DNA of 64,000 nucleotides from Polaribacter dokdonensis (GTDB lineage: Bacteria > Bacteroidota > Bacteroidia > Flavobacteriales > Flavobacteriaceae): NCBI RefSeq assembly GCF_024362345.1, contig NZ_CP101505.1, positions 2,315,501-2,379,500 of the forward strand, read 5' to 3'. Both the position numbers and the translations under genes were made by a program. The first letter of the stretch is position 1. Each line of letters begins with the position of its first letter. Of this stretch, positions 1-64,000 are shown piece by piece. The notes below the pieces were generated by a model. That model ran no database searches and was not told the DNA's origin. It was given only the letters and a program-made list of their open reading frames with translations.

Positions 1-791
1 GATGGATGAGTTTTGGCTTACCCTTTTCTATAATTATGATAGCTGCTGTGTATGTTGTTTTGGTAAAATGGATGTTTCCCTGTAAAGAAATCAAGTTTAC
101 AGCATCAGCCAATGTTATTGATGATGAAATTAAAAAATTAGGTAAAATTTCATCCGAAGAAAAAAGAGTGCTAACCATATTTGGAATAACCGTTTTTCTA
201 TGGATTACAAGAACAATTATCAATGCAATATTTCCTGAATTAAAACTATCAGATACCATTATTAGTTTAATAGCAGCTGTTGCTTTATTCGCAATTCCTA
301 TGAACTTTAAAAGAGGTAATTTTGTTTTAGAATGGAATGATACCAGCAAATTAGCTTGGGGAATTCTATTACTTTTTGGAGGTGGTTTAGCATTAGCAAA
401 AGGTATGGCTGCTAGTGGTTTAGTAGCTGTTATTACAGATGCAATTGCAGCTGGTAATTTTAATATTTTACTAACAGCCTCTCTTTTAATACTACTAATG
501 CTGTTTATGACAGAACTTATGAGTAATGTAGCTCTTGTTGCAGTTTTAGCGCCTGTGGTTGCTGGTATTGCAATAGGTTTAAATATACCAATGTTAAATT
601 TATTAATACCTGTAACAATGGCTAGTAGTTGTGCATTTATGTTACCAATGGCTACACCACCAAATGCAATTGTATTTGCAAGTGGTTATGTTAAAGTAAA
701 GCAAATGGTAAAAGCAGGAGTTGTACTAAACACAATTGCTGTATTGTTACTCATATTTTACTATCAGTTTATAATTCCTTTATTCTTTTAA
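1..791 (+). CDS. SLC13/DASS-type sodium-coupled anion transporter, C-terminal part
   Basis: The reading frame is open from the first base, so this is the last ~262 residues of a gene that begins outside the window. It is strongly hydrophobic with about six membrane segments. Two family landmarks are visible: TELMSNVAL, which matches the SNT-type sodium/substrate hairpin motif of the divalent anion:sodium symporter (SLC13) family, and MLPMATPPNAIVFASG near the end, the conserved PPN stretch before the last helix. Known members import dicarboxylates, sulfate or citrate; the substrate cannot be read from this fragment. It ends 156 bp before the first alginate lyase and lies upstream of that gene's promoter, so its membership in the alginate locus is not shown. 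Family assignment is firm, substrate unknown. Confidence 0.85.
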   Translation, partial: WMSFGLPFSIIMIAAVYVVLVKWMFPCKEIKFTASANVIDDEIKKLGKISSEEKRVLTIFGITVFLWITRTIINAIFPELKLSDTIISLIAAVALFAIPMNFKRGNFVLEWNDTSKLAWGILLLFGGGLALAKGMAASGLVAVITDAIAAGNFNILLTASLLILLMLFMTELMSNVALVAVLAPVVAGIAIGLNIPMLNLLIPVTMASSCAFMLPMATPPNAIVFASGYVKVKQMVKAGVVLNTIAVLLLIFYYQFIIPLFF

Positions 792-883
792 AAAACCAGT
801 GCTATGTTGTGCTAATTGATAACTTTTTACTTAAGAATTACTTTTATATAAAAAGTATTAAATCCATTTACATATCTCATTAC

Positions 884-913
884 TTGCATACTACAAAATA
901 AATATTATATTTG
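884..913 (+). promoter_or_regulatory. Bacteroidota-type promoter of the PL6 operon
   Basis: TTG at 884-886 and TATATTTG at 906-913 fit the Bacteroidota -33/-7 pattern (TTG, about 19 bp, TAnnTTTG). Transcription would start near 920, giving a leader of about 28 nt before the ATG at 948. The last three bases of the -7 box are also the first three bases of the operator described next. Confidence 0.6.
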
Positions 914-935
914 GTAAACCAAACTGGTCAACCAA
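911..935 (+). promoter_or_regulatory. Tandem operator, two TTGGTNNACCAA-type sites
   Basis: TTGGTAAACCAA (911-922) and CTGGTCAACCAA (924-935) are two near-palindromic 12-mers whose starts are 13 bp apart. They overlap the -7 box and cover the expected transcription start, which suits repression by blocking polymerase. The same element lies before four other units in this locus. It resembles the UxuR/ExuR hexuronate operator, so the GntR protein at 21737 is the likely ligand (inference). Confidence 0.7.
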
Positions 936-947
936 TTTATTTTATTT

Positions 948-3248
948 ATGAAACAGTTCTTTAAAATCTTCATTATATTTTTAGTGATTACTTCTTGTGA
1001 TGAGAAAAAATCTAATATTATAGTTAGTTCAACTTCAGAATTAACAGATGCACTTAGCAAAGCTGTAAAAGGTGATAATATTGTTCTTAAAAACGGAACA
1101 TATAAAGACGTAAACATAAAGTTTGTTGGAGAAGGAACAGAAGATGCCCCTATAACTTTAAGTGCAGAAACTGCAGGAGAAGTTTTTATAGAAGGAGAAT
1201 CTAGCCTGGAATTAAGTGGAAATTATTTGCAAGTAAGTGGTTTGTTTTTTAGAAATGGACATTCACCAAAAAAGAATGTAATCGCTTTCAGAACGAGTCC
1301 TAAAGATGTTGCAAATCATAGCTCAGTTACAAACTGTGTAATTCTAGATTTTAATAATTTAGAAAGAGACAAAGACAATCTTTGGGTTCAATTTTATGGT
1401 AAACACAATGAGTTAAGCAATTGTTATTTAGCAGGTAAAACCAATGGAGGACCAACTGTTAGAGTAGATTTAAAAGGAAATCAAAGTATAAGAAACTATC
1501 ATAAAATAGTAAATAATCATTTTGGACCAAGACCTAGAAAAGGTGGTGCAAGAGGAGAAACTATTCAGTTAGGTAGTAGTTTTACATCAATGTCACCTAG
1601 TAATACAACCATTGCAAATAATCTGTTTGAAGAATGTAATGGAGAGGTTGAAATTATATCAAGCAAGACCAACTTTAATATCATTAAAAATAATGTGTTC
1701 TATAAAAGTGAAGGTTCTGTAGTTACAAGACATGGAAATTATGTGTCTGTAGATGGTAATTATTTTATTGGTGATGGAGAAAATGAAAATTATGGAGGAA
1801 TTCGAATTATAAACACAGGTCATTGGGTAACCAACAACCTTTTCTACAAGATTAAAGGAAAGAATTTTAGAAGTCCGATTGCAATAATGAACGGAATTCC
1901 AAAATCTCCTTTAAACAGATACAACCAAGTAACAGACGTAGTTGTTGCTTATAATACATTTGTAGATTCAGATTCACCTTTTCAATTTGGAGTTGGTACT
2001 AACATTGCACAAGCAGCTGTGCTGCCAAAATCTGAAATTAGATCTGCAAGACCTTTAAGAACAGAGGTTGTAAATAATATAATTTACAATTCAGAAGGAG
2101 ATGCAAACCCTATTATAGAGCATGACAAAGCAGATGGTGTTACATTTAAAAGTAATGTAATAGACAATAATGGAGTAGCCATTGAAAATGATAAAGGCTT
2201 ATTGGTTAAAGATTTAACAGTAACAGATATTGGTAGCAATTTAGTTGTACCTGTAAATGGGTTTAGTGATGTTGAACCATATAATGGTTTCGATTTTGAT
2301 GTAATTACAGAAGATTTATTGGGAAAATCTAGAAAGAATAACAATCAAATTGGAGCGATTTTGAGTGATGAAAACATCAATCTAAACTTATTAGATAAAA
2401 CAAAATATGGAGCAGATTGGTTTTCTAACGAAGTTGAAGCTAAAGAAGCAACTACACACACTGTAGCTAGCGCTTCTGAACTTATAGAGAAATTAAATGC
2501 TGCAGAAAGTGGAGATATTATCGATCTAAAAGCAGGTAATTATCAATTAACAAATTCTCTTGTTGTCGATAAAACTATAACTATTCAATCTTCAGAAGAG
2601 GTTACCTTAATTTATAATGGAGCTGCAAACTCAGCTGCTTTTTTATTACAACCTTATGGAAAATTATTAGTAAAAAACATTAAGCTAAAAGGTGCAAACA
2701 CACAACATGCTTTTGCGACTTTAAAACAAAACATGTCTAACCATTTTGGATTAGAGGTTGTAGATTCTGAAATCAGTAATTTCAACTATGCCTTAAAGGT
2801 TTACAAACAAGCATTTTCAGAAGAAATTACATTTACAAATACAACAATTTCAAATTGTGAAAATGGTTTAGAATTATCTGAAGAAACCAATGATAGAGGA
2901 GATTACAATACAGAATATTTAACCGTAGATAATTGTACGTTTAACAATGTAAAACAAAATGTAATCGATTATTATAGAGGTGGTTATGATGAATCTACAA
3001 TTGGGGGTAATTTACTAGTACAAAACTCAACTTTCACAAATTGTGGAGCATCAGAAAAGAACAGAATTTTATTAAACACAAGAGGTATTATTAATGTTTC
3101 TATAAAAGACAATGTATTTCAAAATAATAAGGTAAAACTAATTGCTTTGTTATGGGGTGCAAAAAACAACTCGCATTCAAACAATACAATTTCGAATTCT
3201 GGTATCATTAAAACAGAAGAGAACTTGAAACAAACTTTAATGTATTAA
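948..3248 (+). CDS. PL6 family alginate lyase, surface lipoprotein
   Basis: A two-part right-handed beta-helix lyase of polysaccharide lyase family 6 (chondroitinase-B-like), 766 residues. A lipoprotein signal ends at Cys17 (ITSC), so it is probably anchored in the outer membrane. The catalytic helix (about residues 25-440) carries the family's active-site set: Glu233 and Glu235 in GEVEIIS, Lys240 as the Brønsted base and Arg261 in TRHGN. The 21-residue Lys-Arg spacing equals that of AlyGC (Lys220/Arg241). A second beta-helix begins at about residue 495, again with VASASELIEKLNAA as at the N-terminus. This two-domain form matches AlyGC-like PL6 enzymes, which act on alginate. It is the first gene of a tight + strand operon, 18 bp before a PL7 lyase. 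Endo or exo mode and M/G preference cannot be told from sequence. Confidence 0.93.
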   Translation: MKQFFKIFIIFLVITSCDEKKSNIIVSSTSELTDALSKAVKGDNIVLKNGTYKDVNIKFVGEGTEDAPITLSAETAGEVFIEGESSLELSGNYLQVSGLFFRNGHSPKKNVIAFRTSPKDVANHSSVTNCVILDFNNLERDKDNLWVQFYGKHNELSNCYLAGKTNGGPTVRVDLKGNQSIRNYHKIVNNHFGPRPRKGGARGETIQLGSSFTSMSPSNTTIANNLFEECNGEVEIISSKTNFNIIKNNVFYKSEGSVVTRHGNYVSVDGNYFIGDGENENYGGIRIINTGHWVTNNLFYKIKGKNFRSPIAIMNGIPKSPLNRYNQVTDVVVAYNTFVDSDSPFQFGVGTNIAQAAVLPKSEIRSARPLRTEVVNNIIYNSEGDANPIIEHDKADGVTFKSNVIDNNGVAIENDKGLLVKDLTVTDIGSNLVVPVNGFSDVEPYNGFDFDVITEDLLGKSRKNNNQIGAILSDENINLNLLDKTKYGADWFSNEVEAKEATTHTVASASELIEKLNAAESGDIIDLKAGNYQLTNSLVVDKTITIQSSEEVTLIYNGAANSAAFLLQPYGKLLVKNIKLKGANTQHAFATLKQNMSNHFGLEVVDSEISNFNYALKVYKQAFSEEITFTNTTISNCENGLELSEETNDRGDYNTEYLTVDNCTFNNVKQNVIDYYRGGYDESTIGGNLLVQNSTFTNCGASEKNRILLNTRGIINVSIKDNVFQNNKVKLIALLWGAKNNSHSNNTISNSGIIKTEENLKQTLMY

Positions 3249-3266
3249 TAGTAAATTCTAAAAAGG

Positions 3267-4289
3267 ATGAAAAGATTACTCATACTTTCGCTTATAATTT
3301 TAATGGTTACTGCTTGTAAAAAAGATCAAGCAAAATCAGAAAATAAAGTTTCAGAAAAAGAAACTGCAATTAAATATCCAAATGATGTAATTCCGTTTAT
3401 GGACAAATGGAAAATTCTTTTAGGAGATGGAACTCGTTCAGATAGTTTAGTAAAGTTTCAAAAAGATAATTTCTTTTATGTACAAACAGATGATGTTGCA
3501 GATTGGGTGGTTTATAAAACACCAAATTCGGGTATAACTTCTAGAACATCTAGTAATACTAGAACAGAATTGGGTGAAAAACGTCATTGGATTCCAGAAG
3601 AAGGAGGTAAATTAACAGGTACTTTAAAAGTAATGCACGTTTCTACTACTGGAGATGCAAATGCAGCCTCTTCTTATTCAGTAGTTATTGGTCAAATTCA
3701 TAGTGATGAAGGTCATGAAAATGAACCGTTAAAAATCTATTACAAGAAATTTCCAGGGCATACTAAAGGCTCTGTTTTTTGGAACTATGAAATAAACACA
3801 GAAGGAGATAACATTGGTAGATTTGATTACTCAACTGCAGTTTGGGGTCATGATTTTTCTGTGGTTGGTAAAAACCCTACAGATTTTCCTCTAGAACCAG
3901 AAAATGGAATTGAACTTGGAGAAGAATTTAGCTATGAAGTTAATGTTCATGAAGGCATTATGTATTTAACTTTTACAAGCGAAAATCATGAAACTGTAAA
4001 GTTTGTAAAGAGTTTAGTAAAGTCAGAATTTACAACAAGAGCACAAGTTCCAGATCAAGTAAAAAGGGTTTATGCCAATAGAGAAAAAGGTGGTGGTGTA
4101 GAACGTGAAATAGCCTATGCAGGAGAAATAAATTACTTTAAACAAGGAGCTTACAATCAAGCTAATGCTAAAAGCACCAATTCAGAAGTTTATGGTGGAG
4201 ATATCAATAAACAATATGAAAATGGTAGTTATGCAGAGGTTTGGTTTAAAGAAGCAACTGTTGGTAAAAGCACCAAACCTTTAGAGTAG
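3267..4289 (+). CDS. PL7 family alginate lyase, lipoprotein (copy 1)
   Basis: 340 residues with a lipoprotein signal ending at Cys17 (MVTAC). The beta-jelly-roll catalytic domain of PL7 (alginate_lyase2 family) fills residues ~38-335. All three hallmark regions are present: RTEL at 99-102, QIH at 143-145 and YFKQGAYNQ at 290-298, giving the usual Gln/His/Arg/Tyr active site (Arg99, Gln143, His145, Tyr296). QIH rather than QVH often goes with guluronate-containing substrate, but that is only a tendency. It is a clear paralogue of the gene at 7489, and both share the long stretch around GHTKGSVFW. It lies 18 bp after PL6 and 5 bp before gluconokinase, so it is co-transcribed. Confidence 0.95.
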   Translation: MKRLLILSLIILMVTACKKDQAKSENKVSEKETAIKYPNDVIPFMDKWKILLGDGTRSDSLVKFQKDNFFYVQTDDVADWVVYKTPNSGITSRTSSNTRTELGEKRHWIPEEGGKLTGTLKVMHVSTTGDANAASSYSVVIGQIHSDEGHENEPLKIYYKKFPGHTKGSVFWNYEINTEGDNIGRFDYSTAVWGHDFSVVGKNPTDFPLEPENGIELGEEFSYEVNVHEGIMYLTFTSENHETVKFVKSLVKSEFTTRAQVPDQVKRVYANREKGGGVEREIAYAGEINYFKQGAYNQANAKSTNSEVYGGDINKQYENGSYAEVWFKEATVGKSTKPLE

Positions 4290-4294
4290 AATAG

Positions 4295-4786
4295 GTGAAT
4301 AAAGTCTACTATATAATGGGTGTTTCTGGTTCAGGTAAAAGCACCATTGGTAAATTACTAGCTCAAGATTTAGACATTCCTTTTTTTGATGGTGATGATT
4401 TTCATCCACAGCAGAATATTCAGAAAATGTCTGAAGGAAAACCTTTAACAGATGTTGATAGGCAAGGTTGGTTAGAAAGCTTGAATAAGCTAGCAATAGC
4501 ACAACTAAAAAACAATAGTTGTGTAATTGTCTGTTCTGCTTTAAAGCAAAAATATCGAGATATTTTAAATAATAGTTTGGGTGATAAAACACTTTGGATT
4601 CACCTTCAAGGTTCTTTTGATTTAATTCAGAAAAGGGTGCAAAGAAGAGCAGATCATTTTATGCCAACTGCTTTATTACAATCGCAGTTCGATATTTTAG
4701 AGAAACCAAAAAACGCAATAGAAATTTCAGTGGATTTATCACCAATTAAAATAATAGAAATTATTAAAAATCAACCTCATGAGTAA
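4295..4786 (+). CDS. gntK: Gluconokinase (GntK/IdnK family), GTG start
   Basis: A small P-loop kinase of 163 residues, the usual length for gluconokinase, phosphorylating D-gluconate to 6-phosphogluconate. The Walker A motif GVSGSGKST lies at residues 9-17, and FFDGDDFHP and NIQKMSEGKPLTDVDRQGWL are typical gluconokinase sequences. The start is taken as GTG at 4295: the first in-frame ATG (4316) would leave MGVSGSGKS without its first beta strand. It begins 5 bp after the PL7 stop and its 3' end overlaps gnd by 8 bp, so the two are probably translationally coupled. A gluconate kinase is not part of the standard alginate route, in which a PfkB-type KDG kinase acts. Confidence 0.92.
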   Translation: MNKVYYIMGVSGSGKSTIGKLLAQDLDIPFFDGDDFHPQQNIQKMSEGKPLTDVDRQGWLESLNKLAIAQLKNNSCVIVCSALKQKYRDILNNSLGDKTLWIHLQGSFDLIQKRVQRRADHFMPTALLQSQFDILEKPKNAIEISVDLSPIKIIEIIKNQPHE

Positions 4787-6179
4787 ATCTGATTTCGGAC
4801 TTTTTGGTTTAGGAGTTATGGGTAAAAGCCTAAGTAGAAACTTAGCCCAAAAAGGATTTAAAATTTCTTTGTTTAACAGACATGTAGATGAAGTTGAGGT
4901 GGACGTTGCTAAAAATTTTAAAGCAGAATACCAAGAGCTAAAGAATGCACTAGCTTTTGATAATGTAGAGGAATTTGTAGCTTCTTTAGCATCACCAAGA
5001 AAGATAATGTTAATGGTAAATGCTGGTAAAACAATAGATATTGTAATAGATAATTTATTGCCCTATTTATCAGAGAATGATATTATTATTGATGGGGGAA
5101 ACTCAAACTACAAGAAAACAAAAGAACGGTTTGATTATTTACAAACTAAAGGAATTCAGTTTATTGGAACAGGTGTTTCAGGTGGTGAAGAAGGTGCTTT
5201 AAAAGGGCCATCAATTATGCCAAGTGGAACTAAGGAAGCTTACAATAATGTTTCTCAATTTTTAGAAACTATTGCTGCTAGAGACAAAAATAATTTACCT
5301 TGTTGCACATACATAGGTCCAGAAGGAAGTGGACAATTTATAAAAATGGTGCATAATGGAATTGAATATGTAGAGATGCAATTATTGGCAGAAGTAGCTA
5401 CCATTCTAAAACATAAAGGTAAAAATCCCAATGAAATTGCAGAAACTTTAGATAGTTTTAAAGACGATGCAAATAGCTATTTACTAGAAATTACTGCTGA
5501 TATTTTTAGAAAAAAAGAAGGTGATTCTTGGTTGGTGAATCTAATATTAGACAAAGCAGGTAACAAGGGTACAGGTAATTGGGCTACAATTACATCAGCA
5601 GAATTAGGAGTGCCAAATACATTAATAGCTTCAGCATTATTTTCAAGATATATTTCTTTTTACAAAGAACATAGAGTGCAATTTCACAAAGAGTATATTA
5701 AAAAATCGGTTTCAAGATTAAACTTAGCAGACGATGATTTGTTAAAAGCGTATCAATTTGTACGAATTATAAATCATTACCAAGGTTTTAAATTGATACA
5801 AGAAGCGTCTGAAAAATTTAATTGGAACCTTAATTTAAGTGAAATTGCAAGAATTTGGACAAATGGGTGCATCATAAGATCATCATTAATGGAAGAATTA
5901 GTAAGCATTTTTAAAGAAACGAATACCATTTTAATCCATTCTAAAATTTCTAAAATGATTATTGATTGTAAACCATCAATAAAAAGAGTAGTCTCAGATT
6001 GTGTATTAAGTGATGTTACAACACCAGCATTAAGTGAAGCTCTTCAATTTTTTAATGGAATTACTACACAACATTCATCAGCAAATATTATACAAGCACA
6101 AAGAGATTATTTTGGTGCACATAAGTATCAAAGAATAGATGATGCTTCAGGTAAATTTTATCATACAAATTGGGTTTAA
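4779..6179 (+). CDS. gnd: 6-phosphogluconate dehydrogenase, decarboxylating
   Basis: Oxidises 6-phosphogluconate to ribulose 5-phosphate with release of CO2 and reduced cofactor (normally NADPH). At 466 residues it has family length and all main signatures: the Rossmann GLFGLGVMG, FNRH after beta-2 (NRx is typical of NADP binding), GVSGGEEGA, KMVHNGIEY, DKAGNKGTGNWA and the C-terminal RDYFGAHKYQRID. It looks fully active. It overlaps the upstream gntK by 8 bp. Together the two genes form a complete gluconate to ribulose 5-phosphate module inside an alginate lyase operon. It could also be the cell's general pentose-phosphate enzyme, which could be settled by looking for another gnd in the genome. 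Confidence 0.96.
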   Translation: MSKSDFGLFGLGVMGKSLSRNLAQKGFKISLFNRHVDEVEVDVAKNFKAEYQELKNALAFDNVEEFVASLASPRKIMLMVNAGKTIDIVIDNLLPYLSENDIIIDGGNSNYKKTKERFDYLQTKGIQFIGTGVSGGEEGALKGPSIMPSGTKEAYNNVSQFLETIAARDKNNLPCCTYIGPEGSGQFIKMVHNGIEYVEMQLLAEVATILKHKGKNPNEIAETLDSFKDDANSYLLEITADIFRKKEGDSWLVNLILDKAGNKGTGNWATITSAELGVPNTLIASALFSRYISFYKEHRVQFHKEYIKKSVSRLNLADDDLLKAYQFVRIINHYQGFKLIQEASEKFNWNLNLSEIARIWTNGCIIRSSLMEELVSIFKETNTILIHSKISKMIIDCKPSIKRVVSDCVLSDVTTPALSEALQFFNGITTQHSSANIIQAQRDYFGAHKYQRIDDASGKFYHTNWV

Positions 6180-6197
6180 GAATTTAAAACAATACAA

Positions 6198-7472
6198 ATG
6201 TCAACAACCAACACCAAAAAAACACTTTTAAAAAGATTAATTGTAATTGTATTGGGTTTTGGCCCAGGAATTTTTGCTATTGGTTATACTATTGGTACAG
6301 GTAGTGTAACCTCGATGATTGTTGCAGGTAGTAAATTTAACATGCAATTGTTATGGGTACTTTTCTTAAGCTGTTTGTTTTCTGGAGTACTAATGTTTGC
6401 CTATGGAAATTTTGCTTTAATAACGGGTGAAACTGCGCTTTTTGGTTTTAAAAAACATTTAAAATTCGGGAAACCTTTAGCCATTGCAATTATTATAGGA
6501 ATTACTTTTGGACAATGGAATTCGCTTATGGGTATTTTAGGAATATCTGCCAATATTATTTTCGAAATTCTGTCACTTAATTTTCCTGATTTAATAGCTT
6601 ATAAATACGAAACTGTATTAGCAACTGCTATTATAGTTATTGTAGTTTTTTACCTGTTGATGTTGGTGGGTAAGTACACTTTTTTCGAGAAGATTTTAGT
6701 CATTTTTGTAAGTTTAATGGGCTTGTCTTTCATCCTATCCTTATTTATGGTACAGCCTTTATCTGCAGATGTTATTAAGGGTTTTATACCTACAATTCCA
6801 GACGTTCCAGGAGGTAAAATGTTAGTAGCTGCTTTTGTAGGTACAACAATGGCTGCAGCCACATTTTTATCTAGACCACTATTTGTAAAAGGTAAAGGTT
6901 GGACGATTAAGAATCTAAACCAACAAAAGAAAGATTCTATTACAGCAGCTATTTTAATATTTATAATTAGTGGAACAATAATGGCTGTAGCTGCAGGTGC
7001 ATTATTTTATGAAGGTAAAGAAGTTACTCATGTTTTAGATATGGCAAATACATTAGAGCCTGTTGCTGGTAAATGGGCTATTACAATTTTCTTTTTTGGG
7101 GCTTTAAGTGCAGGTTTATCTTCTATTTTTCCATGTTTATTAATTGCGCCATTATTAATTGCAGATTATCAATCAGGTATTTTAGATACAAGTTCTAAAC
7201 AATTTAGAACTATTACTGCAATAGCATGTTTAGTAGCTTTAATTGGTCCAGCTTTTGGAACAAATCCAATAGAAATACAAATATTATCTCAAGTATTTAA
7301 TGTATTTGTATTGCCTTTAGTCATCCTAGGTATCATCATTTTACTAAGTAGTAAAAAAGTAATGAAAACCTATAAAACCAACATAGGTGTGTACATAGGT
7401 ATGTATGCTGCCTTATTTTTCTCACTTGTAATTTCTTATAATGGAATTTTAGCGTTACTCGATTATTTTTAA
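6198..7472 (+). CDS. Nramp-fold transporter lacking the canonical metal-binding motif
   Basis: A 424-residue integral membrane protein with about 11 hydrophobic segments that resembles the Nramp (divalent metal) family. In canonical Nramp the first helix carries DPGN and the sixth MPH, which bind Mn/Fe. Here the equivalents are GPGI (22-25) and MAA within TTMAAATFLSRP (216-227), so the Asp, Asn, Pro and His ligands are gone and only the Met remains. A manganese or iron role is therefore doubtful. It is 18 bp after gnd and 16 bp before the second PL7 lyase, inside the operator-controlled operon, so an organic acid substrate such as a sugar acid is a reasonable inference. The fold assignment is good; the substrate is unknown. 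Confidence 0.75.
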   Translation: MSTTNTKKTLLKRLIVIVLGFGPGIFAIGYTIGTGSVTSMIVAGSKFNMQLLWVLFLSCLFSGVLMFAYGNFALITGETALFGFKKHLKFGKPLAIAIIIGITFGQWNSLMGILGISANIIFEILSLNFPDLIAYKYETVLATAIIVIVVFYLLMLVGKYTFFEKILVIFVSLMGLSFILSLFMVQPLSADVIKGFIPTIPDVPGGKMLVAAFVGTTMAAATFLSRPLFVKGKGWTIKNLNQQKKDSITAAILIFIISGTIMAVAAGALFYEGKEVTHVLDMANTLEPVAGKWAITIFFFGALSAGLSSIFPCLLIAPLLIADYQSGILDTSSKQFRTITAIACLVALIGPAFGTNPIEIQILSQVFNVFVLPLVILGIIILLSSKKVMKTYKTNIGVYIGMYAALFFSLVISYNGILALLDYF

Positions 7473-7488
7473 TGATAAAACAAAAATT

Positions 7489-8589
7489 ATGAATTTATAT
7501 AAAAAACACTCTACTAAAGTAATTATTGGCTTATTAGTTATTGTTCTTGCTACTGTTAGTTGTAAAAAAGCAATAGAGAAAACAAAAGATGTAAACGAAT
7601 CAAAAACAGTTTACGCAAGTGATGTTATTCCATTTTTTCAACATTGGAAACTTATTTTGGGTGATGGTTCTAATGTTGGTGTTCCAACCAATTTCGAAAA
7701 TAAAGAGTATTTCTATACGCAAACTGAAGGTGATAATAACTGGGTTGTTTTTAAAGCGCCAAATGGAGGTAACACTCATGGAACATCAAATAACACAAGA
7801 ACAGAATTAGCGCAGTTAAAAAAGTGGTATCCAAAAACGGCTGATGAAAAAATGACTGCTACTTTAAAAGTAATGAATGTTTCTGCTACTGGAGATGAAA
7901 CAGTTGCTGCAACACATTCTGTAGTTGTTGGTCAAATTCATAGTGCAGATAAGCATGAGAATGAACCTTTAAAAATTTTCTATAAAATTTATCCTGGTCA
8001 CACAAAAGGTTCTGTTTTTTGGCATTATGAAATTAATACCAAAGGTGATGATAATTCAGGCAGATGGGATTTTTCAACTGCAGTTTGGGGTCATGACTTT
8101 TCAGTAGTTGGTCCCTCAGCAACTGAAGTTCCAGCAGAACCAAAAGACGGAATTGCTTTAGGTGAGGAGTTTACCTACGAAGTTGAAGTAAAAGATGGTA
8201 TTATGAATTTAACGTTTAAAAGCGATAATCATGAAACAAAAACCTTTTCAAAAAACTTAATCGAATCAGAATACACTACTAAAGCAGAAATTCCTCAACA
8301 AACGAAAGAGTTGTTTTTTCCTATAGGTCAAGATGGGGTAGAGCGCAAAAATGCTTATGAAGGTGAAGGATGTTTTTTTAAGCTAGGTGCTTATAATCAA
8401 ACCAATGGAAAATCACCAGAAGTAAATAGAAATTGGTGTTCAGGAGCAGAAACATTTAATGGTGATGTTACAAAACAATATGAAACAGGCAATTATGTAG
8501 AGGTTTGGTTTAAATCTGGAAGTTTAAAGATTAGTGATAATGTAGTTTCTAACGAAGGCTATTTTTCAAAAAATGATAAAGTAAAATAA
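7489..8589 (+). CDS. PL7 family alginate lyase, lipoprotein (copy 2)
   Basis: 366 residues, lipoprotein signal ending at Cys25 (TVSC). The PL7 jelly-roll has RTEL at 104-107, QIH at 149-151 and FFKLGAYNQ at 296-304, so the active site (Arg104, Gln149, His151, Tyr302) is complete. It is paralogous to the gene at 3267 but has a longer C-terminal tail of about 20 residues (after VEVWFKSG) and an insertion near WCSGAETF. The duplicates are separated by gntK, gnd and the Nramp-like gene, so they did not simply arise as adjacent copies, or the cassette was inserted between them. It precedes the SDR by 13 bp. The two copies may differ in preferred block type or product size; that is inference. Confidence 0.95.
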   Translation: MNLYKKHSTKVIIGLLVIVLATVSCKKAIEKTKDVNESKTVYASDVIPFFQHWKLILGDGSNVGVPTNFENKEYFYTQTEGDNNWVVFKAPNGGNTHGTSNNTRTELAQLKKWYPKTADEKMTATLKVMNVSATGDETVAATHSVVVGQIHSADKHENEPLKIFYKIYPGHTKGSVFWHYEINTKGDDNSGRWDFSTAVWGHDFSVVGPSATEVPAEPKDGIALGEEFTYEVEVKDGIMNLTFKSDNHETKTFSKNLIESEYTTKAEIPQQTKELFFPIGQDGVERKNAYEGEGCFFKLGAYNQTNGKSPEVNRNWCSGAETFNGDVTKQYETGNYVEVWFKSGSLKISDNVVSNEGYFSKNDKVK

Positions 8590-8602
8590 TTTATTAAAAG
8601 AT

Positions 8603-9367
8603 ATGAATACGAAATTAGCAGGCAAAAATGTACTAATTACAGCAGGTGCACAAGGTATAGGAGAAGCAATAACAAAACATTTTATAGCCCAAGGAGCTAA
8701 TGTTGCAATACATTATTTTTCTAGTGCAGATACAGCTAATGAATTAGTAGAAATTGCAAAAACTAAAAAAGTAAAAGCAGTTGCTGTAAAAGGCGATTTA
8801 ACAAAAGATGTAGATGCTAACCATTTAATTGAGGAAACTATAAGTGCTTTAGGTGGTTTAGATATTTTAATAAATAATGCAGGTTCCTTAGTAGCAAGAA
8901 GTTTGTTAGAAGATATGCAAACCGATTTTTGGCATAAAGTTATGGATATCAATTTAACCTCTATGATGTTGGTTACAAGAGCTGCAGAACCTTATTTGTC
9001 TAAAAATACAAATAGTAGTATTGTAAATTTAGCATCGTTAGCTGGTAGAAAAGGAGGGCATCCTGGTTCTTTAGCTTACGCTACAAGTAAAGGAGCAATT
9101 TTAACATTTACAAGAGCGTTAGCAACAGAATATGGTGCAAAAGGCATAAGAGTAAATGCTGTTGCTCCTGGTTTAATTTTAGGAACTTTATTTCATGATA
9201 CTCACACAACTAAAGAATCTGCAGCAAATACAATTGCAGGTATTCCAATAGAAAGAGCAGGTAATCCAGATGATGTTGCACGTGCAGTTTTATACTTAGC
9301 TTCAGAATTCGATGGTTTTATTACAGGAGCAACTTTAGATATTAATGGAGGTGTTTATAATATGTAG
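8603..9367 (+). CDS. SDR-family oxidoreductase (uronate or DEH reductase candidate)
   Basis: A classical short-chain dehydrogenase of 254 residues: cofactor motif TAGAQGIG (13-20), NNAG (91-94), and catalytic Ser145, Tyr159 and Lys163 in YATSK. In alginate clusters SDR enzymes reduce DEH (4-deoxy-L-erythro-5-hexoseulose uronate) to 2-keto-3-deoxygluconate. However, this window has a second SDR (23792) in the conserved regulator-MFS-SDR context, and the present one ends the operon that contains gntK and gnd. A role in making gluconate (from guluronate or 5-ketogluconate, compare IdnO) is a fair alternative. Last gene of the PL6 operon; I see no strong terminator in the 78 bp before the next promoter. 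Confidence 0.85.
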   Translation: MNTKLAGKNVLITAGAQGIGEAITKHFIAQGANVAIHYFSSADTANELVEIAKTKKVKAVAVKGDLTKDVDANHLIEETISALGGLDILINNAGSLVARSLLEDMQTDFWHKVMDINLTSMMLVTRAAEPYLSKNTNSSIVNLASLAGRKGGHPGSLAYATSKGAILTFTRALATEYGAKGIRVNAVAPGLILGTLFHDTHTTKESAANTIAGIPIERAGNPDDVARAVLYLASEFDGFITGATLDINGGVYNM

Positions 9368-9445
9368 AATATGTAAAGTTTTAATCTATTATTAATCAAG
9401 TTCTTAATTTAACCAAAATAAATTTTTATAATTCATATTTATTTG

Positions 9446-9487
9446 TATTTTTGGAAACTAAGTTGGTAAACCAATTTGGTAAACCAA
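9446..9487 (+). promoter_or_regulatory. Promoter -7 box and tandem operator before the PL17 unit
   Basis: TATTTTTG at 9446-9453 fits the -7 consensus; I see no good TTG at the -33 distance. Downstream are two perfect TTGGTAAACCAA sites, 9463-9474 and 9476-9487, again 13 bp apart. Here the pair lies about 10 bp below the -7 box instead of overlapping it, and a half-site-like TTGGAAAC (9451-9458) sits in the overlapping position. The ATG follows at 9519. Confidence 0.65.
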
Positions 9488-9518
9488 TAATTTATTTAAA
9501 ATAACAAACACTTATCTT

Positions 9519-11021
9519 ATGAAAAAAACATTACTTATAGTTTGCTTTACTTTAATAAGCGCATTATCATTTGGGCAGACCAATTTGGTTTTAAATGGAA
9601 CATGTGATATACATACAGTTCCTGATAATAAAGATAACGCTGATTCTTGGGATATGACTCCAAACTCAAAAATTATTGATGAATCTGGAGCAGAGATTGA
9701 TAGTCCTTACAGAGCACTTTGGAATAATTCAGATTTAGCTGATTGGCTTTCAACAGCAACTGGAGATAGTAATGAACAACCAGGTTCTTCTAGTGATGGA
9801 AACTGGGATTATTCAGCAGGTGCAGACCAAGGTGTAAAAACTGGTGGAGTTAAAATTAGTTCAGTAGGTCGTCGTTTATATCAATTAGTAGCTGTTGAAG
9901 CAGGAAAGGAATACACCTTTTCAATAGAATCTCGTTCTGAGGCTGAGAATGTACCATCGGATGTTTTTATTTTGAACACAGAAATAGCTTCAGAAGACGG
10001 TCTTACAGGTTCAAGCGCTACAGTAGATCACTATGTTCAAATTACTAATGATTTTAATTCAAGTAAATCGAATGCAACTACTAACAATTTCACAGTAACA
10101 ACCTTCGATTTTACTGCATCAACGAATCAAGTTGTAATATATGTAAGAGCTTCTGCAGCAGTAGATAGTTCTAATGAAGTTTTTTATGATAATATAAGTT
10201 TAGTTGAAAAGGCTGCATCATCTACAGGTACAGTAGTAACTCCAAGTACCACTACATTTGATTCTGGTTATATGAATGCTTTTAATTTAGATAATTCATT
10301 TGCATTTGGATTTGGTTATCCAGTAGCAGACATGAAAACAACACAAACTGCTACATCTGTAACATTACAGCCAAACTTTGCAATATGGACAGGTGAAGAT
10401 GGCAATGCTTCTTGGTTTGATACAAACCCAAAAACACCAAATAAATATGTTGATGCTAGTTCTTACACAGAAAGTAATACAGCTTATAATGGCGAAGACT
10501 TAACTTTTGAAGGTGTTGTTAATGTAGATAATTTAGATGATGCTTATACAGTTACAGCTTTCATAAAAGCATTAGATCCTAATTCTTTTGCAACTGTAGT
10601 TAACAAGACTGTTGAATTAACGGCTGCTGGGCAAGAATTTTCTGTTTCAGCTACAGCTGCAGAATTAGCTACAGGTTTAATCGTACAGTATGGTTTTAGC
10701 GTTGTTGGACCTCCTGCAGACCCAGCTAATGAAAGTGCTATAGGAAGTATTGTTGTTGGAGAACCTGGTACAGCATCTATAGATGATGTATTTGCATCTA
10801 AGGTTACCGTTTATCCTAACCCAGCCAATTCTTTTATAAATATTTCTTCTGCAGAAGCTATTTCAGGAGTAGAAGTTTACAATGTAATTGGTAAAAGAGT
10901 TTTACAAGTTACAAATGTTGTTAATAACAGCGTAGATGTATCTAGCTTATCAAAAGGAATGTATATTCTAAAAATAGCAAGTGGAGATTCAATTGCCACT
11001 AAAAAGATTATTAAGAACTAG
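9519..11021 (+). CDS. T9SS-secreted protein with candidate alginate-binding domain
   Basis: 500 residues. A Sec signal peptide (to about SFGQ, residue 20) is followed by a beta-rich domain (about 21-230), a second unrecognised domain (about 240-410) and a type A T9SS sorting domain (about 430-500: VYPNPANSFINIS and the terminal KGMYILKIASG). It is therefore exported and released or attached at the surface. The first domain closely matches the C-terminal domain of the PKD lipoprotein at 20097: both carry WDMTPNS, VDSPYRA or IDSPYRA, EQPGS, a GVK segment followed by RRLYQ, VFILN and NDFNSSKS. No catalytic motif is visible. Position before PL17 and KdgF under the shared operator suggests a carbohydrate-binding helper; this is inference. 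Confidence 0.8.
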   Translation: MKKTLLIVCFTLISALSFGQTNLVLNGTCDIHTVPDNKDNADSWDMTPNSKIIDESGAEIDSPYRALWNNSDLADWLSTATGDSNEQPGSSSDGNWDYSAGADQGVKTGGVKISSVGRRLYQLVAVEAGKEYTFSIESRSEAENVPSDVFILNTEIASEDGLTGSSATVDHYVQITNDFNSSKSNATTNNFTVTTFDFTASTNQVVIYVRASAAVDSSNEVFYDNISLVEKAASSTGTVVTPSTTTFDSGYMNAFNLDNSFAFGFGYPVADMKTTQTATSVTLQPNFAIWTGEDGNASWFDTNPKTPNKYVDASSYTESNTAYNGEDLTFEGVVNVDNLDDAYTVTAFIKALDPNSFATVVNKTVELTAAGQEFSVSATAAELATGLIVQYGFSVVGPPADPANESAIGSIVVGEPGTASIDDVFASKVTVYPNPANSFINISSAEAISGVEVYNVIGKRVLQVTNVVNNSVDVSSLSKGMYILKIASGDSIATKKIIKN

Positions 11022-11040
11022 ATTTTTAATACATATTAAT

Positions 11041-11083
11041 AATAAGAACTTCATTATGTAAAAATTTTGAGGTTCTTATTTTT
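11041..11083 (+). terminator. Weak intrinsic terminator between the T9SS protein and PL17
   Basis: AATAAGAACTTC (11041-11052) can pair with GAGGTTCTTATT (11069-11080), with one G-U pair and a 16-nt loop, followed by T-rich sequence. The stem is AU-rich, so partial read-through into PL17, which has no clear promoter or operator of its own, is likely. Confidence 0.5.
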
Positions 11084-11107
11084 ATACACTAACACTAAAA
11101 ATTTACA

Positions 11108-13369
11108 ATGCTAAAAATTGCTAAACTTTTTATACTATCAATACTATTCATCTCTTGCTCTAATAACAAGGATTCTGTAGATGTAACAGATAGTGGAAAT
11201 CATCCTAATTTAATTTTAACCTCACAAGCAGTGAGCGAAATCAAATCTCAACTAGGAGCTATTCCTATTTTTGATGAAACATTAGCATTAGCAAAAGAAG
11301 AGGTAGACGCTGCAATAGAGAAAGGTATAGATGTGCCAATGCCAAAAGATATGGCTGGAGGTTATACCCATACTCAGCATAAATTAAATTATGCAAACAT
11401 GCAGAAAGCAGGTGTGTTATTTCAACTTTTAGAAGATGAAAAATATGCAATTTTTGTAAGAGATATGTTATTAGAATATGCTAAGATTTTTCCAACTTTT
11501 GATACACATCCAGAGCCAAGAAGCTATGCTACAGGTAAGTTTTTTTGGCAATGTTTAAATGATTCTAATTGGTTAGTATACACTAGTCAAGCTTACGATT
11601 GTATTTATGATTGGTTACCAAAAGATCAAACAGAATATTTAAATAAAAACTTATTTAGACCTTATGCAGATTTTTTATCTGTAAAAAATCCAAAATATTT
11701 TAACAGAGTGCATAACCATTCAACTTGGGGTAATGTTGCTGTAGGTATGATTGGTTTAGTAATGGATGATGAAGAGCTTATCAACAGATCTTTATATGGT
11801 TTAGATAAAGGAGATGTTGATTTGAATGAGAAAGATAATGATGGTGGTTTTATTTACGATAAAGAAGGTAAAGCAGGATTTTTGGCAAATGTAGATTCGC
11901 CATTTTCACCAGATGGATTTTACACAGAAGGTCCTTATTATCAAAGATATGCAATGTATCCCTTTCTAATATTTGCTGAAGCTTTAGAAAATAAAAAACC
12001 AGATTTAAAAATATTTGAGTATAAAGATGGTGTTTTAATAAAAGCTGTTGACGCTCTGTTAAATTTAACAGATGCAGATGGAGAGTTCTTTCCTTTAAAT
12101 GATGGTCAAAAAGGGATGTCTTATTACACTTCATCTTTAGTCTCTGCAGTAGATATTGCTTATTATTATGGTTCTCAAGATGCTAGATTATTGTCTGTTG
12201 CAAAAAATCAGGGAACAGTTCAATTAGATGCAACAGGTTTAAAAGTTGCACAAGATTTAAATGCAAATAAAGAACAACCTTTTGTAAAAGAATCTATGAT
12301 GTTATCAGATGGTTCTAAAGGAGATGAAGGTGGAATAGGAATTTTACGTTATAATAATCAAGAAGAAACATTAGCTTTAGTATATAAATATGCTGCCCAA
12401 GGTTTAAGTCATGGGCATTATGATAAGTTATCATTTTCACTTTACGAAAATGGAGATGAGGTTTTACAAGATTATGGATTATCGCGTTTTGTGAATGTTG
12501 AACAAAAAAATGGTGGAGGTTATTTGAAAGAGAATAAAACTTATGCCAAACATACAATAGCTCATAATACTGTTGTTCAAAATGGTGTTTCACATTACAA
12601 ATATGATTTTGAAACTGGGAGCAAAAACCATCCAGAACAATTTATTTTTGATGCATCAGATAAAAGTTTTCAAATTGTAAGTGCAAAAGAAAAAAATGCA
12701 TACCCAGGTAGTGAGATGCACAGAACTTTAATTATGATTAAAGATGATGCAATCGAAAAACCATTTATTGTAGATATTTTTAATTTACAGGCTAATGCAA
12801 AAAATCAATACGATTTACCTTTTCATTATTTTGGACAAATCATAGCAACTAGTTTTGAGTATTCTGTACCAAAATCATTATCAACATTAGGAGATAAATA
12901 TGGTTACAATCATATTTGGAAAGAAGGTAATGGCACTGCAAATGCAGAAAGTATTCAATTTACGTGGTTAGATAATAGAAGGTTTTATACGTTAACGTCT
13001 GCTACAGATAAAAAGGATGAGATCATTTTAGCCAGAGTTGGTGCTAATGATCCTAAATTTAATTTGCGCAAAGACCCATCAGTTATTATTAGAAAGAACA
13101 ATACTCAAAACACAACATTTGCTTCTATAATAGAATCTCATGGAACCTACAATCCTGTAAAAGAAGTAGCAGCAAATGCTTATAGTAATTTTTCAAAAAT
13201 AGAAGTAATTTCTAGTGATGAAGACTACACAGCTATAAAAATAGTATTCAAAAATGGAAGAGAAAAAAATCTAATTTTAGCTAATAAAGATAGCAATCAA
13301 ACAACAGCACATAATTTTAAATTAGAAGATAAAAACGTAAACTGGAAAGGAGTTTACTATTACAAATAA
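11108..13369 (+). CDS. PL17 oligoalginate lyase (heparinase II/III-like)
   Basis: 753 residues with a lipoprotein signal ending at Cys17 (LFISC). An N-terminal alpha/alpha-barrel (about 30-380) is followed by a heparinase II/III-type beta-sandwich (about 400-750), the two-domain layout of PL17. Conserved elements include VHNHSTWGN (201-209, with Asn203 and His204), TEGPYYQRY (273-281, containing the candidate catalytic tyrosine) and GLSHGHYDKLSF (430-441). PL17 enzymes are exolytic and degrade alginate oligomers to unsaturated monomers. KdgF follows after 15 bp, exactly the next step, so the pair forms a functional unit. The predicted lipid anchor places it in the periplasm, or on the surface if exported. 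Confidence 0.95.
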   Translation: MLKIAKLFILSILFISCSNNKDSVDVTDSGNHPNLILTSQAVSEIKSQLGAIPIFDETLALAKEEVDAAIEKGIDVPMPKDMAGGYTHTQHKLNYANMQKAGVLFQLLEDEKYAIFVRDMLLEYAKIFPTFDTHPEPRSYATGKFFWQCLNDSNWLVYTSQAYDCIYDWLPKDQTEYLNKNLFRPYADFLSVKNPKYFNRVHNHSTWGNVAVGMIGLVMDDEELINRSLYGLDKGDVDLNEKDNDGGFIYDKEGKAGFLANVDSPFSPDGFYTEGPYYQRYAMYPFLIFAEALENKKPDLKIFEYKDGVLIKAVDALLNLTDADGEFFPLNDGQKGMSYYTSSLVSAVDIAYYYGSQDARLLSVAKNQGTVQLDATGLKVAQDLNANKEQPFVKESMMLSDGSKGDEGGIGILRYNNQEETLALVYKYAAQGLSHGHYDKLSFSLYENGDEVLQDYGLSRFVNVEQKNGGGYLKENKTYAKHTIAHNTVVQNGVSHYKYDFETGSKNHPEQFIFDASDKSFQIVSAKEKNAYPGSEMHRTLIMIKDDAIEKPFIVDIFNLQANAKNQYDLPFHYFGQIIATSFEYSVPKSLSTLGDKYGYNHIWKEGNGTANAESIQFTWLDNRRFYTLTSATDKKDEIILARVGANDPKFNLRKDPSVIIRKNNTQNTTFASIIESHGTYNPVKEVAANAYSNFSKIEVISSDEDYTAIKIVFKNGREKNLILANKDSNQTTAHNFKLEDKNVNWKGVYYYK

Positions 13370-13384
13370 TTAAACAATAATAAA

Positions 13385-13762
13385 ATGAAAAGATTTAGTG
13401 ACAAGTACATCATAGCCAATAAATTAGAATGGGAAGAACTTGGTGGAGGTGTATCAAGAAAATTCTTAGGTTATGACAATCAAATTATGATGGTTAGTGT
13501 AAAGTTCGAAAAGGGTGCTTTAGGTTCACCTCACCAACATTTTCATACACAAGCAACATATTGTGTTTCAGGTAAGTTCGAATTTGAAATTGATGGTGTA
13601 AAACAAATTGTAGAAGCAGGAGATGGTGTTTACATAGAACCTAACTTACTGCATAGTGCAATCTGTTTAGAAGAAGGGCAATTGATAGATACTTTTAGCC
13701 CAGTAAGAGAAGATTTTTTAACTGGTGATGGACCTTCGTATTTTGGAGATAAGGATAAGTAG
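13385..13762 (+). CDS. kdgF: KdgF, unsaturated uronate ring-opening cupin
   Basis: A 125-residue single-domain cupin. KdgF speeds the linearisation of 4,5-unsaturated uronate monomers released by PL17 to DEH. The metal-binding cupin residues are visible: His50, His52 (and nearby His54), Gln56 in PHQHFHTQ, and His90 in EPNLLHSA. No signal peptide is present, so it is cytoplasmic. It sits 15 bp after the PL17 gene and is followed by a terminator, closing this transcription unit. Length and motifs agree with KdgF from pectin and alginate degraders; another cupin role is unlikely in this context. Confidence 0.92.
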   Translation: MKRFSDKYIIANKLEWEELGGGVSRKFLGYDNQIMMVSVKFEKGALGSPHQHFHTQATYCVSGKFEFEIDGVKQIVEAGDGVYIEPNLLHSAICLEEGQLIDTFSPVREDFLTGDGPSYFGDKDK

Positions 13763-13787
13763 ATAAAACCAAATCAGTTTATTACAA

Positions 13788-13834
13788 AAAATATCGTATT
13801 GAATTATTTAAACTTCAAATACGATATTTTTTTT
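13788..13834 (+). terminator. Intrinsic terminator after kdgF
   Basis: AAAATATCGTATT (13788-13800) pairs perfectly with AATACGATATTTT (13818-13830) across a 17-nt loop, followed by a run of T to 13834. It lies 25 bp after the kdgF stop and isolates the PL17-kdgF unit from the susC promoter. Confidence 0.75.
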
Positions 13835-13885
13835 GTCTAAAAATTAACAAATTACCATTTAATTAACCTTTTTTTAAGAAATTAC

Positions 13886-13938
13886 TTGGTAAGTCGCAAA
13901 AAAAGATATATGTTTGGTAAACCAGTTTGGTAAACCAG
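13886..13938 (+). promoter_or_regulatory. Promoter and tandem operator of the main susCD unit
   Basis: TTG (13886-13888), 20 bp, then TATGTTTG (13909-13916) form a Bacteroidota promoter. Two identical sites TTGGTAAACCAG follow at 13914-13925 and 13927-13938, 13 bp apart, the first overlapping the -7 box by three bases as before the PL6 operon. The leader to the ATG at 14039 is about 115 nt. The bases around the -33 element (attacttg) also match those before the PL6 operon. Confidence 0.7.
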
Positions 13939-14038
13939 TTTTTAAGGTTTGTGTAACTGGAATTTAAAATAAGTTTAGATATTCTGTGAATCAATTCATT
14001 AGAATATATTTTAATCCAAATAATTCAATACATTGACT

Positions 14039-17000
14039 ATGAATTTAAAAATTAAATCAGTCTTATTTACATTGCTTTTATGCTGTTCTTTCTTGTATGC
14101 GCAAGAAGAAGTTACAGTTAAAGGTACAGTAACTTCAGAAGCTGATGGCGAACCAATTTTTGGAGCTAACATTTTAGTTCTAAATACAAAAAAGGGTACA
14201 GGAACCGATTTTGATGGAAAATTTCAAATTAAAGTAAAATCTGGTGAGATTATTCAAATTTCTTATTTAGGTTTTAAAACTGTTACTATTCCTTTTGTTA
14301 ATCAAAAGCAGTTAAACATTTCTTTATCAGAAGATGCTAGTACTTTAGATGAAATTGTAATTGTAGGTTATGGAGATCAAAGAAAGAAAACCATAACTAG
14401 TGCTTTAACTAAGGTAGATGGAGATGATTTACAAAAACAATCTGTAGCCAGAGTAGAAGACGCTTTAAGAGGTAGAGTCGCTGGTTTAAGAATACAAACT
14501 GTTGCTTCAGAAGCAGGTGGAGATCCTAAAATTACTTTAAGGGGTCCAGGTTCTGTTACAGGATCATCATCACCATTAATTGTTGTAGATGGTATTGTAT
14601 TGGGTACAGATCCAGATATTTTAGCAACAATAGATAATAATAACATTGAGTCTTTAAGTGTTTTAAAAGATGCTTCTTCTGTGGCCATTTATGGTTCACG
14701 TGGAGCAAATGGAGTTATTTTAGTAACCTTAAAAAAGGGAGTTGTTGGTAAAACATCATTTTCATACAACACGTTTACAGGATATAAGTTTTCTACAAAC
14801 AACGATAACTTTAATACTACAATTGCTCAAGAAAGAGCTAGGTTAAATGGTTTACAAAGTGAAGTATCTGCTATTTTGCCTACAAGTCCAAATTTTGATA
14901 GAATTAATAGTGATTATAACAATGCATATGCAGAGTTAGAAGCTATGGATTTTATTGCTTCTTTAGGTGGAGGTGAAACAAATTGGCAAGATGCAATTTT
15001 TACAGGTGGTTTTATTAAAAACCATTCTTTTGCTGCTAGAGGAGGTACAGATTTAACAACATATACCGCTTCTTTGGGAGTGTTAGAAGATCAAGGTATT
15101 GCTTTAAAAGATAACTTTAATAAGTACAATATTAGAGTTAAAATTGATAGCAAATCAAAAAACAAAAAAATTAAATACGGAGCTAATGTTCGTGTAAACT
15201 ATAATGATCAAGAAAGATTACCTTCTAGATTTACAGATCCATTAAGACAATTAGGACATCTGCCTTTATACTTAAATGAAGATCATTTAGATTACGTAAC
15301 ACAGTTTTCTACAGATGTTGGTGTATCTACAGACGCTGGTAAATTATTCGAAAATTTAGGAGTAGGAAGTTATGGTTTCTCTAGAGCTTTTGATCACGTT
15401 TTTACAACAGACCCTAACAATCCAAGAGCTATTTTAAGAGATCCTGTTACAGGTTTGCCAATTGCAAGTCCATTAACTTCAGGTGGTTTAACATTATCTA
15501 CCACTAAAAATGTACATCCATTAGTTCACTTTTTAGAAAGATCTAGAACTAAAAAGAAATTAGCATTAAACGCTTCTTCTTATATCGATTTTAAATTAGC
15601 TAAAGGTTTAAACTTTAGACAAACTGTTTCTGGTGTATTCAGACACAATAAAACAACTGCAGACGACTTTTTCTTTGGTCAAGAAAACAGAGATCAGGAA
15701 TCTTTTAGATTTGAAGGTAGAGATGAATTAAATCAATATGCATTTGAATCTACTTTAAAGTATAAGAGAGAAATTAAGAAACATAACTTTAATGGTATCC
15801 TTGGTTTTGAATATACTCAAAGAGATTTCTACAGACAACAATCTGAAGCTGTAGGTTATACTAATGATTTTAATAACAATATTGCCATTGCAGATGGTGG
15901 AACTACATTTACAGACAATGGTACAGACAAATTAGTGTCTTACTTTGGTAGAATTGACTATAGTTATGATGATAAGTACTTATTCCAAGTTTCAGCACGT
16001 GCAGATGGAAGTACAAGATTTGGATCTGATAACAGATTCGGATTTTTCCCAGCAGCTTCTGTTGGTTGGGTAGTATCTAATGAAAAGTTCTTAGAAAATA
16101 ACGACTTTATTTCTTTCTTAAAGTTTAGAGCAAGTTATGGTGTATCTGGATCTAACCAAATATCAAATAATGTATATGAATCTTTATATAGATTCGAAGA
16201 GTCTTTTAGTACAATTAGTTACAACCAAAATACAGGTGTTAAGGGGATAACTTTAGCAAACCAATCTTTAGGATGGGAAAAACTAATAGAATTTAACCCG
16301 GGTATAGATGTAACATTTGCAGGTGGTTTATTTAGCTTAACTGCAGATTATTATATTAGAACAAGTGAAGACTTGTTATTATTTGCGCCAGTTTCTGCAA
16401 CTTATGGTACAGACAATTGGTTACAAAATTTAGGTGAAGTAGAAAATAAAGGGGTAGAATTAGAATTAACTTCTAGACTTATCACTAGAGAAAACTTTAG
16501 ATGGACAGCCTCTGGACAATTTTCTTTAAACAGAAATGAAGTAAAGAGTTTAGGTAATAATGAACAAATTATTTCTAGAATCGATCAAGATACTAGACCT
16601 ACAGAATTTATAGCTAGAGTTGGACAACCAATTACATCTTTCTATGGTTGGGTTTACGATAGAGAAATTCCTTTAGAGTGGGTAGATAATCCTTTTAACA
16701 GATTCAATAATGATTTTGCAGATGTTTATGTAAAAGATTTAAATGGAGATGGTATTATTGATGGTGATGATAGAACAGAATTAGGAAGTCCTTATCCAGA
16801 TTTCGAATGGGGTTTCAATTCAGATTTCGCTTTCTATGATTTTGATCTTTCTTTACAATTACAAGGTTCTCATGGAGCAGAGGTTAGAGTAGCAGATTTA
16901 GATCAATTATACTATGCAAGTGAGTCTGCAGTAAACGAAGTTTCTAACTTTCCAGATAGAGATTTAACAGTACACAGAAGATTTACAGATGATCATATTC

Positions 17001-17269
17001 AAGATGCTTCTTTTATAGCATTAAGAAATTTAACATTAGGATATACTTTTCCTACAGACGTTACTGATAAGCTGAATATTAACAGATTAAGATTATATTT
17101 AACTGGTGAAAACTTATTGTTCTTTACTGCTAAAGGTTATGAAGGTTTTAATCCAGAAGCACAAGGTCAAACATCAAATAATGCAAATACACCTTTAACT
17201 GCAGGTTATCAAAGAGGAGATGGTCCTATAGTAAGAACAATATCAGCAGGTATTAACTTTCAATTTTAA
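14039..17269 (+). CDS. susC: SusC/RagA-type TonB-dependent outer membrane transporter (1)
   Basis: 1076 residues from the ATG at 14039; an in-frame TTG two codons upstream is less likely because MNLKIKSVLF begins a clean Sec signal ending near LYAQ. A CarboxypepD_reg-like domain (about 25-105) precedes the plug, with the SusC marker DEIVIVGYG and LRGRVAGLRIQ, then a long beta-barrel ending in phenylalanine (INFQF). It imports oligosaccharides bound by its SusD lid; here alginate oligomers are the expected cargo. susD follows after 6 bp. No sigma/anti-sigma pair is visible, and the GntR-type operator upstream is the probable control. Confidence 0.95.
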   Translation: MNLKIKSVLFTLLLCCSFLYAQEEVTVKGTVTSEADGEPIFGANILVLNTKKGTGTDFDGKFQIKVKSGEIIQISYLGFKTVTIPFVNQKQLNISLSEDASTLDEIVIVGYGDQRKKTITSALTKVDGDDLQKQSVARVEDALRGRVAGLRIQTVASEAGGDPKITLRGPGSVTGSSSPLIVVDGIVLGTDPDILATIDNNNIESLSVLKDASSVAIYGSRGANGVILVTLKKGVVGKTSFSYNTFTGYKFSTNNDNFNTTIAQERARLNGLQSEVSAILPTSPNFDRINSDYNNAYAELEAMDFIASLGGGETNWQDAIFTGGFIKNHSFAARGGTDLTTYTASLGVLEDQGIALKDNFNKYNIRVKIDSKSKNKKIKYGANVRVNYNDQERLPSRFTDPLRQLGHLPLYLNEDHLDYVTQFSTDVGVSTDAGKLFENLGVGSYGFSRAFDHVFTTDPNNPRAILRDPVTGLPIASPLTSGGLTLSTTKNVHPLVHFLERSRTKKKLALNASSYIDFKLAKGLNFRQTVSGVFRHNKTTADDFFFGQENRDQESFRFEGRDELNQYAFESTLKYKREIKKHNFNGILGFEYTQRDFYRQQSEAVGYTNDFNNNIAIADGGTTFTDNGTDKLVSYFGRIDYSYDDKYLFQVSARADGSTRFGSDNRFGFFPAASVGWVVSNEKFLENNDFISFLKFRASYGVSGSNQISNNVYESLYRFEESFSTISYNQNTGVKGITLANQSLGWEKLIEFNPGIDVTFAGGLFSLTADYYIRTSEDLLLFAPVSATYGTDNWLQNLGEVENKGVELELTSRLITRENFRWTASGQFSLNRNEVKSLGNNEQIISRIDQDTRPTEFIARVGQPITSFYGWVYDREIPLEWVDNPFNRFNNDFADVYVKDLNGDGIIDGDDRTELGSPYPDFEWGFNSDFAFYDFDLSLQLQGSHGAEVRVADLDQLYYASESAVNEVSNFPDRDLTVHRRFTDDHIQDASFIALRNLTLGYTFPTDVTDKLNINRLRLYLTGENLLFFTAKGYEGFNPEAQGQTSNNANTPLTAGYQRGDGPIVRTISAGINFQF

Positions 17270-17275
17270 TTAATT

Positions 17276-18871
17276 ATGAAAAATATATATAAAAATATAG
17301 TAGTAGGTTTTTCTTTCTTAGCTTTATTGACAAGTTGTGAAACTGAATTAGATCTTAGCAATCCAACTGCTTTATCTTTAGAAGAATTATTGCAGACAGA
17401 TGATGGTTTTATTGCACTTTCTAATGGTGTGTTAGATGCCTATCAAAAAGTACCAGCAAATGAATTTTATTTAACTGAGTTAAGGTCAGATAATGTAAGA
17501 GCAAATTCAGAAAATGGAAACTTTCCATTAATCAGTTCTTATAACGTAGATCCTAATAATGGAGATGTTGCAACATATTATTCAAACAATATGCATGCAA
17601 TTAAACATGCAAATACAATTATAGATAATAGGTTTTTAGCTCCAGAAAGTCAACAATATACTGTTGGTGAAGCTTATTTTATGCGTGCTTTATGTCACTT
17701 TAACTTAGTAAGAGCATACCAAAATGTGCCTTATATAGATAAAGTTTTAGATGTAACAAAAGATGAGGCATTAGATTATCCTCAGTTGCCAGAAGCAGAA
17801 GTTTATGAAAAAATCATAAATGATTTTAAAACTTCTATTGCCTATTTAGATGGAGCAACAGTAAACAGATATCGTCCATCAAAAGGTGCTGCTATTTGTT
17901 TAGCTGCAAAAGCGTATTTAAGTCAGCCAAGTCCTAATTATGGAGAAGCTGAATTATTATTAGCATCAGTTGTAGAAAACAGTGCTTCTTATAATTACAA
18001 CTTATTATTTACAGAAAGAAGTAATGCAAGACAGTTTGAGTTTAATGCAGATCCACTAGATCCTACAAACGATTTGTTAACAGATGATGAGTACAATGCG
18101 AATTTAGTTATTGATTATGGAAACATTTTTGGTAACGAAATTTCGGATGGTTATACAGATGGTGTTTTAGACGGTTCATGGTCTAACAATCCAGGTTTAG
18201 AGATTAACAATGAAGTTATTTTCTCTATTGCTTACGATTTAGTAAGTAGTGATAATTATGTAACTAGTGATAGTGGTTTAGACGATCAAGTAGAAACAGA
18301 TTCTGAATCTCATAGTTTTGCAATGACTTTACAAGGGCCTTCAAATGGTGTTAACATAGCAACTTTAGAATTTTTAGGAGTTATTAAGCCAGAAGAGCAG
18401 CCAGTAAGATTTTATGCAAGTATAGATGCATTATCATACAATCCTGCAGATATTACAAACGATACTTTTAATGCTAAATTCCCAACAGATGGTGAAATTG
18501 GTGATAATGATTGGATTGTTTTAAGATATGCAGATGTACTTTTATTATATGCAGAAGCAATTTTAGCTGGTGGAGATTCTACTACAGATACAAGAGCTTT
18601 AGACGCATTTAACCAAGTTAGAGCAAGAGCAGGTTTAGATGAAGAAGCTATTTTAACGAAACAAGCTTTATTGGATGAAAGACAAGTAGAATTTGTTTAC
18701 GAAAACCAACGTTTGTACGATTTAATTAGATTTAATGAAGCAGACAACGTTTTAGGAACTTTCTCTACAAACAATAGTCTTAACTACACAAGTGGAAAAA
18801 AATATTTACCATTTCCACAAAGGGAAATAGACAATTTACCTAATTTTTACAAACAAAATAATGGATACTAA
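17276..18871 (+). CDS. susD: SusD/RagB-type surface glycan-binding lipoprotein (1)
   Basis: 531 residues, lipoprotein signal ending in LLTSC, N-terminal TPR-like SusD domain (PYIDKVLDVTKDEALDYPQLPEAE region) and C-terminal RagB-type part with NDWIVLRYADVLLLYAEA and LLDERQVEFVYENQRLYDLIRF, which are characteristic. It caps the SusC barrel and presents oligosaccharide. It is 6 bp after susC; its stop lies just before the chosen start of the next lipoprotein gene, which points to one transcript and coupled translation. Substrate is inferred from the lyases around it. Confidence 0.95.
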   Translation: MKNIYKNIVVGFSFLALLTSCETELDLSNPTALSLEELLQTDDGFIALSNGVLDAYQKVPANEFYLTELRSDNVRANSENGNFPLISSYNVDPNNGDVATYYSNNMHAIKHANTIIDNRFLAPESQQYTVGEAYFMRALCHFNLVRAYQNVPYIDKVLDVTKDEALDYPQLPEAEVYEKIINDFKTSIAYLDGATVNRYRPSKGAAICLAAKAYLSQPSPNYGEAELLLASVVENSASYNYNLLFTERSNARQFEFNADPLDPTNDLLTDDEYNANLVIDYGNIFGNEISDGYTDGVLDGSWSNNPGLEINNEVIFSIAYDLVSSDNYVTSDSGLDDQVETDSESHSFAMTLQGPSNGVNIATLEFLGVIKPEEQPVRFYASIDALSYNPADITNDTFNAKFPTDGEIGDNDWIVLRYADVLLLYAEAILAGGDSTTDTRALDAFNQVRARAGLDEEAILTKQALLDERQVEFVYENQRLYDLIRFNEADNVLGTFSTNNSLNYTSGKKYLPFPQREIDNLPNFYKQNNGY

Positions 18872-18884
18872 AATTTATAGACTT

Positions 18885-20069
18885 ATGAAAAAGCAGATAT
18901 CTAGATTTACATATATTACTCTAACCTCGCTGTTATTCTTTGTATCATGTGTAGATGACGATTTACCAGGAGTTGGAGATCTACCAGATTTTACAAATCC
19001 TACTCCATTTTACAATTTTTCAGATGTATCATCATCAGAATTTGATTGTAATGATGTAGAATTATCAGCAAATTATGATTTTCAATTTCAAGCAGGTTCT
19101 AATCTAGCTGTAAATGGTACACAGTATCAGTGGTCTGTTACTCCAGATGCAGGTGTTGTTTTAATAAACAAAGACTTACCAGTTTTAGAACAACAAATAG
19201 ACGCACAATTGGCAACAGTGGTTGCTATTGAAAATGAAATTGCAAAAATTGAGTTTAAATTACCATGTGAAACAAATCAAGCAAAGATTGATGTTTTAGA
19301 AGCACAGTTGGCAGATTTTAGAGTGCAGTTACAAATAGAGCAAGATGCTTTATCAGATGAAACTTTAGCAGCAGTTGCAGATTTACAAGCTCAAATTGCG
19401 GCTTTACCTGCAGCAACTTTACAAGATCAAGAATTAATTTTCTCTTTTCCTGGACCAGATACGTACACTGTTGGTTTAACAGTTACAGATGATTTAGGAA
19501 AATCTGAATACACAGAAAAGTTAATTACAGTAAACCAAGCAGTACCTCAAATTCCAGTTCCAGAAATTGGAGAGCCAAGTTTTGAAGACAATAGCTTATT
19601 TGATGGTACAGGAGATGGTAGAGATTCTTGGAGAGCTCCAAGTAGTTCAAGATGGGGTAGTGTATTCCAAATCAACACAGATACTAATCCAGTAGATGCA
19701 CCAAATTTACCTGATGGTAGGCAAGCAGCTAAATTTCCTGCAGATGGCACAAGAACTGGTTATCAAGAGATTGAAGTAACTCCAGGTGCAACTTATGTAT
19801 TAACCTATTTTAGTGCATTTGAAGAAAATTCTTTTGGAGATTTAACAGTTTCTATCATTAATACAAATGCAGATAGTTTAGCAGATGCACAGTTAGATGC
19901 TAATATTATAGCACAAAGAACAGATAACAACATTGGCAGAGTAGATAATGTTTTTAAGAAACATGCACTTACTTTTGAGGCAGGTACAAATGAGTCTGTA
20001 ATAATTTTATTAAGAGGTTCAGGTGTAGAAAGCAGATTAGATGCTTTTGATATTACAGTAAAACAATAA
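18885..20069 (+). CDS. Surface glycan-binding lipoprotein candidate with a split PKD-like domain
   Basis: 394 residues from ATG 18885, which gives MKKQISRF and a lipoprotein signal ending at Cys22 (FVSC). An ATG at 18861 inside susD would add eight residues before the signal and is less likely. A PKD-like beta-sandwich begins at ~57-95, is interrupted by ~83 residues (98-180) rich in Glu, Gln, Ala and Leu heptads that look like a coiled-coil hairpin, and resumes at ~183-218 (FPGPDTYTVGLTVTDDLGKSEYTEKLITV). The C-terminal ~170 residues form a galactose-binding-like beta domain (ATYVLTYFSAFEENSFG). The position after susD is that of SusE-like glycan-binding proteins, here probably for alginate. 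Confidence 0.75.
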   Translation: MKKQISRFTYITLTSLLFFVSCVDDDLPGVGDLPDFTNPTPFYNFSDVSSSEFDCNDVELSANYDFQFQAGSNLAVNGTQYQWSVTPDAGVVLINKDLPVLEQQIDAQLATVVAIENEIAKIEFKLPCETNQAKIDVLEAQLADFRVQLQIEQDALSDETLAAVADLQAQIAALPAATLQDQELIFSFPGPDTYTVGLTVTDDLGKSEYTEKLITVNQAVPQIPVPEIGEPSFEDNSLFDGTGDGRDSWRAPSSSRWGSVFQINTDTNPVDAPNLPDGRQAAKFPADGTRTGYQEIEVTPGATYVLTYFSAFEENSFGDLTVSIINTNADSLADAQLDANIIAQRTDNNIGRVDNVFKKHALTFEAGTNESVIILLRGSGVESRLDAFDITVKQ

Positions 20070-20096
20070 AATATATTTTAAAAAAAATTAATAATT

Positions 20097-21575
20097 ATGA
20101 TAAATAGAAATCACAAAACAATTAAGACTAGCACATTAATGCTTTTCTTTATGTTTTTAGGTATTGTCTCATGTTATGATAGTGGTTACGAAGAATTTAC
20201 ACCTCCTACAGGAAATGTAAATAACATTCAGCCAAGTACATTATTTACAACAAGTCCAAAAGCAGGTGATAATTTGTCTGTGGTATTTAGAAGTTACTCA
20301 ACAGATGCAGTTTCTTATGCCTGGGATTTTGGTGATGGTGGTAGTTCTTCAGAGGCAAACCCAGATTACACATATACTGAAGGTGGTTTGTATAATGTGA
20401 AATTAACAACTACAAGTTCAGATGGTTTACAAGCCGTAGATTCTGCTTTTGTAGATCCAATTTCTGTAGATTTTACTTTTACATCAGTAGATTCTCAAGT
20501 AACATTTGCAAATACAACATCAGGTGCTCAAAGTTTGACTTGGGATTTTGGAGATGGAGATACTGTGGAATGGAATGTTGATGACACTCAAAACGATCCA
20601 GATTTTAGTCCTGTTCATACCTATGCAACTGCAGAAACTTTTGATGTTACTTTAACAGCAACAACCTTTTTAGGAAAACAAGTTTCCGTAACTAAAAAAG
20701 TAGAAGGTTTAGTATTGGCTGCAATTCCAGATTTTACATTTACAACAAGCTCTTTAACAGCAACCTTTACAGATGCTTCATTATTGGCAGTTTCTCATAG
20801 TTGGGATTTTGGAGATGGAACAACATCAACAGAACAGAATCCATCTCATACTTATGCACAATTAGGTACTTACGATGTAACTTTAACAATTACAAATAGT
20901 GCAGGTGTGCCAAGAACAATTACAAAACCAGTTCCTGTTGGTGGTGTAAAAGCAACTTTTAAGGCGATTGTTTTAAATGGTACTGCTAATGATTGGACAG
21001 CCTCTACAGGAGATAATGCAGATGCTTGGGATATGACACCAAACTCTACAATAAAAGACAACTCAGGTGCAACAGTAGATAGTCCTTATAGAGCAATTTG
21101 GTATAATACAGACCTTAATGATTATATAGATGCAACTTATTGTACAAGTGAGCAGCCAGGTTCTACAAGTGATGGTAACAAATTCGGACCAAATGCAGGT
21201 GGAGGAAGAGGAGTTAAATTAAGTAATAGCTGTAGAAGATTATATCAAGTAGTAGAAGTAGAACCAGGTGTAGAATATACATTTACTATTGATACAAGAT
21301 CAGAATCAGCAGGCGTAAATACAGAAGTATTTATCTTAAATAATGAAATTACAACCGAAGTAAATATTGCAGATAATGCAGATGGTTACTTCAATATTAC
21401 TAATGATTTTAACTCTAGTAAGAGTTCATCAAGCAATGATACATTTACAACAACAAGTTTTGTATTTAAAGCAACATCTAACAAAGCAGTTATTTATGTT
21501 AGAGCTTTAAATGCAGTAGATAGTAGTAATGAAGTATTTATTGATAATATTGATATTATTACCCCAGGTTTTTAA
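20097..21575 (+). CDS. PKD-repeat surface lipoprotein with candidate alginate-binding domain
   Basis: 492 residues, lipoprotein signal ending at Cys26 (GIVSC). Three PKD domains follow (about 45-125, 126-208 and 209-287), each with WDFGDG and, in the first and third, an HTY or YTY turn. The last ~200 residues (about 290-492) are a beta-rich domain shared with the T9SS-secreted protein at 9519 (see WDMTPNS, VDSPYRA, EQPGS, CRRLYQV, VFILNN and NDFNSSKS). PKD modules act as spacers, so the C-terminal domain is likely the ligand-binding part held away from the membrane. It is the fourth gene of the susCD unit. Binding to alginate is inferred, not shown. Confidence 0.8.
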   Translation: MINRNHKTIKTSTLMLFFMFLGIVSCYDSGYEEFTPPTGNVNNIQPSTLFTTSPKAGDNLSVVFRSYSTDAVSYAWDFGDGGSSSEANPDYTYTEGGLYNVKLTTTSSDGLQAVDSAFVDPISVDFTFTSVDSQVTFANTTSGAQSLTWDFGDGDTVEWNVDDTQNDPDFSPVHTYATAETFDVTLTATTFLGKQVSVTKKVEGLVLAAIPDFTFTTSSLTATFTDASLLAVSHSWDFGDGTTSTEQNPSHTYAQLGTYDVTLTITNSAGVPRTITKPVPVGGVKATFKAIVLNGTANDWTASTGDNADAWDMTPNSTIKDNSGATVDSPYRAIWYNTDLNDYIDATYCTSEQPGSTSDGNKFGPNAGGGRGVKLSNSCRRLYQVVEVEPGVEYTFTIDTRSESAGVNTEVFILNNEITTEVNIADNADGYFNITNDFNSSKSSSSNDTFTTTSFVFKATSNKAVIYVRALNAVDSSNEVFIDNIDIITPGF

Positions 21576-21591
21576 TAATATTAGTTTTAAG

Positions 21592-21630
21592 GTATAAAAT
21601 GTTTACAATACCGTAAATTTTATACATTTT
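21592..21630 (+). terminator. AU-rich hairpin between the lipoprotein and GntR genes
   Basis: GTATAAAA (21592-21599) pairs with TTTTATAC (21618-21625), and inside it TTTAC (21602-21606) with GTAAA (21613-21617), leaving a 6-nt loop and a 2-nt bulge. A short T run follows. It may reduce transcription from susCD into the regulator gene. The low GC content makes it weak. Confidence 0.4.
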
Positions 21631-21661
21631 AAAAAAATGACACTATATAATGTTTGTTTTC

Positions 21662-21675
21662 AGTACGTTTGTACT
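21662..21675 (+). promoter_or_regulatory. Candidate GntR-gene promoter with inverted repeat
   Basis: TACGTTTG at 21664-21671 fits the -7 consensus and lies inside the inverted repeat AGTAC-GTTT-GTACT (21662-21675). GntR proteins often bind GT..AC palindromes near their own promoter, so autoregulation is possible. I see no clear -33 TTG, and the sequence differs from the TTGGTNNACCAA operator. Confidence 0.35.
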
Positions 21676-21736
21676 CTAAAAAATACGATAACTAGATATC
21701 ATTTAATAGACTAATTAACCTTAAAAAATTTAGATA

Positions 21737-22438
21737 ATGAAGTTAGAAACTCTAGCAAAACTAGATCAGAACCAAATTCAAAAAAAAATTATTTCACAAA
21801 TTCGTGATTTAATCAATTTTAAGAATTTAGAGCCAGGAGATAAATTACCTTCTGAGCGAATGCTAACCGAAAAATTCGGAGTTTCTAGAAGTAATATTAG
21901 AGAGGCCATAGAAAAGTTAGAGTTTTATGGGTTATTGAAATCTATTCCACAAAGTGGAACATTCGTTGCAAATATTGGGGTTATAGCTATGAATGGAATG
22001 ATTGAAGATATTTTAAGATTAGAAGATCCTGATTTTAAATCTTTAGTTGAAACAAGAATTTTATTAGAATTAAAAACAGTAAGGTTAGCAGCTACTAGAA
22101 GAACAGAGGAAGATTTAGAGAATATTGAAGAGGCTTTATACGCATATAAAGAAAAAGCCACGAATGGTGAAAACGCTGTACAAGAAGATTTGTTATTTCA
22201 TTTAGCAATTGCTAAAGCTAGTGGAAATAGTACTATGAATACATTCATGTTAATTATCATTCCAGAAATCATTACAAACTTTCAAAAATATCATGTTTGT
22301 GATGCTGGTTTAACCAAAAGAGGAATAGATGATCATCAAGCAATTTTTGATGCCATAAAGAATCAAGAGCCACAATTGGCAAAACAAAAAATGAAAGAGC
22401 ACTTTAAAGAGCTTTATCAATACTGTTATAGCAGTTAA
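21737..22438 (+). CDS. FadR-subfamily GntR regulator, probable hexuronate/alginate repressor
   Basis: 233 residues: N-terminal winged helix (about 12-80, with LPSERMLTEKFGVSRSNIREAI and the wing SGTFV) and a C-terminal FCD ligand domain (about 98-225). The FCD metal site residues are present: Asp151, His155, His200 and His222. FadR-type relatives include UxuR and ExuR, hexuronate repressors that bind TTGGTATACCAA-like palindromes. Tandem TTGGTNNACCAA sites occur at five promoters in this locus, and this is the only DNA-binding regulator encoded in it, so it is the likely reader. The inducer may be DEH, KDG or a related sugar acid (inference). The MFS transporter gene follows after 14 bp. Confidence 0.9.
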   Translation: MKLETLAKLDQNQIQKKIISQIRDLINFKNLEPGDKLPSERMLTEKFGVSRSNIREAIEKLEFYGLLKSIPQSGTFVANIGVIAMNGMIEDILRLEDPDFKSLVETRILLELKTVRLAATRRTEEDLENIEEALYAYKEKATNGENAVQEDLLFHLAIAKASGNSTMNTFMLIIIPEIITNFQKYHVCDAGLTKRGIDDHQAIFDAIKNQEPQLAKQKMKEHFKELYQYCYSS

Positions 22439-22452
22439 TATAAATAATTAGA

Positions 22453-23754
22453 ATGAAGGTAAAAGGATTACGTTGGTGGGTTGTAGGGCTTGTAGCTTTA
22501 GCTGCTGTAGTAAATTATATAGACAGACAAGCATTTGGAGCTTTATGGCCAGATATTGCTAAAGACCTATTTCCAGAAATGGATGAAGATGGTCATAAAG
22601 CAATTTATGGTACAATATCTACTGTATTTATATTATCATATGCAGGTGGTCAAGCCTTATTTGGTAAAATATTTGATTGGATAGGTACTAGATTAGGTTT
22701 TGCCTTATCTATTGGTGTTTGGTCTGTAGCAACTATGTTACATGCAATTGCGCAAGGTGTTTTAAGTTTCTCCATATTTAGATCTCTTTTAGGTATTGCA
22801 GAAGCAGGTAACTGGCCAGGTGCAGCAAAAGCAAATGCAGAATGGTTTCCTACTAAAGAGCGTGCTTTAGCACAAGGAATTTTTAATTCTGGTGCTGCAA
22901 TTGGTGGTATTGTAGCTTATCCAATTATTGGTTTATTATCGGTATATTTTGCATGGAAAGCTATTTTTATTGTAGTTGGTATCTTAGGATTACTTTGGTT
23001 AATTCCATGGTTATTTATTGTTAAATCAGGGCCAAAAACACACCCTTGGTTATCTGAAGATGAAAAAAGTTACATTTTATTAGGTCAAAGAAATCAAGAT
23101 ATTGATGATGATGGTAATTATGATGAAGGTTATAATCCTAGTACAGGTAAATTATTAAAGCATAAAGAAAGTTGGGGAGTAATAATAGCTTCAGCAGCAA
23201 TCGACCCTATTTGGTGGTTATTTATAGTTTGGATTCCAATATACTTATCAGAAGTATTTGGTCTTAATGTAAAAGAAATTGCATTTTCTGCATGGTTACC
23301 TTATGTAGGTGCTATGATAGGAGCTTGGGCTGGTGGTTTATTAGCTCAGAACAGATTAAATGTAGGTTGGTCTGTAGATAAGACAAGAAAATATATAATT
23401 ACACTTGGTTGTTTAATTATGATTCCATGCTTCTTTTTATTAAAAGCACCAGGATCAGCAACAAATGCAGTTATTATAATGGCTGTTTTGTTATTTGGTT
23501 TTCAAGTAGCAATTGGTAACATTCAAACAATACCTAGTGATATTTTTAGCGGTAAAATTGTGGGTACATTATCTGGTTTTGCAGGTATGGCTGCAAAGTT
23601 AGGTGCTGCAGGATTAACAATTTTAGTAACTTTTATTACAACAGGAGGTAATTATACTCCAGCCTTCTTAATTGGTGGAGCATTAGCAATTATAGCTTTA
23701 TTAGCAATTTGGATTTTATGTCCGAAAATAGAACCAATTAGAGAAGCAAATTAA
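22453..23754 (+). CDS. MFS transporter, ExuT-like hexuronate permease (anion:cation symporter family)
   Basis: 433 residues with twelve predicted membrane segments. The start RWWVVGLVALAAVVNYIDRQAFG, of which NYIDR is diagnostic, and the loop AEAGNWPGAAKANAEWFPTKERALAQG are typical of the anion:cation symporter branch that includes hexuronate transporter ExuT. It most likely carries unsaturated or linear monouronates across the inner membrane for the cytoplasmic KdgF and SDR steps. The order GntR, MFS, SDR is tight (14 and 37 bp), as in other flavobacterial alginate operons from general knowledge. Exact substrate is not readable from sequence. Confidence 0.9.
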   Translation: MKVKGLRWWVVGLVALAAVVNYIDRQAFGALWPDIAKDLFPEMDEDGHKAIYGTISTVFILSYAGGQALFGKIFDWIGTRLGFALSIGVWSVATMLHAIAQGVLSFSIFRSLLGIAEAGNWPGAAKANAEWFPTKERALAQGIFNSGAAIGGIVAYPIIGLLSVYFAWKAIFIVVGILGLLWLIPWLFIVKSGPKTHPWLSEDEKSYILLGQRNQDIDDDGNYDEGYNPSTGKLLKHKESWGVIIASAAIDPIWWLFIVWIPIYLSEVFGLNVKEIAFSAWLPYVGAMIGAWAGGLLAQNRLNVGWSVDKTRKYIITLGCLIMIPCFFLLKAPGSATNAVIIMAVLLFGFQVAIGNIQTIPSDIFSGKIVGTLSGFAGMAAKLGAAGLTILVTFITTGGNYTPAFLIGGALAIIALLAIWILCPKIEPIREAN

Positions 23755-23791
23755 ATAAGAATCAGTTCATAAAATTATAAATATTAGAAAA

Positions 23792-24556
23792 ATGAGTAAA
23801 GCGCAAGGACAATTAGCAATAGTAACTGGTGCCACAGGTGGTATAGGTTTTGCAGTTGCAAAAAGATTAGGTAACGAAGGATATACAGTTATTTTAAATG
23901 GTATAGATGATGATGCAGGAGCAGAAAGATTAAAAGAATTACAAGATGCTGGTATCGAAGCTGATTACTATGGTTTTGATGTAACTGATGAAAATGCAGT
24001 AACTTCTAACATCACTAAAATTGGTGAAAAATATGGTAAGATAGATGTACTAGTAAACAATGCTGGTGGTTTAGGAGGTAGATCTCGTTTTGAAGAGATG
24101 ACTACAGATTTCTACAGATTTGTAATGGCTTTAAATTTAGATTCAACATTTTTTGCATCTAGAGCAGCAATTCCTTTCTTAAAGAAAAGTGATAATCCTT
24201 CAATTATAAATTATACATCAAATGCTGGTTGGAATGCAGGTGGACCAGGTGCAGGTATCTATGGTACATCTAAGGCAGCTGTTCATGCAATTACAAGAGC
24301 ATTAGCAAAAGATTTGGCTGAATATCAAATTAGAGTAAATGCAGTATCTCCAGGTACTATTGATACTGATTTTCATAAACAAATTAAATCTACGAAGCCA
24401 GAAGTTTTTAAATCTTGGGCTAACAACATTATGTTAGGTAGATTAGGTCAACCAGAAGATGTTGCTGGTGTTGTAGCATTTTTAGCAAGTAAAGATGCAG
24501 CTTTCATTACTGCAGAAACTATTCAAGTTGGTGGTGGTCAAGCCTTAGGTATTTAA
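23792..24556 (+). CDS. SDR-family reductase, probable DEH reductase
   Basis: 254 residues. Classical SDR motifs: TGATGGIG (12-19), NNAG (89-92), catalytic Ser143, Tyr157 and Lys161. In alginate degraders an SDR of this kind reduces DEH to 2-keto-3-deoxygluconate using NAD(P)H; the flavobacterial enzyme FlRed is an SDR. The context, last gene after GntR and the uronate permease, makes this the better DEH reductase candidate of the two SDRs in the window. After the second beta strand the sequence is LNGIDD, with an acidic residue two positions past the Gly, which could favour NADH, but I would not rely on that. A strong terminator follows directly. Confidence 0.85.
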   Translation: MSKAQGQLAIVTGATGGIGFAVAKRLGNEGYTVILNGIDDDAGAERLKELQDAGIEADYYGFDVTDENAVTSNITKIGEKYGKIDVLVNNAGGLGGRSRFEEMTTDFYRFVMALNLDSTFFASRAAIPFLKKSDNPSIINYTSNAGWNAGGPGAGIYGTSKAAVHAITRALAKDLAEYQIRVNAVSPGTIDTDFHKQIKSTKPEVFKSWANNIMLGRLGQPEDVAGVVAFLASKDAAFITAETIQVGGGQALGI

Positions 24557-24580
24557 TAAATAAAACTATCCATATATAAA

Positions 24581-24609
24581 GCGCTCTGTATGTACAGAGC
24601 GCTTTTTTT
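24581..24609 (+). terminator. Strong intrinsic terminator of the susCD-SDR unit
   Basis: GCGCTCTGTA (24581-24590) and TACAGAGCGC (24593-24602) form a GC-rich stem, followed by seven T (24603-24609). It lies 24 bp after the SDR stop and separates this unit from the second susCD pair. Confidence 0.92.
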
Positions 24610-24787
24610 GTGCTCATACTTTTCCATATCTACATGATGATTTATAAGTATCATCTAATCAGACATATAAAATGATATGAAATATTTAACGATATTACCA
24701 AAACATTGAATTATTGTTAATGAAAGTGTCTATTTGGTTGTTTTCATTGAAATAAATTAAAAAATTAATAAAAAATTAACATTATAA
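24610..24787. other. Intergenic spacer before the second susC promoter
   Basis: This AT-rich stretch between the terminator and the promoter at 24788 is part of a ~470-bp gene-free gap. I find no ORF, RNA gene or operator copy in it. Confidence 0.5.
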
Positions 24788-24865
24788 TTGCACGAATCTA
24801 AAAAAAGCATATATTTGGAAAACCAATCTGGTAAACCAGTATGGTAAACCAAATTGGTTCTCCAG
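24788..24865 (+). promoter_or_regulatory. Promoter with four-site operator array of the second susCD unit
   Basis: TTG (24788-24790), 19 bp, TATATTTG (24810-24817) form the promoter. Four related 12-mers follow at strict 13-bp steps: TTGGAAAACCAA (24815-24826), CTGGTAAACCAG (24828-24839), ATGGTAAACCAA (24841-24852) and TTGGTTCTCCAG (24854-24865). The second is a good dyad; the fourth is degenerate in the middle. The first overlaps the -7 box by three bases, the same register as at 911, 13914 and 32449. It is the longest array in the window and may give tighter or more graded control. Confidence 0.75.
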
Positions 24866-24924
24866 ATTGTTAACGAAATAACAACATTGTGTATGAGATT
24901 AAATTTGAATTAATTAAGATTGGG

Positions 24925-24952
24925 AGGGTAGACCTTGTTTTCTGCCCTTTTT
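24925..24952 (+). terminator. Terminator-like hairpin in the susC(2) leader
   Basis: AGGGTAGA (24925-24932) pairs with TCTGCCCT (24941-24948), with one G-U pair and loop CCTTGTTT, followed directly by T to 24952. It lies about 100 nt after the predicted transcription start and about 75 nt before the ATG at 25029, so it could end transcription early unless prevented (attenuation). Function is inference. Confidence 0.5.
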
Positions 24953-25028
24953 AAATTTAAGCTTATTATTAAAAAGTATTACCAGGGTCACACAAGTGAT
25001 GAATTATATATTAAACATTAACATTATT

Positions 25029-28000
25029 ATGAAACTAAAACTGAAATTAACATTACTATTTGTATTGTTAGTAAGCTTTTGCAATTACGCACAAGAAGCT
25101 TACACTCTTAAAGGTAAAGTAACTACAGAAGTAGACAATGAAATTTTACCAGGAGTTTCTATTGTTGTTCAAGGAAGCACAGTAGGAACCGAAACTGATT
25201 TTGATGGTAACTATTCTATCAAAGTTAAGCAAGGTGATGTGTTGGCATTTTCTTATTTAGGTTATGCTACCAAAACCATAACTATTACTAATCAAAAAAC
25301 ATTAAACGTAACTTTAGCTGAAGATTCAAGTGCTTTAGATGAAGTTGTTGTTGTTGGTTATGGTAGTAGAAAAAGATCTCAGATAACTGGAGCTGTTGCC
25401 AAAATTGGTGGTGGTGAAGTTGCAGCTGTACAAGCGGTTCGTGTGGACGACGCTTTAGCTGGTAAATTAGCTGGGGTATTAATTCAGAATCAAGATGGTT
25501 CTCCAGGTGCTGCTCCAAAAATTCAAATTAGAGCTGCATCATCAATTTCAGGGGCTTCTAACCCTTTGATTGTTGTAGATGGATACCCTATTTCTGGTGG
25601 TTTAGAAACTGTTAACCCAAATGACATTAAAAGTTTAGAGATCTTAAAAGATGCAGCTTCTGCAGCTATTTATGGTTCTAGGGGTGCAAATGGTGTTGTA
25701 TTAGTTACTACTAAAAAGGGTTCTTCAGGTAAGACTACTTTTAGCTATAATGCTTACACAAGTATTTCAAATAAATACAGAGAAAATATTTTAATGTCTG
25801 GTCCTGAATGGGCTGCACATTCAAGAGCTCAAATTGCAGCTGGTAATTGGACAAGTACAGTTAACTTAGTAGACCCTGCATTTTTAGAGTACAGATTAAG
25901 TGCATATGAAAATTCTCCTGGAGCAATTAGTCCAGAAGACTGGTTATTCCAAACAGGTTCTACAACTGCTCACGATTTTAGCATGAGTGGTGGTAATGAA
26001 GGTACTAAGTACTATGCATCTGTTGGTTACCAAGATGCAGAAGGTGTTGTACAAACTCAAGGTTTTGAAAGATTAAATGCACGTTTAAATGTTGATGCTA
26101 CTTTAGGTGATAAATTTAAAGCAGGAATTAGCTTTAATGGTTTTGTATCTAAAAGAGATATTTTAGGACATGACATGAGAGATTTATTAAGAGCATATGG
26201 TGTGCACTCAATTTATCATACTGCAGAGTCTATTGCATTTGTACAACAATTAGATCAACAAGCACAAGCTTTAGGTTTAGCTGCTTTTGATAATGGATAT
26301 AGAGGTTCTACTTACGAAGCAAGTAGTATTTATGATTTAGAGCCAGGAATGGCTGCACAAGATTGGCATTATGGTAGAGCTAACAATGGTATTGGTGGTT
26401 CTGGAGATGCAGGTCCTGCAGCAAAGCTTGATAATGTAGAAAGCTGGCAAAAGACATTCTTCGGAAATGTAAATACATATTTACAGTATAACATACTAGA
26501 AGGATTAAACATCAAAACTGTTTTAGGTGGAGATATGAGAGATACACAAACTTATTCTCATAGATTATTAGGTTTTGACTCAAGAGCAAGAGATTCTCAA
26601 ACATTTATGGATCAGGCAGATTTAAAAATTTCTACTGTATTAAGTGAAACTACATTAAACTTTGCTAGAACTATTGGTAAACATGATATATCTGCAGTAG
26701 TAGGTGTAGAATTCCAAAATACAAAGTTTGTAGGTACAAGATTAGATGGAGCAAACGTTCCAGATGAAGCTGTATTAAACTATAACTTATTCGATCCAGC
26801 AGATATTACAGTAACTGAAAGAGATGAAACAAGAGTAAGAGAAAGTGTATTTGGTAGAGTAAATTATTCTTTCGATGATCGTTTCTTATTAACTGCTTCT
26901 TTAAGAAGAGATGGTGACTCTAGATTTGGAGCAAACAATAGATATGAAACATTCCCTGCAGTATCTGTAGGTTGGAATTTACATAATGAATCATTCTTAC
27001 AAGACAATGAAACTTTAAGTAGATTAAAATTAAGATTTAGTACAGGTTCTTTAGGTACAACATCTTTCTTAGGTTCTTATGATTCATTAAGTTTATTAGA
27101 TCCTTCTGCAACGATTTATGGAACAGGATACTTAATTCCATCTAACTCTGCTAACCCAGATTTAACATGGCAAACAAATACTGAAACTAACTTTGGTGTA
27201 GATTTAGGATTCTTCAACAATCGTTTTACAGTTGGTTTAGATTACTATACATCTGATATTGAAGATATCTTAATTAACCAAGCACAATCAGAAGTATTAG
27301 GTAACCCAACTTCTATTCTTAATGTTGGTGATGTAAGAAGTTCAGGTTTCGAATTTGAATTTTCAGGTAACTTAGTTAATCAAGCAGATTTCTCTTGGAA
27401 TGCGAGTGCAAACTTATCTACTGTAAATACAGAAATTACAGACTTAGGAGGTTTAGATGAATTACCACAACAAATTTTTGGACAAAGTGGTAGAGGACCA
27501 GTATTTAGAAACTACGTAGGTGGTGGAATTGGTGAAATGTGGGGATTAGAAACTATTGGTGAAGTAGAAATGGAATACTTAGCTGATGGATCTAGACACC
27601 CAAACAATCAAAGTGGTGAGTCTTATGTTGTAGATCAAAATGGAGATGGTATCATTGACAGAACAAGAACTGTTGAAGATGGTGGAGATTTAGTAAAAAT
27701 CGGTCAGAATACACCAGACTTTTACTGGGGTATGTCTCAGAACTTTAGATACAAGAAATTCGATATGTCTTTCCAATTACAAGGTTCTCATGGTGCAGAA
27801 GTGTATAATATAGATCCACTTTACTATGGTTCTCAATGGGGAGGTAGATTAGACTATGCACGTTTAGATGCAAATGGAGATGGTATTGCTGATCATAATG
27901 GAGAATATTATGAAAGAAACAGAAACCAAACTGATGCTATGATTCAAGATGCTTCTTATGTTGCATTAAGAAACTTAACAATTGGTTATACAATGGATGA

Positions 28001-28196
28001 AGTTGCAAGTAGAATCGGTTTAAACTCTATTAGATTATATGGAGCAGCAACTAACTTACTTTACATTATGGCAAGCGATTATACTTCTTATAACCCAGAA
28101 GGTGTTAATACTACAGACCCAACAGTTTATGGTGCTCAAGTAGGTGCTAGCCCAATTGTTAGAAGTTTTACAATTGGTTTAAATGTTAAATTTTAA
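25029..28196 (+). CDS. susC: SusC/RagA-type TonB-dependent outer membrane transporter (2)
   Basis: 1055 residues from ATG 25029, which starts a clean Sec signal (MKLKLKLTLLFVLLVSF, ending near NYAQ). A GTG eleven codons upstream (24996) would put a poor extension before the signal. CarboxypepD_reg-like domain (about 22-100), plug with DEVVVVGYG, LAGKLAGVLIQ, and a barrel ending LNVKF. It differs clearly from the first SusC in the barrel, for example in the loop with ANNGIGGSGDAGPAA, so a different oligomer size or block type is plausible. It shares the operator type with the alginate genes and is followed by its SusD after 11 bp. Confidence 0.95.
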   Translation: MKLKLKLTLLFVLLVSFCNYAQEAYTLKGKVTTEVDNEILPGVSIVVQGSTVGTETDFDGNYSIKVKQGDVLAFSYLGYATKTITITNQKTLNVTLAEDSSALDEVVVVGYGSRKRSQITGAVAKIGGGEVAAVQAVRVDDALAGKLAGVLIQNQDGSPGAAPKIQIRAASSISGASNPLIVVDGYPISGGLETVNPNDIKSLEILKDAASAAIYGSRGANGVVLVTTKKGSSGKTTFSYNAYTSISNKYRENILMSGPEWAAHSRAQIAAGNWTSTVNLVDPAFLEYRLSAYENSPGAISPEDWLFQTGSTTAHDFSMSGGNEGTKYYASVGYQDAEGVVQTQGFERLNARLNVDATLGDKFKAGISFNGFVSKRDILGHDMRDLLRAYGVHSIYHTAESIAFVQQLDQQAQALGLAAFDNGYRGSTYEASSIYDLEPGMAAQDWHYGRANNGIGGSGDAGPAAKLDNVESWQKTFFGNVNTYLQYNILEGLNIKTVLGGDMRDTQTYSHRLLGFDSRARDSQTFMDQADLKISTVLSETTLNFARTIGKHDISAVVGVEFQNTKFVGTRLDGANVPDEAVLNYNLFDPADITVTERDETRVRESVFGRVNYSFDDRFLLTASLRRDGDSRFGANNRYETFPAVSVGWNLHNESFLQDNETLSRLKLRFSTGSLGTTSFLGSYDSLSLLDPSATIYGTGYLIPSNSANPDLTWQTNTETNFGVDLGFFNNRFTVGLDYYTSDIEDILINQAQSEVLGNPTSILNVGDVRSSGFEFEFSGNLVNQADFSWNASANLSTVNTEITDLGGLDELPQQIFGQSGRGPVFRNYVGGGIGEMWGLETIGEVEMEYLADGSRHPNNQSGESYVVDQNGDGIIDRTRTVEDGGDLVKIGQNTPDFYWGMSQNFRYKKFDMSFQLQGSHGAEVYNIDPLYYGSQWGGRLDYARLDANGDGIADHNGEYYERNRNQTDAMIQDASYVALRNLTIGYTMDEVASRIGLNSIRLYGAATNLLYIMASDYTSYNPEGVNTTDPTVYGAQVGASPIVRSFTIGLNVKF

Positions 28197-28207
28197 AAAA
28201 TAATAAG

Positions 28208-29530
28208 ATGAGAAAAATATATATATTACTAGCTGCGCTGTTTATTGCAACAGCATGTGACTCAGATTTAGATCAAGCACCACCAAATTTAGCAAGTGCG
28301 GATTCTTTAACTGACTTTTCAGGAGTATTAAACGCAGCATACTACTATCAATTAGGAAGTGTAACACCATTAGCAGTAATGGGTGAGTTTAGATCAGATA
28401 ATGCAGTAATGGATGAGGCTCCATATACAGAATTCGATGTTTTTACAGCGAACTTAACAACTATGGAAGACCAATTTTTTGGGCCACTATATACTGCAAT
28501 GTACAAGTCTATTTTAAGTGCGAACAATGTAATCGAAAATTCTACAGACGCAACAGAAATAGCAGAAGCTAAGTTTTTAAGAGCTTTATCTTATTACAAA
28601 TTAGTAAAGTCTTTTGGAGCAGTAACTGTGAATTTAGAAGCTTCTCCAAGTTTAACAGATACATCAATTTTAGCTAGAGTTCCAGCTATGGATGTTTACA
28701 ACAATGTTGTAATTCCAGATTTAAATGATGCTATCTCTGCATTATCAACTACTATTACCAATGGTAGAGCATCTAAATTTGCTGCTCAAGCATTATTAGG
28801 TAAAGTATATGCAGCAATGGGTAACTATGCAAGTGCAGCTTCAAGTTTAGGAGCTGTTGTAAATGGAGCTTCAGCTGCTGGTATTAGCTTAGAAGCAAAC
28901 TTTAGCGATGTTTTTGGATTTGCAAATGAAGGAAATTCAGAGATTATTTACGCTACTCAAGTTTCTAGTTCAATTGTAGACGAATATGGTTTTGGTTCAG
29001 ATTTCTGGAACTGGTTTGTAGGTGATGACTCTAAAGCAGATTTTCCTGTAGATTCAGATTTGGTTGCAGCTTTTGATGCAAGTGATGCAACAGGTGCTAC
29101 AGATTTAAGAAGAGCTGTTACTTTAGATGCTGCAGGAACTACAGCTATTAAATTTCCAAAGGATGGTGGAAATGGAGGAGAACATGATTGGATTGAAATT
29201 AGATTAGGAGATGTTATCTTATTATATGCAGAAGCTTTAAATGAAAATGGAGATACTGCAGGTGCTTTAACGCAACTTAATAAAATAAGAAACAGAGCAG
29301 GTTTAGCAAATTCTACAGCAACTTCACAAGCTGATGTAAGAACTGCTATCTTAAACGAAAGAAGATTAGAGTTAGCCTTTGAAGGTCATAGATGGGATGA
29401 TTTAGTAAGAACTAATACTGTAGACGCAGAAATGGGTACTACTGTAAATAGTAACTACTACTTATTTCCAATTCCAATTTCTGAAATATTAGCAACTGGT
29501 GGTGTTATTACACAAAATGCTGGGTACTAG
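28208..29530 (+). CDS. susD: SusD/RagB-type surface glycan-binding lipoprotein (2)
   Basis: 440 residues, shorter than the first SusD (531). Lipoprotein signal ending in IATAC. SusD features include AKFLRALSYYKLVKSFG, DWIEIRLGDVILLYAEALNE and LNERRLELAFEGHRWDDLVR (TPR-like scaffold). It pairs with the SusC 11 bp upstream. No SusE-like protein or enzyme follows in this unit, which ends with a strong terminator 30 bp on. Regulation through the four-site operator ties it to the alginate locus; substrate is inferred. Confidence 0.94.
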   Translation: MRKIYILLAALFIATACDSDLDQAPPNLASADSLTDFSGVLNAAYYYQLGSVTPLAVMGEFRSDNAVMDEAPYTEFDVFTANLTTMEDQFFGPLYTAMYKSILSANNVIENSTDATEIAEAKFLRALSYYKLVKSFGAVTVNLEASPSLTDTSILARVPAMDVYNNVVIPDLNDAISALSTTITNGRASKFAAQALLGKVYAAMGNYASAASSLGAVVNGASAAGISLEANFSDVFGFANEGNSEIIYATQVSSSIVDEYGFGSDFWNWFVGDDSKADFPVDSDLVAAFDASDATGATDLRRAVTLDAAGTTAIKFPKDGGNGGEHDWIEIRLGDVILLYAEALNENGDTAGALTQLNKIRNRAGLANSTATSQADVRTAILNERRLELAFEGHRWDDLVRTNTVDAEMGTTVNSNYYLFPIPISEILATGGVITQNAGY

Positions 29531-29560
29531 TCTTTGTTATTAAGTTTTATAAATGTATTA

Positions 29561-29594
29561 AACTGGCTTCATGAAAATGAAGCCAGTTTTTTTT
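29561..29594 (+). terminator. Strong intrinsic terminator after the second susCD pair
   Basis: AACTGGCTTCAT (29561-29572), GAAA loop, ATGAAGCCAGTT (29577-29588), then a run of T to 29594. A stable tetraloop hairpin 30 bp after the susD stop. Confidence 0.93.
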
Positions 29595-29942
29595 GTGATA
29601 GATTTAAAAGTAATCTGGTTTATAATTAAACTTACAAATTAGGTTAAGAACTAAATTAGTAAAGATTTAAAACTTGTTAGGTAATTGTTATAGGACAATA
29701 TAAAAGATGCTTTTATGTAATGCTTCATTAACTTATTTTAGTTTATTGTTTTCATTGTTCGATGCTATATAAAAGTACTTTAAGGAGTTAAAAAAATCAG
29801 CTTTGAAACGTTTACTATAAAGATATTGCATCTATTAATTTATCCTTAAAGATTAATTTAATTTAAAGACGTTTTAATCAACCTTTAAGCTATAAACTTA
29901 ATATGTGCTACTCGAAGTTAAAAGTTTAGTTTAAGCCATAAA
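29595..29942. other. Gene-free gap between convergent units
   Basis: About 350 AT-rich bases between two terminators. I find no ORF of note, no operator copy, no tRNA-like cloverleaf and no repeat. Confidence 0.5.
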
Positions 29943-29965
29943 AAAACACCTCAATGAGGTGTTTT
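29943..29965 (-). terminator. Intrinsic terminator of the minus-strand PL6 gene
   Basis: AAAACACCTCA (29943-29953) and TGAGGTGTTTT (29955-29965) are perfect inverted repeats; in practice the inner bases form a small loop. On the minus strand the stem runs into a U tract given by the A run at 29941-29946. It lies 60 bp after the PL6 stop. Confidence 0.8.
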
Positions 29966-30024
29966 AAATTTATTTAAGATGGTCTTATTATATGGTCAGT
30001 TGGTTTTACTAATAATGATATTAG

Positions 30025-32418
30025 TTAGTTTTTAGTTTGAATAAGTCCAATATCTTCTATATCATTATTGGATTTTAATAAAGGTGATTTTTTACTTGGT
30101 ATAAATAAGTTTTTATCATCCCATTTTGGACTTCTATAAATAAGATTCACACTTTTTGCTCCATTATTTACTTTAATTTTACCACATAAATTTATAAGAC
30201 TATTTTCTATAATATTGTCTTTACCATATAAACTGACAGGTGTTTTAATTTTGTAGCTGTTTTCAAAAACTGAGTTTTTTATGATTACAGTTGGTATTGA
30301 TTTTAATCGAATAATATTTCCTTTTTCACTGTTGTTTACATTACTAAAAACAGAGTTGCTTATTACTAATTTAGCAGGACTGTTATTAATTAACGGACCA
30401 GTTTTTACATAGTTAATCGCAAATTCATCAATATTATCAAAAACAGTATTGTGTATTAAAATAGTGTTCGCATTATATTTTGCAAAATTATTTTTTTCAT
30501 AAGATAAGTTTAAGCCTCTATAACTGTCTTTAAATGTTGAGTTTCTAATGCTAATAGTATCAGCTAGAGTACCAACGTAAGCTTTGTAAATGCTACCTCC
30601 ATTAGTATTAGTAAAGTTTTGAAATGTACAATTATCTACAAATAAATTATAAGTTTCACTTAACTGTTTGTCTGGAGAAACTACTGCATATTTTACTTTG
30701 GTATCATTATCACCATCTATAATTAGATTTTGTAATCTTAGTGTGGCATTTTCCTGAACTCTAAAAAAATAGTTTAGGGCTTTAGGTAAATCATCATTTG
30801 CTTTAATAATGGTTTTAGCTGAACCTTTAATAGTAATATCACCTTTAATTTTCTGTGTTTTATCTATAAAATAAATACCATCTGTTAAAACCATTGTTGT
30901 TTTAGCAGTCGCTTTTTTTAACGCTTTTGCAAAAGTATTTGTACCAGGTTCAACTTTAATTTCTTTTTCTTTAATAACAACTTCTGGTACTTCAATTACA
31001 GGTTTCCAATAAGGACCAGTTCTAATTAATAATGCTTTTGGAAATCTTTTGTTTCCAAGATTAAAAGCACCTGCTACCAATTCTTTTCTTGGATAGCCTA
31101 CAATATCTTTTTCAGGGCTTGCATTATCTTTATAATTAGATATTAAACTTGGATTATTGGCAGTTGGCATTGGTATTGACTGCAATAATTTCCAATCTAC
31201 AGTTTGTTTTTGAAAAATTGCAGCATCTGCAGATGCACTTGAATCTAAAATATTTTTAAAGAATTTAATACCACTAATGTCATCAGAAATTTCTAAAACT
31301 TCACTACCATCTGTATTGGTTACTAAATTATTTGCAAAAATTGAATTGATAGGAGGTAGGCTTCTTTCATCATCTTTACCAGCTCCAAGTGCAATTGGTC
31401 CACAATTAATTATGGTATTGTTCTGCACATTTACATTTTTTACTTGATTATATCTGTTTAAAGGCGAGTTTGGCACTCCATTCATAATAACAATTGGCCC
31501 TCTAAAACCATCACCCTTTAAACCTATTAGCAAGTTGTTTCTAACTATATGTCCTTCGTTTATAATTCGAATTCCACCTGTTCTTTTTACATTATTACCA
31601 ATAAAAACATTGTCTTCTACAAGTGCATTATTTCCATGTCTTAAGGTTAATGTTCCTTGGCTCTCTACAAATAAGTTGTTTCTAAAAATATTGTCTGCAG
31701 ATTTGTTAGAAATGATTTCTATTTCACCATCACAATTTTGAAAGGTATTATTTTCTACAATTGTTTTTGATGATTTCATAGAATTAGCACTTGTACCAAT
31801 TCTAATTGTTTCTCCACCATTTGTACCTAATTCAGGTCTTTTACCAAAAAAATTATGATCTATTTGATGATTATTCTCAACATGTTCTTCACCTTTAAGC
31901 CATACAACTAAAGTTGTACCATCATTAGTTTTACCTGTAAAATTATTATGATCTACTCTATTGTTTTTTCCCCATAAATCTACCCAATGAGAATTTATGC
32001 TAGTATCTTCTGGGTTATAATAAGAAATTGTGTTGTGAGTAAATCTACAGTTATTGGCAAATTCTTTAGAATTTTTACGAAACTGCACTATTGATTTTTT
32101 GGTAGGGTTACCATCTTTAAACCATAGGCCTTCTACAATAATATAAGTACCATATATTTTAATTGATGAGTTACCAGCTAAAATAACTTCACCAGCTTTT
32201 TCTGCTTTAATAGTAATTGGTTGTGCTTCTGTACCTGCACCAAAAGCTTCTAAACTTACATCTGTCCAAACACCATTTTTAAGTACAATAGTAGTACCAG
32301 CAGTTGCCTTTTTAATAGCAACATTATATTCTGTGGTATTAGAAACTAAAATTTCCTGTTGAGCAAAACAGAAAGTTGTTAGAAAAATAAGGGTTAAAGT
32401 AAAAATTGAATTTCTCAT
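30025..32418 (-). CDS. PL6 family alginate lyase, secreted (copy 2)
   Basis: 797 residues from ATG 32418. An in-frame ATG at 32436 lies inside the operator and would put MVNHLI before the signal peptide MRNSIFTLTLIFLTTFCFAQ, so it is rejected. The signal is Sec type I without a lipobox Cys, unlike the lipoprotein PL6 at 948. Active-site set: GEIEIIS with Lys239, and Arg260 in LTLRHGN, 21 residues apart as in AlyGC. A second beta-helix begins around residue 490. No T9SS domain is visible, so it is probably periplasmic. It stands alone, convergent with the second susCD pair, with its own operator. The two PL6 enzymes thus likely act in different compartments. Confidence 0.93.
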   Translation of the reverse strand: MRNSIFTLTLIFLTTFCFAQQEILVSNTTEYNVAIKKATAGTTIVLKNGVWTDVSLEAFGAGTEAQPITIKAEKAGEVILAGNSSIKIYGTYIIVEGLWFKDGNPTKKSIVQFRKNSKEFANNCRFTHNTISYYNPEDTSINSHWVDLWGKNNRVDHNNFTGKTNDGTTLVVWLKGEEHVENNHQIDHNFFGKRPELGTNGGETIRIGTSANSMKSSKTIVENNTFQNCDGEIEIISNKSADNIFRNNLFVESQGTLTLRHGNNALVEDNVFIGNNVKRTGGIRIINEGHIVRNNLLIGLKGDGFRGPIVIMNGVPNSPLNRYNQVKNVNVQNNTIINCGPIALGAGKDDERSLPPINSIFANNLVTNTDGSEVLEISDDISGIKFFKNILDSSASADAAIFQKQTVDWKLLQSIPMPTANNPSLISNYKDNASPEKDIVGYPRKELVAGAFNLGNKRFPKALLIRTGPYWKPVIEVPEVVIKEKEIKVEPGTNTFAKALKKATAKTTMVLTDGIYFIDKTQKIKGDITIKGSAKTIIKANDDLPKALNYFFRVQENATLRLQNLIIDGDNDTKVKYAVVSPDKQLSETYNLFVDNCTFQNFTNTNGGSIYKAYVGTLADTISIRNSTFKDSYRGLNLSYEKNNFAKYNANTILIHNTVFDNIDEFAINYVKTGPLINNSPAKLVISNSVFSNVNNSEKGNIIRLKSIPTVIIKNSVFENSYKIKTPVSLYGKDNIIENSLINLCGKIKVNNGAKSVNLIYRSPKWDDKNLFIPSKKSPLLKSNNDIEDIGLIQTKN

Positions 32419-32424
32419 AATCAA

Positions 32425-32454
32425 GTGGTTTACCAATTTGGTAAACCAAATATA
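32425..32454 (-). promoter_or_regulatory. Promoter -7 box and tandem operator of the minus-strand PL6
   Basis: On the minus strand TATATTTG (32454-32447) is followed by TTGGTTTACCAA (32449-32438) and TTGGTAAACCAC (32436-32425), 13 bp apart, the first overlapping the -7 box by three bases. The last site ends 6 bp before the ATG at 32418. No clear -33 TTG is seen at the standard distance. The shared element shows that this outlying gene belongs to the same regulon. Confidence 0.7.
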
Positions 32455-32467
32455 CAGTAATTGTAGG

Positions 32468-35400
32468 TTAATTTCTAATCAAACTAAAATTTCCTGTTCT
32501 ATTCTTTATTTGATCTTGTTGGTTAATTAAAGTAGCTTTAAACCAATATGAATTTGAATTCAGAGGCTTACCATTATAAGAGCCATCCCAACCTAAATCG
32601 TTAATAGTGAATGATGTAATTAATTTACCATATCTATTATATACACTAATTATACCTTCTTTATAAAACCCTTTTTGAATTCCTTTTATTTGCCAAAAAT
32701 CATTACTATTATCTCCATTTGGCGTAAAAAAGTCTGGAAAACTAATTAATGAAATTTCAAAATTAGAGGTTCCACAGTTATTTTTATCGTTAATCTGTAA
32801 AATGTAATTACCACCTTCTAAATTTTCGAAATTAGGATTGTCTTGATAATCATAAATAATATTAGATTGGTTATCTAAAAGTCTAAACTCATAATCGCCT
32901 AAACCTATATTACCAGTATTAATTCTTATGAAATTATTATCTGAATCATCTTGCACTTGTATATCATTGATGGTAAGATCAGATATTGAGGATTCTGATA
33001 TTTCTATTTCTTGCATATCAGAATCACAGCCAAATATAGAGGTAGCAACAACATTATAAATACCTCTTTTAGTTACTTTAGCTAGGTATGAAGATCCAAT
33101 AATTTTATCACTTTCATCTCTCCAAGTATAGGTGTAATCTGGGTTAGGATTATCAACCATAATTTCTAATTCAGAAAAGTTAGACATGCAAATAATGTCT
33201 TCAGTTGGTAACGTAACTGTTGGTTTTTCTCTTACAATAAATTGAATATTACTCTCTACAGCACAAACGTCATAATTTGGGTTTTCTAAACGAACAGTTA
33301 TGTTTTGAGAAGAAGTTAGAAATGGATTTGGTAAAGGGCTTGGTAAGGCTGTTCCATTTTCGTCAAAATAAGAAATGATTAAACCTGTTTGATTGCCAAT
33401 AATAGTACTTTCTATATTAGATGTGTCAAAAGCATAAAGACCATCAAAATCAGAATCACATTCTTCTTGAATAGCAACAGGATTCGCTACAGGAACAGAA
33501 TTTACAATAAAGTTTAGCATGGTTTCACTGCTACATTTGCCATCAATATCGTTTGAATCGCTGTTTTCTATTATTACTCTAACTCCTTGAGATGCTGTAA
33601 TAAAAGGATTTGGTAAAGGACTTGGTAATTCTATATTGTTTTCATCAAAATAACGAACAGAAACATTAGTTTGATTACCAATAATTGTACTTTCTATAGT
33701 TGATGTATTAAATGCAAATAAACCATCTCTATCATTATCACATTCTGGCTCAATAATTACAGGATTTGCAATTGGTATTTTTTCTACAATTAATGAAATA
33801 TGTGCACCTAAACCCAAACACGCATTATCTACTTGACTATCTACTCTAACAAAAATATCTTGTTGATAAGGAGAATCTGTATTTTGATAATTGGTTATAT
33901 CTGAGATAGAGTTTACTTCTGCTAATGCATCAACTTCATTTCTATAATAAGTGATAATTAGCTGCTGGTTAATTGGAAATATATTAATGATTTCGTTAGT
34001 AATATCACTAAAATTAAAGGTTGCTATTCCATCTAAATTATCTGTTCCATCATCACATTTATAATAAGACTTTAAAAAACTTACGGGAATTTCTGTAGTA
34101 GAAACTAATAGATTTACCTCACTAATTTCATAACAGCCATTTATGTTTTCTGCTCTAGCCCAAATAGTATCTGAACTTACCTGTTCATTTTGATAGTTTG
34201 TAATATTTGTAATTGGTAAAGTTTTTGTTGCTGCTTGTGATCTTTCTTCAAAAAAGGTGATGGTATAATCATCAGCATTTGAAATAATTTTTTCTTTTAC
34301 TTCATTTAAATTAAAAAAGCTAAAACCATTAATATCAGAATTATCACACTGTTTTAGACTTACATTTTTATTGATATTAGGTGCTTCAAAAATTTCTATT
34401 TCTTTAGGTATAGTATATGTAGTATTATCTATATGAGTAACAGTAGCTGTAACATTATAAATGCCTGCAGATGTAAATTGATGATTTACATCTATTAATC
34501 TTGATGTGTTGTTAGTGCCAGAATTGGGGTCATCAAAATCCCAAATTACAGACTGCACCTCAGTTTGATTTGTTAAGCTAAAATTATTTGAGAAGTTCGA
34601 GCAAGTATTATCGTTTGTAATTTCGAATGGGAAAATTGTTTTTACTTGGCCATTTACTGTGATGTAAAAATTAATGTCTGAACCATAAGTAGTTAAATTA
34701 CTCATTTTTTCGAACTTGTTATTTGTGTTAAAAGGACAATTACCATTAAACCAAGAATCTTCAGTTTCTTGCTCAGTACCAGAGATAAAGAGTAAACCAT
34801 CTCCATACTCTATTCCTCTTTCTACTTCCACAAGTATTTTTTTTACATCTGCAGGTACAACTATGGGTTGCTCAAAATCTGTGGTGATAATTCTTGCGCT
34901 TGTAGAGCTCCATGAAAAGGCGCTAATAATTTTCTTTTGGCTACTACCAATTAATTTGTCTTTCGAAAATGAATCTGGAAAGTTCTCATCTATTTCATAA
35001 ATATGATAAGTTACATTGGCTAACCAACCTGCACCTGTAATTCCAATATCTCCAGCATTTATGATAAATTCTTCATTTGTACTAATGCCAAAATCTTCTA
35101 AATCGAAAGTTCGTGCCCAAGACATAACTCCTCCACTACAGCTAGGCATACTTGTTTGAATTAGATCATCACCTACATTATGAGAAAGCATTATTTCATC
35201 AACATTGCTGGTTATTGTTCTTTTTTCTCCAGTTACATTTATAAAGAAATTAGCTTTTGGTTTTGGGTTGTCTAAATTTTGAGTTTCTATAAAAGTGTAA
35301 TATTGTCTGCAGCCATAAAACCATGAAGTGTCTGTATCTTCCTCAGTACCTGCAATAAGAATTTTTTCTACACCATTTTGTAATACATTAGACTGTTCTA

Positions 35401-35815
35401 CAGTCACCAAAATTCTAGTTGTTTTACTAGGTACTACAACAGGGGTACTAAAATTAAAAGTTATAATTTCTGGAGTATCACCAATTAATGGTGTTTCTTC
35501 ATAAAAGTTATAACTTAAACGTTTGCCTTGAGAAATTGGAAAATTATCATCAATAGCAGAAATACTAATCATGATACCAGAGCCTAATTGTGCATTACTA
35601 ATAGCAACTTGTGCAGATCTTATAATAAATTGTTCGTCTTTATTTATTCCAAATTCTGAAAGTGTAAAAGTTCTAGCCCATACTTCTTCTTCATCACAAG
35701 ATTCCCAATCTGTTTTAATGGGTGTATTACCAACATTATGAGATAAAGTGATTTGTGCATGAAAATTTAAAAGGCAACAGAAAGAAAAAAATAGAAGGGC
35801 ACAATGTTTTTTCAT
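32468..35815 (-). CDS. Large T9SS type B cargo protein with PKD and repeated modules
   Basis: 1115 residues from ATG 35815, which starts the Sec signal MKKHCALLFFSFCCLLNFHAQ; a TTG/ATG-type start further upstream would only add a non-signal extension. Two related N-terminal repeats (LSHNVGN or LSHNVGD, then ARTF, about 20-205 and 206-395), a PKD domain (about 410-490), then four ~95-residue modules marked by a CD-DG-F pattern and a YF or FF core; the last two are nearly identical (STIIGNQT, SPLPNPF). The end is a type B sorting domain (FFTPNGDNSNDFW, VYNRYGKL). It is exported by T9SS to the surface. Such proteins are often adhesins or gliding-related, but no specific role is evident. Confidence 0.8.
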   Translation of the reverse strand: MKKHCALLFFSFCCLLNFHAQITLSHNVGNTPIKTDWESCDEEEVWARTFTLSEFGINKDEQFIIRSAQVAISNAQLGSGIMISISAIDDNFPISQGKRLSYNFYEETPLIGDTPEIITFNFSTPVVVPSKTTRILVTVEQSNVLQNGVEKILIAGTEEDTDTSWFYGCRQYYTFIETQNLDNPKPKANFFINVTGEKRTITSNVDEIMLSHNVGDDLIQTSMPSCSGGVMSWARTFDLEDFGISTNEEFIINAGDIGITGAGWLANVTYHIYEIDENFPDSFSKDKLIGSSQKKIISAFSWSSTSARIITTDFEQPIVVPADVKKILVEVERGIEYGDGLLFISGTEQETEDSWFNGNCPFNTNNKFEKMSNLTTYGSDINFYITVNGQVKTIFPFEITNDNTCSNFSNNFSLTNQTEVQSVIWDFDDPNSGTNNTSRLIDVNHQFTSAGIYNVTATVTHIDNTTYTIPKEIEIFEAPNINKNVSLKQCDNSDINGFSFFNLNEVKEKIISNADDYTITFFEERSQAATKTLPITNITNYQNEQVSSDTIWARAENINGCYEISEVNLLVSTTEIPVSFLKSYYKCDDGTDNLDGIATFNFSDITNEIINIFPINQQLIITYYRNEVDALAEVNSISDITNYQNTDSPYQQDIFVRVDSQVDNACLGLGAHISLIVEKIPIANPVIIEPECDNDRDGLFAFNTSTIESTIIGNQTNVSVRYFDENNIELPSPLPNPFITASQGVRVIIENSDSNDIDGKCSSETMLNFIVNSVPVANPVAIQEECDSDFDGLYAFDTSNIESTIIGNQTGLIISYFDENGTALPSPLPNPFLTSSQNITVRLENPNYDVCAVESNIQFIVREKPTVTLPTEDIICMSNFSELEIMVDNPNPDYTYTWRDESDKIIGSSYLAKVTKRGIYNVVATSIFGCDSDMQEIEISESSISDLTINDIQVQDDSDNNFIRINTGNIGLGDYEFRLLDNQSNIIYDYQDNPNFENLEGGNYILQINDKNNCGTSNFEISLISFPDFFTPNGDNSNDFWQIKGIQKGFYKEGIISVYNRYGKLITSFTINDLGWDGSYNGKPLNSNSYWFKATLINQQDQIKNRTGNFSLIRN

Positions 35816-35835
35816 ACCAAACAAATGTATACAAT

Positions 35836-37371
35836 TTAACCTAACCAACCATCTCTATCTAAACTTCTGTACTGTATAGCTTCAGCAATATGATCTGGAG
35901 AAATATTTTCTGAATTTGCTAAATCTGCAATGGTTCTTGCAACTTTTAAAATACGATCATAAGCTCTTGCTGAAAGATTTAGTTTTTCCATGGCTGTTTT
36001 AATTAGTAATAAACTTTCTTCTGATAATTTACAGAAAGCACGAATCTGTTTTACATTCATTTGTGCATTATAATGTAAACTTTCATAATCTTTAAATCTT
36101 TTAGATTGTAGCTCTCTTGCTGCTGTAACTCGTTTTCTAATTTCTACAGATGATTCTCCTTTTCTTTCTTCAGATAATTTTTCGAAAGGAACAGGTGTTA
36201 CTTCTATATGAATATCGATTCTATCTAATAATGGCCCAGAAATCTTACTCAAATAACGTTGCATTTCTTGAGGAGATGAAGTCATTGGAGAATTTGGATC
36301 ATTAAAAAAACCAGAGGGACTTGGATTCATACTAGCAACCAACATAAAACTACTAGGATAGGTAACTGTAAATCTTGCTCTAGAAATAGTAACTTCTCTA
36401 TCTTCTAAAGGTTGACGCATAACTTCTAAAACTGTTCGTTTAAATTCAGGCAATTCATCTAAAAACAAAACTCCATTATGAGAAAGTGATATTTCTCCTG
36501 GTTGAGGATATTGCCCTCCACCAACTAAAGCAACATCTGAAATAGTATGATGAGGACTTCTAAAAGGACGTTGAACCATTAAGCCATTTTCTTTTGTTTT
36601 ACCTACAACAGAATGAATTTTTGTAGTTTCTAATGCCTCATGTAAAGTCATTGGAGGTAAGATACTTGGTAACCTTTTTGCTAACATGGTTTTACCAGAG
36701 CCTGGGGGTCCAATAAGAATGATATTATGACCACCAGCAGCAGCAATTTCCATACAACGTTTTATAGATTCTTGTCCCTTAACATCAGAAAAATCAAACT
36801 CTGGGAAATCGATGTTTTTATAAAACTCAGCTCTTGTATCAATTATGGTAGGTTCAATTTTTTTTTCATCATTAAAATGTTGAATTACTTCTAAAATATT
36901 ATCTATACCTAAAATTTCTATATCATTTACAATAGCTGCTTCTTTTGCATTTTCTTTGGGTAGAATAAAATATTTAAAACCTTCTTCTCTAGCTTTAATA
37001 GCTATTGGCAAGGCACCTTTTATTGGTTGTAAACTTCCATCTAAAGAAAGTTCACCCATAATAATGTAATCTGCAATAGCTTCTGATTTAATTTGATTGG
37101 AAGCTGCTAAAATACCTATAGCCAATGTTAAATCATAAGCAGCACCTTCTTTTCGAATATCAGCAGGTGCCATATTTATGATTATTTTTTTTCCTGGAAG
37201 TTTAAAATTATTGTTGTCTAAAGCAGCAGAAATTCTATAGGAACTTTCACTTACTGCTTTGTCTGGTAAGCCTACCAAATGATAACCAATACCTTTATCT
37301 ATATTTACTTCTACAGTAATAGTGGTAGCCTCTATGCCAAAAACGGCAGAGCCAAAAACTTTAACTAGCAT
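35836..37371 (-). CDS. yifB: YifB/ComM family AAA+ ATPase (Mg chelatase-like)
   Basis: 511 residues, the usual length. An N-terminal ChlI-like (Lon protease-fold) domain (about 20-140) is followed by an AAA+ core with Walker [10 protein letters not shown] and Walker B-like [24 protein letters not shown], and a C-terminal Mg-chelatase helical domain ([18 protein letters not shown]). Relatives include ComM, a branch-migration helicase that helps recombination in natural transformation. No competence genes are nearby, so a general recombination role is the most that can be said. 20 bp separate it from the downstream T9SS gene. Confidence 0.93.
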
Positions 37372-37400
37372 TCTTTTTTTCTTTAAATGTAAAGAAAATA

Positions 37401-40394
37401 TTACTTATTAATGATTACTTTTTTTCTAATTGTTTTATTCATTGATTGTATTTCAAGAATATATAAACCTTTTTTAATTGAATTTGTAGGTATTTTGATT
37501 TCAAGTTTTGCATTTACTTTTTTATTTAAAATCAATTTTCCATTAATATCATAAAGTGCATAATTATTAATTTGTAGTTGACTTGAAATATTGATATAAT
37601 TACTACTAGGATTAGGATAGATATTGATTTCCTTTGTGTTTTGATTATTTGTAAAAACAGTTTCAGTTGATAATACTTGCATATCTATTTTTGTTGAAAA
37701 AAGTTCCTCACCACTTAAATCTGTTCTTCCTGTAAAAAACAAATAATCTCCTGAAGAGGTAAAATTATAGAGAAAACTATATTCTGAAAAATCAGCATTG
37801 TTGGTAATTTCTAAATTCAGTTGAATAGACTGGTTATTGTTTTCAGTAATAGCTTTTAAAGTATTAGGACTATCTGTATTGTATATTAAACTGTTTTTGT
37901 AACAGGTAGGAATAATTTCATAGATCCCTGTATCTGAGTCAATTTTTTCTGTAAGAGTCCCATTAGTTCTCCAAAGCTCAGCTGTTCCTCGTCCATAATA
38001 ATCTTCTAACTCAAAATAAATAAATCCACTACACTCTACTAAATTTTTTATAACTACTTCATCTAGAGTAGGATGATTAAGACCTTCATACAATAAAATA
38101 GTACCACTTTCTGTACCATCTGTTTTATACAAACCAAATCTATTTGAAATATTTTCTAATCTTGATACAAAGAATAAATCGTTTTCTAAATGAATTGTAT
38201 TAGCATTCACCAAATTAACGAATGGTAATAAATTTATATTTTTTGTACCAGCTTCTGTTCCATCAGACTCCCAAAAAAGACTGCCATTGTTATAACCCGC
38301 AAATATTAATTTTTGATTAACTTTTAGTAAACGCCCAATATTAGGATGCTCAAATACTTTTTCTGTACCTTCTTTTGTACCATCTGTTTTCCAAACTGCT
38401 GAAGCATTTGTATCAAACGCAATAAAGTATGTTGTGCCATTAAAATCTATAAAATCTTTTGGCCAACTAGAGCCACCTATTTGTTCATGACCTGTTCCAT
38501 TGCCATAAGTTCTTATATCTTTAAGCATAAATGTGCCATTTTCTGTACCATCACTTCTCCAAGGTTCAAAACCATGTTCACCATCATTTGCAAAAAAGTA
38601 AGCAATATTATTTGCAGCATAAAAGGTTTGAATATCATTAGAATTTCTTAAGCTGCTTCCATCAGACCTTATGTTTTTAATCATAAATGTGCCACTTTCT
38701 GTACCATCACTTACCCAAGGTTCAAAACCATCAGAATTATTGTGTGCACTAAATATTAGTTTATTATTGATTACCACCATTTCTGATTTATCATCAATAT
38801 TAGAATTTGAACCAATTTTTTTTATTAAAGATGTGCCTTCTTTAGTTCCATCGCTTTTAAATAATTGATTTCCATAAGAGGCTTCATTGGTTCCCCTAAA
38901 AAATACATTTCCATTGACATTAATTAATTTTGCTGGAGAACTACTTGAAGAATATTCTATATCTTTTAATAATTTTGTGTTTTCTGCAGTACCATCAGAT
39001 TTATATAATTCTACTCCATTCTTATCATTCTTTCCAGAAAAGTAGGAATGTTCTTTAAACGTTATAAAATAATTAGTTGGGCTATAAATATCTGGCTGAA
39101 TAAGATCAGCTAAGTTTTTAGTGCCATTTTCTGTTCCATCAGAAACCCATAATTTATTTTCTGCTTGATTATTATTTTTACCATAAAAAAATAATTTATT
39201 ATTAACTTCATCAACATGAAATTTAAAAACATTTACTGAAGAGTAATCAGGAGAAGTATTAATATCTTTTAAAATTTTGGTTCCAGATGTTGTTCCATCT
39301 GTTTTCCAAATTTCTATGCCATTTATATTATCATCTGCTAAGAAATAGATTTCGTTATTAAATTTAATATAAAGGTTTAATGAAGAAATACTATGTAAAT
39401 TATTGTTGTTGATGTTTTTTAGAAGTACTGTACCAGTTGAAGTTCCATCAGTTTTCCAAATTTCATTTCCTGCTTCTAATGTATAAGCTGTAAACACTAA
39501 AGTCCCATTTAAATCTAATCCACTTAAATTAGTCATGCTACTTGCAGGTCCTAAAGCAATATCTTTTACTAAGGTTGTACCTGCTTCAGTGCCATCAGTT
39601 TTCCACAATTCATTTCCTTGAACACTACCTGGGTTAAAGTAATCATCAGCATTTGCTGTAAAGTATAAATAATTACCAGATGCTACTAGACTACCTGAGG
39701 CTCCATTTTCTGAACCAGTTTTTATATCTTTTACAAGTACTGTACCTTGTTCTGTGCCATCAGTTTTCCATAGTTCTTTCCCAAACTCTGCATTTCCTGC
39801 CAAGAAATACAATTCATTATTAAATACGGTAAAACCTTCAGGTGAGCTACTTTCTGAGCCTGTATTAATATCTTTTAATAGGGTTGTGCCTTGTTCAGTA
39901 CCATCTGTTACCCAAACTTCCCAGCCATAAGCATTAGAATTTGCAGAAAAATATAGTTTATTATTATAAATTGTTAATTCTTTTGGTGCAGTTGTATAAT
40001 CGTCATTATGAGTTTCATTAATGGCTTTAACCATATTAGTACCTTGCTCAGTACCATCAGATTTCCACAATTCAATTCCGTTAATACCATCATTTGCAGT
40101 GAAATATATGATATTCTCAAATCCTATTAAATTGTTTATATAAGTATTTTCTGGTCTAGTCTCATTAATAACTTTAACCAATTTTGTGCCTTCAGAAGTT
40201 CCATCTGAAGTGTATAATTGTCTTGCTAATCCATTACCTTCTGCAGTAAAAAAGAAGGCATTATTTGTTTTAGCAAATGAAAGAGGATAGCTACCTCCTA
40301 AGTAGTTGATTTCTATTTTTTTAACGGGAATTGTTTGTGAATAAGATAAATAGCTACATAATGCTAAAATTAGCAATAGGGGATTCGTTTTCAT
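37401..40394 (-). CDS. ELWxxDGT-repeat T9SS cargo protein
   Basis: 997 residues: Sec signal ([20 protein letters not shown]), then about 16 repeats of ~45-60 residues with the pattern W-x-[ST]-D-G-T-x-x-G-T ([12 protein letters not shown] and variants; the last is the degenerate WRTNGT), and a type A T9SS sorting domain ([15 protein letters not shown] and [10 protein letters not shown]). This is the ELWxxDGT repeat family, likely a beta-propeller-like extracellular protein. Its function is not known. The start codon lies in a perfect 13-bp inverted repeat (see the hairpin entry). It follows ppc by 58 bp. Confidence 0.88.
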
Positions 40395-40419
40395 TAGTTT
40401 TTTCCCAAAACTAATGAAA
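40389..40419 (-). promoter_or_regulatory. Perfect hairpin covering the start codon of the ELWxxDGT gene
   Basis: TTTCATTAGTTTT (40389-40401) and AAAACTAATGAAA (40407-40419) are exact inverted repeats around a 5-nt loop. The ATG of the gene (40394-40392) is inside the stem. No U tract follows, so it is not a typical terminator; it could hide the start from ribosomes. A second ATG (40416-40414 on the complementary arm) appears because the arms mirror each other. Confidence 0.5.
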
Positions 40420-40452
40420 TTTATAACTAATAAATGAATTATTTTTTAAAAA

Positions 40453-43032
40453 TTAAGCCGAATTTCTACTGGCATTAATATTACCAAATAAAGAACGCAT
40501 TACCATTTTTTCATACACCTCAATTTCGGCTTCATTACCTTCACTTTTTTGCAAATCTTGAATTTTCTTTAAAGCAAATTGCTGTATGGTTAACAATGGT
40601 AAAACAATACTTTCTCTCATTGCAATAGAAGCTTTACCCTCAGGATAATTCTCCATTAACTCTTTATGGCCAGTTAATTTTAGCAACAAACGTTTTGTTG
40701 TTTTATATTCTTCGTAAATTAATTTCCAAAATTCTCCATAAACAGGATCATCAGCCATATATGCAGTTAACCCAAAGAAAGATTTGGTTAAACTCATCAT
40801 ACTGTTTTCTAACAGTGTTTTAAAGAAATCTGATGCATTGTAAAAAGCTACAATTTCATCAAATCTACCTGCATCTTCGTATTTTTTTAGTGCTGTTCCA
40901 ACACCAAAAAATCCAGGCACATTTTGTTTTAATTGACTCCAACTACCAACAAAAGGAATAGCTCTTAAAGCAGAAAAATCTAAAGTATCTGAGTTAGATC
41001 TTTTACTTGGTCTACTACCAATATTTGTTTTTGCATAGTATTTTAAGGTACTCATTTTTTCTAAGTACGATAAAAATTGAGGATGATTTTTAAAGTCTAC
41101 ATAAGTCTTGTAACTTGTGTTTGCTAAATCGTTAATTATATCTCTATTAGTATCATTAATTTGGTCTTTTGTAAAAACCTCATTTTTAATTCCTGAACTT
41201 ATTAATTGCTCTAAATTAAATTGTGAAGAATCTAATGTTCCAAAATTTGAACTAATAGTCTGACCTTGAATGGTTAGCTGTATTTCTTTGTCTTCTATTG
41301 TTGGGCCTAAAGAAGCATAAAATTGATGTGTTTTTCCTCCACCTCTTGCTGGTGGTCCTCCTCGTCCATCAAAGAAAATAACTTCAATATCAAACTCTCT
41401 AGATATTTTTGTCAGTGCTTCTTTTGCTTTAAAAATACCCCAATTTGCCATTAAATAACCACCATCTTTAGTTCCATCAGAGAAACCTAACATAATAGTT
41501 TGCTTGTCTTTTCTTTTAGATAAATGATATCTGTAAGCCTTATTAGAATAAAGCGTTCTCATTACATCACTAGCATTTTCTAAATCTTCTACTGTTTCAA
41601 AAAGTGGAATTACATCTACTGGTAATTCGTTTTCAAATCCACATAAATTTAGCATGGCAAAGGTTTGCATTACGTTTAATGCAGTTTGGTTATTACTAAT
41701 AATGTATCTATTAGCACCACTTTCTCCATTTCTTTGTTGAATGGTTTTAAGAGCGTATATAGATTCTATGGTTTTAACAGACATCTCATCAGACAAAATA
41801 GAAGTGTCTATATTTCCTTTTACTAAAGCCAATACTTCTACTTGTTCTTCAGGTGATAATCGTTGATAATTTTTTGGAAAAGTAGTATCTCCACTTGCTA
41901 ATAAATCATCTACAATTTGTGTAAATGCATTATGATGCACTCTACTATCTTGTCTTATATCTAAGGTTGCAAAATGAAAACCAAAGATTCTAACTTTGTT
42001 AATTACATCATTTAATTCATCAATAAATAATGAATCGTGGTTTTTAATAACAATATCTCTCGCGTTTTCTAATTCTTCTAAAAGTATTTCTTTAGAGAAA
42101 TTTACTTTTGCATAACTTCTTACAACATGTTTATATAAACGCTTTTCAACTCTAGATAAAATTTCTTGCACACCATGAAAAGTAAAACGTCTTTTTAAGC
42201 GTCTAACATCTCTATAGTAATTTCTTAATATAGACTGACGTAATCTTTCTGCAACATCTAACGTAATTTGTGTGGTAACAAAAGGGTTACCATCTCTATC
42301 TCCTCCAGGCCAAAAACCTAGGTCGATTATTTCGTTTTCTATGGGTTGACCATCGTAAACATGCTCTTGTATATAGTTGTGTATTTTACTTACAGAATGA
42401 TAAAATACATTCTCTAAATACCAAATTAAACTTACAGCTTCATCAAAAGGTGTTGGCTTAGATTTTTTATAAAATGGAGTTTTACCTAATTGCGCTAATA
42501 ACTTCTTAATTAAAAGTAAATCGTCATTTTGAATGGCTTTGTCTAGATCTGTAATGATACCCAAAACAGAACCTGGGTAAAACTGTGTTGGGTGTGCAGT
42601 TAAAACTACGCGTACTTTAAAATCTTCTAAATATTTTTTTAAAGCTTCATCTTTACCACTTAAAGTTGCAGATTCTTTAGAGTTTCTAAGTGTTCCAAAA
42701 CCATCCATGTTATTCACAACAGGAAAGGCTGCATCTTCTATAGCATCAAACAAAACTACTTGACGTTCTATATATTGAATGAACTGAAAGAGTAAATCTT
42801 TTTTATCTGATTCACTAGGTGTATCTTGATATTTCTTGAAGAACTTATCTACAATTTCTGTTGGGTTTTTTCCGTTTTTAAACCCTTTTTCACATACTTT
42901 ATGAAAAAGTGGTAACAATACCCCTGTATTGTTTATGGTATCAAAAGGAAGTGTAATAAATATACTATTGTAGATTTGATACTTAGACAATACATTGTCA
43001 TTAAATTTGGTAAGTTTTGGTAAGGTAGACAT
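40453..43032 (-). CDS. ppc: Phosphoenolpyruvate carboxylase
   Basis: 859 residues, standard length. PEPC makes oxaloacetate from PEP and bicarbonate to refill the TCA cycle. Catalytic signatures are visible: VVLTAHPTQ (catalytic His; most enzymes have TAHPTE), FWPGGDRDGNPFVT, FHFATLDIRQDS, MLGFSDGTKDGGY and FDGRGGPPARGGG. The C-terminal regulatory end is GNINASRNSA where many bacterial enzymes end in NTG. It is the first gene on its strand after a 148-bp gap, and the ELWxxDGT gene follows downstream. Growth on uronates feeds PEP/pyruvate, but nothing ties it to the alginate regulon. Confidence 0.96.
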   Translation of the reverse strand: MSTLPKLTKFNDNVLSKYQIYNSIFITLPFDTINNTGVLLPLFHKVCEKGFKNGKNPTEIVDKFFKKYQDTPSESDKKDLLFQFIQYIERQVVLFDAIEDAAFPVVNNMDGFGTLRNSKESATLSGKDEALKKYLEDFKVRVVLTAHPTQFYPGSVLGIITDLDKAIQNDDLLLIKKLLAQLGKTPFYKKSKPTPFDEAVSLIWYLENVFYHSVSKIHNYIQEHVYDGQPIENEIIDLGFWPGGDRDGNPFVTTQITLDVAERLRQSILRNYYRDVRRLKRRFTFHGVQEILSRVEKRLYKHVVRSYAKVNFSKEILLEELENARDIVIKNHDSLFIDELNDVINKVRIFGFHFATLDIRQDSRVHHNAFTQIVDDLLASGDTTFPKNYQRLSPEEQVEVLALVKGNIDTSILSDEMSVKTIESIYALKTIQQRNGESGANRYIISNNQTALNVMQTFAMLNLCGFENELPVDVIPLFETVEDLENASDVMRTLYSNKAYRYHLSKRKDKQTIMLGFSDGTKDGGYLMANWGIFKAKEALTKISREFDIEVIFFDGRGGPPARGGGKTHQFYASLGPTIEDKEIQLTIQGQTISSNFGTLDSSQFNLEQLISSGIKNEVFTKDQINDTNRDIINDLANTSYKTYVDFKNHPQFLSYLEKMSTLKYYAKTNIGSRPSKRSNSDTLDFSALRAIPFVGSWSQLKQNVPGFFGVGTALKKYEDAGRFDEIVAFYNASDFFKTLLENSMMSLTKSFFGLTAYMADDPVYGEFWKLIYEEYKTTKRLLLKLTGHKELMENYPEGKASIAMRESIVLPLLTIQQFALKKIQDLQKSEGNEAEIEVYEKMVMRSLFGNINASRNSA

Positions 43033-43180
43033 AAGCTATAATTTACATGGTGAAATTACAAAAAACCAAAAATAAAGATGCTAGGTATTTAGCAATAATT
43101 CCAATTTTCATTGCGAATAATGTAGAAATTCACACTATAAATTTTTAAATAGATAAAAACTGAAGAAAACTATTAAATAT

Positions 43181-43591
43181 TTAATTTTTAGAAACTGTGG
43201 GTTGCACAGAGAGTGGACTTGGGCATTGCAAGTTCCAACGAGTTGGATCATTCTCCAATCGAAATCCTTTTAAAAAGTTTTCATCTCTATAGGCATTATA
43301 ATCATCATAGATTAAAGAAGAAGGTTTTTTACCAAGGTTTTGAAAATCTACAGAAAATTGATTTAGATCTAAATCTAGTAAATCCACATAAACAAAATTA
43401 AAATTTTTCAACTTTAATTTATTATTTAAAGCGTAAGCACTGTTTTTTAAAGCGAAAGACGAAAACGTATAAATACTCTTTGGTTGATTTTGTTTTTGTT
43501 GTGCAGAAAGTGATAAACTAAAAGTACAAGCTATTGCAAATAGTACTAACTGTATTTTCGAAATCTGAGTAATTTTTGCACTAAAAATCAT
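43181..43591 (-). CDS. Secreted protein of unknown function
   Basis: 136 residues. Residues ~12-31 (IQLVLFAIACTFSLSLSAQQ) form a Sec signal peptide; the rest is polar, with no motif I recognise (DLLDLDLNQFSVDFQNLGKK, DPTRWNLQCPSP). It lies 6 bp after dsbD at the end of the minus-strand seven-gene unit, so it is likely co-transcribed. Two features suggest a real gene: the signal peptide and its position. One Cys near the end makes a DsbD-related role conceivable but unsupported. Confidence 0.6.
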   Translation of the reverse strand: MIFSAKITQISKIQLVLFAIACTFSLSLSAQQKQNQPKSIYTFSSFALKNSAYALNNKLKLKNFNFVYVDLLDLDLNQFSVDFQNLGKKPSSLIYDDYNAYRDENFLKGFRLENDPTRWNLQCPSPLSVQPTVSKN

Positions 43592-43597
43592 AATTAT

Positions 43598-45568
43598 TTA
43601 TTTGTTAGTATTAAAATTTTCAAGTCCGTCTTTTAACCATGTATAATAAGTGTCTCTGTTTGTATATTGTTGGGCAGAATTTAAAACTTCTAAATCTGGA
43701 CTTAATAATACATAATAGGGTTGAGACGCGTTTTTAAAATTAATTACTTGAAATGTAGACCATTTATCGCCTACAGTTTTAATTTGTTTCAATTTACCAT
43801 TTTCTTTTAAGAAATCAAACTGTTGATTTTCTGGCAACTCTTTTTCATTATCATCTACATAAAGCGAAATTAAAATGTAGTCGTTTTTAAGTATTCTAAA
43901 AATGTCTAATTCACTCCAAACATTTTCTTCCATCTTTCTACAGTTTACACAAGCCCAACCTGTAAAATCTAGTAAAATTGGTTTGTTAACTGCTTTTGCT
44001 TTTGCTAAACCTTCATCAAAATCTTTATAACAATCTAAACCTAAAGGACAATCGTTTTCTTGTTCGTAAATGCTATAAAATTGAGGTGGAGGAAAACCAC
44101 TTAGGAGACTTAAATTCCAAGTAGGGTTTTTTAAAACTCCAGGCCCTAAATAAATAATAAAAGCAATTACTAAAGTACCAAAAGATATTCTTGAGAACGA
44201 TAATTTCTTTACTGGAGAATCGTGTGGAAATTTAATTTTAGCAAAAATGTACAAGGCTAATCCTATAAAAATAACAATCCAAATACCAATAAAAATTTCA
44301 CGTTTTAGAATATCCCAATGTGCAACCAAATCAGCATTTGATAAAAATTTAAATGCCAAAGCTAATTCTAGAAAACCTAGTACAACTTTGGTTGTATTCA
44401 TCCAACCACCAGATTTTGGCAATGCATTTAACCAATTAGGAAATAGTGCAAACAAAGCAAAAGGTAAAGCTAGAGCCAAACCAAAGCCAGTCATACCTGC
44501 AGTTAATTGAGTAGCTCCACCATCTGCAGTTAAAGAGCCTGCTAATAAAGAACCTAATATTGGACCTGTACAAGAAAAAGATACAATTGCTAAGGTTAAC
44601 GCCATAAAAAAGATTCCTAGAATACCACCAACAGACGATGCTGAGTCCATTTTATTACCCCAAGAACTTGGTAAGGTTATTTCGTAAAAACCAAAGAATG
44701 AAAATGCAAAAAACACAAGAACTGCAAAAAAGAATATGTTTAACCAAACATTTGTAGAAATGGTATTTAAAATCTCTGGATCTAAATTATCTAAAAAGTG
44801 AAAAGGGAGACTTAATAAAATGTAAATAAATACAATAAAAAAACCATAAAGAATTGCTCTAAAAACACCCTTTCTTTTATTGTTGGTTTGTTTGGTAAAA
44901 AATGAAACGGTTAATGGAATCATAGGGAAAACACAAGGTGTTAAAAGTGCTAATAAACCACCAACAAAACCTAAAAAGAAAATACTAAAAAGTCCATTTG
45001 ACGATTCAGAATCAACATCTGAATCGCTTTTTAAAAGCGATTTATTCTTTAATTCTAACTTTAATTTTTGAGTAAGTAGCTTACTCTTTTCGTCTAAAAC
45101 AATGGTTTCTTTTATAGTACTTCCTGTTAACGAAAGTGTGAAATCCTCATCAATATTTATGCAAGCTGTTTCGCAAACTTGGCCAAAAAAGTTAATTTTA
45201 ATTTGTGTAATATCTTTATTTGTAAGCTGAATTCTTTGTGTAATTTTTGCTTTATCCTTAAAAACAACTTCTTCTACTTCCCATACATCAGAATATTTTT
45301 TAAAGGTATCTTCTTCTTGAGGGTTACCTACTAATTTATACCCAGTTGCGTTTTCTGGTATAGAAATTTCTAAAGGTAAAGATGCATTTTCAGGATTGTA
45401 CTGAGAGTATAAATACCAACCTTTGTAAAGTTTAGCATTAAAAACAATATCGTATTCAGTATCTGAAATTTTGTTGATAGAAGCATCAATTTTTATGGGG
45501 TCACTTTCTGTTTGTGCTTTTGTAATAAAAGCAGTCAAAAAGATAAAAAGGGTGATGAATTTCTTCAT
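43598..45568 (-). CDS. dsbD: DsbD-like thiol:disulfide interchange protein
   Basis: 656 residues, all three DsbD parts: Sec signal and N-terminal periplasmic domain with a Cys pair (VCETACIN), an eight-helix membrane domain with the paired cysteines in TPCVFPMIPLT and FSCTGPILG, and a C-terminal thioredoxin domain with CVNC in GWACVNCRKMEENVW. It carries electrons from cytoplasmic thioredoxin to the periplasm for disulfide isomerisation and cytochrome c maturation. Its ATG shares one base with the tilS stop (TAATG), so translation is probably coupled. Confidence 0.93.
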   Translation of the reverse strand: MKKFITLFIFLTAFITKAQTESDPIKIDASINKISDTEYDIVFNAKLYKGWYLYSQYNPENASLPLEISIPENATGYKLVGNPQEEDTFKKYSDVWEVEEVVFKDKAKITQRIQLTNKDITQIKINFFGQVCETACINIDEDFTLSLTGSTIKETIVLDEKSKLLTQKLKLELKNKSLLKSDSDVDSESSNGLFSIFFLGFVGGLLALLTPCVFPMIPLTVSFFTKQTNNKRKGVFRAILYGFFIVFIYILLSLPFHFLDNLDPEILNTISTNVWLNIFFFAVLVFFAFSFFGFYEITLPSSWGNKMDSASSVGGILGIFFMALTLAIVSFSCTGPILGSLLAGSLTADGGATQLTAGMTGFGLALALPFALFALFPNWLNALPKSGGWMNTTKVVLGFLELALAFKFLSNADLVAHWDILKREIFIGIWIVIFIGLALYIFAKIKFPHDSPVKKLSFSRISFGTLVIAFIIYLGPGVLKNPTWNLSLLSGFPPPQFYSIYEQENDCPLGLDCYKDFDEGLAKAKAVNKPILLDFTGWACVNCRKMEENVWSELDIFRILKNDYILISLYVDDNEKELPENQQFDFLKENGKLKQIKTVGDKWSTFQVINFKNASQPYYVLLSPDLEVLNSAQQYTNRDTYYTWLKDGLENFNTNK

Positions 45569-46881
45569 TATAATGTAGTTATTTTTAAATTTTTTTTGGT
45601 TGATTGTATTGCAGAAAATCTACGATCTTGCCTATAACCAATCACCCAAATAATAGCATTATTAGCATTGCAAAGTAACCAAGTATTTTCTTTATCTAAA
45701 AGTGAAAATTTTTCATCTTTAAAATATTTACTAAGCTTCTTTTTTCCTGTCATTCCTAGAGGATAAAGATAGTCTCCATTTTGTTTTTTTCTTAAAGAAA
45801 GAGGGTAATTTAACAAATCTTTATCAACGTAAATAGTTTGTTTATTCTGTTCATTTAGCTCTGAAACTTCGCTAAAAGTTAACTGAATTGGATGTTTTAT
45901 TTCAGATAAATTTTCAGAAATAAGTATTTCTTCAAATACATCATTATTTTCTAATTTAGATAAGATTAAATGTGTTCTATCTTTTAATAAACGATGTGTT
46001 TTAGAATATAATTGTTTACCTGCTTGCGCTTCTAATAAATGATAAACATCATTCCATTCTGTAAAGTTGTAATCTTTTAATAGTTGGAATAAATATGCTT
46101 TTGGATTCGATAATTTCTTAATCAGCCCAATATTTATTTGCAGATTATCACTTTCACTAGAAATTATTTTTTGAGAAACATCTTCAATTCTATCAGCAAT
46201 GATAGTTTGCGCTTCTTTTAAATTTTCTATGGATTGTGAAAATGTTTCTAATAGACTAGGGTTAATTTCTTTAAGGATAGGTAAAACTTTATGCCTTATT
46301 TTATTACGAACGTATTTTGTAGATGCATTACTAGCATCTTCTCTCCAATCAATATTATTTTCTTTAGCATAATTTAAAATTTCTGCTCTACTAAAAGGTA
46401 ATAATGTACGAACAATGTTGCCATTAATAGCAGGTATTCCTGTAAAGCCATCTAAACCAGAACCTCTTGTTAGGTTTATTAAAAAGGTTTCTAGATTATC
46501 ATCTGCATGATGTGCTGTTAATACAAAATCAAAATCGTGTTTTTTTACTAACTCTTTAAACCAATTGTATCTTAATTCTCTAGCTGTAATTTGAGTAGAA
46601 GTTTTACGTTTTTTAGCAATTTCTTTTGTATCAAAAATAATCGTAAAAATCTGATTAGACGTTTTTTGTGATAAATTAATGACAAATTCTTCATCTAATT
46701 CACTTTCTTTTTCTCTAAGTTTAAAATTGCAATGTGCTAATGCAATAGTAGCACTATTTAGTTGATTAAAAAGGTGTGTTAATACCACAGAATCCAATCC
46801 TCCAGAAATAGCAATCAATAGTTTTTTACCCTGTAAAAAAGGAAAATTTATGTTGATATGTTCTTTGAATTTTTGAAGCAT
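45568..46881 (-). CDS. tilS: tRNA(Ile)-lysidine synthase
   Basis: 437 residues. The PP-loop ATPase motif SGGLDS appears at ~25-30 (AISGGLDSVVLTHLF), followed by HCNFKLRE, TAHHADDNLETFLINLTRGSGLDG and RTLLPFSRAEI, all typical of TilS. A C-terminal TilS domain is present (LRKKQNGDYLYPLGMTGKKKLSKYFKDEK). The enzyme converts C34 of tRNA-Ile2 to lysidine so that AUA is read as isoleucine, and is essential in most bacteria. It lies 22 bp after the hydrolase and overlaps dsbD by one base. Confidence 0.95.
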   Translation of the reverse strand: MLQKFKEHININFPFLQGKKLLIAISGGLDSVVLTHLFNQLNSATIALAHCNFKLREKESELDEEFVINLSQKTSNQIFTIIFDTKEIAKKRKTSTQITARELRYNWFKELVKKHDFDFVLTAHHADDNLETFLINLTRGSGLDGFTGIPAINGNIVRTLLPFSRAEILNYAKENNIDWREDASNASTKYVRNKIRHKVLPILKEINPSLLETFSQSIENLKEAQTIIADRIEDVSQKIISSESDNLQINIGLIKKLSNPKAYLFQLLKDYNFTEWNDVYHLLEAQAGKQLYSKTHRLLKDRTHLILSKLENNDVFEEILISENLSEIKHPIQLTFSEVSELNEQNKQTIYVDKDLLNYPLSLRKKQNGDYLYPLGMTGKKKLSKYFKDEKFSLLDKENTWLLCNANNAIIWVIGYRQDRRFSAIQSTKKNLKITTL

Positions 46882-46903
46882 TTACACTTCAAAAGTAATG
46901 AAA

Positions 46904-47725
46904 TTAAAGTTGAGAATTTAACCAGTCTACAACATCTTGTAGCATTTCTTCTTGGCACAAATCATTATGTAATTCATGATAACCACCTTCATATAATTTT
47001 AGCTTTGCACTTTTGCTGTTATTGGCAAACGCTTCTGTGCCTCTATAATCTATAATGCTGTCTTCTGTGCCATGAACTAGCAACATTGGTATAGTAAGTT
47101 TATGCGCATTTTCTATAGCCCACTCTCCAGTTTCAATAAATTTTATAGAATAATTTGGGCTTATTTTAGAATGTACTAAAGGATCTTGAATATAGCTTTT
47201 TACTTCTTTTTCATCTCTTGAAATAGCATTTACATCAAGCTCATTTCCCATAGTTAAAGAGGGTACAATATTCTGCAGTAATTTACCTACAAATAGTTTT
47301 ACAGCTGGTGGATCAAAGGCTAATTTTAAAAATGGGCTAGTTGCAATTGCTCCTTTTAAATCATGGGTTTTTCTAAGCACATAATTTACGATGGTATTAC
47401 CACCCATGGAATGCCCATACAAGAAAATTGGTTTCTTAGGAAAAACACTTTTTGCCTTTTCAATTACTTTTGTTATACTTTCTAAAACTGCCTCAAAATT
47501 TGGGTTATGACCTCTTTTACCACCTGTTTTTCCATGACCAAAATGATCAAAAGCAACAACTGCAAAACCATTATCTGTTAATTTTTGTGCAACATGTGTA
47601 TATCTGTTAGAGTGTTCACCCATTCCATGAGCTAAAACAACCACTGCTTTTGTTGTTGCTCCTTGCCAATATTGACCATAAAAATTAGTATCGTAAATAG
47701 TAAAGTTGAATTCTGTGTTGATCAT
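46904..47725 (-). CDS. Alpha/beta hydrolase, monoacylglycerol lipase-like
   Basis: 273 residues. Nucleophile elbow GHSMGG (in FLYGHSMGGNTIV), HG oxyanion region VVLAHGMGEHSNRY, DHFGHGKTGGKRGH, the acid in VHGTEDSIIDYRGTE and catalytic His in EGGYHELHNDL. These fit the lysophospholipase/monoglyceride lipase (Hydrolase_4) group, cytoplasmic since no signal is present. The acyl substrate is not predictable. It is 9 bp after the GspG-like gene in the seven-gene unit. Confidence 0.88.
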   Translation of the reverse strand: MINTEFNFTIYDTNFYGQYWQGATTKAVVVLAHGMGEHSNRYTHVAQKLTDNGFAVVAFDHFGHGKTGGKRGHNPNFEAVLESITKVIEKAKSVFPKKPIFLYGHSMGGNTIVNYVLRKTHDLKGAIATSPFLKLAFDPPAVKLFVGKLLQNIVPSLTMGNELDVNAISRDEKEVKSYIQDPLVHSKISPNYSIKFIETGEWAIENAHKLTIPMLLVHGTEDSIIDYRGTEAFANNSKSAKLKLYEGGYHELHNDLCQEEMLQDVVDWLNSQL

Positions 47726-47734
47726 AATTATGGG

Positions 47735-48193
47735 TTAATTAGTTTTAATAATATCGTCAGAAGTATTCGGTTTTTGGTCTTTACCAAAAGAAATGAGTTG
47801 GTAATTTAAGGAATCTTTTGATACTTTATAGATAAAATCATTTCCCCAATAATCTTTGGTTATATTTTTATGCAAAGGATTGTTTCTAATAATTTCTTTT
47901 AGTTCTTTAGGATAAAAACCAAATTGTTTTTTTTCGGATGAAAGTAATAACTGAATTTTAACAATTTTCGAATTGGTGTTTTCTATAGGTCTATTTTCGA
48001 GATTGAAATAGGAAATTAATGCAAAAGTTAGAAGAAAAATAGGGAAAGCTATTAAAAGTGGCTTTGTCATTGGATGCCAAACGATACTTTTAGGAAGATT
48101 GTTTTCTTTCTCAAACTTTCTTCTTTTTTTATGCTTAATCCAATACTTTATATCTAAATACCATTCAAGTATTTCTGAGAATAGTTCAGCCAA
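47735..48193 (-). CDS. Membrane-anchored protein with a GspG-like pseudopilin domain
   Basis: 152 residues. A basic cytoplasmic stretch (about 1-47, with KHKKRRKFEKENN), one membrane segment (about 48-64: LLIAFPIFLLTFALISYF) and a soluble part (about 75-152) that resembles the C-terminus of type II secretion major pseudopilin GspG: YPKELKEI, DYWGNDFIYKV, YQLISFGKDQKPNTSDDI (compare the family DPWGNPY and GxDGxxGTxDDI). The usual short prepilin leader is absent. It lies 1 bp after a 77-codon gene and 9 bp before the hydrolase. No other type II secretion or pilus gene is in the window, so the role is unknown. Confidence 0.65.
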   Translation of the reverse strand: MAELFSEILEWYLDIKYWIKHKKRRKFEKENNLPKSIVWHPMTKPLLIAFPIFLLTFALISYFNLENRPIENTNSKIVKIQLLLSSEKKQFGFYPKELKEIIRNNPLHKNITKDYWGNDFIYKVSKDSLNYQLISFGKDQKPNTSDDIIKTN

Positions 48194-48194
48194 A

Positions 48195-48428
48195 TTATCT
48201 TTTTTTCAACCAAACACGAATTTCTTTTTTTAAAGATTGTTCAGGTTTTGGTAAAGGAATTGTTTTTCCAAATTGTTTACTTCTGTTAAATTTACTAAAA
48301 TTAACTTTTAGCTGTTTCCAATCTTCAGGATACAGTTTAAGAAAACCACTAAACATATTAATTTCATTAGGTTTTTCTTTTATTGATGCAAAAATAGCTT
48401 CAAACTTTTCTTCTTTATTTTGTATCAT
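48195..48428 (-). CDS. Small conserved-looking hypothetical protein
   Basis: 77 residues from ATG 48428 (MIQNKEEKFEAIF), two bases after the pabB stop; a TTG two codons upstream is less likely. It is charged and soluble, with no signal, no membrane segment, and no motif I recognise (FLKLYPEDWKQLKVNF; basic C-terminus RVWLKKR). Tight packing between pabB and the GspG-like gene supports it as real. Confidence 0.6.
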   Translation of the reverse strand: MIQNKEEKFEAIFASIKEKPNEINMFSGFLKLYPEDWKQLKVNFSKFNRSKQFGKTIPLPKPEQSLKKEIRVWLKKR

Positions 48429-48430
48429 AA

Positions 48431-49732
48431 TCAATTAGAATTCAGCAATACATAACGCATTGCTTTTGCTTTTAGTAAACACTCTTCATATTCCCTTTCT
48501 GCTATAGATTTTGCAGTTATTGCACTACCCACAGAATAAGAAATGTACTTATTTTCTTCATTATAAAGTATGCTTCTTATAACCACATTAAAATCAAAAT
48601 TACCTTCTGGTGTAAAATAACCAACAGCTCCAGAATACAAACCACGTTTTGTTTCTTCTAAATCTTCGATAATTTTCATGGCAGATACTTTAGGAGCACC
48701 TGTCATACTTCCCATGGGAAAAGTATCTTTTATAACATCTACTGCATGAATATCTTCTTTTAGTTCAGAAACCACAGTAGATATCATTTGATGCACTTGT
48801 TTAAAGCTATACACCTTACAAAGCTCTTCAACTTTTACAGAACCTTTTTTAGCAGATTTAGATAAATCATTTCGCACCAAATCTACAATCATCACATTTT
48901 CTGAACGTTCTTTAATATCTTTTGATAAATCTGAGGCAATTTTCTGATCATCAATTGTACTTCGTAAACGTTTTGCTGTACCTTTTATAGGCTGTGATAT
49001 AATTTTACTTCCCTCTTTTCTAATATATCTTTCAGGGGATGCAGATAGTAAATACTGATGGTCCATTTTCAGAAATACTGCAAAAGGTGGTTCTGATATG
49101 GCATTTAAATCTTTATAGACTTTTAAAGGATTTATGGTTACATTTTCTGCATAAAACTCTTGGCAAAAATTTGCCTCATAAATATCACCTCTTTTAATAT
49201 GGTCTAAAACTTTATGAATTTTGCTGTAATATTCTTCTTTATGAATTCTGAGTTTTATTTTAATATCACTTGCAAATTTTTCAATTTTAAGGTTTTCAGA
49301 TTTTTGGATTGCTTTAAAATCACTTTCAATTTCATCATCAACCATTTTGAGATAATGAAATTCTATTACATTTCCTTTGATGAAAAACAACTTTTGTGGC
49401 TGAAAGAAATACAAATCAGCAAAATGTAAACCATCAATATTTTTTGAAGAAAGTTGTTCTACATCATTTTTAACATCATAAGAAATGTAACCAAAAATAT
49501 AGTCATTTGTAGTGTTTTGATATTCTCTAAGTTTATCAAAAGCATTAGAATAATCTGTTTTTATAGACGTGAATTCCTCTGCAGCTAAAGCACAATCAAA
49601 ACTGGAATATTGCTGTTGGTATTTATTAGAATCTAACCAAACTGATGTGTCAAATTGTTGTGCCCAAATTAAAAGGTTGTCTTTAAATTCAACAACATTA
49701 TCAACAGTAAAAGACTTTGTGGTTCTTAGCAT
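48431..49732 (-). CDS. pabB: Aminodeoxychorismate synthase component I
   Basis: 433 residues from ATG 49732 (MLRTTKSFTVDN). A longer frame back to 49768 would run into the preceding region and is not needed. It belongs to the anthranilate/para-aminobenzoate synthase component I family. The Lys in SQPIKGTAKR marks aminodeoxychorismate synthase (anthranilate synthase has PIAGT). Other landmarks are GDIYEANFCQEF, DLVRNDLSK, FPMGSMTGAPK and GLYSGAVGYF. It makes 4-amino-4-deoxychorismate for folate with a glutamine amidotransferase not seen here. It is the first gene of the seven-gene minus-strand unit (pabB to the protein at 43181). Confidence 0.93.
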   Translation of the reverse strand: MLRTTKSFTVDNVVEFKDNLLIWAQQFDTSVWLDSNKYQQQYSSFDCALAAEEFTSIKTDYSNAFDKLREYQNTTNDYIFGYISYDVKNDVEQLSSKNIDGLHFADLYFFQPQKLFFIKGNVIEFHYLKMVDDEIESDFKAIQKSENLKIEKFASDIKIKLRIHKEEYYSKIHKVLDHIKRGDIYEANFCQEFYAENVTINPLKVYKDLNAISEPPFAVFLKMDHQYLLSASPERYIRKEGSKIISQPIKGTAKRLRSTIDDQKIASDLSKDIKERSENVMIVDLVRNDLSKSAKKGSVKVEELCKVYSFKQVHQMISTVVSELKEDIHAVDVIKDTFPMGSMTGAPKVSAMKIIEDLEETKRGLYSGAVGYFTPEGNFDFNVVIRSILYNEENKYISYSVGSAITAKSIAEREYEECLLKAKAMRYVLLNSN

Positions 49733-49766
49733 ATTTACTACAAAAATACTTGAAAGTTTTGGAAAC

Positions 49767-49797
49767 AAAAAAACCTCACCAAAGAGTGAGGTTTTTA
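49767..49797 (-). terminator. Intrinsic terminator after lpd
   Basis: AAAAACCTCAC (49769-49779), loop CAAAGA, GTGAGGTTTTT (49786-49796). On the minus strand the U tract is given by A at 49767-49773. It lies 16 bp after the lpd stop and before pabB, so pabB must have its own promoter in the ~35-bp interval or within the stem region. Confidence 0.85.
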
Positions 49798-49812
49798 AAT
49801 ATTATTTAATTT

Positions 49813-51213
49813 TTATGCGTTTAATGGTTTACCATCCCAAGCTGCTTTTGCTGCTTCTTTTACTGCTTCTGAGTAAGTTGGATGACCATGACAAATTCTT
49901 GCTAAATCTTCTGCAGAAGCTCTGTATTCCATAGCTACAGCAGTTTCCATAATTAAATCAGCAACTCTTGCACCAACCATATGTACACCTAAAACTTCGT
50001 CTGTTTTTTTATCTGCTAACACTTTTACAAAACCATCTAAATCTCCACTAGCTCTAGATCTACCTAATGCTCTCATAGAGAATTTACCAGATTTATATTC
50101 AATTTTTGCATCTTTTAATTCTTGTTCAGTTTTACCAACTGCAGCAACTTCTGGCCAAGTATAAACAATACCAGGAATTAAATTATAATCTATATGTGGT
50201 TTTTCGCCAGCTAAATATTCTGCAACAACAACACCTTCTTCTTCTGCTTTATGAGCTAACATTGCACCTTTTACAACATCACCAATAGCATAAATGTTAG
50301 ATACATTTGTTTGTAAATGATTGTTTACATCTACTTGTCCTCTTTCATTAACCTTTACCCCAGCTTTATCTAAGCCTAAACCTTCTGTGTATGCTTTTCT
50401 ACCTACAGCAACTAAACAATAATCTCCAGTAAAGGTTACCTCTTCACCTTTTTTGTTATTTGCTTTTACTATGATTTCATCTCCATTTCTTTCAACAGAA
50501 GTAACACCTGTACTTACGTTAAATTTCATACCCTGTTTCTTTAAAACTTTTTGTAGTTCTTTAGAAACATCAGCATCCATAGTTGGTGTAATTTTTGGTG
50601 CATATTCTATTACAGTTACATCTGCACCTAATCTTTTGTAAACAGAACCTAACTCTAAACCAATAACTCCACCACCAATTACTAATAAATGTTTTGGTAC
50701 TTCTTTAAGTTTTAAAGCTTCTGTAGAGGTAATAATTCTATCTTTATCTATATTGATAAAAGGCAATGTAGATGGCTTTGAACCAGTTGCTATAATGATA
50801 TTTGTACCTTCTATAACTTCTGATGAGCCATCATTCTTAGAAATCTTTACGTGAGTAGCATCTTCAAAAGATCCTAAACCTTCGTAAACATCAATATTAT
50901 TTTTATCCATTAAATACTTAATTCCACCAGTAGTTGTCTCTACAACTTTGGCTTTGCGATCTATCATTTTTGAGAAATCGAAACTTGGTTTTTCAACCGA
51001 AATTCCATGCTCTTCAAAATGATGAACTGCATCATAAAAATGATGCGAAGAATCTAATAATGCTTTAGAAGGAATACAACCTACGTTTAAACAAGTTCCT
51101 CCTAATGTGCTATATTTTTCTATGATAGCTACCTTTTTACCTAATTGAGATGCTCTAATTGCAGAAATGTATCCTCCAGGTCCTGAACCAATAACTATAA
51201 TGTCGTATTTCAT
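49813..51213 (-). CDS. lpdA: Dihydrolipoyl dehydrogenase
   Basis: 466 residues, the E3 component of 2-oxoacid dehydrogenase complexes. It has the FAD motif GSGPGGYISAI, the redox-active disulfide in GGTCLNVGCIPSKALL, NAD-binding GGGVIGLELGSV, and the C-terminal His-Glu base in CHGHPTYSEAVKEAA. It reoxidises dihydrolipoamide with NAD. It stands alone between its terminator and a divergent gene. Short-chain relatives (mercuric reductase) lack this C-terminal pattern, so the call is firm. Confidence 0.97.
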   Translation of the reverse strand: MKYDIIVIGSGPGGYISAIRASQLGKKVAIIEKYSTLGGTCLNVGCIPSKALLDSSHHFYDAVHHFEEHGISVEKPSFDFSKMIDRKAKVVETTTGGIKYLMDKNNIDVYEGLGSFEDATHVKISKNDGSSEVIEGTNIIIATGSKPSTLPFINIDKDRIITSTEALKLKEVPKHLLVIGGGVIGLELGSVYKRLGADVTVIEYAPKITPTMDADVSKELQKVLKKQGMKFNVSTGVTSVERNGDEIIVKANNKKGEEVTFTGDYCLVAVGRKAYTEGLGLDKAGVKVNERGQVDVNNHLQTNVSNIYAIGDVVKGAMLAHKAEEEGVVVAEYLAGEKPHIDYNLIPGIVYTWPEVAAVGKTEQELKDAKIEYKSGKFSMRALGRSRASGDLDGFVKVLADKKTDEVLGVHMVGARVADLIMETAVAMEYRASAEDLARICHGHPTYSEAVKEAAKAAWDGKPLNA

Positions 51214-51316
51214 AATATCTTATAATGGAAAATTAAGGTACAAAAATACTAATATTTTTAGAGAATACATTCAATTTATGTAGATTTACAGTTCTTAAAA
51301 TATAAAGTTCTATCTA

Positions 51317-51790
51317 ATGAAAATACTAAAAAAAATAGGTCTAGTTTTACTATTAATATTGATAATTGCGCAATTTTTTGGTCCAGAAAAGAATGATGGA
51401 GATTTGGCTTCTGTAGATGCTTTTATTGCAGAAACAAATCCGCCAGAAGATGTTTTACAAATTTTAAAAACTACTTGCTTTGATTGTCACTCTTCAAAAA
51501 CTACCTATCCTTGGTATAATAACATAACACCAGTTAATTACTGGTTAGAAGAACATATAGAAGATGGTAAAAAACATTTAGATTTTTCGAAATGGAGTTC
51601 TTATTCCCTAAAAAGAAAAGAACATAAAATGGATGAGTTGTATGAAGAAGTGGAAAAAGGAGAAATGCCTTTAAATTCTTATACTTGGACGCATTCTGAA
51701 GCCAACTTAACCCAAGATCAAATAAATGCAATTGTAACTTGGGGTAAAAAAGTTCAGGCAGATTATAAGCAACAAATGGCTAGTAAATAA
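51317..51790 (+). CDS. Haem-binding domain protein (CxxCH)
   Basis: 157 residues: an N-terminal membrane anchor or signal (IGLVLLLILIIAQFF), then a single haem-attachment motif CFDCH in LKTTCFDCHSSKTTYPWYNNI and W-rich text (PVNYWLEEHIEDGKKHLDFSKW), which fit the haem-binding domain family common in Bacteroidota. It is probably a periplasmic cytochrome-like protein tethered to the inner membrane. It abuts a glycosyltransferase gene, with which it shares a transcript, though no functional link is obvious. Confidence 0.82.
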   Translation: MKILKKIGLVLLLILIIAQFFGPEKNDGDLASVDAFIAETNPPEDVLQILKTTCFDCHSSKTTYPWYNNITPVNYWLEEHIEDGKKHLDFSKWSSYSLKRKEHKMDELYEEVEKGEMPLNSYTWTHSEANLTQDQINAIVTWGKKVQADYKQQMASK

Positions 51791-53035
51791 TTGGCTAAAG
51801 AAACAATTTTAATTATTGGTGCTGTTTGGGTAGAACCCAATTCTTCTGCAGCTGGCAGTAGAATGATGCAACTTATTGAATTGTTTTTAAAGAAAAATTA
51901 TAACGTAGTTTTTGCATCTGCTTCTCAAAAAAATGAGAATGCTTTAAATTTATCTACTCTGCAAATAGAAGAGGTATCAATTGAATTGAACAATACTTCT
52001 TTTGATCTTTTTGTTAAAGGTTTAGAACCATCAATTGTCATGTTCGATCGTTTTATGACAGAAGAACAATTTGGTTGGAGAGTTGCTGAAAATTGCCCAA
52101 ATGCTTTACGAATTTTAGATACAGAAGATTTACATTTCTTAAGAAAAGTTCGTTATCAACAAATAAAAAAAGGAGAAGATTTTACAAACGAAGCTTTATT
52201 AAAATCTGATGATACCAAAAGAGAAATTGCTTCTATTTTAAGATGTGATTTGTCTTTAATCATCTCAACTTATGAAATGGATTTACTAAAATCTGTTTTT
52301 AAAGTGGATGAAAAGTTACTTTATTATTTGCCATTTTTATTTGATAAGATTGATGAAAATAAATCAAAAAAATGGAAAACTTTTGAAGAAAGAAGGCATT
52401 TTGTATTTATAGGTAACTTTTTTCATAAGCCAAATGTAGACGCAGTTATCACTCTAAAAAAAGAGATTTGGCCAACAATTAGAAAAGCAATTCCTGAAGC
52501 TGAAATGCATATTTATGGTGCTTATATAAATCAGCAAATACAGCAATTACAAAATAAAAAAGAAGGTTTTATTATTAAAGGTTTTGCAGAAAACTCAAAA
52601 GAAGTTATTGAAAATGCAAAAATAGTTTTAGCTCCTTTACGTTTTGGAGCAGGAATAAAGGGTAAATTAACTGAAGCCATGATTTGTGGAACTCCAAGTG
52701 TTACAACTACAATAGGTGCAGAAGGTATGCACAAGAATTTATCTTGGAACGGTTATATAAATGATGATTTTAATGAATTCTCGAAAGCAGCAATTGAGTT
52801 GTATTCCACTAAAAGTTTATGGGTCTCATCTCAAAAGAAGGGTATTACAATCATCAATCAAATTTATGATAAAGAGAAATTAGAAACTCCTTTTATCAAT
52901 AAAGTACAAGAAATTCAACAGAATTTAGATGAACATCGAACTCAAAATTTTTTAGGGAGTTTATTGCAATATCAAACATTACAAACTTCAAAATTTATGA
53001 GTAAATGGATTGAGGCAAAAAATAAACCTGCTTAA
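51791..53035 (+). CDS. Glycosyltransferase, GT4/GT1-like, TTG start
   Basis: 414 residues. The TTG at 51791 directly follows the TAA of the upstream gene; starting there gives the first Rossmann strand ETILIIGAVW and the Gly-Ser-rich loop SSAAGSRMMQ. The next in-frame ATG would remove it. A second Rossmann domain has HFVFIGNFFHKPNVDAV, a donor-binding segment VLAPLRFGAGIKGKLTEAMICGTPSVTT (retaining GT-B, EX7E region degenerate) and TTIGAEGMH. No secretion signal, so it is cytoplasmic. Acceptor and sugar are unknown. It ends base-to-base with the convergent gene at 53036. Confidence 0.82.
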   Translation: MAKETILIIGAVWVEPNSSAAGSRMMQLIELFLKKNYNVVFASASQKNENALNLSTLQIEEVSIELNNTSFDLFVKGLEPSIVMFDRFMTEEQFGWRVAENCPNALRILDTEDLHFLRKVRYQQIKKGEDFTNEALLKSDDTKREIASILRCDLSLIISTYEMDLLKSVFKVDEKLLYYLPFLFDKIDENKSKKWKTFEERRHFVFIGNFFHKPNVDAVITLKKEIWPTIRKAIPEAEMHIYGAYINQQIQQLQNKKEGFIIKGFAENSKEVIENAKIVLAPLRFGAGIKGKLTEAMICGTPSVTTTIGAEGMHKNLSWNGYINDDFNEFSKAAIELYSTKSLWVSSQKKGITIINQIYDKEKLETPFINKVQEIQQNLDEHRTQNFLGSLLQYQTLQTSKFMSKWIEAKNKPA

Positions 53036-54298
53036 TTAGTTTTTATCAAAATTTGGAATGTAATCTGTAGGAAGATCATCTGCAAACTGCTCAAAAGACC
53101 AATATCCAGTTACAAATACATTAAATGGTTTTTCTAAAGTACCATTTGCATTTACTTTTACCTGATTTTTGAGTAGTCTTATATAACTCTCTTGATGCTT
53201 TAATTTCGGCCCATTTCTAGGGTAATTTTTTTCTTCTTCTTCTGCCATAAACTTTACTCTTAGTTCATGCTGAAAACTCAAGAAATAGTCATTATTTATC
53301 TTATTGAAAAACTCTTTTTGTTTTATATATTTATTGATGATTTTATAAGTAAACAAGGGTAATTTACTGCTATTAACAGCAATTATTGCAGAATCTAGCT
53401 TGTTGGATGGATAGTCTATTTCTTTAGAGAAATCAACAAAAACATTTTTCATCTTTTGTTGAGTGATGTAGTTGTTCGCTTTTTTAATTTCCTCATTGGT
53501 TGCTCTTTCTGGATTTTTAATTTTTTGAACCAATGCTATTTTATATTTTTCTCTTCTGTAATCTTTATTAATTAAAGATTTAAAAAAATGTTGTTTAGAG
53601 CCCAAATAACTTCGTAATCTATTTTGGCTCCATTGTTTAATTTCTTTCTCTTTTTTACTTTTCATCTCTGTGTATTTACTAAAACCCAAATAAGCAATTT
53701 GAGTTGGAGATAGCCTAAAGTATTCTAAATTATAAGTAATTAAATAGCCTAAAGATTCGTTTCTAATTTTTAAAGGTTCTGTAGCATTTACGGTTAACTC
53801 TTTTGTTGTTTTATTGTAGTTAAATTTTAGCACTTCTGGATTTAAAATTTTACATTTTTTAGAAAATTTGGTAGTTCCTATAAATGTTTCTCTAAACTTA
53901 GTAAAATATCGGTTTCGTTTATTCCTAGATAATTTCGATTTCTTTCCGTTTTTACTAGTGATTATAATTTCGTCTAAAGATTTTGTTTCTAGTTCTAAAG
54001 AAAAAATAAGTGGATTTTTATACGTGCTTGTTTTAAGATTATAGGTAATGTTTTTATATCCTAAAAAAGAAACAATCAATTGATATTCTCCTTCATCTAC
54101 AGGTAGTTTAAATTCGCCATTAGCATCTGTAGTTGTACCAACCATAGTACTATTTAAATAAACTGCAGCATTTTCTATAGGTTCATTGTCTATATAAACT
54201 TTACCAGTTATTTGTATAATATTTTTCTTTTGGGCAGATGAATTTGAAAAGTAAAAACAAAATAATAGTAAGAAGAAGTAGCAATTTTTAATTTTCAT
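53036..54298 (-). CDS. CarboxypepD_reg-like secreted protein (paralogue A)
   Basis: 420 residues with a Sec signal (FLLLFCFYFSNSSAQ). An N-terminal carboxypeptidase-regulatory-like beta-sandwich follows (about 28-105: ITGKVYIDNEPIENAAVYLNST, VGTTTDANGEFKL, LIVSFLGYK, LDEIIIT). The same module precedes SusC barrels, but no barrel follows here; the remaining ~310 residues are basic and unrecognised (PEVLKFNYN, LGYLITYNLEYF). It is paralogous with the gene at 54357. Its stop abuts that of the glycosyltransferase. Function unknown, probably cell envelope. Confidence 0.75.
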   Translation of the reverse strand: MKIKNCYFFLLLFCFYFSNSSAQKKNIIQITGKVYIDNEPIENAAVYLNSTMVGTTTDANGEFKLPVDEGEYQLIVSFLGYKNITYNLKTSTYKNPLIFSLELETKSLDEIIITSKNGKKSKLSRNKRNRYFTKFRETFIGTTKFSKKCKILNPEVLKFNYNKTTKELTVNATEPLKIRNESLGYLITYNLEYFRLSPTQIAYLGFSKYTEMKSKKEKEIKQWSQNRLRSYLGSKQHFFKSLINKDYRREKYKIALVQKIKNPERATNEEIKKANNYITQQKMKNVFVDFSKEIDYPSNKLDSAIIAVNSSKLPLFTYKIINKYIKQKEFFNKINNDYFLSFQHELRVKFMAEEEEKNYPRNGPKLKHQESYIRLLKNQVKVNANGTLEKPFNVFVTGYWSFEQFADDLPTDYIPNFDKN

Positions 54299-54356
54299 AT
54301 TCTAAATATATAGCTAATTCATTTTACTAGCAAATGTATTTGTTTAGAAAATAGTT

Positions 54357-55580
54357 TTATAATTTAGAATTTGGTTTATAATCTAAAGGTAAAGAGTTTG
54401 CAAATTTTTCATAAGACCAATATCCTTCATAATAAGCAGATAAAGGTTCTTTTAAGATTCCCCTTTTATCTATAATAACATTCTTTTTTACAGGAATAAA
54501 ACTCGATGTTTGTGCTAAAGGTTGGGTTCGTTTGCTAAAAAGTGTTCTTCTTAAAAAACGCAGTTCTTCTTTCTCTTTAGAATATACTATGCTTAAGTTA
54601 TTCTCAAATATTAAATAATATTGATTGTTCTTAGTGCTAATAATGTCCTCTTTTTTTAACTGAGACTTGTATAAATAATCTTCATATTTTGGCAATCTAC
54701 TTTTTCTTACTGTAACATAAGCAGAATCAATTGCATTTTTTGGGTTCTCTAAATCTCTTTTAATATTTATATTATTAATCCTATTAAAACGAATAATTGC
54801 TCTGGCTTTTTCTATGGCTTCATCAGAAGGTCTTTTGGTGTTTAATACTCTTTTAAATTGATTAACAATATAACCTTCCTCTTTAAAAGTATCATTTATT
54901 AAAGATTTTAAAAAATGAACAACAGAACCTTTATAGGCAATTTCTCTATTTGCTTTCCAACGCTTTTTCTTACGTTTACCTCCTTTTAAATTCTCATATC
55001 TAGAGTATCCTAAATAGGAAACATAATTATTAATTTTTGTAAAATCTTCTAGCTCATATGTAATTAAATAACCTAATCCTTTATTTTTAATTTTTAATGG
55101 TTTTCTAGCAAAAGCAGTAAATTTATTTTGTTGATAATCGAATTCGAAATGCAACACTTCAGGATTCAGTATTTCACATTCTTGAGCCAAATTTGTAAGT
55201 CCAATAAACTCTTGTTTAAAAGAAGCTAAATTGTGTTTCCAGGTTTCATCATAAATCGTTTTTTTAATGGTAATCTCATTCAATACATTCTCCTCTTCTA
55301 CCAAATTAAAACGAAGAGGTTTTTGATAGTTTGAAGTATTTAAATTATAGTTGATTTTTTTAAACCCTAAATAAGATACTATAAGTTCATATTCGCCTTC
55401 AGTAACAGTTAAGGTAAATTCACCAGCATTATTTGTGGTAGTTCCTAACATTGTATTGTTTAGATAAACAGCTACATTTTCTAAAGGAAGATTAGATTCA
55501 AAGACACTACCTTTTATAGTTATTTGAGCAGTAATAATACAAGGGAAAAGTATACAAAAAAGGAAAAACCGATTTTTCAT
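54357..55580 (-). CDS. CarboxypepD_reg-like secreted protein (paralogue B)
   Basis: 407 residues, a paralogue of the gene 58 bp downstream with the same plan: Sec signal (FLFCILFPCIITAQ), CarboxypepD_reg-like domain (LENVAVYLNNTMLGTTTNNAGEFTL, YLGFKKINYNL, LNEITIKK) and a basic C-terminal region with matching segments (CEILNPEVLHFEF, GLGYLITYELEDF, SYEKFANSLPLDYKPN). The matching C-terminal ends (SFEQFADDLPTDYIPN in the other) show a tandem duplication. Function unknown. Confidence 0.75.
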   Translation of the reverse strand: MKNRFFLFCILFPCIITAQITIKGSVFESNLPLENVAVYLNNTMLGTTTNNAGEFTLTVTEGEYELIVSYLGFKKINYNLNTSNYQKPLRFNLVEEENVLNEITIKKTIYDETWKHNLASFKQEFIGLTNLAQECEILNPEVLHFEFDYQQNKFTAFARKPLKIKNKGLGYLITYELEDFTKINNYVSYLGYSRYENLKGGKRKKKRWKANREIAYKGSVVHFLKSLINDTFKEEGYIVNQFKRVLNTKRPSDEAIEKARAIIRFNRINNINIKRDLENPKNAIDSAYVTVRKSRLPKYEDYLYKSQLKKEDIISTKNNQYYLIFENNLSIVYSKEKEELRFLRRTLFSKRTQPLAQTSSFIPVKKNVIIDKRGILKEPLSAYYEGYWSYEKFANSLPLDYKPNSKL

Positions 55581-55640
55581 AGCCTAAAAATAAGCAATGA
55601 AAAACCGATTTTATAAAACGAAATGTTAATATGTATTAGA

Positions 55641-57656
55641 TTACAGTAAACCAGCTCTTTTTAGTAAGGCATCTGGTTTTGGTTCTTGCCCTCTAAAGCG
55701 TTTGTACAATTCCATTGGTTTTACAGTACCACCTTTAGAAAGCACATTATCCTTAAATTTTGTAGCTACTTCTTTATTAAAAATTCCTTCTTCTAAGAAA
55801 TATTCAAAAGCATCAGCGTCTAAAACTTCTGCCCATTTGTAAGAGTAGTATCCTGCAGAATATCCTCCTTGAAAAATATGAGAAAAAGCTGTACTCATAC
55901 AATTTTCAGCAACATCAGGATATAATCTAGTTTCAGAAAAAGCATCAATTTCAAAATCTTTTACAGAGGTAATTTCTGATGGATTTTCAGAGTGCCATTT
56001 CATATCTAAAAGTCCGAAACTTAATTGACGTAAAGTTTGCATTCCTTCATGAAAACTAGCAGATTCTTTAATCTTTTCTACATATTTCATTGGGATAATT
56101 TCACCAGTTTCATAATGCTTTGCAAACAACTCTAAAGCTTCTTTTTCATAACACCAATTTTCTAAAACCTGACTTGGTAATTCTACAAAATCCCAAGAAA
56201 CAGAAGTGCCAGATAAACTGTTATATGTGGTGTTTGCTAACATACCATGTAAAGCATGACCAAATTCGTGAAATAAAGTGGTAACCTCGTTAAATGTTAG
56301 TAAAGATGGTTTTGTAGCTGTTGGTTTTGTAAAATTACACACAATAGAAACGTGAGGTCTTTCATTAACTCCGTTTTTAATTTGTTGCGATTTGTAACTT
56401 GTCATCCAAGCACCATTTCTTTTTCCTTTTCTAGGATGATAATCAGCATAAAAAACAGAAATGAAATTTCCTTCATTGTCAGTTACATTGTAGGTTTTTA
56501 CATCTGGATGATATTTTTCGATGGTAGAAACTTCCTCAAAATTCAAATCATACAAACGATTTGCAATTTCGAAAACACCATCAATTACATTTTCTAATTT
56601 AAAATAAGGTTTTAAAATCTCTTGATCTAAATCAAATAATTCTTTCTTTAATTTTTCTGAATAATAAGCTCCATCCCATTTTTGAAGCTGATCTATTCCA
56701 TCTAACTTTTTAGCATAATTCTCTAAATTTTCAAACTCTTTTTGAGCAGCAGGTTTTGCTTTTGCTAATAAGTTGTTCGAAAACTCGATTACTTTCTCTG
56801 GAGTTTCTGCCATTCTTTCTTCTAACACAAAATGAGCATGGGTTTTGTAACCTAGTAAATTTGCTCTTTGCTGACGTAAGTTTACAATCTCTAAAACAAT
56901 TTTCGCGTTGTTGAATTCATTGTCTTGAAATGCCTTCTTACCAGCTGCAATTGCCATTTTTTTACGCAATTCTCTATTGTCTGCATACGTTAAAAACGGA
57001 ATATAACTTGGGTATTGTAAAGTGAAAATATACCCATCTTTATCTTGTTCTTTTGCTAATTGACTAGCAGCTTCTTTAACAGAATCTGGTAAGCCAGAAA
57101 CCTCTTCTTCTTTGGTTAAATGCATTTCGAAAGCATTGGTTTCTGCTAGAACATTTTCACCAAATTGTAAAGATAATTTAGATAGCTTCGCATCTATTTC
57201 TCTTAGTTTTGATTTCTTTTCATCATCTAAATTAGCACCATTTCTGGCAAAACCTTTGTATTGCTTTTCTAACAACATTTGTTGTTCAGGTGTTAAATCT
57301 AAATTTTCTTTATCATCAAAAACAGCTTTTACTCTGTTAAATAATGCCTCATTTAAAGTGATGTCGTTTCTAAATTCACTTAACCAAGGTGAAACTTCTT
57401 GAGCAATTTTTTGAATAGCATCATTGGTTTCTGCCGAATTTAAATTGAAGAAAATAGAAGTTATTCTATTCAATTTTTCTCCTGTAAAATCTAAAGCTAC
57501 TGTTGTGTTTTCAAAAGTAGGTGCAGCTGTATTATTTACAATTGCATCAATTTCTGCTTTTGCTATTTCTATCCCTTTTTTAATAGCTGGTTTGTAATCT
57601 TCAGAAGAAATTTTTGTAAACGGAGCTGTATTAAAATCTTGTAAAAGTGGGTTCAT
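55641..57656 (-). CDS. M3 family oligopeptidase (peptidyl-dipeptidase/oligopeptidase A-like)
   Basis: 671 residues, close to the ~680 of Dcp and PrlC. The zinc motif HEFGH appears in LFHEFGHALHGML, with the downstream Glu in ELPSQVLENWCYE (gluzincin third ligand). Other family segments are SYKSQQIKNG and FSHIFQGGYSAGYYSYKWAEVLDADAF. No signal peptide, so it acts on cytoplasmic peptides. Dcp and PrlC cannot be separated with certainty; the start MNPLLQDFNTAPF resembles Dcp. It lies 65 bp after purE with a hairpin between. Confidence 0.92.
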   Translation of the reverse strand: MNPLLQDFNTAPFTKISSEDYKPAIKKGIEIAKAEIDAIVNNTAAPTFENTTVALDFTGEKLNRITSIFFNLNSAETNDAIQKIAQEVSPWLSEFRNDITLNEALFNRVKAVFDDKENLDLTPEQQMLLEKQYKGFARNGANLDDEKKSKLREIDAKLSKLSLQFGENVLAETNAFEMHLTKEEEVSGLPDSVKEAASQLAKEQDKDGYIFTLQYPSYIPFLTYADNRELRKKMAIAAGKKAFQDNEFNNAKIVLEIVNLRQQRANLLGYKTHAHFVLEERMAETPEKVIEFSNNLLAKAKPAAQKEFENLENYAKKLDGIDQLQKWDGAYYSEKLKKELFDLDQEILKPYFKLENVIDGVFEIANRLYDLNFEEVSTIEKYHPDVKTYNVTDNEGNFISVFYADYHPRKGKRNGAWMTSYKSQQIKNGVNERPHVSIVCNFTKPTATKPSLLTFNEVTTLFHEFGHALHGMLANTTYNSLSGTSVSWDFVELPSQVLENWCYEKEALELFAKHYETGEIIPMKYVEKIKESASFHEGMQTLRQLSFGLLDMKWHSENPSEITSVKDFEIDAFSETRLYPDVAENCMSTAFSHIFQGGYSAGYYSYKWAEVLDADAFEYFLEEGIFNKEVATKFKDNVLSKGGTVKPMELYKRFRGQEPKPDALLKRAGLL

Positions 57657-57671
57657 ATTTTTATAATTTAT

Positions 57672-57703
57672 AAGCCCTTCAAATACGAATACTTGAAGGG
57701 CTT
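57672..57703 (-). promoter_or_regulatory. Hairpin between purE and the M3 peptidase gene
   Basis: AAGCCCTTCAA (57672-57682) pairs perfectly with TTGAAGGGCTT (57693-57703) around a 10-nt loop. On the minus strand it is followed by AU-rich but not U-run sequence, 16 bp before the peptidase ATG. It may be a weak purE terminator or an mRNA leader element. Confidence 0.45.
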
Positions 57704-57721
57704 CTTACAATTTGTACTTTT

Positions 57722-58201
57722 TTATTTTTTTACTCTTTCAGAAGCCTTTTCAACTTTAAGCTTTAAACCTTCTTTGTATGCAATAATTTTATCTAAAACA
57801 CATTTATCTGAAGCTCCAATAATTTGAGCAGCTAAAATACCCGCATTTTTTGCACCATCTAAAGCTACTGTAGCAACAGGTACACCTCCAGGCATTTGTA
57901 AGATTGATAAAACAGAATCCCAGCCATCTATAGAATTTCTACTTTTTACAGGAACTCCAATTACAGGTAAAGGACTCATACTTGCAACCATTCCTGGTAA
58001 ATGAGCAGCACCTCCAGCACCAGCAATTATAACTTTAATACCTCTAGAATGTGCATTTTTAGAATAATCAAAAAGTTTTTCTGGTGTTCTGTGAGCAGAT
58101 ACAATATCTACTTCTATTTGAATATCAAAACTTTCTAAAATGTCTATTGCTTCTTGCATTATTGGAAGATCTGAATCGCTTCCCATTATAATTCCTACCA
58201 T
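57722..58201 (-). CDS. purE: N5-carboxyaminoimidazole ribonucleotide mutase
   Basis: 159 residues, class I PurE. Motifs: GIIMGSDSDLPIM at the N-terminus, SAHRTPE, AGAGGAAHLPGM and VIGVPVKS. It moves the carboxylate made by PurK to give CAIR in purine synthesis. It lies 2 bp after purK, so the two steps are translated together. Confidence 0.97.
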   Translation of the reverse strand: MVGIIMGSDSDLPIMQEAIDILESFDIQIEVDIVSAHRTPEKLFDYSKNAHSRGIKVIIAGAGGAAHLPGMVASMSPLPVIGVPVKSRNSIDGWDSVLSILQMPGGVPVATVALDGAKNAGILAAQIIGASDKCVLDKIIAYKEGLKLKVEKASERVKK

Positions 58202-58203
58202 TA

Positions 58204-59361
58204 TTATTTGCTAATTACTCTTATTGTTTCTTTCACCTTTTGTGCTATTTCTCTTGCTTTATCAACATCAGCATTTACGATAGTTACATGCCCCATTTTT
58301 CTGAAAGGACGCGTTTCTTTTTTACCATAAATGTGTGGTGTTACACCATCAATTTTCAAAATATCATTTAAATTCTCGTAAACTACATCACCAGAAAAAC
58401 CTTCTGCACCAACAAGATTTACCATTATTCCTGCTACTTTACTTGCTGTATTTCCTAAAGGAAGATTTAAAATAGAACGTAAATGTTGCTCAAATTGACT
58501 TGTATAACTAGCCTCAATTGAATAGTGACCAGAATTATGTGGTCTTGGAGCCACCTCATTCACTAAGATTTGATCATCTACAGTTTGAAACATTTCTACA
58601 GCTAATAAACCAACAAAATCTAATTTACTAACTACTTCTAATGCTACTTCTCTTGCTTTTTCTGCAACTTTAAAATCTATTCTTGCAGGGCAAATAACAT
58701 ATTCAACCTGGTTTGCCTCTGGATGAAATTCCATTTCAACTACAGGATATGTTGTTACTTCACCAGCTGCATTTCTTGCCACAATTACTGCTAATTCGTT
58801 TTTAAACGGAATTAACTTTTCTGTAATACACTCTACTTTTGGTAAGTTCTCTAAATCTTCAATATTTCTTACAATCTTAACTCCATTTCCATCATAACCA
58901 AAACGTGCAGCTTTCCATACAAAAGGAAAGTCGATAATATCATTTTCGTAAGAATGAATTAACTCTTGTAAATATGCATAATGAGAAAACTCTGCAGTTG
59001 GTATTTGATGGTCTGTATAAAAGTTTTTCTGACGTGCTTTGCTTTGAATAATTCTTAAATCTTTAGGCTTAGGATAAATAGCAACACCTTCTTCCTCTAA
59101 TTTATCTAAGGCATCTAAATTTACCTTTTCTATTTCTATAGTTAGTAAGTCTACAGTTTTACCAAAATTGTAAACTGCATCAAAATCTAATAAATCTCCA
59201 ACTACAAAAGTGTTGCAAATTTCTGCACATGGTGCATTTTGGTTACCATCTAAAATAGAAGTATGAATATCGAATTTTTGAGTTTCAGTAAGTAGCATTC
59301 TACCTAATTGACCTCCACCTAAAATTCCTAATTTAAAATCTGAAGAAAAATAATTTTTCAC
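58204..59361 (-). CDS. purK: N5-carboxyaminoimidazole ribonucleotide synthase
   Basis: 385 residues, ATP-grasp enzyme making N5-CAIR from AIR, bicarbonate and ATP. Starts with LGILGGGQLGRML; later KAARFGYDGNGVKI, VNEVAPRPHNSGHYSIEASYTSQFEQH (metal and ribonucleotide site) and the C-terminal HIYGKKETRPFRKMGHVTI. It is the first gene of a two-gene unit with purE. Confidence 0.97.
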   Translation of the reverse strand: MKNYFSSDFKLGILGGGQLGRMLLTETQKFDIHTSILDGNQNAPCAEICNTFVVGDLLDFDAVYNFGKTVDLLTIEIEKVNLDALDKLEEEGVAIYPKPKDLRIIQSKARQKNFYTDHQIPTAEFSHYAYLQELIHSYENDIIDFPFVWKAARFGYDGNGVKIVRNIEDLENLPKVECITEKLIPFKNELAVIVARNAAGEVTTYPVVEMEFHPEANQVEYVICPARIDFKVAEKAREVALEVVSKLDFVGLLAVEMFQTVDDQILVNEVAPRPHNSGHYSIEASYTSQFEQHLRSILNLPLGNTASKVAGIMVNLVGAEGFSGDVVYENLNDILKIDGVTPHIYGKKETRPFRKMGHVTIVNADVDKAREIAQKVKETIRVISK

Positions 59362-59414
59362 GATACTTTATGTTGTGTTTACGCAAAAATACGCATCTAA
59401 AATATAAGAAACTA

Positions 59415-59831
59415 TTAAAAATTACTGATTCGAATTGTAGAACCATTTTTTGTTACTCTATACTCAATTGCTGGGCAATCAAAACCATCTTTTTGAGGAG
59501 CACCTCCAAAATCTACACTGTAAGTTCCTTCATCACAAGTGCATTTTAGTAGTCTATTTTCGAACGTCATTGGAGTAGTACAATCATTACTTGGACAAAA
59601 ACGATCAAAAGCAACAAAATCAGTACCATTTTTATTAAAAAGAAGTATGCCTTTATTACCACCTGCAAGTTCTGCAAAACCACCTGGAGTTTGCGCATTA
59701 ATTAAGCTTGGGTTGTTTAAATCTGTTACAACACTAACGTTAAAAGAACGTATACAATTGGTTAAATTGGTTGTATCTGAGCAACTTATAATTGTGCAAA
59801 AAAGAAGTAAACAAGCTATTTTTCTAAACAT
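59415..59831 (-). CDS. Rieske-like lipoprotein lacking the histidine cluster ligands
   Basis: 138 residues from ATG 59831, giving lipoprotein signal ending at Cys17 (TIISC); a start 11 codons upstream would place polar residues before it. The body (about 30-138) has the Rieske pattern of two Cys loops: FCPSNDC (Cys79) and LLKCTCDEGTYS (Cys97, Cys99), with GGAPQKDGF in the place of the usual G-P loop. A [2Fe-2S] Rieske site needs CxH and CxxH; here the His positions are Ser81 and Asp100. A cluster of the normal type is therefore unlikely. It may be a structural or divergent relative. Divergent from greA. Confidence 0.65.
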   Translation of the reverse strand: MFRKIACLLLFCTIISCSDTTNLTNCIRSFNVSVVTDLNNPSLINAQTPGGFAELAGGNKGILLFNKNGTDFVAFDRFCPSNDCTTPMTFENRLLKCTCDEGTYSVDFGGAPQKDGFDCPAIEYRVTKNGSTIRISNF

Positions 59832-59879
59832 ATTTATTTGCTGTTTCTTTAAAAACGATGACAAGTTACAAATATTTTG

Positions 59880-59887
59880 TACATTTG
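59880..59887 (+). promoter_or_regulatory. Candidate greA promoter -7 box
   Basis: TACATTTG matches TAnnTTTG, 131 bp before greA. No good -33 TTG is seen. Transcription would begin near 59894, right at the base of the hairpin described next. Confidence 0.4.
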
Positions 59888-59893
59888 TAGTCT

Positions 59894-59925
59894 AATCTCA
59901 TTCCTGAAAAGGCAATGAGATTTTT
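59894..59925 (+). terminator. Terminator-like hairpin in the greA leader
   Basis: AATCTCATT plus CCT (59894-59905) pairs with AGG, a one-base bulge and AATGAGATT (59910-59922), leaving loop GAAA, followed by T to 59925. It has the form of an intrinsic terminator but lies ~90 bp upstream of the greA start with no gene before it on this strand. Confidence 0.6.
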
Positions 59926-60017
59926 AAATTTACCTATAGAGGTTTTTTAAATAATCATCTATCGTTTTAATTTGAAGATGTCTGATATAGAAAACGATAC
60001 ATTAAATATAAATTACA

Positions 60018-60491
60018 ATGAGTGATATTTCATATTATTCTCCTGAAGGATTAAAAAAATTGAAGGAAGAATTACACCAATTAGAACAAGTAGAAAGACC
60101 AAGAGTTACCCAAGAAATTGCAGATGCAAGAGATAAAGGTGATTTGAGTGAAAATGCAGAATACCATGCAGCAAAAGAAGAGCAATCTCACTTAGAAACT
60201 AAAATTGCAAAGCTTAAAAATGTAGTTGCAAATGCACGTATTTTAGATGAAAGTCAGTTAGACACTTCTAAGATTTTAATTCATTCTAATGTGAAAATTA
60301 AGAATACTGCAAATGGAATGGAGTTTTCTTATAGATTGGTTGCAGATTCTGAAACTGATGTAAGAAATGGAAAACTTTCTGTAAATTCACCTATTGGTAA
60401 AGGACTTTTAGGTAAACAAGTTGGTGATGTTGCAGAAATACAAGTACCAAGTGGAATTATGAAATTTGAAATTGTAGAAATTACAAGGTAA
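60018..60491 (+). CDS. greA: Transcription elongation factor GreA
   Basis: 157 residues, full length. An N-terminal coiled coil (about 1-75), with the tip DKGDLSENAEYHAAKEEQ carrying the two acidic residues that activate backtracked RNA polymerase, and a C-terminal FKBP-like domain (VNSPIGKGLLGKQVGDVAEIQVPSG). It rescues arrested polymerase by stimulating transcript cleavage. A long leader with a terminator-like hairpin precedes it, and a strong terminator separates it from the HIT gene. Confidence 0.97.
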   Translation: MSDISYYSPEGLKKLKEELHQLEQVERPRVTQEIADARDKGDLSENAEYHAAKEEQSHLETKIAKLKNVVANARILDESQLDTSKILIHSNVKIKNTANGMEFSYRLVADSETDVRNGKLSVNSPIGKGLLGKQVGDVAEIQVPSGIMKFEIVEITR

Positions 60492-60514
60492 TTCTGCATT
60501 TTAGAAACATTATA

Positions 60515-60554
60515 AATTCGGGTTTTGACACAGTCAAAACCCGAATTCTTTTTT
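60515..60554 (+). terminator. Strong intrinsic terminator after greA
   Basis: AATTCGGGTTTTGAC (60515-60529) and GTCAAAACCCGAATT (60533-60547) form a perfect 15-bp stem with loop ACA, then six T (60549-60554). It is 23 bp after the greA stop. Confidence 0.93.
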
Positions 60555-60595
60555 ATATTTACTCTAAATCATAATTTAATTTAAAATCTTATTTG

Positions 60596-60985
60596 ATGAG
60601 CATTTTTACGAAAATAATTAACGGAGAAATACCTAGTTATAAAGTTGCTGAAGATGATAATTTTATCGCTTTTTTAGATATTAATCCTAATACAAAAGGC
60701 CATACATTGGTTGTTCCTAAAAAAGAAGAAAATAAGATTTTTGATTTATCTAAGGAAGAGTATTCTTTGCTAATGGATTTTTCATATAGAGTTGCAAAAG
60801 CTATAGAAAAAGCAGTGGAATGCAAACGAGTTGGTATGAGTGTTATTGGTTTAGAAGTACCTCATGTGCATGTGCATTTAATTCCTATTAATGAAATGGC
60901 TGATATGCAATTTCAACAAAAAGCAAAATTGTCTAATGAAGAGTTTGTTTCGTTAGCCAAAAGTATTGCTCAAAGTTTTGAGTAA
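60596..60985 (+). CDS. HIT-family (histidine triad) hydrolase
   Basis: 129 residues from ATG 60596 (MSIFTKIINGEIPSYK); a TTG directly before it is an unlikely start. The HIT motif is HVHVHLIPI, with GEIPSYKVAEDDNFIAFLDINPNTKGHTLVVPKK typical of the HINT branch. Members hydrolyse adenosine phosphoramidates and similar nucleotides; the cellular role is general. Own promoter presumably lies between the greA terminator and the start. Confidence 0.93.
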   Translation: MSIFTKIINGEIPSYKVAEDDNFIAFLDINPNTKGHTLVVPKKEENKIFDLSKEEYSLLMDFSYRVAKAIEKAVECKRVGMSVIGLEVPHVHVHLIPINEMADMQFQQKAKLSNEEFVSLAKSIAQSFE

Positions 60986-61046
60986 GGAATAGTTCGTTAC
61001 TAACATACTTATCGTTATTGACTTTGTTTATTTCGAAAGAAAACTA

Positions 61047-62204
61047 CTAAATTCTGTCTAGTACAATCTGAAAGGTGGTTCCTTTATCAATCTCAGATTT
61101 TTTTACAAATATTTTTCCATTATGATAATCTTCTATAATTCTTTTAGATAAAGATAAACCCAAACCCCAACCACGTTTTTTGGTGGTGAAGCCAGGTTTA
61201 AAAATCTGTTTGAATAGTTTTTTAGGCATACCTTTACCTGTATCAGTAACCGTAATTTTTATTCGCTTCTGTTTGTTTTCAATCTTCAAGTTCAATTGGC
61301 CTTTACCAAGCATGGCATCAATTGCATTTTTAATTAAATTTTCTATTACCCAGCCAAATAACTCTGCATTTAAGTTGGCATAAATTTCATCATCATTACT
61401 AGAAAATGTAAAGGATATTTGCTTAGAACTTCTAGATTCTAAATAATCAAAAGCTTGTTCTGTTATAGTTACAATGTTTTCTTTTTTCAATTCTGGTTTA
61501 GATCCAATTTTAGAAAATCGGTTAGCGATTGTGTTTAATCTATGTACATCTTTTTCAATTTCTTCAATATAAGTCTCATCAACATTTTCCATTTTTAAAA
61601 TCGAAATCCAACCCAATAAAGAAGATAGAGGTGTACCAATTTGATGCGCAGTTTCTTTAGCCATTCCTGTCCATAATTTATTGGTTTCAGAAGCTTTATT
61701 TGTTTTGTAAAACAAGTAAATGATTGCAAGAAATAAAATTAAAATTAATAAAAGCGCTAAAGGGTAGTAGGTAAGTTTGTCTAATAAATCTGAATCTCTA
61801 TAATAGATATAATCTGTTTTGCCTAAATAATCAACTTTTATAGGTTGATTTTGGCTCTTCATAATTTCTAATTGTTCCTTTAGGTATTCAGGATCGTTTT
61901 CTTTTTTAGGATTGAGGTTATTTGACCCTTTAATTTTACCATCATCACCAACCAAAATAAAAGGTATGTCTTTTGTTTTGCTAATAATACTTAAAGGTAA
62001 GTTAGAAATATTCTGATCTAGGTCTGCTAAACTTTCTGTGTTTAGCTCTTTAATAGCTTCACCATGAATTTCCATTTTAGCTCTTTCAGCCAACTTAAAT
62101 TTTTGAAAAAAGCGATAGGTATTCCAAAGAATTAAGGTTACAATTACCAACGATACTAATAGCGTAATTCGTTTAAATAGAAGGGTGTTAGAGAATAACT
62201 TCAT
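61047..62204 (-). CDS. Sensor histidine kinase
   Basis: 385 residues from ATG 62204 (MKLFSNTLLFKR); a TTG three codons upstream is less likely. Two membrane segments (about 10-28 and 147-165) enclose a ~115-residue periplasmic sensor region of no known type. The H box is AKETAHQIGTPLSSLLGW (HQIGTP variant), then N box ENLIKNAIDAM, G1 DTGKGMP and G2 GWGLGLSLSKRI. No response regulator is adjacent, so it is an orphan or its partner lies elsewhere. Signal unknown. Confidence 0.93.
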   Translation of the reverse strand: MKLFSNTLLFKRITLLVSLVIVTLILWNTYRFFQKFKLAERAKMEIHGEAIKELNTESLADLDQNISNLPLSIISKTKDIPFILVGDDGKIKGSNNLNPKKENDPEYLKEQLEIMKSQNQPIKVDYLGKTDYIYYRDSDLLDKLTYYPLALLLILILFLAIIYLFYKTNKASETNKLWTGMAKETAHQIGTPLSSLLGWISILKMENVDETYIEEIEKDVHRLNTIANRFSKIGSKPELKKENIVTITEQAFDYLESRSSKQISFTFSSNDDEIYANLNAELFGWVIENLIKNAIDAMLGKGQLNLKIENKQKRIKITVTDTGKGMPKKLFKQIFKPGFTTKKRGWGLGLSLSKRIIEDYHNGKIFVKKSEIDKGTTFQIVLDRI

Positions 62205-62282
62205 GAAAAACAAAGATAAGGTTTCTACAATATAACTCCTTTCAAGTTTAGATAGTATCTTTACATCACTAAAATTTATATT

Positions 62283-63143
62283 ATGCTTTCTATTGATCCA
62301 AAAGAAATTACTACTGGTAAATTACATGGTTATTTATTGGGTGCAATTGCACCAAGACCAATTGCTTTTGCAAGTACTGTAGATGCAAATGGTAATCCTA
62401 ATTTATCACCTTATAGTTTTTTTAATGTGTTTAGCTCTAACCCACCAACTATAATATTTTCGCCTGCAAGAAGAGTTAGAGATAATACTATAAAACATAC
62501 TTTAGAAAATGCAGAAGAAACTAAAGAAGTTGTAATTAATGTGGTGAATTATGATATTGTACAACAGATGTCTTTAAGTAGTACAGAGTATGCAAAAGGA
62601 GTTAATGAGTTTGATAAAGCTGGTTTTACCATGTTAAAATCAGACATTGTAAAACCTTTTAGAGTTGCAGAATCTCCAGTACAATTTGAATGTAAAGTAA
62701 AAGATATAATTTACACAGGTACAGAAGGTGGTGCAGGTAATTTAATAATATGTGAAGTTGTAAAATTACATGTTTCAGAAGATGTTTTAGCAGAAGATGG
62801 CTCTATAGATCAACATAAAATAGACTTAGTTGCTAGAGCAGGAGGTAGCTATTATTCTAGAGCTAGAGATGGCTTTTTCGAAATTCCGAAACCAATTGCA
62901 ACTCTAGGTATTGGAGTAGATGCTATACCATCAGAAATAAGAAATAGCACCATATTAACTGGTAATAATTTAGGAATGTTAGGTAATGTAGAGCAATTAC
63001 CAGATGCAGTAACTGTTGATAACTTTAGCAAAGAACATCCAGAATTTATTGGGTTAGAAACTGTAAAAAAACATACATTTGCTCAAGAGTTTTTAAGTAA
63101 AAATGATGTAGAAAGTGCTTGGAAAGTACTTTTATTAAAATAA
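62283..63143 (+). CDS. Flavin reductase-like FMN-binding protein
   Basis: 286 residues of the flavin reductase-like split-barrel family (DIM6/NTAB type). Typical start: GYLLGAIAPRPIAFASTVDANGNPNLSPYSFFNVFSSNPP, then VVINVVNYDIVQQMSLSS. Members bind FMN and reduce flavins or act as oxidoreductases; the physiological substrate is not predictable. Divergent from the histidine kinase, and 5 bp before the DUF3127 gene. Confidence 0.88.
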   Translation: MLSIDPKEITTGKLHGYLLGAIAPRPIAFASTVDANGNPNLSPYSFFNVFSSNPPTIIFSPARRVRDNTIKHTLENAEETKEVVINVVNYDIVQQMSLSSTEYAKGVNEFDKAGFTMLKSDIVKPFRVAESPVQFECKVKDIIYTGTEGGAGNLIICEVVKLHVSEDVLAEDGSIDQHKIDLVARAGGSYYSRARDGFFEIPKPIATLGIGVDAIPSEIRNSTILTGNNLGMLGNVEQLPDAVTVDNFSKEHPEFIGLETVKKHTFAQEFLSKNDVESAWKVLLLK

Positions 63144-63148
63144 GTATT

Positions 63149-63517
63149 ATGGAAGTTATTGGAAAAATAAAATTAATTGGAGACGTACAAACATTTGGGT
63201 CTAATGGATTTAGAAAAAGAGAATTAGTTGTTACAACTGATGAGCAATATCCTCAAATGATTATGGTAGAATTTGTACAAGACAAAACAGATTTACTAAA
63301 CAATTATAGTGTAGGTCAAGACGTAAAAGTTTCTATTAACTTAAGAGGTAGAGAGTGGATTAATCCTCAAGGAGAAGCAAAATACTTTAACTCTATTCAA
63401 GGTTGGAGAATCGAAAACTTATCTTCTGCACCACAAGCAGGTAATTTACCTCCAGTAGATCAATTTGAACCAGCAAGCAATGTTTCTAATGATGAACCAG
63501 ATGATTTACCATTCTAG
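63149..63517 (+). CDS. DUF3127 family protein
   Basis: 122 residues from ATG 63149 (MEVIGKIKLIGDVQTFG), which follows the previous stop by 5 bp; an ATG at 63119 inside the upstream gene is rejected. It matches the DUF3127 pattern (GFRKRELVVTTDEQYPQMIMVEFVQDK, VSINLRGREWINPQGEAKYFNSIQGW), an OB-fold-like family of Bacteroidota. The acidic tail SNDEPDDLPF resembles the tip of single-stranded DNA-binding proteins, which recruits repair partners; a link to DNA handling is inference. Confidence 0.85.
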   Translation: MEVIGKIKLIGDVQTFGSNGFRKRELVVTTDEQYPQMIMVEFVQDKTDLLNNYSVGQDVKVSINLRGREWINPQGEAKYFNSIQGWRIENLSSAPQAGNLPPVDQFEPASNVSNDEPDDLPF

Positions 63518-63540
63518 GTTTCACAGATTATAAAGCAAAA

Positions 63541-63577
63541 AAAGAGAGAATTCATTTAATGAATTCTCTCTTTTTTT
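63541..63577. terminator. Bidirectional terminator between convergent genes
   Basis: AAAGAGAGAATTCATT (63541-63556) and AATGAATTCTCTCTTT (63558-63573) are perfect inverted repeats, flanked by A on one side and T on the other to 63577, so it can stop transcripts from both the DUF3127 gene and the convergent DUF1456 gene. Confidence 0.9.
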
Positions 63578-63606
63578 ATGTAATATATTTTAATTTTGAT
63601 GAAAAA

Positions 63607-63849
63607 TTAGTTCTCTTTTTTCTTTGGCATTGGCCCTCTTAAATGAATAATTAGTCCGTTTAAAAAATTGCGTAAAAATTGATCTCCACATTCTACATAT
63701 TTAGGATGATCTTCTTTTCTAAAAATTGCACCTAATTCGCCTTTGGTTACCTTAAAATCAACTAAAGCACAAATATCTATAATATCTGTATCTCTAAGTT
63801 TATGAGCAACTCTTAGTTTCTTAAAAATATCATTGTTTGTTAATCCCAT
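63607..63849 (-). CDS. DUF1456 family protein
   Basis: 80 residues. It has the NNDIFKKLR start, a central KVTKGELGAIFRKEDHPKYVECGDQFLRNFLNGLI and ends in a basic tail, matching one repeat of the DUF1456 (YehS-type) family; E. coli YehS has two such repeats, so this is a single-repeat form. Cytoplasmic. Function unknown. Confidence 0.82.
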   Translation of the reverse strand: MGLTNNDIFKKLRVAHKLRDTDIIDICALVDFKVTKGELGAIFRKEDHPKYVECGDQFLRNFLNGLIIHLRGPMPKKKEN

Positions 63850-63866
63850 GCAACAAAGGTAAGGTT

Positions 63867-64000
63867 TTAATGCACCACTTTAAAAATTGCCCAACCATAA
63901 ATGGCATATCTAGCCAATCTAAATAAACCAAAGAATACAACATTTTTAAAAGGGTACTTAATCATACCTGCAGTTAAACATGCAATTGCAAATGGTAAAG
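63867..64000 (-). CDS. Membrane protein, C-terminal end (possibly YqaA/DedA-like)
   Basis: The minus frame is open from the window edge to the TAA at 63867-63869, giving the last 44 residues: hydrophobic, with AGMIKYPFKNVVFFGLFRLARYAIYGWAIFK. The segment is in the style of the DedA/YqaA (VTT domain) membrane family, where a KLARY-like sequence is near the C-terminus. The fragment is too short to be sure. It ends 17 bp before the DUF1456 start, so the two may be co-transcribed. Confidence 0.45.
   Translation of the reverse strand, partial: LPFAIACLTAGMIKYPFKNVVFFGLFRLARYAIYGWAIFKVVH

Follow-up and report, generated by a model that had tools for sequence, protein, structure and literature searches.

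The tandem arrays described here are, with a probability of nearly nine in ten (about 0.88), the operators of a FadR-type GntR regulator encoded at position 21737 of the window (the whole 64,000-nucleotide stretch of Polaribacter DNA that was analysed). This protein is a likely ortholog of AusR of Zobellia and would repress seven promoters until an alginate intermediate releases it. The most likely identity of the system is a Polaribacter AusR regulon, with the GntR protein as the putative ortholog; the AusR regulon was reportedly originally described by Dudek et al. 2020 (NAR 48:7786). Alginate control by a GntR protein and phased arrays thus appears to be real and widespread, though not new in kind.

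Arrays of the dyad TTGGTNNACCAA in tandem, at a 13-bp step, occur at five places in the window, and the sequence-only reading had both the coordinates and the step right in every case. Among the array units, those at 911, 9463, 9476 and 32438 are exact, those at 924, 13914, 13927, 24815, 24841 and 32425 have one mismatch, and those at 24828 and 24854 have two. The arrays and the promoter boxes beside them are as follows.

906..913, plus strand: -7 box TATATTTG, overlapping unit 1 of the 911 array; possible -33 element TTG at 884-886, 19-bp spacer
911..935, plus strand: operator array, two units at 13 bp, 5' of a PL6-type lyase gene (ATG 948)
9463..9487, plus strand: operator array, two exact units, 5' of the T9SS-tagged protein and PL17-type genes
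13909..13916, plus strand: -7 box TATGTTTG, fused to unit 1 of the 13914 array; TTG at 13886-13888, 20-bp spacer
13914..13938, plus strand: operator array, two units with one mismatch each, 5' of SusC/SusD pair 1
24810..24817, plus strand: -7 box TATATTTG, fused to unit 1 of the 24815 array; TTG at 24788-24790, 19-bp spacer
24815..24865, plus strand: operator array, four units (1, 2, 1 and 2 mismatches), 5' of SusC/SusD pair 2
32425..32449, minus strand: operator array, two units, 5' of the second PL6-type lyase gene (ATG 32418, minus strand)
32447..32454, minus strand: -7 box TATATTTG, fused to unit 1 of the 32425..32449 array

A degenerate third unit with three mismatches lies beside the 9463 array, at 9450-9461. 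Single sites should be read with caution: the window holds 80 dyads with at most two mismatches and shuffled windows average 42.2 (sd 6.7, largest 67; 100 shuffles), so a lone site at this stringency means little. Even at this level, no dyad precedes gntR or its MFS neighbour in this genome.

The phased pair is far more specific. Allowing at most three mismatches, TTGGTNNACCAANTTGGTNNACCAA matches at 10 places genome-wide and the reversed-pattern control at none. These 10 places make up seven arrays, namely the five in the window and two distant ones, at G000:C1:856938 (856.9 kb; 0 mismatches), 5' of a PL6-type gene, and at 2979297 (2979.3 kb; one mismatch), 5' of a lyase-like gene whose Polysacc_lyase match in Pfam is weak (27.3 bits against a cut-off of 29.9). 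The regulon had been put at five promoters; the five arrays stand, but at up to three mismatches per pair the genome has seven, and the two distant arrays had been missed along with the fixed fusion of most arrays to a -7 box. Exact single dyads number 18 genome-wide, compared with 8 for the reversed control; seven of the 18 fall in the seven arrays, and the other 11 (10 within ORFs, one intergenic at L035:2993) have no 13-bp neighbour with fewer than five mismatches. Searched at 0 mismatches, a 29-bp pattern that joins TAnnTTTGG to two phased cores picks out six of the seven arrays and nothing else in the genome; one mismatch adds a single, unrelated place. If this pattern holds elsewhere, alginate regulons, including their dispersed genes, could be read from raw Flavobacteriaceae sequence. 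Chance origin of the arrays is rejected by the shuffles, the reversed-pattern control and the Markov controls in relatives. A two-unit pattern without the linker base was also searched over the whole genome, and gave one match, at three mismatches, outside the arrays.

The step is equally strict in relatives, named Flavobacteriaceae, of which the best 80 of 424 loci were used; these 80 include no Zobellia record. Exact dyads in them lie 13 bp (34 cases), 26 bp (14) or 39 bp (2) apart, and at no other distance within 80 bp. Exact pairs were absent from all five Markov controls, which at one mismatch gave between 0 and 2 pairs over all distances, none of them at 13 bp. Arrays at one mismatch per unit are present in 68 of these 80 loci. 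Six of the 12 array-less loci carry a fused site 5' of SusC whose next unit has two mismatches, and in three of the 12 (L089, L120, L141) no fused SusC site was seen.

Of 100 arrays of relatives, five were dropped for having no recognised gene within 600 bp (L076:263, L081:1701, L106:13294, L129:15953, L149:20404), leaving 95 that were joined with our seven for a register analysis of 102. Five (L119, L126, L139, L145, L147) were set to the minus strand by hand, where the lyase-like gene lies, and that of L112 by rule. In 88 of the 102, the first unit is fused to a sigma-A -7 box, with TAnnT running straight into TTGG: TAnnTTTG begins exactly 5 bp upstream of 82 of the 95 relatives' arrays and six of our seven, whereas on the opposite strand at the identical offset it occurs in six of 102. 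TAnnT at -5 is found in 86 of 100 arrays, compared with 0 to 28 per 100 at other offsets (28 at -9, 26 at -7, 21 at -24). The 14 arrays outside this register include the 9463 array, where the closest TAnnTTTG is at 9446-9453. The arrays, their 13-bp step and this promoter register are all directly visible in the DNA, as is the co-occurrence with the regulator described below.

Might these repeats be simple tandem duplications, or a DNA or RNA structural element that carries no protein-binding code? Slippage can yield short tandem repeats, and hairpins might form at the dyad within the leader. However, the dyad cores are kept across the 102 arrays while the centres and the linker base vary (in part a matter of selection, as units were picked at one mismatch each). 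Arrays keep a fixed place relative to the -7 box, yet estimates of how far they lie from the gene range between 13 and 384 bp (for the 88 of 95 arrays where this distance is positive), and array presence tracks one regulator over 298 genomes. We give this explanation next to no probability; tandem duplication or an RNA element was rejected on core conservation and regulator co-occurrence.

In the available part of a transcription start site map of F. psychrophilum, TAnnTTTG sits at -12 to -5. Since unit 1 is fused to the -7 box, it would run from about -7 to about +5 and contain the start point, and unit 2 would cover about +7 to +18. Without alginate breakdown products, GntR dimers would sit on tandem 12-bp dyads 13 bp apart, the first sharing its TTG with the sigma-A -7 box. 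Because the units would lie over the -7 box and the start point, bound dimers would keep RNA polymerase out or the promoter closed. Release of the repressor would follow when an intermediate derived from alginate, perhaps DEH, KDG or an unsaturated oligomer, binds the FCD domain. Seven promoters would respond together, serving two SusC/D pairs, three PL6-type genes, the T9SS-protein/PL17 unit and the lyase-like gene. This fusion of operator and promoter gives a model, open to direct testing, for the way a marine PUL stays shut.

As judged from its place in the sequence, an array over the -7 box and start point should be where a repressor binds, and is consistent with repression. Two-way effects do occur among FadR-type regulators, and the 21737 protein could instead be an activator, or a dual regulator with roadblock action, at these sites. 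The arrays of three or four units would extend well into the leader, with unit 3 at about +20 to +31, as such a role might have it. A protein bound over the -7 box and start point normally excludes polymerase, though, and in 88 of 102 arrays unit 1 lies over the -7 box and, probably, the start point. Published AusR is moreover a repressor in the accounts available to us, and we regard activation or dual control as quite unlikely.

The repressor we favor is encoded within an alginate locus, laid out as follows.

948..3248, plus strand: PL6-type lyase (Chondroitinas_B Pfam family)
3267..4289, plus strand: PL7-type alginate lyase (Alginate_lyase2)
7489..8589, plus strand: PL7-type alginate lyase (Alginate_lyase2)
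9519..11021, plus strand: T9SS-sorted protein with no assigned function
11108..13369, plus strand: PL17-type lyase (Alginate_lyase and Hepar_II_III_C)
13385..13762, plus strand: KdgF-like cupin (Cupin_2; KdgF label assigned here)
14039..18871, plus strand: SusC/SusD pair 1 (TonB-dependent receptor and SusD family)
21737..22438, plus strand: FadR-type GntR regulator, putative AusR (GntR HTH and FCD domain)
22453..24556, plus strand: MFS transporter and SDR (probable DEH-reductase role, from context)
25029..29530, plus strand: SusC/SusD pair 2 (TonB-dependent receptor and SusD family)
30025..32418, minus strand: second PL6-type lyase (Chondroitinas_B)

In the 21737 protein, PF00392 (GntR HTH) is followed by PF07729 (FCD), both above cut-off, which makes it a FadR-type GntR. 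It had been called the only DNA-binding regulator of the locus, and no other was found among 46 Pfam-scanned proteins (43 from the window). The same scan also showed a histidine kinase (61047) and a GreA/GreB-type factor (60018).

That the arrays are operator-like and that this GntR is their best candidate regulator agrees with the near-perfect co-occurrence of the two. The scan of related genomes proposed in the sequence-only reading did turn up 13-bp-phased pairs, and they track the GntR. In a family draw of 298 genomes (GntR cut-off 1e-60), the pair is found in 94 of 94 GntR-positive genomes, including three (G130, G247, G288) whose sole match is 48-55% identical, versus 1 of 204 GntR-negative ones. 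In the genus set (cut-off 1e-30) the counts are 12 of 12, including G004 with a 53% identical match, versus 3 of 24. All 23 within-genus contrasts between GntR-positive and GntR-negative genomes, found by eye in the family draw, agree, which follows from the sole discordant genome, G105, being the only one of its genus drawn.

The genomes with a pair and no detected GntR are G105, G035 (one pair, two mismatches) and the drafts G012 (67% complete) and G029 (53%). A search at 1e-5, which included no positive genome, found no weaker GntR in these four or in two pair-less genomes. The reversed pattern matches once in 37 of the 298 family genomes (by eye) and also turns up in 1 of 36 congeners, which makes a lone pair with two mismatches weak evidence; 23 of those 37 are among the 204 GntR-negative genomes, where the forward pattern matches one.

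One should also ask whether the dyads are the sites of some other regulator, one whose gene lies outside the locus, while the GntR co-occurs merely as a member of the alginate set. All 77 PL17-positive genomes are GntR-positive, so in most genomes presence alone cannot separate the two and leaves room for another alginate regulator, and the four genomes just named have a pair with no GntR detected. Yet all 17 GntR-positive genomes that have no PL17 match carry the phased pair, and the dyad agrees with the FadR-subfamily consensus TKGT/ACMA and has a 2-nt centre as in the UxuR-like groups of the published portion consulted. Paralogous GntR genes, too, adjoin arrays of the identical 13-bp step, and gntR itself is preceded by fused sites or arrays in several species (a single fused unit in four of the best 80 of 424 loci, an array in three). 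We consider an outside regulator very unlikely.

The sequence-only reading had placed the 21737 protein in the UxuR/ExuR branch. It scores 67.4 bits against the NCBIfam cut-off of 442 for UxuR and 63.9 against 396 for ExuR; LldR (127) and NanR (118.6, cut-off 260) both score higher and both fail their own cut-offs. The likeness to UxuR/ExuR is that of the FadR subfamily, and UxuR sites also have a 2-nt centre in the part of the literature available. UxuR sites are usually isolated, whereas those of Polaribacter form tandem arrays, and the targets here are alginate genes: lyase-type, SusC and T9SS-protein/PL17 genes, not those of hexuronate catabolism. Membership was rejected on these targets and on scores far under the cut-offs.

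A new regulator-operator code for alginate in Bacteroidota had also been proposed. This finds no support, because a GntR repressor of alginate genes with multiple operator copies is already reported. As described in excerpts of papers citing the original work, AusR of Zobellia galactanivorans is encoded in the alginate locus and represses the majority of the alginate genes, dispersed ones among them; its operators stand at promoters as one, two or three copies, and intermediates of alginate breakdown relieve the repression (PMC7874173, PMC8286568, PMC8073546). The Polaribacter GntR is likewise encoded among PL6-, PL7- and PL17-type lyases, SusC/SusD, MFS and SDR genes. Judged by sequence, its putative operators also come in several copies (two-unit arrays and one of four, with one to four units in relatives) and would extend to dispersed genes (PL6-type at 856.9 kb, lyase-like at 2979.3 kb). 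The differences are the genus and the four-unit array; the strict 13-bp step and the promoter lock, measured here over many genera, may be new relative to AusR as known from those citing papers. A literature search with the literal dyad strings gave matches unrelated by title.

Two further systems help in interpreting the step. Escherichia coli NanR, a FadR-type GntR, represses with three dimers side by side on neighbouring GGTATA repeats and uses a 32-residue N-terminal extension for cooperativity, according to the sections seen of PMC8012715. The Polaribacter units differ in being full palindromes, and an extension of NanR length is absent from the 21737 protein, because profile position 13 already meets NanR residue 31. 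Suvorova et al. 2015 describe, in the portion available (PMC4494728), an extra, weaker half-site, 7-12 nt away from the centre of the dyad, in 13 FadR-subfamily groups, and their taxonomy table, as read here, has no Bacteroidetes FadR-type regulator. The 13-bp step similarly puts the next half-site about 7.5-11.5 nt from the centre, but the neighbour in Polaribacter is a complete palindrome, sometimes repeated three to four times.

We infer that the GntR protein binds its sites, represses, answers to an effector and acts cooperatively. With a 13-bp step, adjacent GntR dimers would face different sides of the helix, which raises the question of how they pack next to one another. A tentative reading, to which we give somewhat less than an even chance, is an AusR-type multi-dimer filament that turns about 86 degrees per unit round the DNA, each dimer taking up 13 bp, with its position locked to the sigma-A -7 box. 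The operator would then be part of the core promoter, and the number of units would set how tightly each gene is shut. If so, it would join NanR as a second multi-dimer GntR repressor, though one lacking the NanR extension, and Flavobacteriaceae would share a promoter-operator unit across the family.

The number of units per array suggests that the response is graded. At least three units are present at 23 of 56 SusC promoters versus 0 of 39 others among the 95 relatives' arrays, a count that omits two three-unit arrays with no recognised target (L076:263, L149:20404). Any such rule is loose, with three-unit arrays 5' of a GntR gene in L152, L153 and L157. Overall, some gntR promoters have one unit, most enzyme and transporter genes have two, and SusC genes have up to four.

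The 12-bp dyads reported by the sequence-only reading were all found at their places in the window, and the 13-bp step that it described is true of every array there. Its set of five arrays holds for the window but not for the genome, where there are seven, two of them outside the window. A scan of the complete 3.09-Mb genome for phased pairs (two dyads 13 bp apart, at most three mismatches) gave ten places, all within these seven arrays, and a reversed-pattern control gave 0. Arrays are called fused if a TAnnTTTG promoter box (the sigma-A -7 box) shares bases with unit 1; apart from the degenerate unit listed, units in the window that are not exact carry one or two mismatches.

Arrays of the P. 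dokdonensis genome
911/924: fused; 911 exact
9463/9476: unfused; both exact, with a degenerate third unit (3 mismatches) upstream
13914/13927: fused
24815/24828/24841/24854: four units, 24815-24865; fused
32449/32436, minus strand: fused; exact dyad at 32438
856.94 kb of the genome: fused; upstream of a Chondroitinas_B-domain (PL6-type) protein of 896 residues
2979.3 kb of the genome: fused; upstream of a T9SS-sorted protein (354 residues) that matches Polysacc_lyase weakly, under the Pfam cut-off

Exact single dyads number 18 genome-wide versus 8 for the reversed control; 11 of the 18 lie outside arrays and lack a good 13-bp neighbour, 10 of these being within ORFs and one intergenic. A GH16-type T9SS-sorted gene (locus L025:3853-4899) terminates just upstream of the distant PL6 array at 856.9 kb.

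The lyases of the locus comprise two of PL6 type, two of PL7 type and one of PL17 type. Also encoded are a KdgF-like cupin, two SDRs, an MFS transporter and two SusC/SusD pairs, as well as an Nramp-family transporter, a gluconokinase and an NADP 6-phosphogluconate dehydrogenase, the last two scoring above the cut-offs of TIGR01313 and TIGR00873, respectively. The gluconokinase, dehydrogenase and Nramp genes (4295-7472) are flanked by the two PL7-type genes. There is one FadR-type GntR regulator (21737), whose best match among named records is from a Polaribacter MAG (91% identity). Since 19704-22306 contains no site with up to two mismatches, gntR itself is without a site in P. dokdonensis. 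The T9SS protein (9519-11021) and the PKD protein (20097-21575) resemble each other over one stretch (around SWDMTPNSKIIDESG and AWDMTPNSTIKDNSG), which is perhaps a shared module and has no Pfam match.

The array finding is real and strongly conserved. The sequence-only reading had proposed a motif scan of relatives for 13-bp pairs, and this spacing dominates in the best 80 of 424 GntR-encoding loci (1.55 Mb; Polaribacter, Winogradskyella, Kordia, Psychroserpens, Maribacter, Aquimarina, Tenacibaculum and others). These loci hold 161 exact dyads, where five Markov controls have 2 to 5, and exact pairs up to 80 bp apart occur at 13 bp (34), 26 bp (14) and 39 bp (2), with none at any other spacing. 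If one mismatch is tolerated, 120, 24 and 2 pairs have these spacings and a single further pair lies 33 bp apart; the controls then show 0 to 2 pairs over all distances and 0 at 13 bp. At one mismatch per unit, 68 of the 80 loci have an array. Among the 12 array-less loci, three are short contigs without a SusC start (L088, L108, L132); in L092, L111, L116, L117, L127 and L137 the unit that follows a fused site upstream of SusC has two mismatches, and such a fused site was sought and not found in L089, L120 and L141. The nearest 3' gene of 100 arrays in this sample is SusC (56), PL17 (10), MFS (10), PL6 (6), GntR (3), PL7 (2) or a T9SS protein or lyase-like gene (8), five arrays having no recognised gene within 600 bp. 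Single fused units precede gntR in L081, L115, L128 and L131.

The arrays and the GntR are closely linked. Among 298 evenly drawn Flavobacteriaceae genomes, each 95% complete or better, the GntR (E 1e-60 or better) is present in 94 and a phased pair (at most two mismatches) in 95: all 94 GntR genomes versus 1 of 204 others (genome G105). Three of the 94 (G130, G247, G288) have only a distant GntR match (48-55% identity). All 23 within-genus contrasts, identified by eye, agree between GntR and array; shared ancestry alone is therefore insufficient to explain the co-occurrence. Every PL17-positive genome (77/77) has the GntR, and the 17 GntR genomes with no PL17 match all have phased pairs. The reversed pattern matched once each in 37 of the 298 genomes; by eye, it occurs in 23/204 GntR-minus genomes versus 1/204 for the forward pattern. 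Within the genus (GntR at E 1e-30, G004 being counted positive through a 53% paralog alone), pairs occur in 12/12 GntR-positive versus 3/24 GntR-negative genomes; two of these three are drafts less than 70% complete, and the third, G035, is complete with one pair at two mismatches.

Judged by the features that can be checked in sequence, which agree with those of Zobellia AusR, the Polaribacter array system appears to be of the AusR kind, and so of a kind already known rather than the new regulatory code first proposed. In the portions of the sources available, AusR represses most alginate genes, alyA7 excepted (PMC8286568), and the Zobellia alginate loci are described (PMC8073546). The proposed placement of 21737 in the UxuR/ExuR branch is not supported, as the protein fails the NCBIfam cut-offs. 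NanR, according to the accessible part of PMC8012715, owes its cooperativity to an N-terminal extension, which by alignment is absent from 21737. Many GntR groups have weaker extra half-sites (Suvorova et al., PMC4494728, as far as the text consulted goes); here the adjoining palindrome supplies a half-site at that position. The strict 13-bp step, promoter fusion and graded unit number may be novel.

On the coding strand, TAnnTTTG starts exactly 5 bp upstream of the array in 88/102 cases (82/95 relatives', 6/7 own), versus 6/102 at the same offset on the opposite strand, and TTG lies 19 bp 5' of the box in 43/86. Where the estimated array-to-gene distance is positive (88/95 arrays), it ranges between 13 and 384 bp, so the arrays are bound to the promoter, not the start codon. 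Applying the Flavobacterium psychrophilum TSS map, which in the part available places TAnnTTTG at -12 to -5 (PMC9723704), units 1, 2 and 3 would span -7 to +5, +7 to +18 and +20 to +31. The centre of unit 1 on the coding strand is mostly AA (78/102; TT in 8/102), and operator orientation is thus set by the promoter.

At least three units occur at 23/56 SusC promoters versus 0/39 others (Fisher 8e-7, a generous value as the loci are related); five arrays are omitted from this count, two of them three-unit with target unassigned. Three-unit arrays lie upstream of a GntR gene in L152, L153 and L157; those at L152:4498-4535 and L153:5185-5222 are fused and precede gntR itself. In their genomes, G130 and G288, the distant GntR (55%) is the sole GntR match, and that gntR is followed by SusC, SusD and lyase genes.

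Congeners have a second GntR, about 53% identical to 21737, in the operon of gluconokinase, phosphogluconate dehydrogenase, Nramp, PL7 and SDR; it is absent from the window's copy (3267-9367). Genome G021 has a third paralog (61% identity to 21737) with a 13-bp array upstream, whose centres are AC or GC where AA, TA or TT is usual; the step is therefore conserved despite the centre change.

Features associated with the paralogs in congeners
L154:1241-7067: operon, second AusR-like GntR between Nramp and PL7
L157:108-5900: the same
L161:62-5879: the same
L162:20-5441: the same
L157:19460-19497: AC/GC-centre array, 13-bp steps, just 5' of the third GntR paralog
L157:14758-14782: AC/GC-centre array, 13-bp steps

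The AC/GC-centre arrays are possibly a paralog-specific operator.
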